In this document: positions 1 to 64,000 of the stretch, piece after piece
How positions within the stretch are numbered: the stretch's first letter is position 1
Layout: every line of letters starts with the position of its first letter
Assembly (NCBI GenBank): GCA_019454045.1
Contig: SKCR01034825.1
Coordinates: 84,406-148,405, forward strand
Direction of reading: 5' to 3'
DNA from: Zanthoxylum bungeanum
Taxonomy: Eukaryota > Streptophyta > Magnoliopsida > Sapindales > Rutaceae
DNA length: 64,000 bases
Notes under the pieces: model-generated
Databases searched by the model: none
What the model was told of the DNA's origin: nothing
Seen by the model: the letters and a program-made list of their open reading frames with translations, nothing else
Translations under genes and position numbers: made by a program

Positions 1-2384
1 GGCTGGTTCAGACGTTAGTTGGGTAGGCTTGGCCTCGGAAGGGGGAACAGCAGCTTCAACCACGTCAACTTGGGAAACCCCTACTTTAGGGGCAGGAGCA
101 GGAACCTCAGAGTAGACTTCTTGGGGAACATGAGGGACCGGAGCAACCGAAATTGGGTCGGGATCCATCGCCTCCTCGGAAGAAGTGGGGAGCCACTTCT
201 GAAACTCCGCCTCGGACATCTCCCCTTTGCAAAAGCGGATGGCCGCATGAATAGGGCCCATATCAAGACTAGGCAGTACCATCGGGATGATCTCAGCACA
301 GTCCCCGACCCCTTCAAGTCGGATCGCGTCTCTTTCGGCCTCCAACTCGATTTCTTTCCTCTTCAACTCGTCCCGGGCCCGCACCACCTCTTCATCCCTA
401 GCCCTCAGCTTGGACTCAACGCTGCACACTTCCACCTGAAGGATCCTGTTGTCGGCCCGGGCAGCCTCCAAGTCCTTCTTGGCGGCATCAGCATTTTTTC
501 TCTCCAAAGAAGCGGCGGCCCTGAGAGCTTTATTTGTGGTGTGGGCCTCAACAGCAGCCAGCTCCAGATTCTTTATATTCTCCTCTTTCCGGACCAGCTC
601 GGCCTCCATTTCACTGAGCCGGTTCTGGAGCCTTTGTGTCTGGCCTCCTTCAGACAAAAGGCTTATAAACAGGTCCTTGTTTTTTACCGCCAAATAATTT
701 GCCTGCCGAAGAAAGAAGTTAGGAAAATAATACAAAATATGAAAGACACCACGGTCATAGAAGAGAACTAATAGAAGTAACCTGGGCCAGCTGGGAGCAC
801 AGCTTTGCAACCACCTCCTCGGGCGAAAGGTCCTCGAACCTCGGAATCTTCTCAGGAGGAACGGCCTCAGCTAGCTCATTGAAAGCCGGCACCAAATGGG
901 AAGTAGCTTCCCTAATGTCCTTCCCAAGGTCATCAACTCCAAGAATCACAGAGCCTTTCAATTTCTTGGAAGGACCCCCATGCTAGATTGGAACTCCTCC
1001 GCTCGGAGCCTCATCCTCCTCCAATTCCCACCTCAACTGAGTATCCACAGCTCCAATCCGACGCTTCCTCCTCCTGGAAGGTCTCGGAGGGCTATCAGGA
1101 CGGGTAACGGTCATTGGGGACACCCGAGGAGATGAAGATGGACCCTGAGAGCTCGGCCGTTCTACCCCCGCGGTCACTTTTCTATCCGCAGAAGATTCAG
1201 GCCGTTTCCGAAAAGTACCAGCTCCACCTGGACTAGCTTTCTTCGCGGCACCGGTCAACCGCTCAGGTACTTTGGTCTCTTCGACATACCTACAAAAAAG
1301 CAAAGACAAAAACAAAGGTTCAGAACCGAGAGCATACAAAATCAAAAAAGAGAAGAAAATAGACAACATCAAAAGGGGAGTTGGCTAGAAAATCAACAAA
1401 CATCTACCTATCCGACCCGAGACTTTTGGAGGAACGGTCCGAACAAGTCCCGACTCAAGAAATGCCACATCATTTACCAACTCCCTCCAATAAGCGGCAT
1501 ACCCCCGAGCCCAGGATACCCGATTCCGGGCCTGATGGGAAACTTTGGGTGCATCCCTCCAACATGCTAGGAAGAATAGAAGAAAATAGGTAAGAATCCA
1601 AACAAAAAACTAAGGAAAGAAAAAGCTAAAGGTTAATCTCCTAACCTCCCGCCCTAAAGATATCCGGAACCAAGATCTCTCATTCATCCGACCTCAGGGT
1701 TCGTCCCCAATCTCCAGTGGCCCAGAACCAAAGATCCTTAAAATTCTTATTGGAATCAGGGAGTTTTTTGACGACGTTTGACGAGCTGTCGTAAGCTGAA
1801 AGATAGTACCAACCATGGTGAGTCTTCGGGTTGGCATTCAACTGATACAACCTCTTCACTTCTTCAAAAGAAGGTTCGCCACACCCCCGCCCGATGCCAG
1901 ACTACATACAGCCCGACCAAAATCCTCCAACTGTTTAGACTTAGTGGACAGGGGGCGATCTCCATCTCGGCCAGCAACCAGGCAAAGTATGGCTGAATTG
2001 GCAACCGAAGTCCACACTCAAAGAAAGCTGGAAGAAGGGCCACCGAACCTTCATCAGGTTGACTAGCACGATCCATTGGTCCGGGGACTTCAAGAGCGAT
2101 ATCTATCGGAATATCGTAGCGTAGTCGAAGCAGTGCGAGGTCATCCTCAGTTATCTTGGAAGGTCGATTCATATCCAGAGCCGCGCTACCAAGATCATCG
2201 GGCTCTGGATCCCTCCGGGGGACCGTCTGGTGATAAGTATCTTGCTCAACTTCGGAAGGGGTAGGGGTAGTATCAAGGTCTTCCACATGGGTGCCCCCGA
2301 ACCCGAGGAAAGCTCCTCAGCAGGGGGATTCGAAGGTCCATCAGGTATTAAAGAGGAAGATTTGTTGTCAGACATTCCTGACAT
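1..2384 (-). pseudogene. Antisense extra ORF of a Tat/Retand-like gypsy element (putative gypsy-type transposon protein), spliced and broken
   Basis: Seen: on the minus strand an interrupted protein reads from an ATG at 2384 off the left edge of the window. The N-terminal part (about 2300-1650) has the pattern 'ILVGLYVVW' followed by 'YYLSAYDSS' and 'DLWFWATGDW', which I recognise as the plant 'putative gypsy type transposon' domain (PF04195-like). The C-terminal part (702-1) is a long Glu/Arg/Lys/Ala-rich coiled coil that stays open to position 1. A phase-0 intron of about 79 nt (781-703, GT...CAG) joins two open exons; others are likely near 1291-1385 and 1575-1650. Lesions: a frameshift near 2297, another near 1866, and an in-frame TAG near 984. 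Established: Tat-lineage gypsy elements can carry an extra ORF antisense to gag-pol next to the 3' LTR. Inference: this is such an ORF, since the adjacent LTR at 3183-3937 points the opposite way. Exon borders are approximate. Confidence 0.6.
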
Positions 2385-3182
2385 TCGAAGAAATGGAAAA
2401 GAATGGGGGAATCAGTCTATAACTAAAAACTACTCAGAGCCGCCGTCTCAACTAGGCAGGTGGGTTCTAAGTGCCCTAAGCAAAAACCAACAAGCTATAA
2501 ATCTTTCCATAGCAACATTCAAAAATAACAACAGATTCACAACACACAACTGCGAAGAGGTCGTTCAGAAGACTTACTTGTTCTTATCGGAAAGGTTAAA
2601 GGTTGTACAGTACGGTTTGCCCGTCCCTTATGTTCACAGGTCACGGCGGAGAGAGAGAAAGAAAATCCGCGGTTAAAAGAAACTCCAATAGCACTGAGTT
2701 GAACGAGTCACGATTGGAACAATGGAACATTTACAGGTCGGAAGAAAAAATTGCCAAAAGGATTGCACAGTGAAAGCCTCGTCCTCCTATAGCCATGATC
2801 AGGACGCTCGTGGCCGTTGGATCAAAATAAGAAACCCGGATGAACGCCAAGTGTCAAACCGCAAAGGAGATCTGCCAAAATTAAACAGACGGTTGAGATC
2901 AGCGCACTGTGAAGACGCCTCTACAAGGTCGATTCGCTTCCTTTGTTGCGGGAACCCGACGGATGTTCGACAAGTGTCGAAACTAGAAAAAACCCTAAAG
3001 ATGATTTGATGGGCATTTAAACAGACATGACTGTTGCGCGTCTCAAGAAAAGGCGCTTGAAAAGGGGCGACGGAACACTTTAGAACCGGGTAGACCTCCA
3101 CCAGAATAAATCGGCACACCATCTTTATATAGTTCCCGGCACCAACTTGCATACTCGTTGGAACCGAGAACTAGGGGACAGA
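2385..3182. other. Spacer between the antisense ORF and the 3' LTR, ending in a polypurine tract
   Basis: No convincing ORF. The right end (about 3166-3182, gagaactaggggacaga) is purine rich and directly abuts the LTR start at 3183, as expected for a plus-strand polypurine tract. The rest would hold the promoter and 5' UTR of the antisense ORF; I see no clear core promoter. Confidence 0.45.
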
Positions 3183-3937
3183 TGTTGATGGTGTTTTCAG
3201 GCACTATGTTATTTAAGCAGCACGACATGGGTAAAAAAGGTAATTCACTTCTTAGTCAAAATCATTAATGCCGACCCGACCACTAAGAGCCAAACAGTAA
3301 GAGGCCGAGCACTGGATGATAGGTGACCGACCACTTTTGTTCAGATAAACCGGGCACTATCAGGTCGACAGCAGCATTCTCAGTACAAAGAACTATCATG
3401 ACTGACCTCATGAAGACCGACCATATGGCGAGATATGCTCAAGAAGATGACACCATATTCTTGCGGATAAGATAAACAAGTTATCCTACTTTCACAAGGA
3501 AAAGTAATGAGTCAGAATCCAAAAAGGAATAAGAAAAGTGAAAGCAATATTAGACTAGGAATCCTTACAATAGGAGAACACTGATTCGACCATGAATTCT
3601 TATACGAATAGGAATCTGATTTCTGTACAATTATAAATAGAAGGGCAGAATATGTGTAATGGCATCAGAATCATCAAGCCCCGACTTGTAAAAAAGAAAG
3701 AGAGCTCTGGAAAGCGTGTTTGAGTAATAAAAATATCATCCTGTTTGTGTCCGTGGACGTAGGTCGGATCCAAATCCACCGAACCACGTTAAATCTCTTT
3801 GTTGATTGGTGTGTTTATCTGTTTTTTTGCTAAAATTGCTTTTGGTCCCCCATAATCAAACAAATTCACTATTGAAGGAGGATTACCTCAGAAGTGATAT
3901 TCTCATATTACCCTGAGACCAAAATCCACCGTCAACA
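3183..3937 (+). mobile_element. 3' LTR of the Tat/Retand-like element
   Basis: The block starts TGTTGATGGTG and ends CACCGTCAACA, so the termini form the inverted repeat typical of an LTR (TG...CA, one mismatch). It contains a TATA box (TATAAATA, 3632-3639), followed about 85-95 nt later by an AATAAA-type signal (gtaataaaaat), consistent with plus-strand transcription. Length 755 bp. The matching 5' LTR would be off the left edge. Confidence 0.65.
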
Positions 3938-5485
3938 TATATATTTAAATCTACAACTTTTATTATTAAGTTCGATCAATTGCATTTTATTCTTTTAAGT
4001 GTTTGAATTTAAAAACCCGTTAAAAATCAGTTGGACATTAATAGGGTTTGATATTTTATTTTTAGAGTGGGTTAGTAAAACCCACAATGAATAATAAGTG
4101 GGTTTGGTTTTTAATTTTATGAATGTGAATGAATTTGGCATATACAAACTCACAATAAAATCTATTCGCTGCTATCCCTAATTTCGACAGATCTTGGGGC
4201 CTACTTGATAAAGGTAGAAATATTATATATTGAATATAGTAAACGTGAAAAGTGGGATGCGGATGTTGTAAGTTGTTAACCCTTTTTTGAAGTAATAAAA
4301 TATGATTGGACCACCCAATTCAACAAGTGGAGGCCATGTGAGATCCAATAGAAGATTCTCTCTGAGTGGGGCCTCCTTTACTTTAGGTTGATTTGGGCCA
4401 GAGGGCCATAATGTGCTGAAATGGATTCATTAATGGACTCACAAGAGCCCATGTTCTATGGAGTGCTCGCATGGCTACAATTTTGATGGCAGCAATCTTG
4501 CAAATAGATCCGGCACAGTTCCGGTTCGATTTCAAACTAGAATTGAATTGAAATGAATCGTCCGATTTTGATTTCTTTTTATTTCAATTAGGAAATCAGA
4601 ATCGAAACTGATTTCATACAGTTCGGTTATGGTTTCCACCCCAACCGAACCGTTTGGAATCGTTCAATTCCAATATTATTTTAATAAAATTTATGTCAAA
4701 TAAATAATTTTTTTAAGTTCAAACTCTTCATTTTATTTTTAAATTAAGTTTTTAATTTAATATAATAAAATTCAAATAAATAATTATTTTATTATATTTA
4801 TTTGGTAATAATAACTAATTATAATTTTTTAAAATTAATTTCCATTTTTAAAATTATTTGAAAAAATTTGAATCGGAACCGAACTGGAATCGTTCGGTCC
4901 AATTTTTATTCGATTAACGGTTCCGATTCCCCATCTCTTGATTAAAGTATTGGATTTAATTGATTTGGTCTAATTTGTCCAATTTGATGAAATTGAAAAA
5001 TTAGGGTTTAAGACTTTCTCCAAATTTGGGGTTTTTCATTTATGTTGTGTATTTGGATGTGTATATGATGCATATAAAATATTGGGTCAATTGGATTTCA
5101 TCTTAATGTGTTTTGAACACAAAAGGAACAAAATGCACAATTTGGCCATGTAGGGAGGCTCATGGCATTTGGACAAAAAATTGGGGTTCATGTTGCAATT
5201 TGATTTTTGATGTGTATGGCATGTTAAATTCATCTTAGAAATGATTTAGAATCATCTAAAAATTGTTTCGAACAATTTAGGACTAAAATGAACAAAATGC
5301 AAAGTTTTGGGGCAATTTGGTAATTACACAAAAATTTGATTCTTGTGTAATATTTCATAATTTGATAATTGGGTAATTAAATAAATAAGTTTATTTAATT
5401 GATCAGAGAAAAATTTTTGAAATCGAAAAATTTTGATTTTCCACTGTTCCGCTGCGTTACCGGATTTCCGTCATAAAACCTCATC
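3938..5485. other. AT-rich non-coding stretch, possibly including leader of copia-1
   Basis: No coding signal on either strand. About 4500-4940 is a degenerate region built from variants of 'ggttccgattc' and 'gaatcggaacc' in both orientations, flanking an A/T-only core. From about 4940 the wording (long A/T leader with 'ggatttcatctt', 'gaacaatttaggac') resembles the untranslated leader of copia elements and runs directly into copia-1 coding sequence at 5486. Inference: copia-1 lost everything between its leader and reverse transcriptase. Confidence 0.35.
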
Positions 5486-6311
5486 ATAATGATCTACCGA
5501 GATAGATCTAGAAAGCTGCTGGCACTCTCCCAAAGCTCGTACATTGACAAAGTGTTGAAGAGATTCAACATGGACCAGTCCAAGAGGAGGCTGCTTCCGG
5601 TGTCACGTGGCGTCCCTCTATCGAAGGAAATGTGTCCTAAAACTCAAGATGAGAGAGATGCAATGATTCGGATCCCGTATGCTTCAGCAGTCAGATCGAT
5701 CATGTACGCCATGATATGTACGCGACCTGATGTCTCATATGCTTTGAGCATGTGCAGTCGCTATCAGGCCGATCCAGGTGATGATAACTGGATTGCTGTA
5801 ATGAACATCCTTAAGTATCTTAAACGAACTAAAGATGTTTTCTTAGTCTATGGGGAAAGAGAACTTGAGGTGACTGGGCTCACCGATGCAAGTTTCTAAA
5901 CCGAAAAAGACGACTGTAAGTCGCAATCAGGGTACATATTTTGTTTGAACAACGGAGTAGTGAGTTGGAAATCTTCCAAGCAAGAAATTGTTGTCGATTC
6001 AACAACAGAAGCAGAATTTATTACTACAGCTAAGGCAGCAAAAGAAGCAGTTTGGATCCGTAAATTCCTAATTCGATTAGGAGTAGTTATGTTAGCAGCT
6101 GAGCCCGTACCTTTGTATTGTGACAATAATGGGGCTATCGCACAGGCTAATGAACCATTGTCTCATCAACGATCCAATCATATACTTCGACGATTTCATC
6201 TGATTCGTGAGATCATACATCGTGGTGATGTGAAGATCGAGAAGATCACATCAAATGATAACATTGCAGATCCGCTGACGAAGACTATATCTCAGAAAAA
6301 GTTTGAGCGAC
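5486..6311 (+). pseudogene. copia-1: C-terminal reverse transcriptase and RNase H fragment
   Basis: Close relative of the copia-2 pol end at 34080-34905. Visible: RT connection segment (YALSMCSRYQAD), RNase H start (LTDASF, first catalytic Asp), TTEAEF (catalytic Glu), YCDNNGA (catalytic Asp), and the C-terminal IADPLTK. An in-frame TAA (5897-5899) replaces a Gln codon. The reading frame is cut at 6311 by LOG element A-plus; the 3' end of copia-1 resumes at 21617. Gag, protease, integrase and most of RT are absent. Confidence 0.9.
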
Positions 6312-6539
6312 TGATGAGTGGTAATTATATCACTATTTCTCACTCATTTGACCAAATAGTTTGTATAGTTTCTTGAGTTTTGTGAATATTTTGATGTGAT
6401 TTGTGTTATTTTGTAGATAAATAAAGTTTCAGGACTATCTGGAGGTGATTTGGGACAAAACAGTGAAAATTGGACGAAAAGGGCAAAACAGTCATTTCTC
6501 GCGTCGCGACGCCAAGACCTTCAGCGTCGCGACGCCTAA
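6312..6539 (+). repeat. 5' LTR of A-plus, first part
   Basis: The first 228 bp of the A-plus 5' LTR match the start of its 3' LTR at 19530. The part ends with two GCGTCGCGACGC palindromes (6501-6512 and 6524-6535) and then CCTAA, the target site of the nested A-minus element. The LTR resumes at 13899. Confidence 0.9.
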
Positions 6540-8243
6540 TGACCGGCGTAAACACACACGTATAACGCAAGCGCACGTATCGTTCAAGTAGTATAAAAAT
6601 ATCGATCCCACGAGGACTTAATTCCTACTGTTGTTATTAATTATTGAATCTATTTATTTACAGATATCTAATTGAGAGAGAAGAGAATGATTGCTTGATT
6701 GATTTTTTTGATTGTAGATTTGCTAAATAAATAAATAAATAAAAAGACAAAAGAAAATACTAAGGAAAATAAAAGACACAAAGATCTAGGGTTGTGAATC
6801 ATTCTAATATCATTTAAAAGATGAAGTGATTATTTTTTGTAATAAATCGGTTTACTAACCTGGAACACTAAATTATGCAAAAGCCTCTGTCGATGGTCAG
6901 ACGCAAATACCCAGTTTAACTCAATTGAACCATATGTCTATGTCAACCAAATTATCTGGATTCATTAAGTTTAAGTTCCAATTATGGCTACCCTCGCCTG
7001 ACAGGTATATGTCTATCCTGTAAGGAAATCTATTAAAGGGTTATCTATCCTCAAGGAAGATCGTGGGCTATTAAGGCTAAGGCTGAAACCTAAAATCCCT
7101 ATGTCTAGTTCATTTTAGATTTACCACATCAATCTTATTGGTGATCAGACAACAAGAAGCATTAAGCTTAAGACTTAATAAGTAAACCTTTTAAATTACC
7201 CAAACTATAAAATAACCCCTTATAAACCGGTGATATTAGAATTCATCACAACCCCAGATAACTAACACATAACTAGGGCTAGTAAAAACTTAAAAATAAA
7301 AGACATAAAATAAAAATGCTGAAAAGTAAAAGACATAAAGTAAAAGCTGAAAAGTAAATTGCTGAAAAGTAAATGCTGAAAGTAAATTGCTGAAAGTAAA
7401 TTGCTGAAAAGTAAATTGCTGAAAATTAAAGAAAGAAAAGTACTGTGCATAAAAGTAAATTGCGGAAAGTAAAAACTGAAAAGTAAAGAAAAGAAAGTGC
7501 GAAAGCGGAAATTAATTACTAAAAGCTATAAATAAACAAACAAGATACAATCTTCTTAGTATTCTTAAGGAATTCCTTAGAAGAAAGTATGAATTTTACA
7601 AATGAAATGGCTTGGTATTTATAGGCAAAATTTTGCCACCATCAAATCATCCACCAAATAAATTATTAATTGCTCCACTAATTGCTTATCTAATTGCTCC
7701 ACCAAATCCATTATTGCTCCACTAATTTCTTATCTTGTTTGGTGGTGATTTGATAATTTTTATTAATTATTTATTAATTAATATTTTGCTTTGAAAATGA
7801 TTAATAATGACTTTTAATAATTACACTCCACACACTTCTGGATGGTTCATCAATTTCGGTCATGAAATCATCAGAATTTGAAAATATTTTCTCTTTCAAA
7901 GTTGTAGATCTTGGAGTCTTCTTTAATCTGGAACTTGAATCAGCCCAATCCGATATCTGAGTAAGAAGTTATGCCCAAAATACAACAGATGCGCAAAACT
8001 GGAATTTCCAAAACTGCACTTCGTCAAAAACGCCCTTTCAAGTTTCCAATCTCCAAAATTAATATATCAAGTCCAATAATTGCCCTTATTTGATCCACAT
8101 TTCATCCTAAATGATTTCATTAAGTCCCAATATTATTTTATCTGCAAAATAAAATAAAAATATCAAAACGTTCATCAAACCCGAGAAACTATACGAAATA
8201 TTAGGTCAAATGAGTGGGAATAAGTGATATATACCACTCATCA
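6540..8243 (-). repeat. 3' LTR of A-minus
   Basis: On the minus strand it starts TGATGAGTGG and ends GCCGGTCA; 1704 bp. A TATA box on the minus strand lies at 7616-7623 (TATAAATA). About 7315-7440 is a minisatellite of 13-16 bp units related to GCTGAAAAGTAAATT. Unlike the A-plus, B and C LTRs it lacks the G-box cluster. The ORF at 7262-7450 is only this repeat read on the minus strand. Confidence 0.95.
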
Positions 8244-8259
8244 CACCCCCAAACCTAAC
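8244..8259 (-). other. Polypurine tract of A-minus
   Basis: Minus strand reads gttaggtttgggggtg immediately before the 3' LTR, the plus-strand DNA priming site. The same tract, with small changes, precedes the 3' LTR in A-plus, C and D. Confidence 0.85.
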
Positions 8260-8908
8260 ATTTTGCTAGTCCTCGAGCAAAACATAAAATAAAATAATGT
8301 AAATAAATTAACTAAGCCACTTTCGTAGGGATCACGGTTGCATTTAGCGTATGCAACAAGCCTTTAAACCCCTAGGTGTCCCTAGTGGACGAGTTGTAGT
8401 CTCGTGAGGGTTTACAGCAATGACACCCACAAACATTTTACAAAAGTAAAAAGGTATTAAAACTAATGCACACAAAAGCAAAAAGACAAGCGAAAAGAGA
8501 ATAAAGAAATTTAGTGACTAATCAGGTAAAACTTTTACTCCAAGTTACTAGTTGTTTTGTTTTATTCTAAATTACTGAATAAGTAAATTCTCCGATTATT
8601 TTTACCATTCTTCATATACACAGCCAACAAAATATTAATCAACTCATTTTTGCCCACAACAGTCACAAATGCAGTTGATAAGAGAGTAATATTTTTGTCC
8701 TAAAGTTCTATCAGATTTCACACCTTTTTTATAGCAATGGAATAAATTTTCTCATTTTTCTGATTTTTTCTTTGATTTTTCTCTATTTTTTATTTATATA
8801 CAATATCTTCCATCTATGTAGTGAGCTTTGGGTCGGTGGCTCCCAAACCAGTTGGCTTTAGGGCACCAGGTGTTAAGACACCCCTACGGACTTAATTACT
8901 CAGACTTC

Positions 8909-8946
<38 letters not shown>

Positions 8947-9611
8947 GAATCTTTGATCCATGTAACGAGCTTTGGGCCAGTGACTCCCAAACCAGTTGGT
9001 TTTAGGGCACTAGGTGTTAAAACACCCTTACAGACTTAATAACCCGGATCTTAGATACTTTATTTTTGTAAATCAGATTTTTTTTTTTTTTTTTTACTCC
9101 ACTGCTTTTTGAGATGCTTCCTCCAATTAAACTAGAGCACTGAATATTACAAACTTTTCAATTTAGCTCATGTCCGTATGTTACTATATATGTTGATAAT
9201 ATCTATCAATTGAGCATATGAAGATTCCTTTTAGTCAGTTTTAAGGAGAATTCACAAATTAAATAATTCAAAAGGAAATAAACAAAAATTAACTTTATTT
9301 CGAAAATGGGTTTGAGATACGTATCAGGAGTGAAAACTCCTTACTCAGCTACCTCTTACCAATTCCACCTTTTTAGTCAAAATAAAAACACAAAAATGCA
9401 AAATATTTTTGTAATTTTTGAAAATTTTTCAATTTTTTTGTATTTTTCGAAAAATTTTGGACTAAAAATAAAAACAACATACAAACTAAAAACAAGGTAC
9501 TGATCAACTAATCCCTCCCCCAAACCTAAATGAGACATTGTCCCCAATGTCTTAAACAGTAAAAGGAGAGTTAAGAAGGTCGTACCTGGTTAGCTGAAAA
9601 TCTACAGGAAA
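8260..9611 (-). other. A-minus: conserved non-coding region between LOG and the 3' LTR
   Basis: No ORF of note, yet the region is shared with A-plus, C and D. It holds a hairpin with a perfect 7-bp stem (GTTGCAT...ATGCAAC, 8337-8357), a pair of roughly 118-bp direct repeats around 8820-9060 that each contain a 'gggtgtttaacaccc'-like hairpin, an (AT)n run near 8913-8942, and GGAGTGAAAACTCC (about 9329-9342). It also has a long A/T stretch around 'aaatttttcgaaaaat'. The nearby ORF at 9306-9503 is a by-product. Confidence 0.7.
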
Positions 9612-10265
9612 TTAAAGGTTAAGATCCAGATTAATTCGACGCCTCTTACCACGATCGTCCTCGGACCAATTTATCTTTGAAAGGATAGGGTCAACTTGTG
9701 GTTCATAGGCTATGAGTTGGTCTATTAGATCTGGAGCAGTTCTGGCAGTGAAGATGAGTTCTTTCATAGGTTTTGACACGAACCCATTTCTTCGAGCATC
9801 ATCAAGAAACACACAAAGAAAATCATAAAATCCATCAACGTTAAACAGCCCAATTGGTTTCTGGTGTATGTTCAAGTTCGCCCAAGATAACACTATAAAA
9901 ATTTCCTCCAATGTGCCCAAGCCACCTGGCAAAGCGATAAAAGCATCAGCACGGTTAATCATTTCTACCAGTCGTTCAGACATACCTGGCACGATCAGTT
10001 CCTCTCCGTTTGATGAACCAATAAGATTTGCCTTTGCCAAAGGTTTTGGGATGATTCCCAAAACATGACTGCCTCCTTCCTGTACAGCCTTTGAAACGAT
10101 CCCCATAAGTCCAAGATTTCCTCCGCCATATATTAAGTGCATATTCCTTGCAGCTAAGACTCGACCCAATTCATGTGCTACTTCTATGTATTGTGGCTTA
10201 GTACCAACACTACTACCGCAAAACACGCAGATGTTTTCAACTCGTCTTCTTGAAGTGGCTTCCAT
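9612..10265 (-). CDS. LOG-like: LOG-type cytokinin riboside 5'-monophosphate phosphoribohydrolase, captured by retrotransposon A-minus
   Basis: 217 residues, intact, ATG at 10265. Family role: LOG enzymes release the active cytokinin base from its riboside monophosphate. Visible: Rossmann-type start ICVFCGSS (12-19), YGGGNLGLMG (46-55), Arg98 in MSERLVEM, and the signature PGGLGTLEE (113-121). Usual plant LOGs have Lys after that Arg; here it is Leu99. Length fits plant LOGs (about 190-245). The C-terminus carries a basic patch KRRR (207-210) and ends in LDLNL (213-217), which matches the LxLxL EAR-repressor pattern. No introns, although host LOG genes have several, so it looks like a processed copy. 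It lies between the post-pol motif and the polypurine tract, sense to the element. Enzyme activity is inferred from motifs only. Confidence 0.92.
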   Translation of the reverse strand: MEATSRRRVENICVFCGSSVGTKPQYIEVAHELGRVLAARNMHLIYGGGNLGLMGIVSKAVQEGGSHVLGIIPKPLAKANLIGSSNGEELIVPGMSERLVEMINRADAFIALPGGLGTLEEIFIVLSWANLNIHQKPIGLFNVDGFYDFLCVFLDDARRNGFVSKPMKELIFTARTAPDLIDQLIAYEPQVDPILSKINWSEDDRGKRRRINLDLNL

Positions 10266-10784
10266 TTTTTTTTATGTATTTCTTTTTCAAATCAGGATGC
10301 CTTCAAAAGTGTAATGATGGGCTGAATTTATAGTACCTGAAAAATGGTGAGTAATAATAGCACTACTATCTTCCAAAGGACGATTGTTAGCTAAACAACA
10401 AAAGAGATCGTGAAAGGTCAAAAAGTCTGGATCCTGTCTACGAAAATAAAGATAATTACAATAGAAAAGAGAATCAAAGCAATAATTAAGGCAACAGAAT
10501 TGTGTACGCAATACGCCACTCGCTTAGTATAAATTCATTAGGATGTGTCTCAAGATTTCATTCCTTATTCAGCCATCGTTAATGAATTGTTTCTCATCTT
10601 TGATTGCCAAACAAAATTCCTTCTGTCTTAAAATGCTTCGTTTGTGCCTTTCCCTACAAAAATAACACACAAAATTAAAAAGTTCACACAAAATATGAAA
10701 ACAAATTACAACAAATTGCATGGGTTGCCTCCCTGCTAGCGCTAAATTTTTCGTCTTCAGCCAGACGTGACTGAAATTCACCTG
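10266..10784 (-). other. A-minus: region between ORF1 and LOG with post-pol motif and degraded ORF3
   Basis: The minus strand contains the Athila post-pol block (about 10719-10770): 'tttagcgctagcagggaggc' then 'aacccatg', also present after pol in B and D. Further on, a T-rich acceptor-like 'cgtagacag' precedes 'gatccagac' (about 10433-10441), shared with C and D. Short ORFs here are disconnected remains of the ORF3 better seen in D. Confidence 0.55.
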
Positions 10785-12049
10785 TTAAGGAGGTTTCAAT
10801 GTCGTTTTAAATGTCCGATTAAAGACAATCCCGTGAGCGTTGCTTTTGAAGGGTCTCTTCCAACGGTAAAGTGGCAAAAAGAGTTTTGTCTCATTCAGTA
10901 CTCGTGCCACCTTTTTGCTCCTTGTTACTCCAGTGGTTCCTGCAAAGAAAGAAAGAAAATCAGGAGGTCTCGTATGATGCTTGACTTGGAATGGAAATTC
11001 CATTCTGTCAAGCTTCTGGTTGATATCTTTAATTTGTACTCCCCAAAACAGCGATGTTTCTCCTGAATGCTCTGGATCTTTATTAAGGTCAGACATTTGC
11101 TCCTCCATTTGCTCTACTTCTTGTTCCACCTTTTCTTCATAGATGAATTGTAAAATTTTTGTATTCAGCTCTTCATCTGTCATCTGTGAAATACATGCTT
11201 CAAAATTGTCAACCAGAGGATGCAAAGATTTTCTGACATTTGGTCTTCATCCTCTGATATGACTGGAATGGATGGTTCAGATAGATCTTCTTCAAACATC
11301 ATGGTAAAGCATGCTCCAAGATCTTCATTTTGAGGATTGAATGTTTGATCCTCCGTTGTTGGTGTAGTTGGTACAAATAGATCAGCTTCATCCTCGTCAG
11401 AATCTGAATAATAGAAGTCAAATTGAGACTTTACCGGTTCGGGTTCCTGAACTGATACCTCTGGTTGTTGATACTGCTCAGCCTCCTCCTCTGTTGAAGT
11501 GTCTTTGTGGATTTCTGGGTACTTGAAGGCTTCATCAGTGTCATCTGAAACTGGTTCTTGAGGTATGTAGTTCTGGTTTTCTGTTAATTGTCTCATTTGA
11601 TCTGTCATCCTCTGAATGAATTCTGATTGTCTCTGAATACTTTCAAGTTGCTTCAGGCTTGTTTCAAGCATTGTATCCAACTTTTCGTCTTGTTTCTTGG
11701 AAAAATTTTTGAGCATATCAATCAATTGTTCTTCCTCTGATGGTTCTGGTTTTTGTTGAGGATAGTAGGTGGATGGTGGATAAGATGGAAAGTATGATGG
11801 TTCTGTGAAATATGTTGGCTTTTGATAGTTCTGCCACTCTGAAAGGTATATACATTGATCGCTCGGGTGGTTACTATCACATCTCCCCATTTCGTTCTGT
11901 TGAGCAAATGTAAAATTGCTTGGTTCTTGCATCCAGTGATAATTGTTGGGCTGGACAACAGGCCTCAGAAAACTGGACTGTTGCTCCCAGATGTGGGGTG
12001 TATCTTCTTGTAAAGCTCGTAATCTCTCAGTCTCCCAGTAGTGTTCCAT
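10785..12049 (-). pseudogene. ORF1 of A-minus: shortened gag/pol-linker-derived protein, one frameshift
   Basis: Starts at the ATG at 12049 (MEHYWE). Acidic and Gln-rich, with a predicted coiled coil around 'FSKKQDEKLDTML...IQRMTDQMRQ', which lines up with the C-terminal part of Athila gag in B ('FKKQEEKYDAIF...IRQLAN'). A later part, 'QMTDEELNTKILQFI', resembles the pol linker of B ('NMTNSELDAEILECI'). The end, with LPLYRWKRPFKSNAH, I do not recognise. A one-base deletion near 11232 breaks the frame; A-plus keeps the frame there but has a stop further on. About 420 residues if unbroken. Nucleocapsid, protease, RT and integrase are absent. Confidence 0.7.
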
Positions 12050-12162
12050 TTTTTTAATCACCTGAAAATACAATAAAGAAATAAAAATTACAGATAAAGA
12101 TAAAGAAAATTAGATACAAGTAAATTGGATAGCTTCAAAATTAACAACTCAAGAAATATAAG

Positions 12163-12180
12163 TCCCCGGCAACGGCGCCA
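12163..12180 (-). other. Primer-binding site of A-minus (tRNA-Asp)
   Basis: Plus strand reads TCCCCGGCAACGGCGCCA, the 3' end of plant tRNA-Asp including CCA; the element strand is therefore complementary over all 18 bases. It lies six bases inside the 5' LTR. tRNA-Asp priming is typical of Athila elements. Confidence 0.92.
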
Positions 12181-12186
12181 AAAACT

Positions 12187-13893
12187 TGACCGGCGTAAAC
12201 ACACACGTATAACGCAAGCGCACGTATCGTTCAAGTAGTATAAAAATATCGATCCCACGAGGACTTAATTCCTACTGTTGTTATTAATTATTGAATCTAT
12301 TTATTTACAGATATCTAATTGAGAGAGAAGAGAATGATTGCTTGATTGATTTTTTTGATTGTAGATTTGCTAAATAAATAAATAAATAAAAAGACAAAAG
12401 AAAATACTAAGGAAAATAAAAGACACAAAGATCTAGGGTGTGAATCATTCTAATATCATTTAAAAGATGAAGTGATTATTTTTTGTAATAAATCGGTTTA
12501 CTAACCTGGAACACTAAATTATGCAAAAGCCTCTGTCGATGGTCAGACGCAAATACCCAGTTTAACCCAATTGAACCATATGTCTATGTCAACCAAATTA
12601 TCTGGATTCATTAAGTTTAAGTTCCAATTATGGCTACCCTCGCCTGACAGGTATATGTCTATCCTGTAAGGAAATCTATTAAAGGGTTATCTATCCTCAA
12701 GGAAGATCGTGGGCTATTAAGGCTAAGGCTGAAACCTAAAATCCCTATGTCTAGTTCATTTTAGATTTACCACATCAATCTTATTGGTGATCAGACAACA
12801 AGAAGCATTAAGCTTAAGACTTAATAAGTAAACCTTTTAAATTACCCAAACTATAAAATAACCCCTTATAAACCGGTGATATTAGAATTCATCACAACCC
12901 CAGATAACTAACACATAACTAGGGCTAGTAAAAACTTAAAAATAAAAGACATAAAATAAAAATGCTGAAAAGTAAAAGACATAAAGTAAAAGCTGAAAAG
13001 TAAATTGCTGAAAAGTAAATGCTGAAAGTAAATTGCTGAAAGTAAATTGCTGAAAAGTAAATTGCTGAAAATTAAAGAAAGAAAAGTACTGTGCATAAAA
13101 GTAAATTGCGGAAAGTAAAAACTGAAAAGTAAAGAAAAGAAAGTGCGAAAGCGGAAATTAATTACTAAAAGCTATAAATAAACAAACAAGATACAATCTT
13201 CTTAGTATTCTTAAGGAATTCCTTAGAAGAAAGTATGAATTTTACAAATGAAATGGCTTGGTATTTATAGGCAAAATTTTGCCACCATCAAATCATCCAC
13301 CAAATAAATTATTAATTGCTCCACTAATTGCTTATCTAATTGCTCTACCAAATCCATTATTGCTCCACTAATTTCTTATCTTGTTTGGTGGTGATTTGAT
13401 AATTTTTATTAATTATTTATTAATTAATATTTTGCTTTGAAAATGATTGATAATGACTTTTAATAATTACACTCCACACACTTCTGGATGGTTCATCAAT
13501 TTCGGTCATGAAATCATCAGAATTTGAAAATATTTTCTCTTTCAAAGTTGTAGATCTTGGAGTCTTCTTTAATCTGAAACTTGAATCAGCCCAATCCGAT
13601 ATCTGAGTAAGAAGTTATGCCCAAAATACAACAGATGCGCAAAACTGGAATTTCCAAAACTGCACTTCGTCAAAAACGCCCTTTCAAGTTTCCAATCTCC
13701 AAAATTAATATATCAAGTCCAATAATTGCCCTTATTTGATCCACATTTCATCCTAAATGATTTCATTAAGTCCCAATATTATTTTATCTGCAAAATAAAA
13801 TAAAACATATGAAAAACGTTCATCAAACCCGAGAAACTATACGAAATATTAGGTCAAATGAGTGGGAATAAGTGATATAAATACCACTCATCA
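12187..13893 (-). repeat. 5' LTR of A-minus
   Basis: 1707 bp, nearly identical to the LTR at 6540-8243, including the minisatellite (about 12961-13085). Starts TGACCGGCG on the plus strand and ends CACTCATCA, followed by the CCTAA target duplication. Confidence 0.95.
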
Positions 13894-13978
13894 CCTAACA
13901 TACGCCAAACAGTGCTAACGTGCGCCGGGTCCACAAGTCAGAATCTGGGAAAGTTTGACTTTGCTAACGTGCGCCGTG

Positions 13979-14468
13979 CCACGTGTCACCATCACAGCCG
14001 ATCAGCTAACATGCGCCGTGCCACGTGTCATCATCCTACAGTGCCGACAGTCACCATCGCCACGTGTCACTCCACCTGTCAGCCACATCATCGTCCACAT
14101 CACCAGTTGACTGAGTCAACATGCCACATCATCGCCACATCATTATCAACCAATCACAGCGTGCCACGTGTCGCAATTCTATGGTACCGACAGTCACAAT
14201 CGCCACGTGTGCCACGTCAGCACCACGTCAGCATCAATTATTGACTCACTTATCCGAAATCGACACGTGGCGGATAAGAATCCGAGCCGACCAATCAGAA
14301 GCCGCCACGTGTCACAATAATTGAGATCCCAACCACCTTGCCACATGTCACCTTATCACCTTATCCAGAATCTGAGACAACGAACCAGAGCGAGCCACGT
14401 CGACAATCACCGGCGTCGCGACGCTGGCTTGGCGTCGCGACGCTGGAAGCCTATCCGCGCCTATAAAT
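13979..14468 (+). promoter_or_regulatory. LTR promoter: G-box/ABRE cluster, palindrome pair and TATA box
   Basis: Seven perfect CACGTG hexamers lie between 13980 and 14311, most as CCACGTGTC, which contains the ABRE core ACGTGTC bound by plant bZIP factors in abscisic-acid and stress responses. Many weaker variants (CCACATGTC, CCACGTCAG) lie between. Two GCGTCGCGACGC palindromes (14413-14424, 14432-14443) sit just before the TATA box TATAAAT (14462-14468). The same layout occurs in the 3' LTR (TATA near 20330). Responsiveness is inference. Confidence 0.6.
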
Positions 14469-14764
14469 TCAGCTCGATTTCAGAATTCAAATCATGCCTT
14501 CCTTGAGTTTTGTAAGGACTCTAAGGATTGCATCTTGTGTGTTTTAGTTTTTGTAATTTTAATTTAGCATTTTTACTTTTAGTATTTTGAATTATGCACT
14601 TTTACTTTTTGTAATAAAATTTATTTACTTTTTTTTTTTACTTTATGTTCAGTAGTTAATTTACCGCTGGGGTAAAAGGTGAAACATTTAATATAATTAT
14701 TTAGGTAAATCTCACTTAATTATAATTTATAAATTATAATTTAACCGGATTAATTAATGTCAGA

Positions 14765-14905
14765 CTTCATTACCGCCTATATGGTCGGTCTAAATATAAA
14801 TTACTTTACCGCATATATGGCTGGTCTTTATGTGACAGATAATTACCGCTTATATGGCTGGTGTAATTGGACTAAATGGATTACCGCCTATATGGCTGGT
14901 TTTAA
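14765..14905 (+). repeat. Tandem quasi-palindromic repeats in the LTR leader
   Basis: Four units of a motif close to ACCGCCTATATGGCTGGT, spaced roughly 35-45 bp. Each unit is itself an imperfect inverted repeat (ACC-GCC...GGC-GGT). The array recurs in the A-plus 3' LTR (about 20638-20770), B (about 42920-43110), C (about 50475-50680) and D (about 54885-55055). Confidence 0.8.
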
Positions 14906-15754
14906 ATGTTTAACATTATTAATTCCTGAGAAAGCAGAACATAAAATAATTTATATATTATAATAAGTGAGATTCCTAGATAAGAAATATTAAATGTGAA
15001 TCCTCTAACCCCCAACATTTTATTTTATTCTAGGGAAGTGATGAAACACAATATTACTTGGCTTAATAATTGATTTAATTATTTAATGGGTAATTATTTA
15101 GTTTGTTTATTGAGTCTTAAGCTTAATGCTTCTTGTCGTCTGATCACCAATAAGATTGATGTGGTAAACTTAAAATGAACTAGACATATGGATTTTAGGT
15201 TTCAGCCTTAGATTCAATAGCCCACGATCTTCCTTGAGGATAAATAACCCTTTAATAGATTTCCTTACATGATAGACATATACCTGTCGGGCGGGGGTAG
15301 CCATAATTGGAACTTAATCTTAATGAATCCAGGTAATTTGGTTGACATAGACATATGGTTCAATTGGGTTATACTGGGTATTTGCGTCTGACCATCGACA
15401 AAGGCTTTTGCATATTTTCGTGTTCCAGGTTAGCAAATTAATTTATTACACATAGATAAGAGAATCAATTCATCTTTATAATATTGTGTGGAGTCACGAC
15501 CCTAGATCTTTGAGTCTTTTCTTTTATTTTCCTTAGTATTTTCTTTTGAGTCTGTTTTTATTTTAATTAGCAAATCCACATTCAACCAACAAAAACAATC
15601 ATTCTCTTCTCCATATAATTAGATACCTGTAAATAAATAGTATCAATAATTAATAACAACAGTAGGAATTAAGTCCTTGTGGGATCGATATTTTTACTAC
15701 TTGAACGATACGTGCGCTTGCGTTATACGTGTGTGTTTACGCCGGTCAAGTTTT

Positions 15755-15772
15755 TGGCGCTGTTGCCGGTGA
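15755..15772 (+). other. Primer-binding site of A-plus (tRNA-Asp, two mismatches)
   Basis: TGGCGCTGTTGCCGGTGA, six bases after the LTR; differs at two positions from perfect complementarity to tRNA-Asp. Confidence 0.88.
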
Positions 15773-15883
15773 CTTATTTTTCTTGAGTTATTAATTTTGA
15801 AGCTATCTAATTTACTTGTATCTAATTTTCTTTATTTTTATCTGTAATTTTTAATCTTTCTTTTGTTTTCAGGTGATTGAAAA

Positions 15884-17026
15884 ATGGAACATTATTGGGA
15901 GATTGAGAGATCACGAGCTTTACTAGAAGATACACCCCAAATCTGGGAGCAACAGTCCAGTTTTCTGAGGCATGTTGTCCAGCCCAACAACTATCACTGG
16001 ATACCAGAACCACATTTTCCATCTTATCCACCACCCACCTACAATGATCTTCATCAAGAACCAGAACCATCAAAGGAAGAACAATTGGTTGACATGCTCA
16101 AAGATTTATTCAAGAAACAAGACGAAAAGTTGGATACAATGCTTGAAACATATCAGAATCAACTCGAAAGTATTCAGAGACAATCAACATCTATTCAGAG
16201 GATGACAGATCAAATGAGACAATTCACAGAAAACCAGAACTACATACCTCAAGAACCAGTTTCAGATGACACTGATGAAGCCTTCAAGTACCAATCATTT
16301 CACAATGACACTTCAACAAAGGAGGAGGCTGAGCAGTATCAAAAACCAGAGGTATCAGTTCAGGAGCCCAAACCAGCGAAGACTCTATTTGACTTTTATT
16401 ATTCAGATTCTGACGAGGATGAAGCTGATCTATTTGTACCAACTGCACCAACAACGGAGGATCAAACTTTCAATCCTCAAAATGAAGATCTTGGAGTATG
16501 CTTTACAATGATGTTTGATGAAGATCTACCTGAACCACCCATTCCAGTCATATCAGAGGATGACGACCTAATGTCAGAAACATCTTTACATCCTCAGGTT
16601 GACACTTATGAAGCATATTTTTCACAGATGACATATGAAGAACTGAACGTGGAAATCCTAAAATACATCTGTGAAGAAAAGGTGGAGCAAGAAGCAGAGC
16701 AAATGGAGGAGCAAATGTCTAAACTTATTAAAGATCCAGAACATTCAGGATAAACATCATTGTTTTGAGGAGTACATATCAATAACATCACCCAGAAGCT
16801 TGACAGAATGGAACTTCCATTCCAAGTCAAGCACTATACGAGACCTCCTGATTTTATTTCTTTCTTTTCAGGAATCACTGGAGCAATAAAGGTTAAAAAG
16901 GTGGCACAAGCACTGAATGAGACAAAATATTTTTTGCCACTTTACCGTTGGAAGAGACCCTTCAAAAGCAACGCTCACGAGATTGTCTTTAATCAGACAT
17001 CCAAAACGACATTGAAACCTCCTTAA
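15884..17026 (+). pseudogene. ORF1 of A-plus: shortened gag/pol-linker-derived protein, one internal stop
   Basis: ATG at 15884 (MEHYWEIERS), preceded by a pyrimidine-rich 'ttttgttttcag' acceptor-like site, as in front of gag in B. Open for 289 codons to a TAA at 16751-16753, where A-minus has a Glu codon; homologous coding continues to 17026 (ending TTLKPP). The coiled coil (about residues 88-130), the acidic 'SDSDEDEADLF' segment and the 'EELNVEIL' linker segment match A-minus. Function unknown; a reduced Gag is the simplest guess. Confidence 0.7.
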
Positions 17027-17543
17027 CAGATTGATTTCAGTCACGTCTGGCTGAAGACGAAAAATTTAGCGCTAGCAGGGAGGCAACCCATGCACTTTGT
17101 TGTAATTTCTATTTTTATATTTTGTGTATACATGTTGTAGAATTATTAATTTTGTGTGTTATTTTTGTAGGAAAAGCACAAACGGAGCATTTTAAGACAG
17201 AAGGAATGGTGTTTGGCAATCACAAAGATGAGAGCCAATTCATTAGCGATGGCTGAGTAAGGAATGAAATCTTGAGACGCATCCTAATGGATTTATATAC
17301 CAAACGAGTGGCGTATTGCGTACACAATTCTGTTGCCTTAATAATTGCTTTGATTTGCTTTTCTGTTTTTATTTCCTTTATTTTCACAAGACATGATCCA
17401 GACTTTTTGACCTTTCACGATTTCTTTTGTTGTTTAGCTAACAAACGTCATATGGAAGATACTAGTGCTATTATTACTCACCCTTTTTCAGGTACTATAA
17501 ATTCAACTCATCATTGCACTTTTGAAGACATCTAGAGTAAAAC
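17027..17543 (+). other. A-plus: post-pol motif and degraded ORF3 region
   Basis: Contains the conserved 'tttagcgctagcagggaggc' followed by 'aacccatg' (about 17064-17091), then 'tatttttgtag' (ends about 17171), an acceptor-like site at the place where B and D have 'gtttttgcag'. The following 370 bases match parts of the D ORF3 region but are shortened and stop-filled. The ORF at 17272-17535 is not conserved in its frame. Confidence 0.55.
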
Positions 17544-18200
17544 ATGGAAGCCACTTCAAGAAGACGAGTTGAAAACATCTGTGTGTTTTGCGGTACTAGT
17601 GTTGGTATTAAACCACAATACGTAGAAGCAGCACATGAATTGGGTCGAGTCTTAGCTGCAAGGAATATGCACTTAGTATATGGCGGAGGCAATCTTGGAC
17701 TTATGGGGATCGTTTCAAAGGCCGTACAGGAAGGAGACAGTCACGTTTTGGGAATCATCCCAAAACCTTTGGCAGAGGCAAATCTTATTGGACCATCAAA
17801 ACAAGGAGAGGAACTTATTGTGCCAGGTATGTCTGAGCGACTAGTGGAAATGATTAACCGTGCTGATGCTTTTATTGTTTTGCCAGGTGGCTTGGGCACA
17901 TTGGAGGAAATTTTTATAGTACTATCTTGGGCGAACCTGAACATACACCAGAAACCAATTGGGCTGTTTAACGTTGATGGATTTTATGATTTTCTTTGTG
18001 TGTTTATTGATGATGCACGGAGAAATGGGTTCGTGTCAAAACCTTTAAGAGAACTCATCTTTACTGCCAGAACTGCTCCGGATCTAATAGACCAACTCTT
18101 AGCCTATGAACCTCAAGTTGACCCTATCCTTTCAAAAATAAATTGGTCCGAGGACGATCGTGGTAAGAGACGTCGTATTAATCTGGATCTTAACCTTTAA
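17544..18200 (+). CDS. LOG-like: LOG-type cytokinin riboside 5'-monophosphate phosphoribohydrolase, captured by retrotransposon A-plus
   Basis: 218 residues, intact, same start (MEATSRRRVEN) and same end as the A-minus copy; one codon longer near residue 86. Visible: ICVFCGTS, YGGGNLGLMG, MSERLVEM with the conserved Arg, PGGLGTLEE, and the C-terminal KRRR plus LDLNL. By hand count against A-minus: 23 synonymous and 14 non-synonymous codon differences plus one 3-base indel that keeps the frame. It follows 'aagacatctagagtaaaac' and is sense to the element. Intronless, unlike host LOG genes. The residue after the conserved Arg is Leu rather than the usual Lys. Catalysis is inferred. Confidence 0.92.
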   Translation: MEATSRRRVENICVFCGTSVGIKPQYVEAAHELGRVLAARNMHLVYGGGNLGLMGIVSKAVQEGDSHVLGIIPKPLAEANLIGPSKQGEELIVPGMSERLVEMINRADAFIVLPGGLGTLEEIFIVLSWANLNIHQKPIGLFNVDGFYDFLCVFIDDARRNGFVSKPLRELIFTARTAPDLIDQLLAYEPQVDPILSKINWSEDDRGKRRRINLDLNL

Positions 18201-19513
18201 TTTCGTGTAGAATTTCAGCTAACCAGGTAATATCTTCTAAACTCTTATTCTACTGTTTAAGACATTGAGGACAATGTCTCATTTAGGTTTGGGGGAGGGA
18301 ATTAGTTGATCATTACCTTGTTTTTAGTTTGTGTGTTGTTTTTATTTTTAGTCTAAAATTTTTCGAAAAATACAAAAAAAATTGAAAATTTTTCAAAAAT
18401 TACAAAAAATATTTTGTGTTTTTGTGTTTTTATTTTGACTAAAAATGTGAAATTGGTAAGAGATAGCTGAGTAAGGAGTTTTCACTCCTGAGACGTATCT
18501 CAAACCTATTTTTGAAACAAGTTTGTTTTTGTTTATTTCATTTAAAATTATTTAATTTGTAAATTCTCCATAAAACTGATTAAAATGGATCTTCATATGC
18601 TCAGTTAGCAGATATTTTCAACATGCATTGTAACATACGGACATGAGCTAAAATTGAAAAGTTTGTAATATTCAGTGCTCTAGTTTAATTGGAGGAAGCA
18701 TCTCAAAAAGTGATGGAGTAAAAAAAAAAAACATCTGAGATCCGAGTTATTAAGTCTGTAAGGGTGTTTTAACACCTAGTGCCCTAAAGCCAACTGGTTT
18801 GGGAGTCATTGGCCCAAAGCTCGTTACATGGATCAAGGATGTTGCAAAAATATATATATCTGAAGTCTGGGTAATTAAGTCCGCAGGGGTGTCTTAACAT
18901 CTGGTGCCCTAAAACCAACTGGTTTGGGAGCCACCGACCTAACAATCGCTACATAGATGGAAGATATTGTATATAAATAAAAAAAAATCAAAAATCAAAG
19001 AAACAAATCAGAAAAATTATTCCATTGCTACAAAAAGGTGTGAATTCTGGTAAAACTTTAGGACAAAAATATTACTCTCTTATCAACTGCACTTATGACT
19101 GTTGTGGGCAAATATAAGTTGTTTAATATTTTGTTGGCTGTGTATATGGAGAATGATAAATATAATAAGAGAATTTACTTATTCGGTAATTTAGAAAGAA
19201 AGAAAACAACTAGCAACTTGGAGTAGAAGTTTCACCTGATTAGTCACTAACTTCTTTATTCTCTTTTCTCTTGTCTTTTTGCTTTTGTGTGCATTAGTTT
19301 CACTACCTTTTTACTTTTGTAAAATGTTTGTGGGTATCATTTCTGTAAACCCTCACGAGACTACAACTCGTCCACTAGGGACACCTAGGGGTTTAAAGGC
19401 TTGTTGCATACGCTAAATGCAACCATGATCCCTACGAAAATGACTTAGTTAAATTTTATTTTAAAGATGTTTATGTTATTTTATTCTATGTTTTGCTCGA
19501 GGACTAGCAAAAT
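18201..19513 (+). other. A-plus: structured non-coding region between LOG and the polypurine tract
   Basis: No ORF. Contains a long A/T inverted-repeat stretch (about 18350-18440), GGAGTTTTCACTCC (18476-18489), two direct repeats of about 118 bp (about 18738-18840 and 18857-18957) each with a 'gggtgtttaacacc'-type hairpin and 'ccaactggtttgggag', and the perfect stem GTTGCAT...ATGCAAC (19403-19423). All are shared with A-minus, C and D. Confidence 0.7.
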
Positions 19514-19529
19514 GTTAGGTTTGAGGGTG
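19514..19529 (+). other. Polypurine tract of A-plus
   Basis: gttaggtttgagggtg directly before the 3' LTR; one change from the A-minus tract. Confidence 0.85.
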
Positions 19530-21616
19530 TGATGCGTGGTAATTATATCACTATTTCCCACTCATTTGACCAAATATTTTATATAGTTTCTTGAGTTTCT
19601 TGAGTTTTGTGAATATTTTGATGTGTTTTATGTTATTTTGTAGATAAATAAAGTTTCAGGACTTTCTGGAGGTGATTTGGACCAAAATAGTGAAAATTGG
19701 ACGAAAAGGGCAAAATAGTCATTTCTCGCGTCGCGACGCCAAGACCTTCAGCGTCACGACGCCTAACGTACGCCGAACAGTGCTAACGTGTGCCGGGTCC
19801 ACAAGTCAGAATCTGAGAAAATTTTGACTTTGCTAACGTGCGCCGTGCCACATGTCACCATCACAGCCGATTAGCTAACATGTGCCGTGCCACGTGTCAT
19901 CATCCTACGGTGCCGACAGTTGCCATCGCCACATGTCGCCACATGTTACTCCACCTGTCAGCCACATCATCGTCCACATCACCAGTTGACTGAGTCAACA
20001 TGCCACATCATCGCCACGTCATCATCAACCAATCACAGCGTGCCATGTGTCGTAATTCTATGGTGCCGACAGTCACAATCGCCACGTGTGCCACGTCAGC
20101 ATCAATTATTGACTCACTTATCCGAAATCGACACGTGGTGGATAATAATCCGAGCCGACCAATCAGAAGCCGCCACGTGTCACAATAATTGAGATCCCAA
20201 CCACCTTGCCACGTGTCACCTTATCACCTTATCCAGAATTTGAGCCGACGAACCAGAGCGTGCCACATCGACGATCACCGGCGTCTCGACGCTGGCTTGG
20301 CGTCGCAATGCTGGAAGCCTATCCGCGCCTATAAATTCAGCTCGATTTCAGAATTCAAATCATGCCTTCATTGAGTTTTGTAAGGACTCTAAGGATTGCA
20401 TCTTGTGTGTTTTAGTTTTTGTAATTTTAATTTAGCATTTTTACTTTTAGTATTTTGAATTATGCACTTTTACTTTTTGTAATAAAATTTTATTTACTTT
20501 TTTTTTTACTTTATGTTCAGTAGTTAATTTATCGCTGGGGTAAAAGGTGAAACATTTAATATAATTATTTAGGTAAATCTCACTTAATTATAATTTATAA
20601 ATTATAATTTAACCAGATTAATTAATGTCAGACTTCTTTACCGCCTATATGGTCGGTCTAAATATAAATTACTTTACCGCCTATATGGATGGTCTTTATG
20701 TGACAGATAATTACCGCCTAGATGGCTGGTGTAATTGGACTAAAAGGATTACCGCCTATATGGCTGGTTTTAAATGTTTAACATTATTAATTCCTGAGAA
20801 AGCAGAACATAAAATAATTTATATATTATAATAAGTGAGATTCCTAGATAAGAAATATTAAATGTGAATCCTCTAACCCCCAACATTTTATTTTATTCTA
20901 GGGAAGTGATGAAACACAATATTACTTGGCTTAATAATTGATTTAATTATTTATTGGGTAATTCTTTAGTTTGTTTATTGAGTCTTAAGCTTAATGCTTC
21001 TTGTCATCTGATCACCAATAAGATTGATGTGGTAAACTTAAAATGAACTAGACATATGGATTTTAGGTTTCAGCCTTAGATTCAATAGCCCACGATCTTC
21101 CTTGAGGATAAATAACCCTTTAATAGATTTCCTTACATGATAGACATATACCTGTCGGGCGGGGGTAGCCATAATTGGAACTTAATCTTAATGAATCCAG
21201 GTAATTTGGTTGACATAGACATATGGTTCAATTGGGTTATACTGGGTATTTGCGTCTGACCATCGACAAAGGCTTTTGCATATTTTCGTGTTCCAGGTTA
21301 GCAAATTAATTTATTACACATAGATAAGAGAATCAATTCATCTTTATAATATTGTGTGGAGTCACGACCCTAGATCTTTGAGTCTTTTCTTTTATTTTCC
21401 TTAGTATTTTCTTTTGACTCTGTCTTTATTTTAATTAGCAAATCCACTTTCAACCAACAAAAACAATCATTCTCTTCTCCATATAATTAGATACATATAA
21501 ATAAATAGTATCAATAATTAATAACAACAGTAGGAATTAAGTCCTCATGGGATCAATATTTTTACTACTTGAACGATACGTGCGCTTGCGTTATACGTGT
21601 GTGTTTACGCCGGTCA
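19530..21616 (+). repeat. 3' LTR of A-plus
   Basis: 2087 bp, starts TGATGCG, ends GCCGGTCA, followed by resumed copia-1 sequence. Clearly more diverged from its 5' LTR than the A-minus pair is, so A-plus is older, as nesting requires. Keeps the G-box cluster, the TATA box (20330-20336) and the quasi-palindromic repeats. Confidence 0.92.
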
Positions 21617-22378
21617 GCGCATATTTATAGTTCAGGTGTTAGATACTTGAGTGATTGGCTATAGGCCAAGTGGGAGATTGTTGGACAATTATGACCCATA
21701 ACATCACTATTTATAAAGAACATTGTCTTTTTGTATAAATTAACTATGTGACAAAAGGAAATTACTATTTTATCATTATTGTAATTGGATTACTTGGATA
21801 TATATTAATAATAAAAATCCATATGGTTAAATCAGATTAATAAGATATGAGACAATATTAATCCACGAACGGTTTAATCATTAAATATCCATAGTCGAAG
21901 TATTATCGAGACTGGACATTGATAATGCAGAATAAATTAGATTACACTTGTGCGCGTTATGGAAGCTTAACGACGTAGTTCTCATATATTTAGGTATTAG
22001 ATACTTATGCAAGTGTAATAAGAGGTTCTGTTAGCCGCTGGACCGGGAACAGTTCGCTTTGGATAGACCCACTCGGAATCTCATTGGTAGTATGACTATG
22101 TGTCTATGGGAATCCGAATCAAGGTTGGTGTATGTGATCTTTAACCTGAGACTTACGTCACTATTACTTGCGATAATCAATTTACTTTGGTATTGGTCAT
22201 TTGGAGCTTTAACAGGTTCTGTGTATGTCTATTTTGGGTTTACTGGGAATCATAGTGTATTGGATGTGATGTTAAGATGAGATTATCACTTCAGTCATAT
22301 AGAGATGATGGTCACACAAGATACGGAACTAGTACTCTTAAAAGCTGCAGCTATCGGGATAGTATGACTAGGTCATTG
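21617..22378 (+). mobile_element. copia-1: 3' end, polypurine tract and partial 3' LTR
   Basis: 21617-21678 matches the end of copia-2 pol and its polypurine tract (aagtgggaga). The LTR starts TGTTGGACAATTATGACCC at 21679 and follows the copia-2 LTR to about 22378, where similarity stops. The ORF at 22059-22280 is an LTR by-product also present in both copia-2 LTRs. Confidence 0.82.
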
Positions 22379-23776
22379 TAGACAAGGCCACAGAGGTGGG
22401 CGACGCTGTTCGAACGGTAAACAAAATATTCGCGTTCAAGAAGCGAGCTGAAATTTTTTTTTCTAATTTTTTTTGTGTGTCCTCATTCTCGAGGCTGTTC
22501 TCCATTCTCGGAGTCCCTCTCCATTCCCGGAGTTCTTCATCCTCATTCCCGAGGTTGCTTTATTTCTCTCCATTCTCGGAGTTCTTCCTTGGATTTCCTG
22601 ACCTTAGTCCAACATCTAAGAAACAAAAGACGTGATTCGTAATCACTTGACTCTAATCTTTCCCGGTTAGCTGGGATTTATGCAATCTATGAACATCTTG
22701 AACCTTTGTTTCAATAAAGGCGTTTTCATTACTTCTTAATACAAGTGTAGGAAATAAAATCCATTGTAAGGGTACCTCTGTCGCTAATTGTTCCTCACGA
22801 ATTTTCCCTATTCTGATGGGTTTTCTTTGTCTTATTGGCTTGATGTCATCTTTGGTCAGACATTCCTTGTGTTAGATGGTTTTCTTCACCCCTTTAGGAA
22901 TCCTTTTGGCCTTTGGGCTCCCCATTGGTCTGCTTACAGTTTCCTCTTGTCAATTCTACTATAGTGATTGCTAGTTTTCTTTCCTCTCGTTGTGTCCCTT
23001 ATTCGCAGGGTGGTAGATTGGTCACCCCCAGACCGGGCTCACCTTTCTGTTCTCTGCTACCTGCATCGAGTCAAGGTGGATTGCGCCCTTTTTGAAAGTG
23101 GCTTCATCTTTTTGGGATATTGAAAGTCATATCTTCTGATTCCCAGATTTCAAAATATGCCCTCTCCATGATGAATTCGCTGCCATTCTCGGCTTGCGTT
23201 TTTCTCTTACTATCATTCTCGGATACTGAAGATTGTGTCTTCCGATTCTCGGAGCTTTCCTTTGATGTCCTGAGGATACGGAAAATATACTGCCTTGTGC
23301 TTCATCCATTGAGTCGCAGGTCCTTTTTATCTTTTACCTAAGCCGTCCTTTCGGATTTTCAACTTAGCGGATTGCTCTATCTTGCCTGAGTCGCCTTTTC
23401 AGGTTTTCATGTTGGGGTAAATAAGTAATTAAGTTTTATATAAAGCAACAAGCAATTGATTATTTAGAAACTATTATATTTTAGGAAGAATAAACCTTCA
23501 TTGAAAGCTTTTAATCAAGTTTTAAATTTATATTTCAAAACGTGCGAATGTTATAATTTTTATAAAATAATTTATATACATTCTACGGTCAGTTAATATA
23601 TATTAAAAACGGCAAAAAAAAAAAAAATCACTGAGTTGAAAGCCTCATTCTCTCTATTTTTTTTTTTAAAAAAAAATGTTTTCACATAATATTTTTGAAG
23701 ATAAATTGGGAAAGAGAGAAAAAGATGTGAGAGATATGGAGGTGACAGGAAACAAACAAAATAAAGGGTGGCAAAA
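22379..23776. other. Unclassified sequence with recurring 'attctcgga' words
   Basis: No recognisable gene. Variants of 'attctcggag' and 'attcccggag' recur near 22487-22600 and again near 23190-23260. A T-rich, AATAAA-containing part (about 22710-22760) looks like a transcript end. I cannot tell whether it is further copia-1 LTR, a different LTR or intergenic DNA. 23590-23776 is A/T-rich with poly-A and poly-T runs. Confidence 0.35.
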
Positions 23777-25255
23777 CAATCTTCAATCCTAGCTTAATGT
23801 GTTTTTTTTTTTTTTTTTGCATGAAAATGAGCAGAGATGAGTAAAGGAAAAAAGGTATTTTATCTAAAATTGTTGTTCGAATTGGTTTCCGAACAAATAA
23901 AATCAAAACGACATCGTTTTGAATTTTACCTATTTGGGAACTAATTCAGTACTAATGGTGTGTTTATTTGAGAGTATTGAGAATGAATGAATATGAATCA
24001 TTTCCATTAAGGTTGTTTACTTTCTAAAATTAAATAAAGGTGGGAATAAGAATGAAAATGGGGACCACACATTTGTGAATGAGGAATGAGAGTCTCATTC
24101 CCACCGGCCACCACCCCCATGAGAATGAGATTCACATTCCCATTATTGATAAAAAATTACAATATTACCCATAAGGTAATTAATTAATATTAATTTATAA
24201 ATAATAAATAAAATTTATTAACAATTAATAATTAATCAATAATTAATATTTACTATTTTAATAAAATAATAATATAATAAAAGAATAAATTAATATTTAG
24301 TAATTTAATACAATAATAATTAATTAATAAAGTAATGTTTAATTAATACTTAATTTATAAATAATAAATAAAATAAATAATATTGATAATAAAATAATAT
24401 TTAACATTTTTATAAAAGAATAATTTAATACATTAATAATTAATTAATACTTAAATAATAAATAATAAATAAAATTAATCAATAATTAATAATAAAATGA
24501 TATAAATAATTAATCAATAATTAATAATAACAATCTTCAATCCGAGCTTAATGTGTTTTTTTTTTTTTTTTTCCATGAAAATGAGTAGAGATGTGTAAAG
24601 GAAAAAGCTATTTTGTCTAAAATCGTTGTTCGAATTGGTTTTCGAATAAATAAAATCAAAGCGACATCGTTTTGAATTTTACCTATTTGGGAATTAATTT
24701 GGTACTAACGGTGTGTTTATTTGAGAGTAATGAGAATGAAGAAATTTGAATCATTTTCATTAAAATTGTTTACTTTCTAAAATTGAATAAAAATGAAAAT
24801 AAAAATGAAAATGGGGCCCACACATTTGTGAATGAGGAATGAGAGTCTCATTCCCACCACCCTCATGGGAATGAGATTCCTATTCTCATTATTGATAGAA
24901 AATTACAATATTGCCCATAGGGTAATTAATTAATATTAATTTATAAATAATAAATAAAATATATTAACAATTACTAATTAATCAATAATTAATAATAAAA
25001 TAATATTTAATATTTTAATAAAATAATAATTCATTAAAAGAATAAATTAATATTTAGTAATTTAATACAATAATAATTAATTAATAAAGTAATGCTTAAT
25101 TAATACTTAATTTATAAAAATAAATAAAATAAATAATATTTAATAATAAAATAATATTTAACATTTTAATAAAAGAATAATTTAATACATTAATAATTAA
25201 TTAATATTTAAATAATAAATAATTAATAAAATTAATAAATAATTAATAATAAAAT
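23777..25255. repeat. Large AT-rich tandem duplication, period about 754 bp
   Basis: Two head-to-tail copies begin 'caatcttcaatcc' at 23777 and 24531. Each has a poly-T run, a moderately complex part with 'catcgttttgaattttacc' and 'gtgtgtttatttgagag', a 'ctcattcccac' palindromic part, and a tail made almost only of 'aataatta'-type words. No ORFs. The copies differ by several percent and small indels. Confidence 0.85.
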
Positions 25256-26902
25256 TGTAACATCCCCGATCTGGGAGATGTCACCGGCATGAGATATCAG
25301 TACTAACTCCATAAGCCTCTGACTATTTAACCATAACAGAAACTAATACAATTCTCTTTATTTGACTATATTGTGTGTGGGACCGTAGCCCAACTCAAGA
25401 TCATAGAAACAAACTCAATATAATTACTGTACTTAGTAACAATTATTTTTACTATGACTACACACATCAAAACTGATACAAGACTCATACTTGACTATGA
25501 CTGGATTTTTACTCAAACTCTGACTCGTATTGGTGGACACCATATCTAGTGACTGCATCAGTATCCGTCCTCCCGAGCGCGTCCTCCTAGAATACCTGCA
25601 AAACAAATACTGGGAGTGGGGAGGGTTAGATCGCTGAACGATCTAAGTGAGTGGACGCAAAACTGAAAAACTGAATATAAGCATTTGGTTCTAAATCCAA
25701 AGTTTCAGAAATAACTTTATGGAAAAACTCTTTTCCGAAAACTTCATCTGAAATCTACTTTTCAAAACTTGTCTTTCTGGATCTGCTTTTGAAACTCTTG
25801 TTTTCGAAAACTATTTTCTAAAATCTGATTTATGAAAACTGTGTACTGAAAATCTGAAAACTGTAAGCTGCTCTGTATCTGAAAAACCTTGACGTATGAG
25901 GACGTTCCATATCACCATCCCCCATACGCCTAACTGTAGCCAGCAGTGCAAATCCATGACTTTGGGGCATTACGTATCGCCGTCCCCTAAAGCATGCCAC
26001 TATTGTCTCTGAAACTGGTGGTCTTTGGGCGTTACGTATCGCCGTCCCCCAAGCCACAAACTAGAACTGGGGGTGTGGATTTATACTACCACCCAAGCTC
26101 TGAAACTAGGGTCTATGGGCGTTACGTATCACCGTCCCCCTAGCCCTGCTCTAGGATCTGAGGGCGTTACGTATCGCTGTCCCCTCAGTCCTCTACATGT
26201 GCACATATCCTATGTCCGTCAATTCCATCTCTGTCAAGTTACATACTAGGGTGAGTTTTTCCCTCATGCCCTGAAAAATATAAAACTCAAGATTTGAAAA
26301 CATCTGTAACTCAAAACTCATGCTGAAAAATAATCTTTCTAAATCATCACTGTATGTATATATAAAAAGAAAAAAACATGTAGAAAAATTCAGTCTAACG
26401 CCCTACAAGCTTTTAAAAGTAAGTTTGAATTCAAAACAGTTAAATAAAATCAGTTCTGAAAAAAAGGTCCACTCACTGTTTTGGAATCTGGCTGGTACTG
26501 GATCCATTGCTGAAGAGAGTTGTGATTCATGAGGATAATCTAGGATCATGAACTTGATTAGTATATATGTGTGTGTGTGTATAAAATTAAAATAAACCTT
26601 GATTCTACTAAGCTTAACGGTACGTTAATAGGTTTTACCTACGAGGCTTGTCACAATAATATTTTGATGTAAGATATGTATATGAATTGATACGAGACCC
26701 CAAAGGTGGTCTCTAGTGCGCTAGGGTGGAACTGGGGGTTAAAAACTGATTCTGTGAAAATTCTGTGTCTCACGTCGTGATGCAAACCCTTGCGCGTCAC
26801 GACGCGCAAAGCCCAAATTCCAGTCACCATTTTCCTATTGTGTCACGACGCGCAGTCCTTCTTGCGTCGCGACGCGATCTGGGTTTCCAGGATTCTATTT
26901 TC
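25256..26902 (-). repeat. Tekay/Del-like LTR, left part
   Basis: On the plus strand the LTR runs from TGTAACATCCCC (25256) to GGTCGTTACA (37813), interrupted by copia-2 at 26903. Its total own length is about 2.6 kb. Element orientation is minus, because the polypurine tract lies to the right at 37814. Contains a hairpin-forming array (25885-26200) and GCGTCGCGACGC-type palindromes (26792-26807 with one mismatch, 26864-26875 exact). Confidence 0.75.
25885..26200. repeat. Tandem array of 'gggcgttacgtatcgccgtc' units
   Basis: About five units, spaced roughly 60-90 bp, each with a conserved core 'cgttacgtatcgccgtcccc' flanked by a complementary G-run (ttggggc...cccc) that could form a stem. The clearest units start near 25967, 26028, 26118 and 26163. 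The ORFs at 25830-26057 and 26025-26249 are products of this array. Confidence 0.75.
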
Positions 26903-28791
26903 TGTTGGACAATTATGACCCATAGCGTCACTATTTGTAAAAGACATTGTAGTTTTTGTACAAATTAACTATGTGACAATGGAAATTGCATTTTATCATT
27001 TTGTAATTAGATTACTTTAATAAATATGAATGATAAAAGTCCTTATGATTAGTTCTGGATTATAAGATATGAGACAATATCAATCCACACAGGTTTAATC
27101 ATTAAATATCCATAGTCGTAGTATTATCGAGATTGGACATCGATAATGCATAATAGACTAGTATTGCATTTGTGCGTGTTACGGAAGCGTAATAACATAG
27201 TTATCATATATTTAAGTATTAGATACTTATGCAAGTGCAATAAGAGGTTGTGTTTACCGATGGTACGGAAACAGCTTCGCTCTGGATAGACCCCTCGGAA
27301 TCCCATTGGTAGTATGACTATGTGTCTATGGGAATCCGAATCAGGGTAGGTGTATTTGGTCTTAACCCAAGACTTGCATCGCTAGTATTTGCGACAATCA
27401 ATACGCTTTGGTTTTGGTCGTCCGAGACTTTAACAGGTTCTGTGTACACCTCTTCTAGGTTTATTGAGAATCGTAGTGTATTGGATGTGATGTCAAGACG
27501 GAAGTATCACTTCAGTCATATGGAGATGATGATCACACAGGGATACAGAACTGGTACTCTAATGTGTTGCAACCATCGGGATAATATGACAATGTCATGA
27601 TTATCTGATTAAAGAGACTAGTTGCTTGTGATCCGATATATGCTTCGTACGGGGCAAACACTATTCCAACCCCAGGCCTTGCATGTGACATCCGATACTG
27701 GATCCCTATACGCAATACTACGTATACTACGCCTGGCAAGGATTATATATTCCTTTAAGAATATTTCTGGAGAATTGGGTAGACACGGTGCTTTGCTAGA
27801 AGCCAACCATGTCCCGTAAATCGGTAAAAACATGGTACGAGGTACGCATGTGTTCGGATAGTCCGATGACCGGATTTACTGCCAACATATCCAGGGATCT
27901 CATGGGTCGCTTCAAGAAGATTCACCGATGACGTATGACTCGAACAAAATTAATCTAGGATTAATTACGGCAAGATTTTAGCTGGGATAAAATTCAAATA
28001 GAAGAGAGAGAACGATTAATTCAGAATTAATCGATTAAATAATATATTCGATATATTAAATGAAATTAGATTTCATAACGGAATAAATTTTGGATTTTAA
28101 TTCGGGCGAACGAATTAATTTAGAATTAATTCACGAGCAACTTTAATAGTAATTTTGCAAGGCATTATTATTTAATTAAATTTGATTTAATTACGTCGCA
28201 ACGGAAAATTTGTTTAATCGGATTAAGCGAACCCGAGCCCGAAGAGTGTTGAGCAAGCCACTCGAATTTTGAATTAAAGTGGGTCCCACCAACTTACATC
28301 ACTTGTCCATCAAGTGTCAAAGTTGATTGATGGAAGTAGTTGGAGGCATTAAATGCTTTTCCCTCCAAAACTTTTCTTAGACTTTTTGGTAAAGGATATA
28401 CCAAATTTTGCTTTGACTTTTTATAAGTGGTAATTGATTTTAGAAATCAAAAATATCAAAAAGCAAAACTCTCTCTTTCTTTCTCACTTTGCCCGACCAC
28501 TTCAAGAACAAAAAGGGAAGTTTTGTAGCAATTTCTTCCTTTGCTAGCACATAAAGATTCATACAAAGGTGATAGAGAAACCTTTCCCATTGAGCTTGGA
28601 ATCTCAAATCACTCAAGCTTGGAGCTCAGCCTTACTCAAAGAAAGCTTGTAGACTTTCAAAGGAAGGAAAATTTTTTGTTATCAACACATCCATCCAACC
28701 AAGCATTGTAAGTATATTTCCGCTATACTTCTTTACGTATTCACATTATTTCATGCTTGAAATGTTCTTGGGATGATCTTAGAGACCAACA
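26903..28791 (+). repeat. 5' LTR of copia-2
   Basis: 1889 bp, TGTTGG...CCAACA; a few percent different from the LTR at 34956. The leader part near the end contains 'tcttagagaccaaca' just before the primer site. Confidence 0.93.
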
Positions 28792-28792
28792 A

Positions 28793-28804
28793 TGGTATCA
28801 GAGC
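28793..28804 (+). other. Primer-binding site of copia-2 (initiator tRNA-Met)
   Basis: TGGTATCAGAGC, complementary to the 3' end of plant initiator tRNA-Met, one base after the LTR. Confidence 0.92.
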
Positions 28805-30981
28805 CTATTTGAGCATGAAATGAAAATAGGGTTTATATATTTGAATTTGGGTATTTTTGATTTTCGCATGATTTGATCAAATTATTTTTTTGAGTATGCT
28901 TACATAATGATAACTAAGTGTTATGCATGATCAATTTGATGAAAAATTAATTGGATTAATTTTCCCCAAATGCTTAGGCTTGGTCGAATATATAGACTTT
29001 TGTAGATCATGGTAATTTTGTTTTTTAGACCATTGGATGTGTTTAAAGACATGATATATATTGATTTGTGATTTAATTGGATTGAAATCAAAATCGGATA
29101 TAAAATCATCACATTGCCGTGACCTTGGGAGCATGTTAATGACTTGATTTTGTTTCAATTGTGTTGGACATGAATTTAATATAATAAAGCATGATTAATT
29201 ATGTAAATTGGTATTTTGGAAATGTTAATTTAAATAATTAATTATGGCTATACACTTTAATTAATTAAATTGTGATATTTGCAATATTAAAATTTAATTA
29301 GTTAGGCTTAATTTGGAATTGGGCTAAAATTGTTGTATTTGGGCCTAATGGGCTTGGTTGGGCCAAGTTGGTTTAGGGCAATTGGATTGGATCCAAATTG
29401 GGCCTAAAACCATTCCATTAAGTCCAAATATAATAAATGAGCCTTTAAATTTTAATTGGGCCTAATGGGCCAAAATTAATTTTGTGGCAAATGGTGATTC
29501 CTTATTGGGCTTTGGTTGCCAAAGTCCATGCCTTAATAAATTAATTGAAAGCCAATTGGACTTTAATTAAATTGACATTGGATGTTAATTGGGCTTTGAG
29601 ACCCATTAAGATTAGATTTAGAATCTAAGTCGTAAAGGCGCATTAAAAGTGTAATTATTTAATTTGGAATTAAATATAGAATTAGTATTGAATACAAATT
29701 AAATTGGATTTAAAATTGTAGTTCGATATAATTCAAGAATTCATACTTTGAGTACTTATTCTTAAACGAGTTGGACTCGCACAAATCAAATCGTTGTTTG
29801 AACATTGGATGATCACTTAATTCAAAGATTAATTAATTGGATTAGATTGATTGAATAACATGCTTTGTGTGAATACATGGATGTGTTGTATGAATAATGT
29901 ATATCAGATGTATATTAGATGGGTGAGGGAAATTTTGGAAATTATTTTAATAAATTTAGAATTTATTAAATTGGACCTGCGTGTCCAGCCTTTATCTCTC
30001 GATTCTTTGTAATTCTATTCTCACCAATTCCCCTCAATGTTAATGAGGTTTCTTTATGTATTATGTAATTGGGTAGAAGTTAGAATAGTGCTAGTCGGGG
30101 AGAGGAAATAGAGTGATTTGTTCTAGGAATAATTTGTGAGATATCCATCCGCATATCATTATTAATTTATTTACCGCGCCTTATTATGCTTTTAGAATGC
30201 ATGCTTAAGGGTGTATGATGAGACCTAATCAAAGATAATTAATTGGTTGCCAATTACACGAAAAACCCTCAACAAATATTAAGCGTTTTCCTTCCATTGA
30301 GTGATTCATTCTCAAGATCCAAGATTGGCATTGGTTTGTTGGCCAAAGTCAAGACCTTTGTCCATCGCGGATGTGTTTGAATCATGAAGGCTTTGTTCCA
30401 TATCCTATGTCTTGCCCAAGTTGTGATTTGTTGGCCAAAGTCAAGATCACTTCTTGTTCATCGACATCGATTACGAAGTTTTCCAAAGTCAATGGGTTCT
30501 GTTTAACTGGAATCATTAAGCTTGTTGTGCCAAAGCCAAGGCTTAGTTGATTCAGAGGAAAAAGGTTAGGAAAATATATTGGATATATTGGCATATATAT
30601 ATATTGTATATATGTTTCGAACTTGGAGGTCCACCTACCGGATCTAGGAATTGGATGAGATCCAATTGATCTTAGAGATATACCTAGTTAAATATCATAC
30701 AACTTGTTGGCCAAAGTCAAGGTTGTGTGTTATTTAACGGGATCCTAGCCCACTAGGAAACTAGGTTTCCCGAGTACTCAACAGAGGGTTAGAGGCTCGC
30801 CGAAAAATAGTGGGAGGCCAGTATTGAATTTGCAATTTCGTTCAAATACTTGGCTTTACGCGCTTTCAAATTATTTCGTCAATTATATTTATTAGTTGGA
30901 CTAATATTTTATTATTTTTCTTGTAACAGTTGGACTGTACCCATACATCGTTAATTGAATAGTTTGACTATTGCAATTAAG
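28805..30981 (+). other. copia-2 untranslated leader with repeated 'ggccaaagtcaag'
   Basis: About 2.2 kb, AT-rich, no ORF. 'tgttggccaaagtcaag' or close variants occur near 30335, 30430, 30480, 30530 and 30703. 29330-29620 is rich in 'gggcctaatgggc'-like words. Compare 4940-5485, which may be the same leader in copia-1. Confidence 0.6.
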
Positions 30982-31791
30982 ATGACATGAAAGTTGAGCA
31001 TTAGAGACATAATCATGGGCGACAATGTCTTTAATGGCGCGAACTTTCCAGACTGGGACATGAATCTCAGGATTGTTCTGGGATCCGAGAAGTTGCTCTA
31101 CACTATAGAGAGACCTCTTGGGCCTAAGCCCGGAAATAAGCAGCTGCTTGAGCTTGAGCTTTGGAAGACTCATAACAATGATAATTCAACTGCTCAATCC
31201 GTAATGCTTGCTGCTATGACTCTACAATTCCGTCGTCAGAACAAGGGATTGGATCCTTATGAAATGATGGCGAAGTTGCATGATCTTCATCGATCTAATC
31301 TTAGATCGCAGAGATATAAGTTGCAGAAGAAGCTCTTTCGTGCTCGTATGTCAGATGGTATATCTGTCGAGCACCATGTGTCGCAGATGATTGCTGACAT
31401 CGAACAGCTGGGATAGTTGGGCATATTCTTCGAGGCTGAGACTTCTATAGATTTGATCTTACAGTCTCTTCCTGACAGCTGGAGTGGATTCATCATGAAC
31501 TATAATATGATGAACCAAGATAATACTCTTGGAGAGTTAATGACGATACTGCGTGAAGCATAGAAAGAGCTCCTAAAGGGCAAGAAGCGCGATGCGTACT
31601 TCTCTTTAACATCTCAGTCTTCGAGGGCTTGGCCTAAGGCGACTGGTGGTGTAAAGAAGAAGAAGAAGAAGAAGAAGAATGGCAAGGCCAAATCGTCAAA
31701 GCCTTCTGGGAAGGGTAAGGAAAAATCCCAAGATGTATGCCTGCGGTATGGCAAGCGGGGTCACTGGAAGCGAGACTGCCGTGAGTACAAG
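30982..31791 (+). pseudogene. copia-2 gag, broken
   Basis: Family-typical start region 'IIMGDNVFNGANFPDWDMNL', then 'KLFRARMSDGISVEHHVSQM' and 'SIDLILQSLPDSW'. The apparent ATG (30982) is followed by a TGA at codon 3; further stops at 31414-31416 and 31561-31563. The zinc knuckle reads CLRYGKRGHWKRDC: the second Cys is Tyr, so it could not bind zinc normally. A (Lys)8 run precedes it, encoded by 'aagaagaag' repeats. Confidence 0.85.
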
Positions 31792-34700
31792 GTGCACATG
31801 AAGGAAATCAAAGCGGGCAAGGCACCGGCTTCAGGTATGTTTGTTATAGAAATAAACATGTCTACTTCTAGTTTTAAAAATTTGATTTTTGATTCTGGTT
31901 GTGGTACTCATATATGTACTGATGTGCAGGATCTGCAGATTAGCAGGAGACTGGCCTCAGGAGAGATTGACCTCCGCGTTGGAAATGAGACTCGAGTCGC
32001 CGTTTTGGCCGTTGGGACTTATGTTTTGGAACTGCCCTCAGGGCATGTACTTAGACTTTCAGACTGTTATTTTGTACCTAGTTTGACTAAGAATATAATA
32101 TATGTATCTTTATTAGCCCAATGTGGATATACTTTTGTATTTAGAAACACTGGGTGTTTTATGTATAAAAATGATATGGAGGTTTGCAGTGCTGATGTAA
32201 ATAATGGTCTTTATATTTTGAATATAAATCAATCTCAAACATATAATGTAACAAACAAAAGGCTTAAATTAAGTAACAAATATGAAACTTATATGTGGCA
32301 TTATCGTCTGGGACACATTAACAAGACTCGTATATCCACACTTTCGAAGAGTGGGTACTTGGACGGATTTGATCCAAATTCATATGACGTCTGCGAATCT
32401 TGTTTATTAGGCAAAATGCCTAAAACACCTTTTAGCGGAAATGGTGCACGTGCCACCGAACTGTTAGCCCTTGTTCATAGTGACGTTTATGGGCCAATGT
32501 CTAGCCAGGCTAGAGGTGGATATGACTATTTCGTAACCTTTACGGATGATGCATCGCGTTATGGTTATGTGTATCTTATGAGACACAAGTCGGAAACCTT
32601 TGAGAAATTCAAAGAGTTTCGACACGAAGTAGAAAAACAGACCGGCAAAAGTATTAAGACATTACTGTCGGACCGTGGTGGCGAATACTTAAGCAATGAG
32701 TTTCTTGCTAACTTGAAAGAATATGGTATTCTTTCACAGTGGACTCCTTCCGGAACACCTCAATTAAACGGTGTGTCCGAACGGAGAAACTGAACTTTGT
32801 TGGACATGGTAAGGTCGATGATGAGTCGCACAAAGCTACCTATTTCCTTCTGGGGATATGCATTGAACATTGCAATACTTATTTTGAATAAGGTTCCGTC
32901 AAAGTCTATTCAACAGACTCCGTATGAGATATGGACAGGAAAGAAACCGTGTTTCTCATTCCTGAAGATTTGAGGATGCTGGGCATACGTTAAACGTTTG
33001 GAAGGTACCAAACTAGAACCCAAATCGGATAAATGCCTATTTGTAGGATATCCTAGGGAAACCAAAGGATATTACTTCTATCACCCACAAAAGAACAAAG
33101 TATTTGTTGCTCTACATGCGGTTTTCCTTGAGAAGGAATTCCTAAATGCAGTGGTAAGTGGGAGGAAAGTAGAACTCGATGAAAATCGAAGTGATACTAT
33201 TCCTGGCACAGAATCCTTAACGGAACATGAACAGTTCATCAGGGATGAGACTGTACCATAATCTTCGAATACATAAGAACCGCGTAGGTCGGAGAGAGTC
33301 AGAAAACAACCTGAGAGGTATGGGTTTCTGATCTCACCTCACGTAGATATCAATCTTATTGAGGATAACGAGCCGGCTACGTATGAGGAAGCGATACAAG
33401 ATATCGACTCTGCTTTATGGCAAGAGGCCATGAAGTTCGAAATGAATTCCATGTACATCAACCAAGTTTGGACAATGGTTGATGCACTAGAAGGCGTAAA
33501 GCTTATTGGTTGCAAATGGGTATTCAAGAAGAAGACCGACATGGATGGCAACGTACAAACGTATAAAGCTAGGCTTGTGGCGAAAGGGTATCGTCAACGA
33601 CATGGTGTCGATTACGATGAAACTTTTTCACCTGTTGCCATGATTAAATCCATTCGGATTATGCTTGCTATTGCTGCATATTTCGATTACGAGATATGAC
33701 AGTTGGACGTCAAAACCACTTTCCTTAATGGAAACCTTTTGGAGGATGTTTATATACAACAACCTGACGGTTTTGTCGTACCAAGACTTGCAAACAAGGT
33801 TTGTAAGTTAAATCGATCCATTTATGGATTGAAGCAAGCATCGCGTTCTTGGAACCAACCTTTTGATGAGATCATAAAAGAATATGATTTCGTTCAAAAT
33901 GAGGATGATCCTTGTGTATATAAGAAGGTTAGTGGGAGCGCACTGACATTTATTGTCCTTTACGTTGATGATGTATTGCTTATTGTCAATGACATTCCCA
34001 TGCTACAATCGGTGAAAGCTTGGCTTTCATTAAATTCTCCATAAAGGATCTGAGAGAAGCAGCCTTTATTCTAGGAATAAAGATCTACCCAGATAGATCT
34101 AGAAAGCTGCTTGGACTCTCCCAGAGCACGTACATTGACAAAGTGTTGAAGAGATTCAACATGGATCAGTCCAAGAGGGGACTGGTTCCAGTGTCACATG
34201 GCGTCACTCTATCTAATGACATGTGTTCTAAAACTCAAGATGAGAGAGACAACATGAGTCGGATCTCGTTCGCTTCGGTAGTCGGATTGATCATGTATGC
34301 CATGATATGTATGCGACCTGATGTCTCGTATGCTTTGAGCATGTGTAGTCGCTATCAGGCCGATCCAGATGAAGGTCACTGGATGGCGGTTAAGAATATC
34401 CTTAAGTATCTTAGACGAACTAATGATGCTTTCTTAATCTATGGAGATGGAGAACTTGAGGTAACTGGGTATACCGATGCGAGTTTCCAAACCGATAAAG
34501 ACGACTGTAAGTCACAATCCGGGTACATATTTTGTTTGAACCACGGAGCAGTAAGCTGGAAATCTTCCAAGCAAGAGACTGTTGCCGATTCAACAACAGA
34601 AGCGGAATACATTACTGCAGCTGAAGCAGCAAAAGAGGCAGTTTGGATCCATAAATTCCTAATTGGATTAGGAGTAGTTCTGTTAGCAGCTGAGCCCATT

Positions 34701-34907
34701 CCATTGTATTATGACAATAACGGGGCTATAGCGCATGCTAAGGAATCGCGGTCTTATCAACGATCCAAGCATGTTCTTCGACGTTTCCATCTGATTCATG
34801 AGATCATACATCGTGGCGATGTGAAGATCGAGAAGGTCGCATCAGAGGACAACATTGCAGATCCGCTGACGAAAGCTATTCCTCAGCAAAAGTTTGCATG
34901 TACATAG
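31792..34907 (+). pseudogene. copia-2 pol: protease, integrase, reverse transcriptase, RNase H, broken
   Basis: Protease active site FDSGCGTH near 31890. Integrase zinc region (HLGHINKTR...CESCLLGK), catalytic Asp in HSDVYGP, Asp in SDRGGEY, Glu in GVSERRN. The first stop is TGA at 32791-32793, where the family has a CGA Arg codon. RT has the start 'ALEGVKLIGCKWVFKKK' and the catalytic YVDDV (about 33961-33975). RNase H has YTDASF, TTEAEY and YYDNNGA. Further lesions: a stop near 32971 (TGA), another near 33259 and a TGA at 33697-33699 replacing Trp. A frame change occurs near 34020-34045. The C-terminus ends IADPLTKAIPQQKF. Confidence 0.93.
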
Positions 34908-34955
34908 TTCAGGTGTTAGATGCTTGAGTGATTGGCTATAGGCCAAGTGGGAGAT

Positions 34956-36843
34956 TGTTGGACAATTATGACCCATAGCGTCACTATTTGTAAAAGACAT
35001 TGTGGTTTTTGTACAAATTAACTATGTGACATTGGAAATTGTATTTTATCATTTTGTAATTAGATTACTTTAATATATATGAATGATAAAAGTCCTTATG
35101 ATTAGTTCCGGATTATAGGATATGAGACAATATCAATCCATAAAGGTTTAATCATTAAATATCCCTAATCGTAGTATTATCGAGACTGGACATCGATAAT
35201 GCAGAATAGACTAGTATTGCACTTGTGCGTGTTACAGAAGCGTAATAGCATAGTTCTCATATATTTAAGTATTGGATACTTATGCAAGTGTGATAGACGG
35301 TTGTGTTTACCGATGGTACGGAAACAGCTTCGCTCTGGATAGACCCCTGGGAATCCCATTGGTAGTATGACTATATGTCTATGGGAATCCGAATCAGGGT
35401 AGGTGTATTTGGTCTTAACTTGAGACTTGCATCGCTAGTACTTGCGACAATCGATACGCTTTGGTTTTGGTCGTCCGCGACTTTAACAGGTTCTGTGTAC
35501 ACCTCTTCTGGGTTTATTGAGAATCATAGTGTATTGGGTGTGATGTCAAGATGGAAGTATCACTTCAGTCATATGGAGATGATGATAACACAGAGATACA
35601 GATCTGGTACTCTAATGTGTTGCAACCATCGGGATAATATGACAAGGTCATGATTATCCGATTAAAGAGACTAGTTGCTTGTGATCCGATATATGCTTCG
35701 TACGGGGCATACACTATTCTAGCCCCAGACCTTGCATGTGACATCCGATACTGGATCGCTATACGCATTACTACGTATATTATTCCTGACAAAGATTATA
35801 TATTCCTTTAAGAATATTTCTGGAGAATTGGGTAGGCACGGTACTTTGCTAGAAGCCAACCATGTTTCGTAAATCGGTAAAAACATGGTACGAAGTATGC
35901 ACGTGTTCGGATAGTTCGATGACCGGATTTACTGCCAACATATCCAGGGATCTCATGGGTCGCTTCCCGAAGATTCACCGATGACGTATGACTCGAACAA
36001 AATTAATCTTGGAATAATTACGGCAAGATTTTAGCTGGATAAAATTCAAATAGAAGAGAGAGAACGATTAATTCGGAATTAATCGATTAAATAATATATT
36101 CAATATATTAAATGAAATTAGATTTCATAACGGAATTAAAATTGGATTTTAATTCGGGCGAACGAATTAATTTAGAATTAATTCGCGAGCAACTTTAATA
36201 GTAATTTTGCAAGGCATTATTTTTTAATTAAATTTGATTTAATTACGTCGCAACGGAAAATTCATTTAATCGGATTAAGCGAACCCGATCCCGAAGAGTG
36301 TTGAGCAAGCCACTCAAATTTTGAATTAAAGTGGGTCCCACCAACTTACATCACTTGTCCATCAAGTGTCAAAGTTGATTGATGGGAGTAGTTGGAGGCA
36401 TTAAATGCTTTTCCCTCCAAAACTTTGCTTAGCCTTTTTGGTAAAGGATATACCAAATTTTACTTTGACTTTTTATAAGTGGTAATTGATTTTAGAAATC
36501 AAAAATATCAAAAAGCAAAACTCTCTCTTTCTTTCTCACTTTGGCCGAACACTTCAAGAACAAAAAGGGAAGTTTTGTTGCAATTTCTTCCTTTGCTAGC
36601 ACATAAAGATTCATACAAAGGTGATAGGGAAACCTTTCCCATTGAGCTTGGAATCTCAAATCACTCAAGCTTGGAGCTCAACCTTATTCAAAGAAAGCTT
36701 GAAGACTTTCAAAGGAAGGAAAATTTTTTGTTATCAACACATCCATCCAACCAAACATTGTAAGTATATTTCCGCTATACTTCTTTATGTATTCACATTA
36801 TTTCATGCTTGAAATGTTCTTGGGATGATCTTAGAGACCAACA
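34956..36843 (+). repeat. 3' LTR of copia-2
   Basis: 1888 bp, preceded by the polypurine tract 'aagtgggaga' and followed by target duplication TTTTC. ORFs at 35177-35792 and 36479-36812 mirror those in the 5' LTR and are not genes. Confidence 0.93.
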
Positions 36844-36848
36844 TTTTC

Positions 36849-37813
36849 TTCTTCCAAGTTCATCCAAAGCTCAAATCATCCAACTCTACTCCATACCAAG
36901 GCTACCCTACTAAAACCAATATACAATAGATCATCTTTCACTCAATTTAACATATATCAAACCCCTAATTTATCAATCAAATCAACTTTTAATCTATATT
37001 ACATACTTTATCAAGTGTTACCCAAAACCCACAAGTTGGGATTTATCAATGTTTCCATGATTTTTAATGTCAAAATTTCATACTACCATCATCACTACCA
37101 AGCTTCAAACATGATACAAGCACTAACTCATCAAAACAAAAAATTTCACAATTTGGGTAATGAATTCTTACCTTTCATTTTCTTGGTTTTTTTCCTCATT
37201 TTCTAAACCCTCCATGATGCTCATCATCTCCTTCTTTGCTTCTTCTTCTTCTTTCTTCTTTCTTCTTATTCTTCTTTCTTATTCTTCTTCTTCTTTCTTC
37301 CTCTCCTCTTCCTCTCGGTTTCTTCTTGTTTCTTTTCATTTTATTTTCTTGATTTTTTTGTGAATTATTGAATAGTGAACCCTTTATATAGTGGAGTCAA
37401 TTTATATTTTGAAATTTGAAGAAAAGTGTAGAAATTTATGGAAAGTTTGAGAATCTTCCAATTAGACCCGAAATAACTATTCATTCGAATTTTTGACTTA
37501 TAGTTTTGACCTTTTTCTGATCTGATTTTCGAAAGATGTTCAACACGAAAGTTGTAGGTCTTGATCTCAGCTTTTCGACGATATAAAATTCATAAAAATA
37601 GGAGGTTTCACGAGAAATCTTCGGCCCAAATACCATGGACTGTCCAAAAGGGAACGCTGTACAGTCTTGTCCTAGGACTTCGAGGTATTTACCGATTACC
37701 CCCAAAGTCATCCTACAAGTATATTTAAGTCTCAACATAATTTATTTTATGTTCCTTCATCCCGTTTCTAGCAGTACAGTCATATACGGTAGTAAGAACT
37801 ACCGGTCGTTACA
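36849..37813 (-). repeat. Tekay/Del-like LTR, right part
   Basis: Completes the LTR interrupted by copia-2 and ends GGTCGTTACA (37813), which pairs with TGTAACATCC at 25256 as terminal inverted repeats. Directly right of it the minus strand reads a polypurine tract, 'aatgggggagaatt' (37814-37827), after 'tttgaggacgaatcc' (37835-37849), wording typical of the end of Tekay/Del pol. 37200-37330 is a (TTC)n-like pyrimidine run; the ORFs there are by-products. Confidence 0.75.
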
Positions 37814-39781
37814 AATTCTCCCCCATTAAATAGGATTCGTCCTCAAATCCTTTATGGTGTCTGACTTGCGGTTTTTCTAGTTTCGAGAATATCTTGTGAT
37901 TATACTACATTTATTTTCTTGGCTTCAGTCTTAGCTAATTACTTGATCTTCCTTTTTTCTATTTTCTAAGTTCTTGTTTCGTAAGACCTCTTCTGAGTAC
38001 CTTTGACTACTATCTTTCTGAACCTTTAGCTGTGCTCAAAATTCCTTATCTCCAAAAATATCTTTCTTCTAGGTCTTTACTTATGTTCCATAATTACTTA
38101 ACTTGATCAGATTCTTAGTAACTGGTACTTTGACTCTCGCTGAAGATTCTAATATCTTCCTATTTGTACTCAGTATTTCTTTATTCTATTTGTCCAACTT
38201 GATCTTAATATTCTTTCTCATCACTTAGCTATCAACTTTCTATACTCTCCTTGTAACCTCAACAATTTATAAGCTTTTTCTCCAAGTTCCAAAATTTATG
38301 CTTTTCTAAGGGGGGCTTGGGTACCTTATATGATTACTTAACCAAAATTTTCCTTGTTATTACTTATTGTAACCTTTTACTTATTAAGTACTCTTTCCTA
38401 CCGTCATTGCACCTTAACAATTTTACTCTCTAAACTTTTCTTAGTACTCTTTTTGTCCTTTACTTCATTCTACTATCTATTGAGAACTTTCTTGGTCTAT
38501 GTCTCTGCCTATTTACTTGGTGAATATCTTATTTCTTTATGTACTTATCATCTCCTCAGACATTGGTTTCTTGAAATATCGGTTATTACTTGACTACTAC
38601 CTTATTTTGGTACTGTTCTAACTTAACAACTTCCTTTCTGACTCTCAATAGCTTCACTTTGTTTCATTCTTAGACTACATCTGTAGGTCTCATCTCTTTG
38701 ATCTTTCTTTACTATTCCTTTACATCAACTCGTCTTCTATACTCGATTGCATGCTAGAATATCTTCCCTTTATTGATTTCCATACTATGGTAAACATATT
38801 TTCTCAGTTTTATACCATACTACATTTATGGCAACACTTACGTAGTATCTTATCCCATTTGTTATTGCGCATTGGCAATTTCACTTTCAATCATTGTGTT
38901 AGCTAACCTTTTTATTTACTAGTCTGCTTCGTTCTATAACTTAAACTGCGATGGGTTATATTTCTATTCCTTTATTCAAAGGATATCACGTCTCTTATGT
39001 CCTTGATTACGCTTAACGCTGTCATCTTACATTTTGATCACTGTTTAGTACTTTTTTTCTTTTTATTATGTTTTATTACTAGCATCATGAGTTTTATGTT
39101 TTGATCAATTATCATTATACTTATACTTGCTTTTGGAGTATCTTAAGGTTACGCTCCAGGTCCATCTTTGTTACCGATGTTGATCGAGGGTTGGGAGGGT
39201 AGGTACTTGTCTTGAGACTCTTCTGTTACGGTGATTCGGTGACACATACTTTTTGCCTAAGACTCTCGTGTATACTTGCTTGGTGTCTTTTCCTACACTG
39301 GGTTTTACTGTTAAAACTTATCTGACTTGCCTTTTCCAACCTTACTCCTGATCACTTTTATCAATCGATCACTCTGCATCCCATACCAAGTCCTTCTAGA
39401 AGCAAACTCTTTAATGATTTTCCTTATACTGTCTCTTTATCCTTTTTGTTGTTGAACTTTCTGCGCTTATTATGTTCTTTCTCTACTATAATCTCTTTGC
39501 TTCCTTTTCTAGGGGACTCATTCTGCTACGAAGGTTCATTTCTTATCTTAATTCCTTAACTCTTTACTCATTTACTCCCTTGAACTCTCTATTTACTTCG
39601 ACTACTAAGGACATCTTATACTAAATCTTTGATCTATACACTACTCTCTACCTAAAATCCTTCTTCTCAATACCATGAGGCTATTTATATGTTGCTCACT
39701 ATGTCCCTACGAATCATTCTTCATGATCTTTTTGTACTTCTAATATCTATAATTTCTTGAGTGTTCTTGTTTCTATGAAGG
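37814..39781 (-). other. Non-coding interior of the Tekay-like element, 3' part
   Basis: No pol ORF on either strand. Strongly pyrimidine rich on plus (purine rich on minus). It begins at the polypurine tract and ends with 'gaagg' at 39777-39781, next to an inverted LTR fragment. Looks like a large non-autonomous derivative. Confidence 0.6.
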
Positions 39782-39971
39782 TGACCGGCGTAATCACACG
39801 CGTATAATGCAAGCACACATATCGTTCAAGTAGTATAAAAATTATCGATCCCACGAGGACTTAATACCTAAGCTATTAATTTTATGAGGCCAAATGATTA
39901 CTATCTAACAGATTGAATGTTTGATTGGAATAATGACTTTAAAAATTAAAAATTAAAACAAGTAAATAAAA
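39782..39971 (-). repeat. Inverted terminal fragment of an Athila LTR (B type)
   Basis: About 190 bp starting TGACCGGCGTAATC; it is the reverse complement of the last about 190 bp of the B LTR (43838-44028), including the B-specific 'attgaatgtttgattggaat'. Similarity stops abruptly near 39971. It is preceded by gaagg, the reverse complement of ccttc that precedes the B 5' LTR (41912-41916). Confidence 0.8.
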
Positions 39972-41916
39972 TTATGAGAATAATTATATTCTAGATACAA
40001 GATAAGAAATTCTCTTGAAGTTATACCGAATCAATACCCGAAGAATAAACGAGCTATGGAACCAGACAGTAGGATTCTAAGAAAAGCTATCGAGGAATTG
40101 AGAGAGGAAAGCCATAAGAAAGTAAAGAATGATGCATGAGAGTATTAGTAATCAGAGATAAAGAATAGTAAAGAGATGGAATAAGCTAGTGAAATTTTAA
40201 GGATATCTACCCTGGATAATAGAAAGTGAAAAGAAAGGTTCGAATGAGTGATAGAAAACCTAGAAAATGTAAGATCCATTCCCTCCTCAGAACATTCCTT
40301 CAAGCCAATTTAATAGTCTTTAAGTACTTCCTGTAGGTAGTAAAGTCCCATGAGCACCCATCTAGAAATATAGGAATAGAAAGAGAAAACTAGAAAGGAA
40401 AAATAAGAAATGTACCTAGATGTTAAAGTGACCAGAGATAGAAAGGGAAAATATACAGAATTAGAGGATAAAGAGAAAAGCTAGAAGAAAAGAAATGAGA
40501 GATGTAAATGGGTAAAAGTAACCAAATAAAAGAAGATATCGAGGTACAGAATCAGATTGATAAGGAAGTAAATAGAGATAGAGGAATAGAAACAGATAAG
40601 AAAATACCAAAATCGATAGTAGCAAGAATCAAACACATGGAGTTAAGTAATAAAGGATAATACCATAACTAGTAGTAAAGAAGAGTGTAGCAAGACTAGA
40701 CCAGAATGAAATGCCGAGTAGGTTTAAGCAAAATTTATTTTCCCCAAACGAGATTCCCTTCCTTCCCAGGAATTCTTCCAAAAGTTAACCTTATAATTCT
40801 CGAGCGTTTCGAATAGATAGTGAGTTCCCCGAATAACCGAGAACAACTATAAAGCATAAGAAGTGAGAAATCATGAATTTCGTCAAGACTTCTAATAGAT
40901 GAGAGATGCTATAAGGATAAAGAGATTTCACATTTCCCGAACTCAGACCCGTAGGCAAACAAGATGAATGGCGACTGAAACAACAGTTAGTTCCCTTAGC
41001 CAAGGAATCCAATAGATAAGCCTCGACCTACCTAGATCCTCACTCATTTGAGATACCAGTTAAGGAAGTTATCCTGACAAAGTCTATCTCATACCCATCT
41101 TACATGAGGAATAGGCTCCATCAGGACATAAAGTACTAGAGCAAGGATGAAGAAGTTCCCGAGGCATAATGAAAAAGACCAATGAGATGTAAGTAGTTTC
41201 TATTAGCATGAGTATAGGTGACCGTAAGAAAACCCAACGAGAGTCCATTTCAAGAAACGAAAGGACCTTAAAAGACAGACCACCTTGAAGAAGGATCAAT
41301 GAAGCTTCGAGAATATAAAGAATAAAACCCAGGGTAGCTCAAAGATTTAGGAAAGTCAGAGTAAGGCTTGCTAGACTAGTAGGAGTTCAAAAACAGATCA
41401 AATGTCGTAGAACCCACAGATAAGCCTGAGTCAGTAGAGATCCATAGGATAATATAAGAATAGACTTATGAAATTGGAGATATTTAAGAAGTGATAAGAG
41501 TACCAGTATGGACAATAGGATAAAGTGATCAAATTAAGGTTTGTAGCGAAGAACAGGAAGTTGAGATCTAATAAACCAATAGAGGAATGACCCATAGTTA
41601 CTTTTAGTAGCAAGGACTAGAGTAAGGAAATAGGATATGCTAATGGCATGAGAAACACGAGGAGTAACAAGGAAATTCAATGTATTTGGGCGCGAAGATA
41701 ATATAACGAGGAAATAATTGAGTAAATAATCGATGATAGTTGTGGGACCCTAGAGCCTAGTAAAGAAAAGAACCAGTAAAGGAAAGCAACTGATAGATTA
41801 GGCAAATCACGACATGGCTCGACAACTAGGTCGATGAATCCAAAGAATCATGGACAAGAAACATGAGAATGGAAGGTTCAACGCTACAATAAGTTGAGCT
41901 AAGTGCGGAGACCTTC
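39972..41916 (+). other. Non-coding purine-rich interior of the Tekay-like element, inverted part
   Basis: No gene. Purine rich on plus, the mirror of 37814-39781, and similar in word content ('gaggaa', 'agtaaag'). Ends with ccttc directly before element B. The strand switch coincides with the LTR fragment at 39782-39971. ORFs at 40791-41613 have no family resemblance. Confidence 0.5.
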
Positions 41917-44028
41917 TGATGAGTGGTAAATGTATCACTATTTCCCAGTCATTTGACCTAATATTTTGTATAGATTCTTGAGTTTTGTGAATATTTTGAT
42001 GTGTTTTGTGTTATTTTGTAGATAAATTAAGTTTCAGGACATTATGGAGGTGATTTGGGGCCAAAACAGTGAAAAAGGACAACAAAGGGCAAAAATATCA
42101 TTAGTTGCGACGCCTAACGTGCACCGGCCTGTGCTAACTTGCACCGCTTCATGCTAAAATGTGTCGTGTCACATGTCAAAATCTGAGAAGTCTGCTAACA
42201 TGCGACAGATGCTAACGTGCGCCTGCCACGTGTCAACATCAGAATAGATATAATAACATGCACCGTGCCACGTGTTATCATCCTATGGTGCCGAAAATCA
42301 TTATCGCCACGTGTCGTCCACATGTCATCCATGTTTCGTCTATGTAGGCGTCCACATCAGCCACATGCCAAGTCAGTGTGCCACGTGTCAGACACGTCAT
42401 CATCAGCCAATCATCATGTGCCACGTGTCACAATCCTATGGTGCCGACAATCCACAACGCCATGTGTCGCCATATCATTACCATGTCATCACCACGTCAG
42501 CATAATCATTCAGCTCCTAGCCGTCTTACCACGTGTCAGTCGATCCAGAAAATACGCCGTATTTGGCGTCGAAAAACTCGGCGTGTCACGACGCGTAGGC
42601 AGTTCGCGTCGCGACGTGTGAAGCCCGTCGACCCCTTTAAATTCAGCTCAAAAATTTAGTTTCAGATGTACCTTCCTCTCTGTAATCCTCTGAGTAAATA
42701 AGGAGTTTGTATCTAGTTTAGTTTAATTTCAGTTTTGTAATTAATTTTAGTTACTTTCTATAATAGTAATTTACTTTCTTTACTTTTTCAATTTTTACTA
42801 TTCAATAATGAGGAGGTAACTTCCCCCTACTAGGGTGAAAGGTAAAGCTTTTATTATTGTTATTTAGATTAATCTCCCTTAATTATAATATATTAACTAT
42901 TTAAAATTTGACTTAACAAAGATACCGCTATATTTTGGTCGGTTGGTAATTATTATAAACTGGTTTTTATCCTGACTAAGCATGGATACCGCCTAGTTGG
43001 TCGGTTGGTAATTACCGCCTATATGGCTGGTTTATGGAAAAATAGTGATACCGCATTTATGGTCGGTTGGACTTAATTTGACTTAATCAGGTTACCGCCT
43101 ATATGGATGGTTGGTAATATCACACAAGTTAATATATTATATTAAGGGAGATATTTATAATAGTAGTAATAAAAGTGGAACCTCTAACCCTAGTATTTTC
43201 TTTTATTGTAATTTTCTTTATTTACTTTCTAGCATTTTACTTTTCATCGTTTTATTTTATGTCTTTTATTTTTACTTTTAAGTTTTTATTAGTTATGTGT
43301 CGTAGTTAAGCCCATTATCCGGGGTTGTGATGAATTCCAATATCACCGGTTTATAAGGGGTTATTTTATAGTTTGGGTAATTTAAAGGTTTACTTATTAA
43401 GCCTTAGTCTTAATGCGTCTTATTAACTGGCCATTAATAAAATTGATTTGGTAAACTTAAAATGAACTTGGAAAAGGGATTTTAGGTTAAAGACCATGGA
43501 CTTAATAGCCCACGATCTTCCTTGAGGACAGATAACCCTTTAATAGATTTCCTTACAGGATAGAAATATACATGTCGGGCGGGGTAGCCATAATTGGAAC
43601 TTAATCTTAATGAACTCATGTAACTTGGTTGACATAGGAATATGATTAATTAGATTACAGTTGATATTTGTATCGACCATCGGAAGAGGCTTTTACATAT
43701 TTTTGTGTTCCAGGTTAGTAAACCAATATTTTACACAAACATAAGATTACCACTTCATCTTTAAAAAGATACTGGAAGAAATCACAACCCTGGATAGTTT
43801 TATAAATTTTAATTTTCATCAACCTACTTTCGCGCTATTTTATTTACTTGTTTTAATTTTTAATTTTTTAAAGTCACTATTCCAATCAAACATTCAATTT
43901 GTTAGATAGTAATCATTTGGCCTCATAAAATTAATAGCTTGGGTATTAAGTCATCGTGGGATCGATACTTTTTATACTAATTGAACGATACGTGTGCTTC
44001 CGTTATACGCGTGTGATTACGCTGGTCA
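41917..44028 (+). repeat. 5' LTR of element B
   Basis: 2112 bp, TGATGAG...CTGGTCA. Same plan as A-plus: 'gctaacgtgcgcc' repeats (about 42115-42230), G-box/ABRE block (about 42225-42535), palindromes including 'cgcgtcgcgacg' (about 42605-42616), TATA-like TTTAAAT (about 42636), quasi-palindromic repeats (42920-43110). The ORFs at 42217-42659 are by-products. Confidence 0.9.
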
Positions 44029-44034
44029 AGTTTT

Positions 44035-44052
44035 TGGCACCGTTGCCGGGGA
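44035..44052 (+). other. Primer-binding site of element B (tRNA-Asp)
   Basis: TGGCACCGTTGCCGGGGA, one mismatch to the tRNA-Asp complement, six bases after the LTR. Confidence 0.9.
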
Positions 44053-44160
44053 CTTATTTATCTTTCACTATTAGTTTTGAGGTTAGATACCTTTACTTGT
44101 ATCTAATTTTTTTTTACTTATTGTTTGTGTTTTCTTGTGTTTCAGATTCTCAGACACTAC

Positions 44161-45801
44161 ATGAGATGAACTAGAAGCTTTGAACTCCGACCACTTGACC
44201 TAGAGATTGAAAGAACCATCAGACAACTGAGAAGGGAAAGGCAAGAAGGGCAATAAGCAATTGTTAACATGGAAACTGAACCTTTGGAAGTTGCACCACC
44301 AATTCTCATTCGAGACAGAACTATTCCGGTGGTTGACGGCTTCATTTCATGTATTGTACTTCCTCCCTTACCAGCAAATGCGTGTGACATCAAAACATGC
44401 ATTCAGATGATTCAGAAGTCAGTTCAGTTTGGAGGGAATGCAACTGAAGATCCTAATGCCCACATAAGCAACTTCCTGGAAGTTTGCGGCACTTTCAATT
44501 ACAACCAAGGAGCTGAAGAAGCGATGAGACTGCATGTTTTCCCATATTCTTTGAAAGACAGAGCAAAAGCTTGGCTACATTCACTACCAGCAGGTTCTAT
44601 AACAACCTGGAATACTCTAGCCACCAAATTCCTTGCAAAGTACTTTCCACCAACCAGAACAGCAAAACTGAGGAATGACATCACATCCTTTGTACAACTT
44701 GACTCGGAATCTCTCTACGAAGCTTGGGATAGGTACAAGGATTTGCTCAGAAAATGCCCTCACCATGAGATTGCAAAATGGTTACAAGTCCAAACCTTCT
44801 ATAATGGACTTTCTGGATTGATGAGAACTACAATTGATGCTGCTACTGGAGGAGCTTTGATGGCGAAAGGAGAAGATCAAGCATGGGACTTAATCGAAGA
44901 AATGGCTAACAACAATTCGTTGTGGCCAACAGTTAGGAGCATGATTCAAAGAATTGCATGAATTTATGAAGTTGGAGCCAACACAGCAGTGAATACTAGA
45001 CTGGATCAGATATGAAAATGTCTGGAAATACTTAGCACACAAGTTGTAAACATCGCCGGATCCACAAGTTCACCATATGGAGGAGCACCAGAATCAGTTC
45101 AACAAGAAGAGACGGTGAACTATGTCAATAATTTCAACAGACATGGGAACAATCCATATTCCAACACCTACAACCCAGGGTGGAGGAATCATCCCAATTT
45201 TTCATGGAGCAACAATTCAGGGCAAAAGAAAAATCCACCACCTGGATTCCAACAGCAGAACAAAGGCCAGGAGTATGAAAAAGAACCAGAAATGAAAGAA
45301 TGGTTTGCAGAGATGTTCAAAAAGCAAGAAGAAAAATATGATGCTATATTTCAAGCCCAATCATCATTCAATCAAAGCCAATATGCTTCTATTAAAGCAC
45401 TGGAGAATCAAATTAGACAACTGGCCAATGCTCAGAGTTACAGACCGCAAGGGAATCTTCCTAGCAACACAGAACCAAATCCAAGGAACCGAGTAAATGA
45501 GCAATGTCAAGCCATAACTTTGAAAAGCGATACTGAGATCAACAAAGATGTTGGAATCAAGGCATCCATTAAGGAAGTCCCAAAAGAAGCAGTTCCACAG
45601 ATGGAAGAAAAAGAAGCAAAGGAAAAAGATCAGATCACTCCACCTCCACCTTTTCCACAACGTCTTCAGAAAAACAAACTAGACAAGCAGTTTGCTCGAT
45701 TCCTGGAGGTGTTCAAAAAGCTGCACATCAACATCCCATTTGCAGAAGCAATAGAAGAAATGCCCAGCTATGTCAAAATCATGAAAGATATTCTTTCATG
45801 A
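44161..45801 (+). pseudogene. Element B gag (Athila type), broken
   Basis: In one frame from the ATG at 44161 to 45801, after an acceptor-like 'cttgtgtttcag'. Core retrotransposon Gag domain: 'ISNFLEVCGTFNYNQGAEEA', 'FPYSLKDRAKAWLHSLPAGS', 'FLAKYFPPTRTAKLRNDITS'. The C-terminal part is Gln/Asn rich with a coiled coil (FKKQEEKYDAIF...ENQIRQLAN). In-frame stops: TGA at codon 3 (44167), TAA near 44254, TGA at 44959 and TGA near 45013, then TGA at 45799. The codon-3 TGA sits where Arg (CGA) is expected. This is the parent of the shortened ORF1 in the A elements. Confidence 0.9.
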
Positions 45802-48800
45802 AAACGGAGATTGGGAGACTACGAGACAGTAGCATTGACAGAAGAATGCAGCGCCATCATTCAGAGGAAACTTTCCCCGAAGTTGAAAGATCCTGGCAGT
45901 TTCACAGTACCATGCACCATTGGAGAACATTATATCAGTAAGGCTTTATGTGATTTGGGTGCAAGTGTTAATTTAATGCCTTTTTCTATTAATAGGAAAC
46001 TGTAAATTAGAGAAGCAATGCCTACCTCAGTCTCTTTGCAACTAGTTGATCAAATGCTAATATTTCTGAGAGGAGTCGTTGAAGATGTGCTGGTCAAAGT
46101 TGACAAACTCATTCTCCCAGCAGATTTCATCATCCTTGACATGGAAGAAGACAAAGATGTACCATTCTTGGCTACAAGTCGAACTGTAATTGATGTACAA
46201 AAAGGAGAACAAACCATGAAAGTTCAGGACCAAGAAGTTACCTTCAATGTTTTCAAAGCCATGAAATTCCCGAGTGATGAAAAAGAGGAAGAATGTTTCA
46301 GAATTGATGTTGTTGATAGTATCGTCCAGGAAACTGATACAATTCCCACAGACAAACTTGAAGCTTGCATCACCAACATGACTAACAGTGAGCTAGATGC
46401 TGAAATTCTGGAATGTATCAACTATCTTGACAAGTCGTTTCGTTTCAAATCGACACCACCAGTTGAAAGTCTGGAACTCCCGAAAAAAGAGCGGATCAAG
46501 CCCTCAATTGAAGAACCACCGCAGTTGGAGTTGAAGTTACTTCCGAGCCATCTCAGGTATGTATTCCTTAGAAATTCTTCTGAATTACCTATGATTATTT
46601 CTTCTTCGCTAACATTGGAGCAGGAAGAAAAGTTGCTGAGAGTGTTACGAGAACACAAGAGAGCCATTGGCTGGACTATAGCAGACATTCGAGGCATTAG
46701 TCCATCATTTTGCATGCACAAGATTCTGATGAATGATGAGTAAAAACCCACAGTAGAGCATCAACGGAGACTCAATCCAATCATGAAGGATGTCGTGAAA
46801 AAGAAATCATCAAATGGTTGGATGCTGGCATCATTTACCCCATCTCAAACAGCAGTTGGGTGAGTCTTATGCAGTGTGTACCAAAGAAAGGAGGAATTAT
46901 TGTCGTCACTAATGAAAAGAATGAGCTGATTCCAACCTGAACATTGACTGGATGGAGAGTATGCATGGACTACCGGAAGCTGAACAAAGCAACAAGGAAA
47001 GACCATTTTATGCTGCCATTCATTGACCAGCTGCTAGACAGACTGGCAAGACATGAGTACTATTACTTTCTAGATGGATATTCGGGGTACAATCAGATTT
47101 CCATTGCCCCAGAAGATTAGGGGAAAACCACATTTACATGTTCGTATGGTACTTTTTCTTTCCGCATGATGCTATTTGGACTATGTAATACCCATGGCAC
47201 ATTTCAGCTTTGCATGGTGGCTATCTTCCTAGACATGCTGGAGCAGAGTATGGAGGTTTTCATGGATGACTTCTCTGTTTTTGAAGACTTTTTCGACCAC
47301 TGCTTGCGAAATCAAGAACATGTATTACAAAGATGTGAAGATACCAACATGGTACTCAATTGGGAGAAATGCAACTTCATAGTGCATGAAGGCATCGTTC
47401 TTGGACACCAGATCTCACAAAAGGGAATCGAGGTAGACAAAGTAAAGGTCGAGGCAATTGAAAAACTACCTCCACCACCAACATCTGTCAAAGAGATTCG
47501 GAGCTTTCTCGGACATGCAGGTTTTTACATTAGATTTATCAAAGACTTTTCCAAGATTGCTAAACCTCTGTGCAATCTTCTAGAGAAGGATATGCCTTTC
47601 AACTTCACTAAAGAATGCCAGGAAGCTTTTGAGATCTTAAAACAGAAGCTGGTCTCTGCCCCCATCATACTAGCATCAGACTGGACCCTTCCATTTGAAG
47701 TGATGTGCGATGCTAGTGATTTAGCTGTAGGTACAGTTTTGGGACAACACAAAGCAAAGATTTTCCATGGCATTTACTACTCCAGCAGAACTCCGAATGA
47801 AGCTCAACTCAACTACACAACCACTGAAAAGGAGTTTCTCGTAGTTGTGTTCGCTTTTGACAAATTCTGATCTTATCTGCTGGGTCCCAATGTGGTGGTC
47901 TACACATATCATTCAGTAATCAAATATCTGATCGTGAAGAAAGATGCAAAACCCATATTGATCCATTGGAAACTTCTTCTGCAAGAATTTGACATGGAGA
48001 TTTAAGATAGGAATGGGACAGAAAACCAAGTGGCATATCATTTATCGAGGCTCGAGAATGGTGATACAGCTGGCAAAGAAATGACAATCAAAGAAACTTT
48101 TCCAGATGAACAGTTGTTTGCCATGAAACAGCATGAAGTCCCTTGGTATGCTGACTATATCAACTACATAGTGTCATGAAAATGGCCGTTGGAATGGACA
48201 ACTCAGCAACGAAAGAAATTCTTCAAAGAAGTCAAACATTATGTCTGGGATGAGCCATACTTGTTCAAACGCTGTGGTGTTTAATTACTGAGACGTGTTC
48301 CATATGAGGAGGTCAACAGTGTTCTACAACACTGTCATTCATCATCATATGGAGGACACTTCAGTAGGAACAAAACGACAGCCAAAGTTCTACAATCAGA
48401 TTTATTCTGGCCCACTCTTTTTAAAGATGCTTATCTTTTTTCTCTTCAATGTGACAGGTACCAAAGAACGAGGAATATTTCTATGAGAAATGAAGTGGAG
48501 ATATTCGATGTGTGGGGTATTGATTTCATGGGACCCTTTGTTCCATCATTCGGAAACCTGTACATACTGGTTGCAGTAGACTACGTCTCCAAATAGGTTG
48601 AAGCAATTGCAATGTCGTCCAATGATTCAAAAGTGGTGATCAAATTCCTTAAAAAGAATATTTTCACTCGCTTCAGAACACCTCGTGCAATTATCAGTGA
48701 TGGTTGCTCACATTTCTACAACAGATACTTCGATGCACTCCTATCCAAATACCGAGTTACTCACAAAGTTGCCACAGCCTACCATCCACAGTCAAATGGA

Positions 48801-49426
48801 CAGGTGGAAGTTTCAAATAGAGAGTTCAAACGAATCTTGGAAAGAACCGTTGGATCAACAAGGAATGACTGGTCTGAAAACTAGATGACGCATTATGGGC
48901 CTACCGGACATCTTACAAGACACCCATTGGTATATCCCAATATCGAATAGTGTTTGGGAAAGCGTGTCATCTACCATTTGAGCTAGAACACAAGGCGTAC
49001 TGGGCACTAAAGAGGTTGAATTTTGATCCACAAGCTGCAGGAGAGAAACAACTCCACCAACTCAACGAATTGGAGGAATTCCACCTACAGGCTTATGAAA
49101 ATGCCAAACTGTACAAAGAAAAGACAAAGAGATGGCATGATAAAAAAATAGTGCGCAGACAATTGGAGCCAGGGCAGCAGGTGTTGTTATACGATTCACG
49201 GCTAAAACATTTTCCTGGAAAGCTAAAATCAAAGTGGTCAGGTCCATTTGTGATTACTCAGGTGTTACAATATGGAGTTGTTGAGATATACAACCCCAAA
49301 TCCAACAACACATTCTGAGTTAACAGCCAGCGTGTCAAGCATTACTGGGGAGAGTCATTTGAGCGACAAAAAAAAGTGTCACACTTTCAGATCCAGCCTA
49401 ACGTTCAGGGAGTTACGTCTAGCTGA
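45802..49426 (+). pseudogene. Element B pol (Athila type): protease, RT, RNase H, integrase, broken
   Basis: Protease: ALCDLGASVNLMPFS near 45940, with the catalytic Asp. Linker with 'NMTNSELDAEILECI'. RT: 'WVSLMQCVPKKGG', 'WRVCMDYRKLNKATRKDHF', catalytic FMDDFSVF (about 47259-47282). RNase H: MCDASDLAVG, TEKEFL. Integrase: zinc region HCHSSSYGGHF with CDRYQR, where a zinc Cys is Tyr; then DFMGPF (Asp), ISDGCSHF (Asp), [10 protein letters not shown] (Glu). C-terminal GPFVITQVL. More than ten stops and at least one frameshift (near 46800). Confidence 0.92.
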
Positions 49427-49563
49427 CGACGTTAAGCTTAGCGCTAGTTGGGAGGCAACCCATGTAATTTGTGTATATATTGTGATTTGGTGTGATTTAA
49501 TTTTGTGTGTTTAGTTTTTGCAGGTTAAGTCATTTCAGGATGGAAGAAGTTCTCGCAAATCTT
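49427..49563 (+). other. Element B: post-pol motif, acceptor-like site and start of ORF3
   Basis: 'cttagcgctagttgggaggc' followed by 'aacccatg' (about 49437-49466), then 'tttagtttttgcag' (ends 49523) and an ATG at 49540 starting MEEVLANL, which matches the start of the D ORF3 (MEKLSQVF). Cut by element C at 49564. Confidence 0.65.
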
Positions 49564-51772
49564 TGACCGGCGTAAACACACGCGAATAACGCAAGCGCAC
49601 GTATCGTTCAAGTAGTATAAAAATATCGATCCCACAAGGACTTAATAACTAATCTATTAATTTTATGAGGTCAAATGATTACTAGTATCTAACAGGTTGT
49701 TTGATTGATTTGAAATTGTGACGATCCTAAATTTAAAAACAAGTAAATAAAATTATTCGAAAGTAGGTTTTAAGAAAATTCAATATTAAAAACTATCTAG
49801 GGTTGTGATTTCTTCCAATATCATTTAAAAGATGAAGTGGTTATCTTAAAGTTGGGTAATATATTGATTTATTAACCTGGAACACTAAATTATGTGTAAG
49901 CCTCTGTCGATGGACAGACACAAATACCCAGTTTAACCCAATTGAACCATATGTCTATGTCAACCAAATTATCTGGATTCATTAAATTTAAGTTCCAATT
50001 ATGGCTACCTTCGCCCGACATGTATATGTATATCCTGTAAGGAAATCTATTAAAGGGTTATCTATCCTCAAGGAAGATCATGGGCTATTGAGTCTAAGGT
50101 CTTAAACTTAAAATCCATATGTCTAGTTCATTTTAAGTTTCCCAGTTCAATTTTATTAATGGCCAGCTAATGAAAAAGCATTAAGATTAAAACTCAATAA
50201 ATAAATCTTTATAACACTCAAACTATAGTCTAACCCCTTATAAACCGGTGATATTAAAAGTCATCACAACCCCAGATAACTAATTTAGTTACAACACATA
50301 ACTAGGGCTAGTAAAAAACTTGAAAATAAAAGACATAAAGTAAAAATGTGGTAAAGTAAATACTGAAAAGTAAATTACAATAAAATAAAATGCTAAGGTA
50401 AAAGGAATTACTTTTACTACTACTAATTTAGATATCTCCCATAATATAATATATAAACTTGAGATAACATTACCAACCAGCCATATAAGCGGTATCATGA
50501 TTAAGTCAAATTAAGTCCAACCAGCCATTAAGGCGGTAAAAAGATTTGTCCATGAACCTGCCATATAGGCGGTAAGAAAGTTTAATTACCAACCGACCAA
50601 TCTGGCGGTATCCTTGATTAGTCAGGTTTAAACCAGATTAAAAATGAATTACCAACCGACCAATCTGGCGGTATCCTTTTTAAGTCAATATTTTAAATAA
50701 TGAATATATTATATTTAAGGGAGATTAATCTAAATAGCAATAGTAAAAGAATTACCTTTCACCCTAGCTGGGGAAGTTACCTCCTCATGGTGAATAGTAA
50801 AAACTGTAAAAAGGAAAAAAGTAAATTACTATTATTACAAAACGTAATTAAAATTTATTACAAAACTAAAAACTAAAAACTAAAAGAAACTAGAGAGAGA
50901 AACTCCATTTTTACATCAAATAGATGAGAGAGTGTGGTACAACTGAAATTGGAATTTCGCGCACTTTTTATAAGGGTCAGTAGGGGTCGCGCGTCGCGAC
51001 ACCCAGCTCGCGTCGCGACACCCGTTTGGTCGACGTGGTAGCTTCTGGTTCGTCGGTTGAAGATTCTGGATAAGGTGATAAGGTGACACGTGGCAAGGTG
51101 GTTGGGGCTCAATTATTGTGACACGTGGCGGCTTCTGATTGGTCGACTAGATTCTTATCCGCCACGTGTCAGATAGGGATAAGAGAGCCAATAATTGATG
51201 CTGACGTGGCGCTGATGTGGCAATGACGTGGCGACACGTGGCAATTTGACTGTCGGCACCATAGAATTGCGACACGTGGCACGCTGTGATTGGTTGATGA
51301 TGACATGGCGATGACGTGGCAGTTTGACTCGGTCAACTTGGTGATGTGGACGATGATATGGCAATGACGTGGAGTGACACGTGGCGATGTCGATTGTCGG
51401 CACCGTATGATGCTGACACGTGGCACGGCGCATGTTAGCAGATCGGCTGTGATGGTGACATGTGGCACGGCGCACGTTAGCAAAGTCAAATTTTCTTAGA
51501 TTTTGATTTGTGGACCCGGCGCACGTTAGCACTGTTCGGCGCATGTTAGGCGTCGCGACGCCAAAGGCTTGCGCGTCGCGACGCGCCCAAATTACCAAAA
51601 TGCCCTTCTTGCCAATTTTCACTATTTTGCTCCAAATCACCTCCAGAATGTCCTGAAACTTTATTTATCTACAAAATAACACAAAAGACATCAAAATATT
51701 CACAAAATTCAAGAAACTATACAAAATATTAGGATAAATGAGTGGGAAATAGTGATAGATTACCACTCATCA
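49564..51772 (-). repeat. 3' LTR of element C
   Basis: 2209 bp. Minus-strand features: TATA box at 50965-50973, palindrome pairs at both ends of U3 (GTCGCGAC cores 50993-51000 and 51012-51019; GCGTCGCGACGC 51550-51561; a 16-bp perfect palindrome GCGCGTCGCGACGCGC 51571-51586), and a G-box/ABRE block (about 51085-51485). The quasi-palindromic repeats are at about 50475-50680. The ORFs at 51155-51640 are by-products of this repeat block. Confidence 0.9.
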
Positions 51773-53089
51773 CACCCTCAAACCTAACATTTTGCTAGTC
51801 CTCGAGCAAAACACAAAATAAAATAACATAAGTAAAATTTAACTAAGCCACTTTAGTAGGGATCACGGTTGCATTTAGCGTATGCAACAAGCCTTTAAAC
51901 CCCTAGGTGTCCCTAGTGGACGAGTTGTAGTCTCGTGAGGGTTTACAGCAATGATACCCACAAATATTTTACAAAAGTAAAAAGTTAGTAAAACTAATTC
52001 ACAAAAAAGACAAGAGAAAATAGATTAAAGAAAGTTAGTGACTAATCAGGTGAAACTTCTACTCCAAGTTACTAGTTGTTTTGTTTCTTTCTAAATTATC
52101 GAATAAGTAAATTCTCCGATTATATTTACCATTCTTCATATACACAGCCAACAAAATATTAATCAACTCATTTTTGCCCACAACAGTCATAAGTGCAGTT
52201 GATAAGAGAGTAATATTTTTGTCCTAAAGTTTTATCATAATTCACACCTTTTTGTAGCAATGGAATAATTTTTCTCATTTTTCTGATTTTTTTTTCTCTA
52301 TTTTTTATTTATATACAATATCTTCCATCTATGTAGCGAGTTTTGGGTCGGTGACTCCCAAACCAGTTGGCTTTAGGGCACCAGGTGTTAAGACACCCCT
52401 ACGGACTTAATTACTCAGACTTCAGATATATATATATTTTTACAGCATCTTTGATCCATGTAACGAGCTTTGGGCCAGTGACTCCCAAACCAGTTGGCTT
52501 TAGGGCACTAGGTGTTAAAACACCCTTACAGACTTAATAACTCGGATCTCATATTTTTATTTTTTTCTACTCCATTGCTTTTTGAGATGCTTCCTCCAAT
52601 TAAACTAGAGCATTGAATATTACAAACTTTTCAATTTTAGCTTATGTCCGTATGTTACTATATATGTTGATAATACCTGCCAACTGAGCATATGAAGATC
52701 CATTTTAGTCAGTATTACGGAGAATTCACAAATTAAATAATTTAAAATGAAATAAACAAAAATTAACTTGTTTCAAAAATGGTTTTGAGATACGTATCAG
52801 GAGTGGGAACTCCTTACTCAGCTACCTCTCACCAATTTCACCATTTTTAGTCAAAATAAAAACAAAAAAACAAAAACAAAAAAAATTTTGTATTTTTGAA
52901 AATTTTTCAATTTTTTTTTATTTTTCGAAAAATTTTGGACTAAAAATAAAAATAACACACAAACTAAAAATAAGGCACTGATCAACTAATTTCTCCCCCA
53001 AACCTAAATGAGACATTGTCCCCAATGTCTTAAACAGTAGAAGAAGAGTTTAGAAGATAATACCTGGTTAGCCGAAATTCTACAGGAAA
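51773..53089 (-). other. Element C: polypurine tract and structured non-coding region
   Basis: The minus strand reads 'gttaggtttgagggtg' before the LTR (51773-51788). Then the same hairpins as in A: the stem at 51868-51888, the two direct repeats at about 52325-52560 and GGAGTGGGAACTCC near 52800. No gene. Confidence 0.7.
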
Positions 53090-53742
53090 TTAAAGGTTAA
53101 GATCCAGATTAATCCGACGCCTCTTACCACGATCGTCCTCAGACCAATTTATCTTTGAAAGGATATGGTCAACTTGTGGTTCATAGGCTAAGAGTTGGTC
53201 TATTAGATCCGGAGCAGTTCTGGCAGTAAAGATGAGTTCTTTTAAAGGTTTTGACACGAACCCATTTCTCCGAGCATCATCAAGAAACACACAAAGAAAA
53301 TCATACAATCCTTCAACGTTGTACAGTCCAAGCGGTTTCTGGTGTATGTTCAGGTTCGCCCAAGATAACACTATAAAAATTTCCTCCAATGTACCCAAGC
53401 CACCTGGCAAAGCAATAAAAGCATCAGCACGATTAATCATTTCTACCAGTCGTTCAGACATTCCTGACACGATCAGTTCCTCTGTGTTTGATGGTTCAAT
53501 AAGATTTGACTCTGCCAAGGGTTTTGGGATGATTCCCAAAACGTGACTACCTCCTTCCTGTACGGCCTTTGAAACGATCCCCATAAGTCCAAGATTGCCT
53601 CTGCCATATACTAAGTGCATATTTCTTGCAGCTAAGACTCGACCCAAGTCCTGTGCTGCCTCTACGTATTGTGGCTTAACACCAACACTACTACCGCAAA
53701 ACACACAGATGTTTTCAACTCGTCTTCTGAAGTGGCTTCCAA
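53090..53742 (-). pseudogene. LOG-like: LOG copy of element C, start codon lost, otherwise open
   Basis: Homologous to the A copies along its length and open to the same TAA, with the C-terminal KRRR and LDLNL kept. The initiator ATG is TTG (53740-53742), and one base is missing a few codons later, so the frame is open only from an upstream non-ATG position. The glycine motif reads YGRGNLGLMG (Gly to Arg), and GMSER is preceded by Ser instead of Pro. PGGLGTLEE is intact. Probably decaying, but only recently. Confidence 0.85.
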
Positions 53743-53997
53743 GTTTTACTCTGGATGTCTTCAAAAGTGCAATGATGAGTTGAATTTATAACACCTGAAA
53801 AGGGTGAGTAAAATAATAGCACTAGTACCTGCCAAATGACAATTATTAGTTAAATAGTAAAATAAATTGTGATAGTCAAAAAGGTCTGGATCCTGTCGTA
53901 GAAAATAAAAGAAAACAACTTACAATTATTAGGAAAAGACAAAGAGATATAATATGTACAAGAATTTACAGCTTGATTGACGTCTATGCGTCAGGGA
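53743..53997 (-). other. Element C: region upstream of LOG
   Basis: The minus strand has 'tattttctacgacag' before 'gatccagacc', as in D and A-minus, then 'cacccttttcaggtg' just before LOG. No ORF remains. Confidence 0.5.
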
Positions 53998-55749
53998 TGA
54001 TCGGCGTAATCACACACGTATAACGCAAGCGCACGTATCGTTCAAGTAGTATAAAAAGTATCGATCCCACGAGGACTTAATATCTATTCTATTAATTTTA
54101 TGAGGTCAAGTGATTACTAATATCTAACAAGTTGTTTGAAAAGATAAAGATGATTCTAAATTTAAAACAAGTAAAAGAAATTTGAGAGTAGATTAATGAG
54201 AATTAAAACTATCTAGGGTTGTGAATTCTTCAATATTAATTAAAAGATGAAGTAGTTAAATCATAGTTTGGGTAAATATTGATTTATTAATCCGGAATAT
54301 TAAATTATGTAAAAGCTTCTTCCGAAGGTCATTTACAAATACCTATTTTAATTCAATTGAATCATATGTCTATGTCAACCAAATTACCTAGATTCATTAA
54401 GTTTGAATTCCAATTATGATTACCCCCGCCCAACAGGTATATTCCTAGCCTGTAAGGAAATCTATTAAAGGTTTATCTATCCTTAAAGAAAATCGTGGGT
54501 TGTTGAGTATAAGGTCTTTAAACTTAAAGTCCATATGTCTAGTTCATTTTAAGTTTAACTAATCAATTTTATTAATGGCCAGTTAGTAAAAAGGCTTTAA
54601 GATTATGACTCGACAAATAATTCTTTAATTACCCAAACTATAATCTAACCCTTTTTAAATCCAGTGATATTAGATTTCATCACAACCCTAGATATTTAAC
54701 TTAGTTACAATACATAGCTAAAGCTGATAAAAACTTAAAAGACATAAAATGAAATTGCTGAAAAGTAATTGTAAAATAATGAATTGCAATAAAAAGAAAT
54801 GAAATGCTAAGGTAAAATGAAATAACTTCTACTATATACTATTTAGATATCTACCATAAAATAATAATATATATACTTGTGATATTTTAAACCAACCGTC
54901 CGGAATGGCGGTATCCTGATTAAGTCAAATTCAAATATACCAGCCATAAGGCGGAACTAAATTAAATCAACCGACCTAGAATGGCGGTATCCTCATTAAG
55001 TCAGGTTTAACCAGTTTAAATTGAAAACCAACCGACCTAGAATGGCGGTATCTTTTTATTAATTCAGGTTTTAAATAGTTTATATATTATATTTTAAGGG
55101 AGATTAATCTAAAAAGCAAAAGTAAAAGAATTACCTTATTACCTCAACATAGAGAAGTTACCTCCTCATGGATGGATAGAATTACTACTACAAAGCGTAA
55201 ATAAAATTGAATATAAGAAGAAAATAAGAAGAACTCTCTTTTATATAAGTATTTCAGAGGATTTTGGTACATTGAAACTAAGAAATTCAAAATCTATTTA
55301 TAGGCAAAAAAATCTAATTTTTTATTATTATTTTTCTGATTTTTATTTATTTTTTTTTTTTTATTTTTTTTTTTGGATCGCTGAATTTTCGACACGTGGC
55401 ATGCGGTGCAATTACCAAAATACCCTCGGTGTCGGGACGCCCAAAATTACCAAAATACCATTTTTGCCAAATTTCACAGTTTTGCTCCAAATCACCTCCA
55501 GAATGTCCTGAACTTTTATTTTGGTGTCGGGATGCCCAAAATACCCTTTGGGTCGAGACGTCCAAAATTACCAAATACCTTTTTTGCCAAATTTCACAGT
55601 TTTGCTCCAAATCACCTCCAGAATGTCCTGAAACTTTATTTATCTACAAAATAACACAAAAACACATCAAAATATTCACAAAACTCAAGAAACTATACAA
55701 AATATTAAGTTAAATGAGTGGGAAATAGTGATACATTTATCACTCATCA
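53998..55749 (-). repeat. 3' LTR of element D
   Basis: 1752 bp, TGATCGG...CACTCATCA on the plus strand. Minus-strand TATA box at 55295-55302. The G-box block is nearly gone (one 'cgacacgtgg' near 55390) and the palindromes are decayed (e.g. 'gtgtcgggacgcc'). A 'ccaaatttcacagttttgct' segment is duplicated (about 55466 and 55589). The ORFs at 55272-55713 come from this duplication. Confidence 0.88.
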
Positions 55750-56408
55750 CCCCCCAAACCTAACATTTTGCTAGTCCTCGAGCAAAATAAAATAACATAA
55801 TAAAATTTTAACTAAGCCACTTTCGTAGGGATCACGATTGCATTTAGCATATGCAACAAGCCTTTAAACCCCTAGGTGTCCCTAGTGGACGAGTTATAGT
55901 CTCGTGAAGGTTTACAGCAATGATACCCACAAACATTTTATAAAAGTAAAAAGGTAGTGAAACTAATGCACACAAAAGCAAAAAGACAGAGAAAAGAGAA
56001 TAAAGAAGTTAGTGACTAATCAGATGAAACTTCTACTCCAAGTTCCTAGTTGTTTTGTTTCATTCTAAATTACTGAACAATTAAATTCTCCGATTATTTT
56101 TCATTTCTTCATATATATAGCTAACAAAGTATTATTTAACTCATTTTTTCCACAACAGTCATAAGTGCAGTTGATAAGAGAGTAATATTTTTTTTCCTAA
56201 AGTTTTATCAAATTCACATCTTTTGTAGTAATGGAATAAATTTTCTGAATTTTCTGATTTTTTTCTTTGTTTTTTTTTTGTTTTTTTTTTTTATTATACA
56301 ATACCTTCCATCTATGTAGCGAGTTTTGGGTCGGTGGCTCCCAAACCAGTTGGCTTTAGGGCACCAGGTGTTAAGATACCCCTACGGACTTAATTACTCA
56401 GACTTCAG

Positions 56409-56453
<45 letters not shown>

Positions 56454-57394
56454 ATATATATATTTCATCATTTTTGATCCATGTAGCGAGCTTTGGGTCA
56501 ATGACTCCCAAACCAGATGGTTTTAGGGCATTAGGTGTTAAATCACCCTTACAGACTTAATAACTCGGATCTCAGATGTATTTTTTTTTATTCCATCACT
56601 TTTTTGAGATGCTTCTCCAATTAAACTATAGTACTGAATATTACAATCTTTTCAATTTTAGCTCATGTCTGTTTGTTACCATGTATGTTGATAATATCTG
56701 CCAACTAAGTATATGAAGATCCATTTTAGTCAGTTTTATGGAGAATTTACAAATTAAATAATTCAAAAGGTAATAAACAAAAATTAACTTGTTTCGAAAA
56801 ATGGGTTTGAAATATGTCTCAGAAGTGGAAATTCCTTACACAGCTATTTCTTACCAATTCCATCTTTTTAGTCAACATAAAAACAAAACATAAACATAAA
56901 GAAATAACTACTACTGGTCATGGTGTGTGACTAACTGTCGAATGGACTTCCCGTTGTAGATTCCCCAGAGGGAGGGTGGAGCGAGGCTCTCTTAAGTACC
57001 CTAGCCTCTTAGGCTCTTATCGCTTGGTGAAGGAATAAAAAAACAACAAGTCCTCCAAACTAGTCTATCAACAAGCTACTGGTGATTGATTATCTAGGTG
57101 CCTTCACAGCTTTTCCTTATAGAAAGGTAGTAAGTGAAGGAAGACATCAAACCATTACCTAGCTTTAAATATGCCTTTGATAAAAATGCAAAATATTTTT
57201 GTAATTTTTGAAAAATTTTTAATTTTTTGTATTTTTCGAAAAAATTTGGACTAAAAATACAAATACAATAAAAACAAGATACTATTAACTATTCCTCACC
57301 CCCAAACCTAAATGAGACATTGTCCCCAATGTCTTAAACAGTAGAAGAAGAGTTTAGAAGATAGTACATGGTTAGCTGAAATTCTACAGAAAAA
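55750..57394 (-). other. Element D: polypurine tract, structured non-coding region and a small insertion
   Basis: Polypurine tract on minus (55750-55765), then the stem near 55837-55857, the two direct repeats at about 56310-56575 with a long (AT)n run (about 56412-56462), and the A/T inverted stretch near 57190-57250. About 56908-57178 has no counterpart in A or C and is listed separately. Confidence 0.65.
56908..57178. mobile_element. Unclassified insertion of about 270 bp in element D
   Basis: More GC-rich than its surroundings, with 'ccccagagggagggtggagc' and 'ggtgaaggaataaaaaaaca'. It breaks a region that is continuous in A-minus, A-plus and C. No clear terminal repeats, no poly-A at the ends, no obvious tRNA promoter boxes. 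Could be a short non-autonomous element; edges approximate. Confidence 0.4.
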
Positions 57395-58043
57395 TTAAAG
57401 GTTAAGATCCAGATAACACGACGCCTCTTACCACGATCGTCCTCGGACCAATTTATCTTTGAAATGATAGGGTCAACTTGTGGTTCATAGGCTAAGAGTT
57501 GGGTCAAGTAGATCCGGAGCAGTTCTGGCAGTAAAGAGAAGTTCTTTCAAGGTTTTGACACGAACCCATTTCTCCCGGGCATCATCAAGAAACACACAAA
57601 GAAAATCATAAAATTCATCAACGTTAAACATTCCAATGGTTTTTGGTGTATGTTCAGGTTCGCCCAAGATATACTAAAAATTTCCTCCAATGTAACCAAG
57701 CCACCTGGCAAAGCAATAAAAGCATCAGAACAGTTAATCATTTCTACTAGGCGTTCAGACATACCTGGCACGATCAGTCCTCTCCGTTTGATGATTCAAT
57801 AAGATTTGCTTCTGCCAAGGTTTTTGGGATGATTCCCAAAACATGACTGTCCTCCATCCTGTACGGCCTTTTGAAACGATCCCATTAGTCCAAGATTCCT
57901 CCGCCATATACTAAGTGCATATATCTTACAGCTAAGACTCAACCCAATTCTTGTGCTGCTTCTACGTATTGTTGTTTAGTACCAACACTACTACCACAAA
58001 ACACACAGATGTTTTCAACTCGTCTTCTTGAAGTGGCTTCCAT
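57395..58043 (-). pseudogene. LOG-like: LOG copy of element D, broken
   Basis: Starts at the expected ATG (58043) and is recognisable to the end, but has a TGA replacing the Arg codon near residue 35 (CGA in the A copies), several one-base indels (in the GGG motif, near GEEL, near SWANL and elsewhere), and a one-base loss near the end that destroys LDLNL. Fragments such as GMSERLVEMIN and FIALPGG survive. Position and orientation match the other copies. Confidence 0.88.
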
Positions 58044-58214
58044 GTTTTACTCTGGATGTTCAAAAGTGAAATGATAAGTTGAATTTATAGTACCTGAAAA
58101 GGGTGAGTAAAAATAGCACAAGTATCTTCCAAAGGACGATTAGTAGCAAAAATAGTAAAATAAGTGATAGTCAAAAAGGTCTGGATCCTGTCGGAGAAGA
58201 AACAACAAAACAAA
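58044..58214 (-). other. Element D: region just upstream of LOG
   Basis: The minus strand has 'tttcttctccgacag' followed by 'gatccagacctttttgac' (about 58190), then 'cacccttttcaggtac' and about 60 bases to the LOG ATG. The first is acceptor-like, the second donor-like; both are conserved in C and, partly, in A. Confidence 0.45.
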
Positions 58215-58830
58215 TCAATTATTAGAAAACAAACAAAAAGGATATAATATGTACAAAGAAAAGTAGCGGCTTGATTGACATCTATGCGTCAGGAACAAGC
58301 TTCCCATCCAATTTCTTATAAATTGGCAAACAGGGTCTTTTTGAGTCAGATTCCCAAGACTTAACTGTTGTCTTTCTTTTTGGATTGGTGTGTGTAATTT
58401 TTGAATGGCTATATGAACATATCCACTGGGATGCGTCTCAAGAGTCGAAGATATATCATCTACAGACTCCTTACTCAAGCCATCCCTAATGAATTTAATT
58501 TTATCTTCACGATTATCTGACATCATTCCTAAAGAACGACAACGAGTATTGCAATTCCAACGCGCATATTTGTAACAAAACCACATTTTGCTTAGCTCTA
58601 CGTTTCTTTGCATAGGTGCTTCTTCCAAAACCAGGTAAATAAGAACTACAAGTCTCAGAATACTCAACTGCTAGACGGACACGTGCTTCGATTACCAACA
58701 ACTATCAGTAGGAATACCTTTGATCATCAGTAGTCTCATTCGTTCCAAGCGAGCTTTGAAAATTTTTATCAGAGATTTTTGAGGGAGAGAGATGGAAATT
58801 GCTTGTGAAGACTTGCGAGAGCTTCTCCAT
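58215..58830 (-). pseudogene. Element D ORF3 remnant between pol and LOG, unknown protein
   Basis: Starts at the ATG at 58830 (MEKLSQVFTSNFHLSPSK), just after 'gtttttgcag' and homologous to the ORF3 start in B. Broken by stops after about 40 codons and again near 58513. Fragments include 'VRLAVEYSETCSSYLPGF', 'SLGMMSDNREDKIKFIRDGL' and 'ISSTLETHPSGYVHIAIQKL'. I do not recognise the family. It sits where Athila elements may carry an env-like gene, but no signal peptide or membrane segment is evident. In the A elements it is reduced to scraps. Confidence 0.5.
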
Positions 58831-58927
58831 CTTGAAATGTCTTAATCTGCAAAAACTAACACACCAAATTAAATCATACCAAATCACAATTTATACACAA
58901 ATTGCATGGGTTGCCTCCCTGCGAGCG
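58831..58927 (-). other. Element D: post-pol motif and acceptor-like site
   Basis: The minus strand reads 'cttagcgctcgcagggaggc' then 'aacccatgc' (about 58905-58932), then 'gttagtttttgcag' ending near 58851, just upstream of ORF3. Confidence 0.65.
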
Positions 58928-61900
58928 CTAAGTTTTAAGTCGTCGGCTAGAAGTGATTGCTCGAACGTTATGCTGAATCTGAAAGTGTGACACTTTCTTT
59001 TTGTCGCTCCAACGGTTCTCCCAATAGTGCTTGACACGCTGACTGTTAACCTTGAATATGTTGTTTGTGTTGGGATCCAGTAATTCAACAGCTCCATAAG
59101 GTAAAACCTGAGTGATCACAAATGGACCTGACCACCTTGATTTCAACTTTCCAGGGAAAAGTTTCAACCTCGAATTGTATAACAACACCTGTTGCCTTGG
59201 TTTCAACTGTCTGTGCACTATTTTTAGGTCATGCCATTTCTTGGTCTTTTCCTTGTACAATTTGCATTCTCATAAGCTTGTAGGCGAAATTCCTCCAATT
59301 CATTGAGTTGATGAAGTCTTTTTTCCTGCAGCTTGTAGATCAAAATTCAACTTCTTCAGTGCCCAGTACGCCTTTTGTTCAAGCTCAACTGGCAGATGGC
59401 ATGCTTTCCCAAACACCAATTGATATGGGGACATACCAATGGGTGTCTTGTAAGCTGTATGGTAGGCCCATAATGCATCATCTATTTTGTTGACCAGTCC
59501 ATCATTGTTTGATCCAACGGTTCTTTCCAAGATTCTTTTCATTTCCTGTTTGAAACTTCAACTTGCCCATTTGACTGTGGATGGTAAGTTGTGGCACCTT
59601 GTGAGTAACTCCGTATTTGGATAGGAGTGCATCAAAATATCTGTTGCAGAAATGAGAGCCACCATCACTGATGATTGCACGAGGTGTCCGAACCGAGTAA
59701 AATATTCTTCTTCAAGAATTTGATCACCACTTTGAATCATTGGATGGTAGTGCAATTGCTTCAACCCATTTTGAGACGTATCTAGCAGCAACCAAGATGT
59801 ATAGGTTTCCAAATGATGGAACAAAGGGTCTCATGAAATCAATTCCCCATACATCGAATAACCCACTTCCATAATATTTTGCAATGGTCCTTCATTTCTC
59901 CTCGAAATATTTCCATTCTCTGACATCTGTCACATTGAATAACAAACAAGTGAGCATCTTTAAAAATAGTGGGCCAGAACAAACCTGATTGAAGGACTTT
60001 AGCTGCATTTTTATTTCCACTGAAATGTCCGCCGTATGATGATGAATGACAGTGCTGCAAAACACTTTTGACTTCTTCCTGTGGAACACATCGTCTCAGT
60101 AATTAATCAGCACATCGTTTGAATAGGTACGGCTCATCCCAAACATAATGTTTAACTTCTTTGAAGAATTTCTTCCGTTGCTGAGTTGTCCATTCTAACG
60201 GCCATTTTACTGACATTATGTAGTTAACATAGTCAGCATACCAAGGGATTTCCCGCTGTTTTATGGCAAACAGCTGTTCATCTGGAAAAGTTTCTTTGAT
60301 TGTTAGATCTTTGCTAGCTGTTTCTCCATTCTCAAGTCTTGATAGATGATCTGCCACTTGGTTTTCTGTTCATTTCCTGTCTCTGATCTCCACATCGAAT
60401 TCTTGCAGAATAAGTATCCAACGGATCAATCTGGGTTGGCATCTTTCTTCGAATCAAGTATTTGATTGCTGAATGATCTGTGTAGACCACCACTTTGGGA
60501 CCCAACAGATAAGAGCGGAATTTGTCAAAAGCGAACACAACTGCAAGTAACTCCTTTTCAATGGTTGTGTAGTTAAGTTGAGCTTCATTCAAAGTTCTGC
60601 TGGAGTAGTAAATGGTATGGAATATCTTTGCTTTGCGTTGTCCCAAAACTGCACTACAGCAAAATCACTAGCATCACACATTACCTCAATTGGAAGGGTC
60701 CAATCTGTGTGCTACTATGATGGGGGCAGAGACCAGCTTCTGTTTTAAGATCTCAAAAGCTTCCTGGCATTCTTTGGTGAAGTTGAAGACACTCTTTTCC
60801 ACAAGATTGCAAAGAGGTTTGCAATTTTGGAAAAGCTTTGATAAATCTCCTGTAAAAACCTGCATGTCCAAGAAAACTCAAATTCCTTTGACTGATGTTG
60901 GTGGAGGTAGTTTTTCAATTGTCTCGATCTTTGCTTTGTCTACCTCAATTCCCTTTTGTGAGATCTGGTGTCCCAGAACTATGCCTTCTGCACCATAAAT
61001 GTGGCATTCTCCCAATTGAGTATCAGGTTTGTATCTTCACACCTTTGTAATACCTGTTCAAGATTTAACAAACAATGATCAAAAGAATCTCCAAATACAG
61101 AAAAGTCATCCATAAAAACCTCCATACTCTGCTCCAGCATGTCTGAAAAGATAGCCATCATGCAACGCTGAAATGTGGCAGGAGCATTACATAATCCAAA
61201 TGGCATCCTGCGGAAAGCAAAAGTACCATAGGGACATGTAAAGGTGGTTTCTCATGATCTTCTGGGGCGATGGCAATCTGATTGTATCCTGAATATCCAT
61301 CCAGAAAATAGTAAAACTCATGTCCTGCCAATTTTCCAGCATCTGATCAATGAATGGTAGCGGAAAATGATATTTCCTTGTGGCTTTGTTCAGCTTCTTG
61401 TAGTCCATACATACTCTCCATCCAGTCAAGATCTTGTTGGGATTAGCTCATTCTTTTCATTGGTAACCACAGTAATTCCTCCTTTCTTTGGTACACATTG
61501 CATAGGACTTACCCAACTGCTGTCTGAGATAGGGTAGATGATGCCAGCATCCAACCATTTGATGATTTCTTTCTTCACAACTTCCTTCATGATTGGATTG
61601 AGTCTCCGTTGATGTTCTACTGGGGTTTATACTCATCGTTCATCAGGATCTTGTGCATGCAGAATGATGGACTAATGCCTCGAATGTCTGCTATAGTCCA
61701 GCATATGGCTTTCTTGTGCTCTCGTAATACTCTTATAACTTTTCTTCCTGCTCCAATGTTAGAGAAGATGAAATAATAACAGGTAATTCAGAAGATTTTC
61801 CAAGAAATGCATACCTGAGATGACTCGGAAGTAACTTCAGCTCCAACTGTGGTGGTTCTTCAATCGAAGGCTGATTGGTCTTTCTTCGGTAGTTCCAAAC

Positions 61901-62580
61901 TTTCAATTGGTTGTGTCACTTTGAAATGAAAAGGCTTGTCAAGATAGTTGATACATTCCAGAATTTCAAACTCAGTTTCAGTCATGTTGGTGATGCAAGC
62001 TTCAAGTTTGTCCGTAGGAACTGTATCAGTATCCTGAATGATACTATCAATAACATTAATTCTGAAACATTCTTCCTCTTTTTCTTCACTCGGGAATTCA
62101 TGGCTTTGAAAACATTGAAGTAACTTCTTGATCCTGAACTTTCATGGTCAGTTCTCTTTTTTGTACATCAATCACAGTTCGACCTGTTGCTAAGAATGGT
62201 CTCCCAAGGATGATGGAACATCTTTGTCTTCATCCATGTCAAGGATAATGAAGTCTGCTGGGAGAATGAGTTTATCAACTTGACTAGCACATCTTCAACG
62301 ACTCCTCTGGAAATGCAAGTGTTCGATCAGCAAGTTGTAGTGAAACTGAAGTAGGCATTGCTTCTCCAATTTGCAATTTCTGTAAATAGAGAAAAAGGCA
62401 TTAAATTAACACTTGCACCTAAATCACATAAAGCCTTACCGAAGTTATGTTCTCCAATGATGCAAGGAATGGTGAAACTTCCAGGATCCTTCAACTTTGG
62501 GGGAAGTTTTCTCTGAATGATGGCGCTGCATTCTTCTGATAAGCTACTGTCTCATAATCTCCCAATCTCCGTTTTCGTGA
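58928..62580 (-). pseudogene. Element D pol (Athila type): protease, RT, RNase H, integrase, broken
   Basis: From N- to C-terminus on the minus strand: protease ALCDLGASVNL near 62400-62440; linker; RT with 'WRVCMDYKKLNKATRKYHF' (about 61390), 'MPFGLCNAPATFQRCMMAIF' and the catalytic FMDDFSVF (about 61090-61115); RNase H with 'TLNEAQLNYTTIEKELLAVV'; integrase with HCHSSSYGGHFSGNK and CDRCQR (zinc residues present) and catalytic region fragments. The C-terminus is [19 protein letters not shown], ending at 58928. Many one-base indels split the frame. Better preserved than B in its zinc motif and C-terminus. Confidence 0.9.
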
Positions 62581-64000
62581 AAGAATATCTTTCATGAATT
62601 TAGTATATAGCTGGGCATTTGTTCCAAAGCTTCTGCAAAGGGATGTTGATGTGCAGCTTTTTGAAAACCTCTAAGAATCGAGCAAACTGCTGTCCAATTT
62701 GCTTTTCTGAAGACGTGAGGAAAAAGGTTGGGTGGAGTGATGTTCTTTTTCCTTAGCTTCTTTTTCATCTGTTTCTTTCTCCTCCATCTGTTTCTCTGCT
62801 TCTTTTGGAACATCTTCGATGGGTTGCTTTGATTCCAACATCTTTGTTGATTTCAGTACCACTTTTCAAAGTGATAGCTTGACATTGCTCCTTCCCTCGG
62901 TTCCTTGGATTTGGTTCTGTATTGCTGGGAAGATTTCCTGGTGGTCTGTAACTCTGAGCATTGCTAGTTGTCTAATTGATTCTCCATGCTTTGATGGAAG
63001 CAGATTGGCTTTGAAACATAGCATCATATGCTGCTTGTTGCTTTTGAACATCTCTGCAATCCAATCTTTATTTCTGGGTCTTTTTCAACTCCTGGGTTTT
63101 GTTCTGTTGCTGGAATCCAGGTGGTGGATAGTTCTTTTGCCCTGAATTGTTGCTCATGAGAAATTGGATTTCCTCCACCCTGGATTGTAGGTGTTGGAAT
63201 ATGGATTGTTTCCCTGTCTGTGTTGAAATTGTTGACATAATTCACCGTTTCTTCAAGTTGATTTTGTTTCCGGTGCTTCTCCATATGGTGAATTTGTGGT
63301 TCCAATGTTGCTTTGCATGCCGAGAGTCTCCATAAATTTGCATATTTGATCCAGTTTTACTGACTGCTATTGGCTCCAACTTCATAAATTCCAGCAATTC
63401 GTTGAATCATGCTTCTTTCTGTTGGCCAAAGAATTGTTGTTGGCCATTTCTTCGATTAGGTCCAAGCTTGATCTTCTCTTTTTCCATTAATGCTCCTCCA
63501 GCAGCAGCATCAATTGTGGTTTCATTATTCCAGAAAGTCCATTATAGAATGTTTGGACTTGAAGCCATTTGGAATCTCATGGTGAGGACATTTCCGGAGC
63601 AAATCTTTGTACCTTTCCCAAGCTTCATAGAGAGTTTTGATCTTGTTGTACAAAGGATGTGATGTCATTCCTCAGTTTTCAGTTCTGGCTGGTGGAAAGT
63701 ACTTTGCAAGAAATTTGGTGGCTAAAGTGTTCCAAGTTCTGATGGAACCTGCTGGAAGTGAATGTAGCCCAGCTTTAGCTCTGTCTTTCAAGGAGTATGG
63801 AAAAATACGCAGTCTCATTGCTTCAACAGCTTCTCGGTTGTAATTGAAAGTGCCGCAAACTTCCAGGAAGTTGCTGATGGGGGATTTAGGATCTTCAGTT
63901 GCTTTTCCCCCAAATTGCACTGATTGCTGAATCATCTGAATGCAAGTTTTGATGTCACCTGCATTGCTGGTAAAGGAGGAAGTACAATACATGAAATGAG
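62581..64000 (-). pseudogene. Element D gag (Athila type), broken, continues beyond the window
   Basis: Minus strand: 'DIKTCIQMIQQSVQFGGKAT', 'ISNFLEVCGTFNYNREAVEA', 'FPYSLKDRAKAGLHSLPAGS', 'FLAKYFPPART' (63992-63672), then the Gln/Asn-rich part (ETVNYVNNFN near 63240) and a Lys/Glu-rich part (62592-62862). Frameshifts near 63668, 63400 and 63030. The gag N-terminus is off the window. Confidence 0.88.

Follow-up and report, generated by a model that had tools for sequence, protein, structure and literature searches.

LOG enzymes activate the plant hormone cytokinin. The Arabidopsis LOG phosphoribohydrolases AtLOG3 (2a33) and AtLOG8 (1ydh) have the same fold, PGGxGTxxE motif and catalytic Arg and Glu as the proteins described here, which differ from them in being intronless and element-borne, in three changed pocket residues, and in a basic tail with an LxLxL motif. 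The genes lie in the window, by which we mean the whole 64-kb stretch of Zanthoxylum bungeanum DNA analysed.

In layout, the closest described elements belong to the Athila lineage and have extra 3' ORFs, env-like or other. As described in PMC6317226 and PMC7264820, these likewise have a sense ORF between pol and the 3' LTR, a primer site and large non-coding parts, but the extra ORF is env-like or Athila ORF1, whereas here it encodes a LOG-fold enzyme. Closest in content is a 2022 report of YgdH (LOG-family) domains in LTR retrotransposons of the Gypsy type from Citrus sinensis, C. clementina and Populus trichocarpa (PMC9289625), which cites a 2011 paper by Steinbauerova et al. These elements too are of the Gypsy type, come from plants and bear an extra ORF of the LOG family, and on this point the original prediction, which knew of no description of LOG in a retrotransposon, is not supported. 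They are known by description, from a short domain listing in that paper, whereas here we report a fixed position, copy number, carriers without pol, intact frames, a selection test, the pocket, the tail and the contrast with host genes. The same paper describes Gypsy elements of Phalaenopsis orchids that carry AlkB, an m6A demethylase; in these, too, a host-type enzyme ORF is fixed in a plant Gypsy family and kept for several rounds; that enzyme is a different one with activity shown in vitro, whereas LOG activity here is only predicted. As far as our searches show, what is new with respect to the published literature is the scale, the LOG-keeping carriers without pol, the evidence of selection, the tail and the changes in the pocket.

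LOG-bearing elements in the window

E1 (6540–13893, minus strand) is complete and non-autonomous, an Athila-like element that has no pol and is inserted in the 5' LTR of E2. The 5-bp target duplication that flanks it, CCTAA, is identical on both sides (6535–6539 and 13894–13898), and LTR comparison placed its 3' LTR at 6540–8243 and its 5' LTR at 12187–13893 (99.4% identity, 1709 columns compared). The primer binding site TTTTTGGCGCCGTTGCCGGGGA is at 12163–12184. It is followed by an acidic gag-like ORF at 11180–12073 (297 aa), which gave no match in a Pfam scan and has a continuation in another frame (11225–10785), and by an intact LOG gene (9612–10265, P0002, 217 aa from ATG to stop).

E2 lies on the plus strand. 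The first part of its 5' LTR (6312–6539) starts with TGATGAGTGG and has one copy of the target duplication as its last five bases; after the second copy, the LTR resumes at 13899–15748 and ends in CGCCGGTCA. The primer binding site (15751–15772) has two changes relative to that of E1. An acidic gag-like ORF follows at 15884–16753 (289 aa), residues 25–131 of which gave a 30% match to the 3' part of the gag of element P (below); a CxxCx4Hx4C knuckle is present in some of its ENA relatives (P0127, P0132, P0133). The LOG gene (17544–18200, P0001, 218 aa) is intact from ATG to stop. It is preceded by a segment at 17372–17543 that is common to all four copies (in E4 from 17390) and followed by a 3' flank (18201–19529), which ends in the polypurine tract TTTGAGGGTG, and by the 3' LTR (19530–21616, by LTR comparison). 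The outer flanks, GCGAC and GCGCA, show no clean target duplication.

A further element of the same kind, P, is represented on the plus strand by an LTR (41917–44028) and an interior (44029–49563) with a primer site (44031–44052), gag (PF03732), and RT/RNase H and integrase pieces. Its interior is cut by E3, a minus-strand element with its 3' LTR at 49564–51772 (LTR comparison) and its LOG at 53090–53742. The E3 LOG has an altered start codon and one base missing near codon 6, the remainder being open; owing to these two changes, the listed ORF begins at an upstream TTG in another frame. E4, also on the minus strand, has its 3' LTR at 53998–55749 (upper boundary approximate) and a LOG at 57395–58043 that is broken by frameshifts, with stops in all three sense frames. 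Colinear with it is a gag-pol region (58294–64000) that runs past the window end and contains integrase H2C2 (59842–60102), RNase H (60335–60664), RVT_1 (60982–61251) and gag (63675–63998) domains. The junctions suggest that E3 inserted into P and that E4 inserted into E3, running off the window.

All four LOG copies foreseen in the original prediction were thus found, two intact (E1, E2) and two broken (E3, E4). As it had also proposed, every copy lies in sense relative to its own element and occupies the same place: in all four, the conserved upstream segment is followed by LOG, a flank of 1.3–1.7 kb, a GGTTTGRGGGTG-type tract and finally an LTR that begins with TGATG and ends in GGTCA or GATCA. 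An ORF3 region ahead of LOG was not borne out: no separate ORF3 was seen between pol and LOG, and at the five loci where the pol match is long it ends about 250 bp before LOG.

The elements have Ty3/gypsy features: LTRs, a primer site, gag, and the order RT-RNase H-integrase, with gag-pol order in P and E4 and a clean 5-bp duplication in E1 only. The primer site is presumably Asp-type; the 64-kb window contains no tRNA genes. No Pfam match to a chromodomain or a second RNase H was obtained in the gag-pol pieces, which are broken and were scanned apart, and none to the Athila ORF-1 domain (pfam03078) in the pieces scanned. That domain occurs in 16% of Athila elements (PMC6317226). Because an optional feature was not found, we term the elements Athila-like. 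The relatives listed bear no lineage names.

Copy number, host genes and origin

A search of the 3.96-Gb genome with a LOG 22-mer (up to two mismatches) gave 28,463 matching places and none for the reversed control, which rejects chance or an annotation artefact. A first look gave 47,331 LOG candidates genome-wide, 150 of which were scored. Loci were fetched from the best 150 by match score, which biases them toward intact genes; in 20 of 20, a gag/pol or gag-like ORF, the upstream segment, LOG, the 3' flank and an LTR occurred in that order. LTR comparison was feasible at 10 of the 20, over 512–898 columns near the LTR end, with several matches for L012 and L027. Another 12 loci all had the upstream segment, and 11 of them had the 3' flank. 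A comparison based on coordinates alone paired 35 of 84 exact LOG matches with an exact Athila-type primer site that lay upstream and in the same orientation (controls, 1 and 3; LOG matches beyond the span of the primer sites listed were left out), at distances of 2.3–2.8 kb (12), 3.8–4.25 kb (12), 6.2–7.1 kb (10) and 8.8 kb (1). LOG has therefore been multiplied as cargo at one position of one element family, as the original prediction held. Amplification of a host gene outside elements is rejected, given the upstream segment at every fetched and further locus. Scans of viral contigs gave no confirmed relative for LOG and no match for the primer site.

Host LOG genes were sought with Arabidopsis LOG3. 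Among the best 150 matches to a LOG3 piece, 28 were host-type (60–90% identical); the best 150 matches to a 46-aa piece were at most 66% identical, and the four loci read among these were element copies. The four host loci that were read, two of which look like one gene on two contigs, all have introns, in contrast to the open frames of E1 and E2, and contained no element upstream segment, element LOG match or element flank.

A first tree excluded 17 of 123 LOG proteins outside 185–260 aa. The rows of the second comprised 33 of 120 relatives, seven intact copies from this genome, L031, the three window copies, three host loci and two Arabidopsis sequences. The host LOGs grouped with AtLOG3 and AtLOG8, across a branch (100/100, length 0.61) that separates them from the other 44 rows, although exact placement is unsure for host_L035 (43% of columns filled) and host_L038 (long-branched). 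The element LOGs form one clade against the host LOGs read, not independent branches among them, and the tree rejects repeated recent capture from these host genes. Intron-bearing host LOGs exist, as expected, but those read lie far away in the tree and so are not the near donor. The flanks and pol are shared by a subfamily whose LOG has only 66% identity, from which we infer one old capture. The proposal that a processed transcript was captured fared less well: the genes are intronless, but a plain cDNA would not explain the TATAAA and splice-acceptor-like site conserved just upstream of the ATG, and the donor was not found among the host LOGs read.

Candidate members of an ancient element LOG clade are, besides the copies described here, the published Citrus and Populus elements and multi-copy relatives in Populus, Paulownia and Xanthoceras. 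Two Athila-like elements were reportedly named by Steinbauerova et al. in 2011 as similar to LOGL4.

Purifying selection on LOG

The LOG genes of the compared copies show purifying selection. The three window pairs, which were not picked by LOG quality, gave pN/pS values of 0.21 (E1/E2, Fisher p = 2.5e-7), 0.32 (E1/E3) and 0.25 (E2/E3), the p values spanning 7.9e-5 to 2.5e-7. The gag-like ORF of the E1/E2 pair showed no purifying selection (pN/pS = 0.71, p = 0.23). Between E1 and E2, LOG changed at 23.5 of 151 synonymous and 16.5 of 500 non-synonymous sites, and the 3.3% of amino-acid-changing sites compares with 8.0% in the gag-like ORF (p about 0.001) and 8.3% in the 3' flank (p = 1e-4). With the flank as yardstick, LOG was also constrained in E2/E3 (p = 0.008), whereas E1/E3 was not significant (p = 0.18). 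Summed dN/dS over 25 copies fell from 0.52 in the closest pairs to 0.17–0.19 in distant pairs, and was 0.256 outside the Pfam-scored part of LOG; this set favours intact genes, since an ATG frame was needed and 5 of 28 loci tried had no usable start.

These data bear on the idea that LOG was captured once and passively copied as neutral cargo within a successful element. The many broken copies (half of those in the window), a dN/dS of about 0.5 in the closest pairs and the E1/E3 result fit this idea, and non-autonomous carriers hitchhike anyway. It is nevertheless improbable, and already disfavoured, given the low pN/pS of LOG beside that of the gag-like ORF and the retention of frame, catalytic residues and tail through many copying rounds. 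Conservation of the LOG region for an RNA function (packaging, splicing) would agree with the strong conservation of the segment directly upstream, but in E1/E2 the synonymous sites have diverged much more strongly than the non-synonymous sites, and also more than the flank (15.6% against 8.3%, p = 0.004; the cause of this excess is unexplained), making this explanation very improbable.

Active site, tail and possible role of the element LOG

The LOG proteins of E1 and E2 both match PF03641 (3.5e-36, Pfam), and a structure model (pLDDT 82.9) had Arabidopsis 2a33 as its best fold match (probability 1.00, 51% identity). The following residue assignments are from PMC4979012. The PGGXGTXXE motif (P114, G115, G116, G118, T119, E121, E122) and the catalytic Arg99 and Glu122 are kept in 25 of 25 copies checked from this genome. 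Of 120 relatives, 112 retain R99 and 116 retain E122; R99 is replaced by Q in eight, among them the P0011/P0013 group. Of Met96, His97, Lys100, Glu125 and Trp129, the proposed base/prenyl pocket of cytokinin LOG, M96 and W129 are kept, whereas H97 is S in 24 of 25 own copies, K100 is L in all 25, and E125 is I or T in all 25. Changing crucial LOG residues to alanine almost wholly abolished activity, and K100 is named among the adenine-binding residues, in that source. The prediction of a hormone-activating enzyme thus stands for the catalytic residues of the copies checked and not for three of the five pocket residues, which makes cytokinin activation no more than a candidate function. We class the protein with the LOG fold and not as a cytokinin-activating LOG, although it may still work like one.

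Replacement of H97, K100 and E125 while R99, T119, E121 and E122 stay would suit an enzyme that kept its phosphoribohydrolase chemistry and was repurposed for another nucleoside monophosphate aiding the element, such as a modified or defence-related one. We consider this repurposing unlikely, though a serious candidate: Populus LOGL10-named proteins have similar pocket changes, which may be a clade feature only.

A C-terminal LDLNL, which conforms to the LxLxL (EAR-type) consensus, is found in 17 of 19 own full-length copies. The basic pair and LxLxL tail occur in 88 of 109 relatives (11 of the 120 are short of the C-terminal landmark) and are absent from the host LOG ends read. If the LOG fold were a mere scaffold, this tail could be the working part of a non-enzymatic effector that recruits a corepressor; LxLxL is a defined EAR consensus (PMC9956375), and the R99 to Q change in some relatives points the same way. 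A scaffold would not need the catalytic residues, which are invariant in the own copies checked, and such a role is distinctly improbable. The tail is not proof of corepressor binding, because a C-terminal LDLDL is cited as not mediating TOPLESS interaction in the same paper.

In each of the four window copies, TATAAA precedes the position of the start codon by 46–67 bp; in E2, which also has the acceptor-like CTCACCCTTTTTCAG|GT, its distance from the ATG is 48 bp. In the upstream alignment (L011 and L013 not located), TATAAA is present in 22 of 22 rows and TTTCAG|GT in 21, and a stricter branch-point pattern in only 14. A simple splice score places the LOG acceptor 5th among 254 AG sites in E1 and 4th among 238 in E2; the proposed donor also scores as an acceptor and is missing in P.

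On balance, with odds only slightly better than even, we favour a very large Athila-like family whose intronless LOG-type gene, between the pol or gag-like ORF and the 3' LTR, is a selected resident gene likely serving the element. By analogy with env-like ORFs, LOG could be translated from its own short mRNA, made from the upstream TATA box or by splicing to TTTCAG|GT. The protein would cleave a nucleoside 5'-monophosphate, which may be a cytokinin nucleotide or, in view of the altered pocket, a related nucleotide; its basic LxLxL tail may direct it into the nucleus or toward a corepressor of the TOPLESS type. A shift in the state of the element-active cell might allow more new copies to reach cells that divide and form the germline. 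An advantage of this kind, within the same cell, would account for the retention of LOG even in carriers without pol, but it is a guess, since a protein acting in trans implies weak selection per copy. More speculatively, and rather doubtfully, the gene may belong to an ancient element-borne LOG clade in Athila-type elements of many flowering plants, with a reprogrammed active site and a nuclear EAR tail, acting as a host-reprogramming effector (nucleotide hydrolase plus corepressor recruitment) in the cell that hosts an active copy.

To our knowledge, there are few families of plant retrotransposons in which selection preserves a host-type enzyme. In this genome, the element copies or remnants that carry a relative of a hormone-activating enzyme number in the tens of thousands, and the gene has persisted even where pol is absent. 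LOG gene counts by domain in such genomes count transposons, as the first-look candidates illustrate. A transposon that manipulates the hormone or transcription state of its host to reach the germline is now a directly testable idea.

A nest of related elements carrying LOG

The window contains nested, related LTR elements, four of which (E1–E4) carry a LOG gene or its remains. The LTRs of E2 (6312-21616, plus strand) measure about 2.09 kb, and the one at its 5′ end is interrupted by E1 (6540-13893, minus strand), which has LTRs of about 1.7 kb that are 99.4% identical and a CCTAA target duplication on both sides. The fifth, related element, P (plus strand; LTR at 41917-44028, gag-pol at 44029-49563), is interrupted by E3 (minus strand), which is itself interrupted by E4 (minus strand), extending past the window end; this nesting order was deduced from the junctions. 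LTRs of the family start with TGATG and end with GGTCA or GATCA. A lone LTR end of the same family lies at 39782-39986 (minus strand), and the E1 LTRs contain a 14/29-bp tandem array (AAATGCTGAAAAGT) at 7281-7487 and 12927-13133.

The primer site TTTTTGGCRCYGTTGCCGGNGA directly follows three LTRs (at 12163, 15751 and 44031; shuffled sequences give an expectation of 0), and we take it to be the tRNA-Asp-complementary site typical of Athila. Primers mentioned for non-chromoviruses include tRNA-Asp (PMC6317226). E4 and P contain pieces of gag, RT, RNase H and integrase. E1 and E2 gave no pol match and hold a gag-like acidic ORF; some relatives of this ORF contain a CxxCx4Hx4C knuckle. The 3′ flanks of E1–E3 diverge by 6.5-8.3%.

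Other repeats are also present in the window. A repeat pair of a different element (26903-28791 and 34956-36843) is 95% identical, and remnants of copia gag and integrase and a weak RT lie at 30994-34904. Long AT-rich tandem arrays of the TAATTAATAAATAA type form two blocks at 24177-25252. A weak remnant at 1867-2286 (minus strand; E=0.00034, under the curated cut-off) matches Transposase_28 (PF04195), a domain known from Retand elements.

In each of E1–E4, the LOG gene lies in the sense direction after pol (or the gag-like ORF) and before the 3′ LTR, in agreement with the original observation of four copies at the same place in their own elements. LOG is intact in E1 (217 aa) and E2 (218 aa), lacks its start codon and one base near codon 6 in E3, and is broken in E4. 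Its GC content is 0.42, compared with 0.32-0.33 for the E2 flanks.

Abundance and arrangement in the genome

The genome from which the window derives (3.956 Gb, 51,709 contigs) was searched. A first-look search for PF03641 gave 47,331 candidates, and all of the best 150, which were scored, lay above the cut-off. A LOG 22-mer identical in E1–E4 matched 28,463 places with at most 2 mismatches, and the primer site had 18,343 exact matches (control 0 in both cases). Some contigs may be second haplotypes, given that several host matches form equal-score pairs, and haploid counts may therefore be lower.

Roughly every seventh of the 150 scored candidates was then fetched with its surroundings. A search for LTR-bounded copies with LOG in the same place had been proposed, and all 20 loci conformed, showing the order upstream segment, LOG, 3′ flank and LTR, preceded by gag/pol or the gag-like ORF. 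Three of the 20 were of the E1/E2 type, and five had a continuous pol match of more than 3 kb. Among 12 additional LOG loci, the upstream segment was present in 12 and the 3′ flank in 11; at one locus, L033, a truncated LOG passes directly into the LTR.

By coordinates alone, an exact primer site on the same strand lay no more than 12 kb upstream of 35 of the 84 exact LOG matches listed; conversely, an exact LOG match followed downstream of 35 of the 100 primer sites listed (controls: 1 on the opposite strand, 3 downstream). The distances (12 at 2.3-2.8 kb, 12 at 3.8-4.25 kb, 10 at 6.2-7.1 kb and one at 8.8 kb) include three classes that fit types with the gag-like ORF, with part of pol and with full gag-pol. 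K2P distances between LTR pairs, obtained near the LTR end for 10 of the 20 loci, were 0.006-0.033 at nine loci and reached 0.096 at the tenth, which suggests that most pairs are young (0.2-1.3 Myr, at a substitution rate of 1.3e-8 per site per year).

Selection on LOG and features of the encoded protein

The window copies, which were not selected on LOG quality, were compared pairwise. For E1/E2 (LOG at 9612-10265 and 17544-18200), Sd was 23.5/151 and Nd 16.5/500, giving a pN/pS of 0.21 (Fisher 2.5e-7); the values for E1/E3 and E2/E3 were 0.32 (7.9e-5) and 0.25 (3.0e-6), respectively. The gag-like ORF of the E1/E2 pair gave 0.71 (p=0.23), and amino-acid-changing sites in this pair diverged by 3.3% in LOG versus 8.0% in the gag-like ORF (p about 0.001). 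Synonymous divergence of LOG between E1 and E2 was about twice that of the non-coding 3′ flank (15.6% versus 8.3%, p=0.004). Measured against the flank, amino-acid-changing LOG sites were slower in E1/E2 (p=1e-4) and E2/E3 (p=0.008). No significant slowing was found for E1/E3 (p=0.18), as would be expected of neutral cargo, a LOG captured once and copied passively inside a successful element. Because of this flank comparison, neutral cargo gained slightly but is still improbable, and our preferred reading, an Athila-like family in which LOG serves as a selected resident gene, was slightly weakened and is now rated only a little more likely than not.

Across 25 LOG copies of this genome, summed dN/dS was 0.52 in the 4 pairs with dS <0.05, 0.34 in the 3 pairs at 0.05-0.1, and 0.17-0.23 in pairs with dS >0.1. 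Genes kept through transposition, with neutral decay after each insertion, should show such a drop with distance. The fetched copies had been chosen by Pfam score, and dN/dS was hence also calculated for the part not covered by the Pfam score, giving 0.256 in 19 copies, and for residues 1-53, giving 0.247 in all 25.

The LOG model (pLDDT 82.9) had Arabidopsis LOG3 (2a33) as its best structural match, with 51% identity and a TM score of 0.73 (query) or 0.91 (target). R99 and E122 are proposed catalytic residues of LOG, and M96, H97, K100, E125 and W129 are assigned to the prenyl site (PMC4979012). All 25 copies keep R99, E122, M96 and W129; H97 is replaced by S in 24, K100 by L in 25, and E125 by I (23 copies) or T (2 copies). 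Of 120 relatives, 112 retain R99 and 8 have Q there (including P0011 and P0013); 116 retain E122.

LDLNL stands at the C-terminus of 17 of the 19 full-length copies, with a basic triplet within the last 14 residues in 16; the modelled tail (residues 205-218) has a pLDDT <50. LxLxL, an EAR consensus (PMC9956375), occurs together with a basic pair in 88 of the 109 relatives that reach the C-terminus. This EAR-like tail (18165-18200 in E2) is common to Populus- and Paulownia-named relatives and absent from the host LOG ends read.

Candidate expression signals, host LOG genes and standing of the family

LOG could be expressed via its own promoter or a splice site, a possibility suggested by candidate signals, TATAAA and a TTTCAG/GT-type site, conserved upstream. 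TATAAA lies 46-67 bp upstream of the start codon position in E1–E4, and an upstream alignment of 22 rows contains it in 22, TTTCAGGT in 21 and a stricter branch-point pattern in 14. The N-terminal extensions of two relatives, P0013 and P0011 (65% LOG), encode DTSAIITHPFQVYKF or LLLTHFQVYKF, matching the segment upstream of LOG. Of 11 leaders compared, 10 have a similar TTTCAG/GT ahead of gag; P does not. TTTCAG sites resembling the pre-LOG site also lie between primer site and gag start at 12045-12186 (minus strand), 15749-15890 and 44029-44160. They could act as alternative acceptors of a leader intron. Splicing of LOG would resemble the case of barley Bagy2, whose env-like ORF is reported to be spliced (PMC7264820).

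A 67-aa Arabidopsis LOG3 query identified 28 host-type places (at least 58 bits, 60-90% identity) among 150 scored matches, the remaining 122 being element-type (38-45% identical). Of the host-type matches, 22 stop at query residue 49 or 50, as expected at an exon border. Introns split the exons in the four host loci read, two of which (L035 and L036) look like a single gene on two contigs. No LxLxL end, element upstream segment, element LOG match or element flank was found in these four, with the single exception of 76 bases of LTR sequence at one end of the L038 stretch.

In a 49-row tree, in which host_L035 covers only 43% of columns and host_L038 sits on a long branch, the host rows cluster with AtLOG3/AtLOG8 and are separated from the other 44 rows by a 100/100 branch of length 0.61. 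An intron-bearing host LOG had been expected as the closest outgroup; the introns are there, but these genes lie across that branch, and no near donor was found among the host loci read. The window copies and other copies of this genome group with relatives P0004-P0006 and P0019 (100/99), and the LOG of locus L031 pairs with P0008 (99/93). Although this LOG is divergent (72% DNA and 66% protein identity to that of E2), it is still accompanied by the upstream segment, the 3′ flank and pol, which suggests that the LOG-element association is old. Near-identical LOG relatives are numerous in Paulownia and in Xanthoceras (clusters with 35 and 39 members), as well as in a 57-row clade to which the Populus-named rows belong, and look like further mobile LOG expansions.

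LOG-family (YgdH) domains have been described in Gypsy elements of Citrus and Populus (PMC9289625, citing Steinbauerova et al. 2011). The abstract of Steinbauerova et al. (2011) reportedly names two Athila-like elements similar to LOGL4. In a literature search by title and opening of the abstract, which covered few subscription papers, no paper listed dealt with transposon-borne LOGs in terms of copy number, selection, pocket or tail, and a term search of a 2026 gene-capture review (PMC13317346) gave no match to 'LONELY GUY', 'cytokinin' or 'Athila'. LOG-bearing retrotransposons are of a kind already known but barely described. The family in Z. bungeanum is real and very large, and its LOG is kept by selection; a benefit of the LOG protein to the element is predicted.
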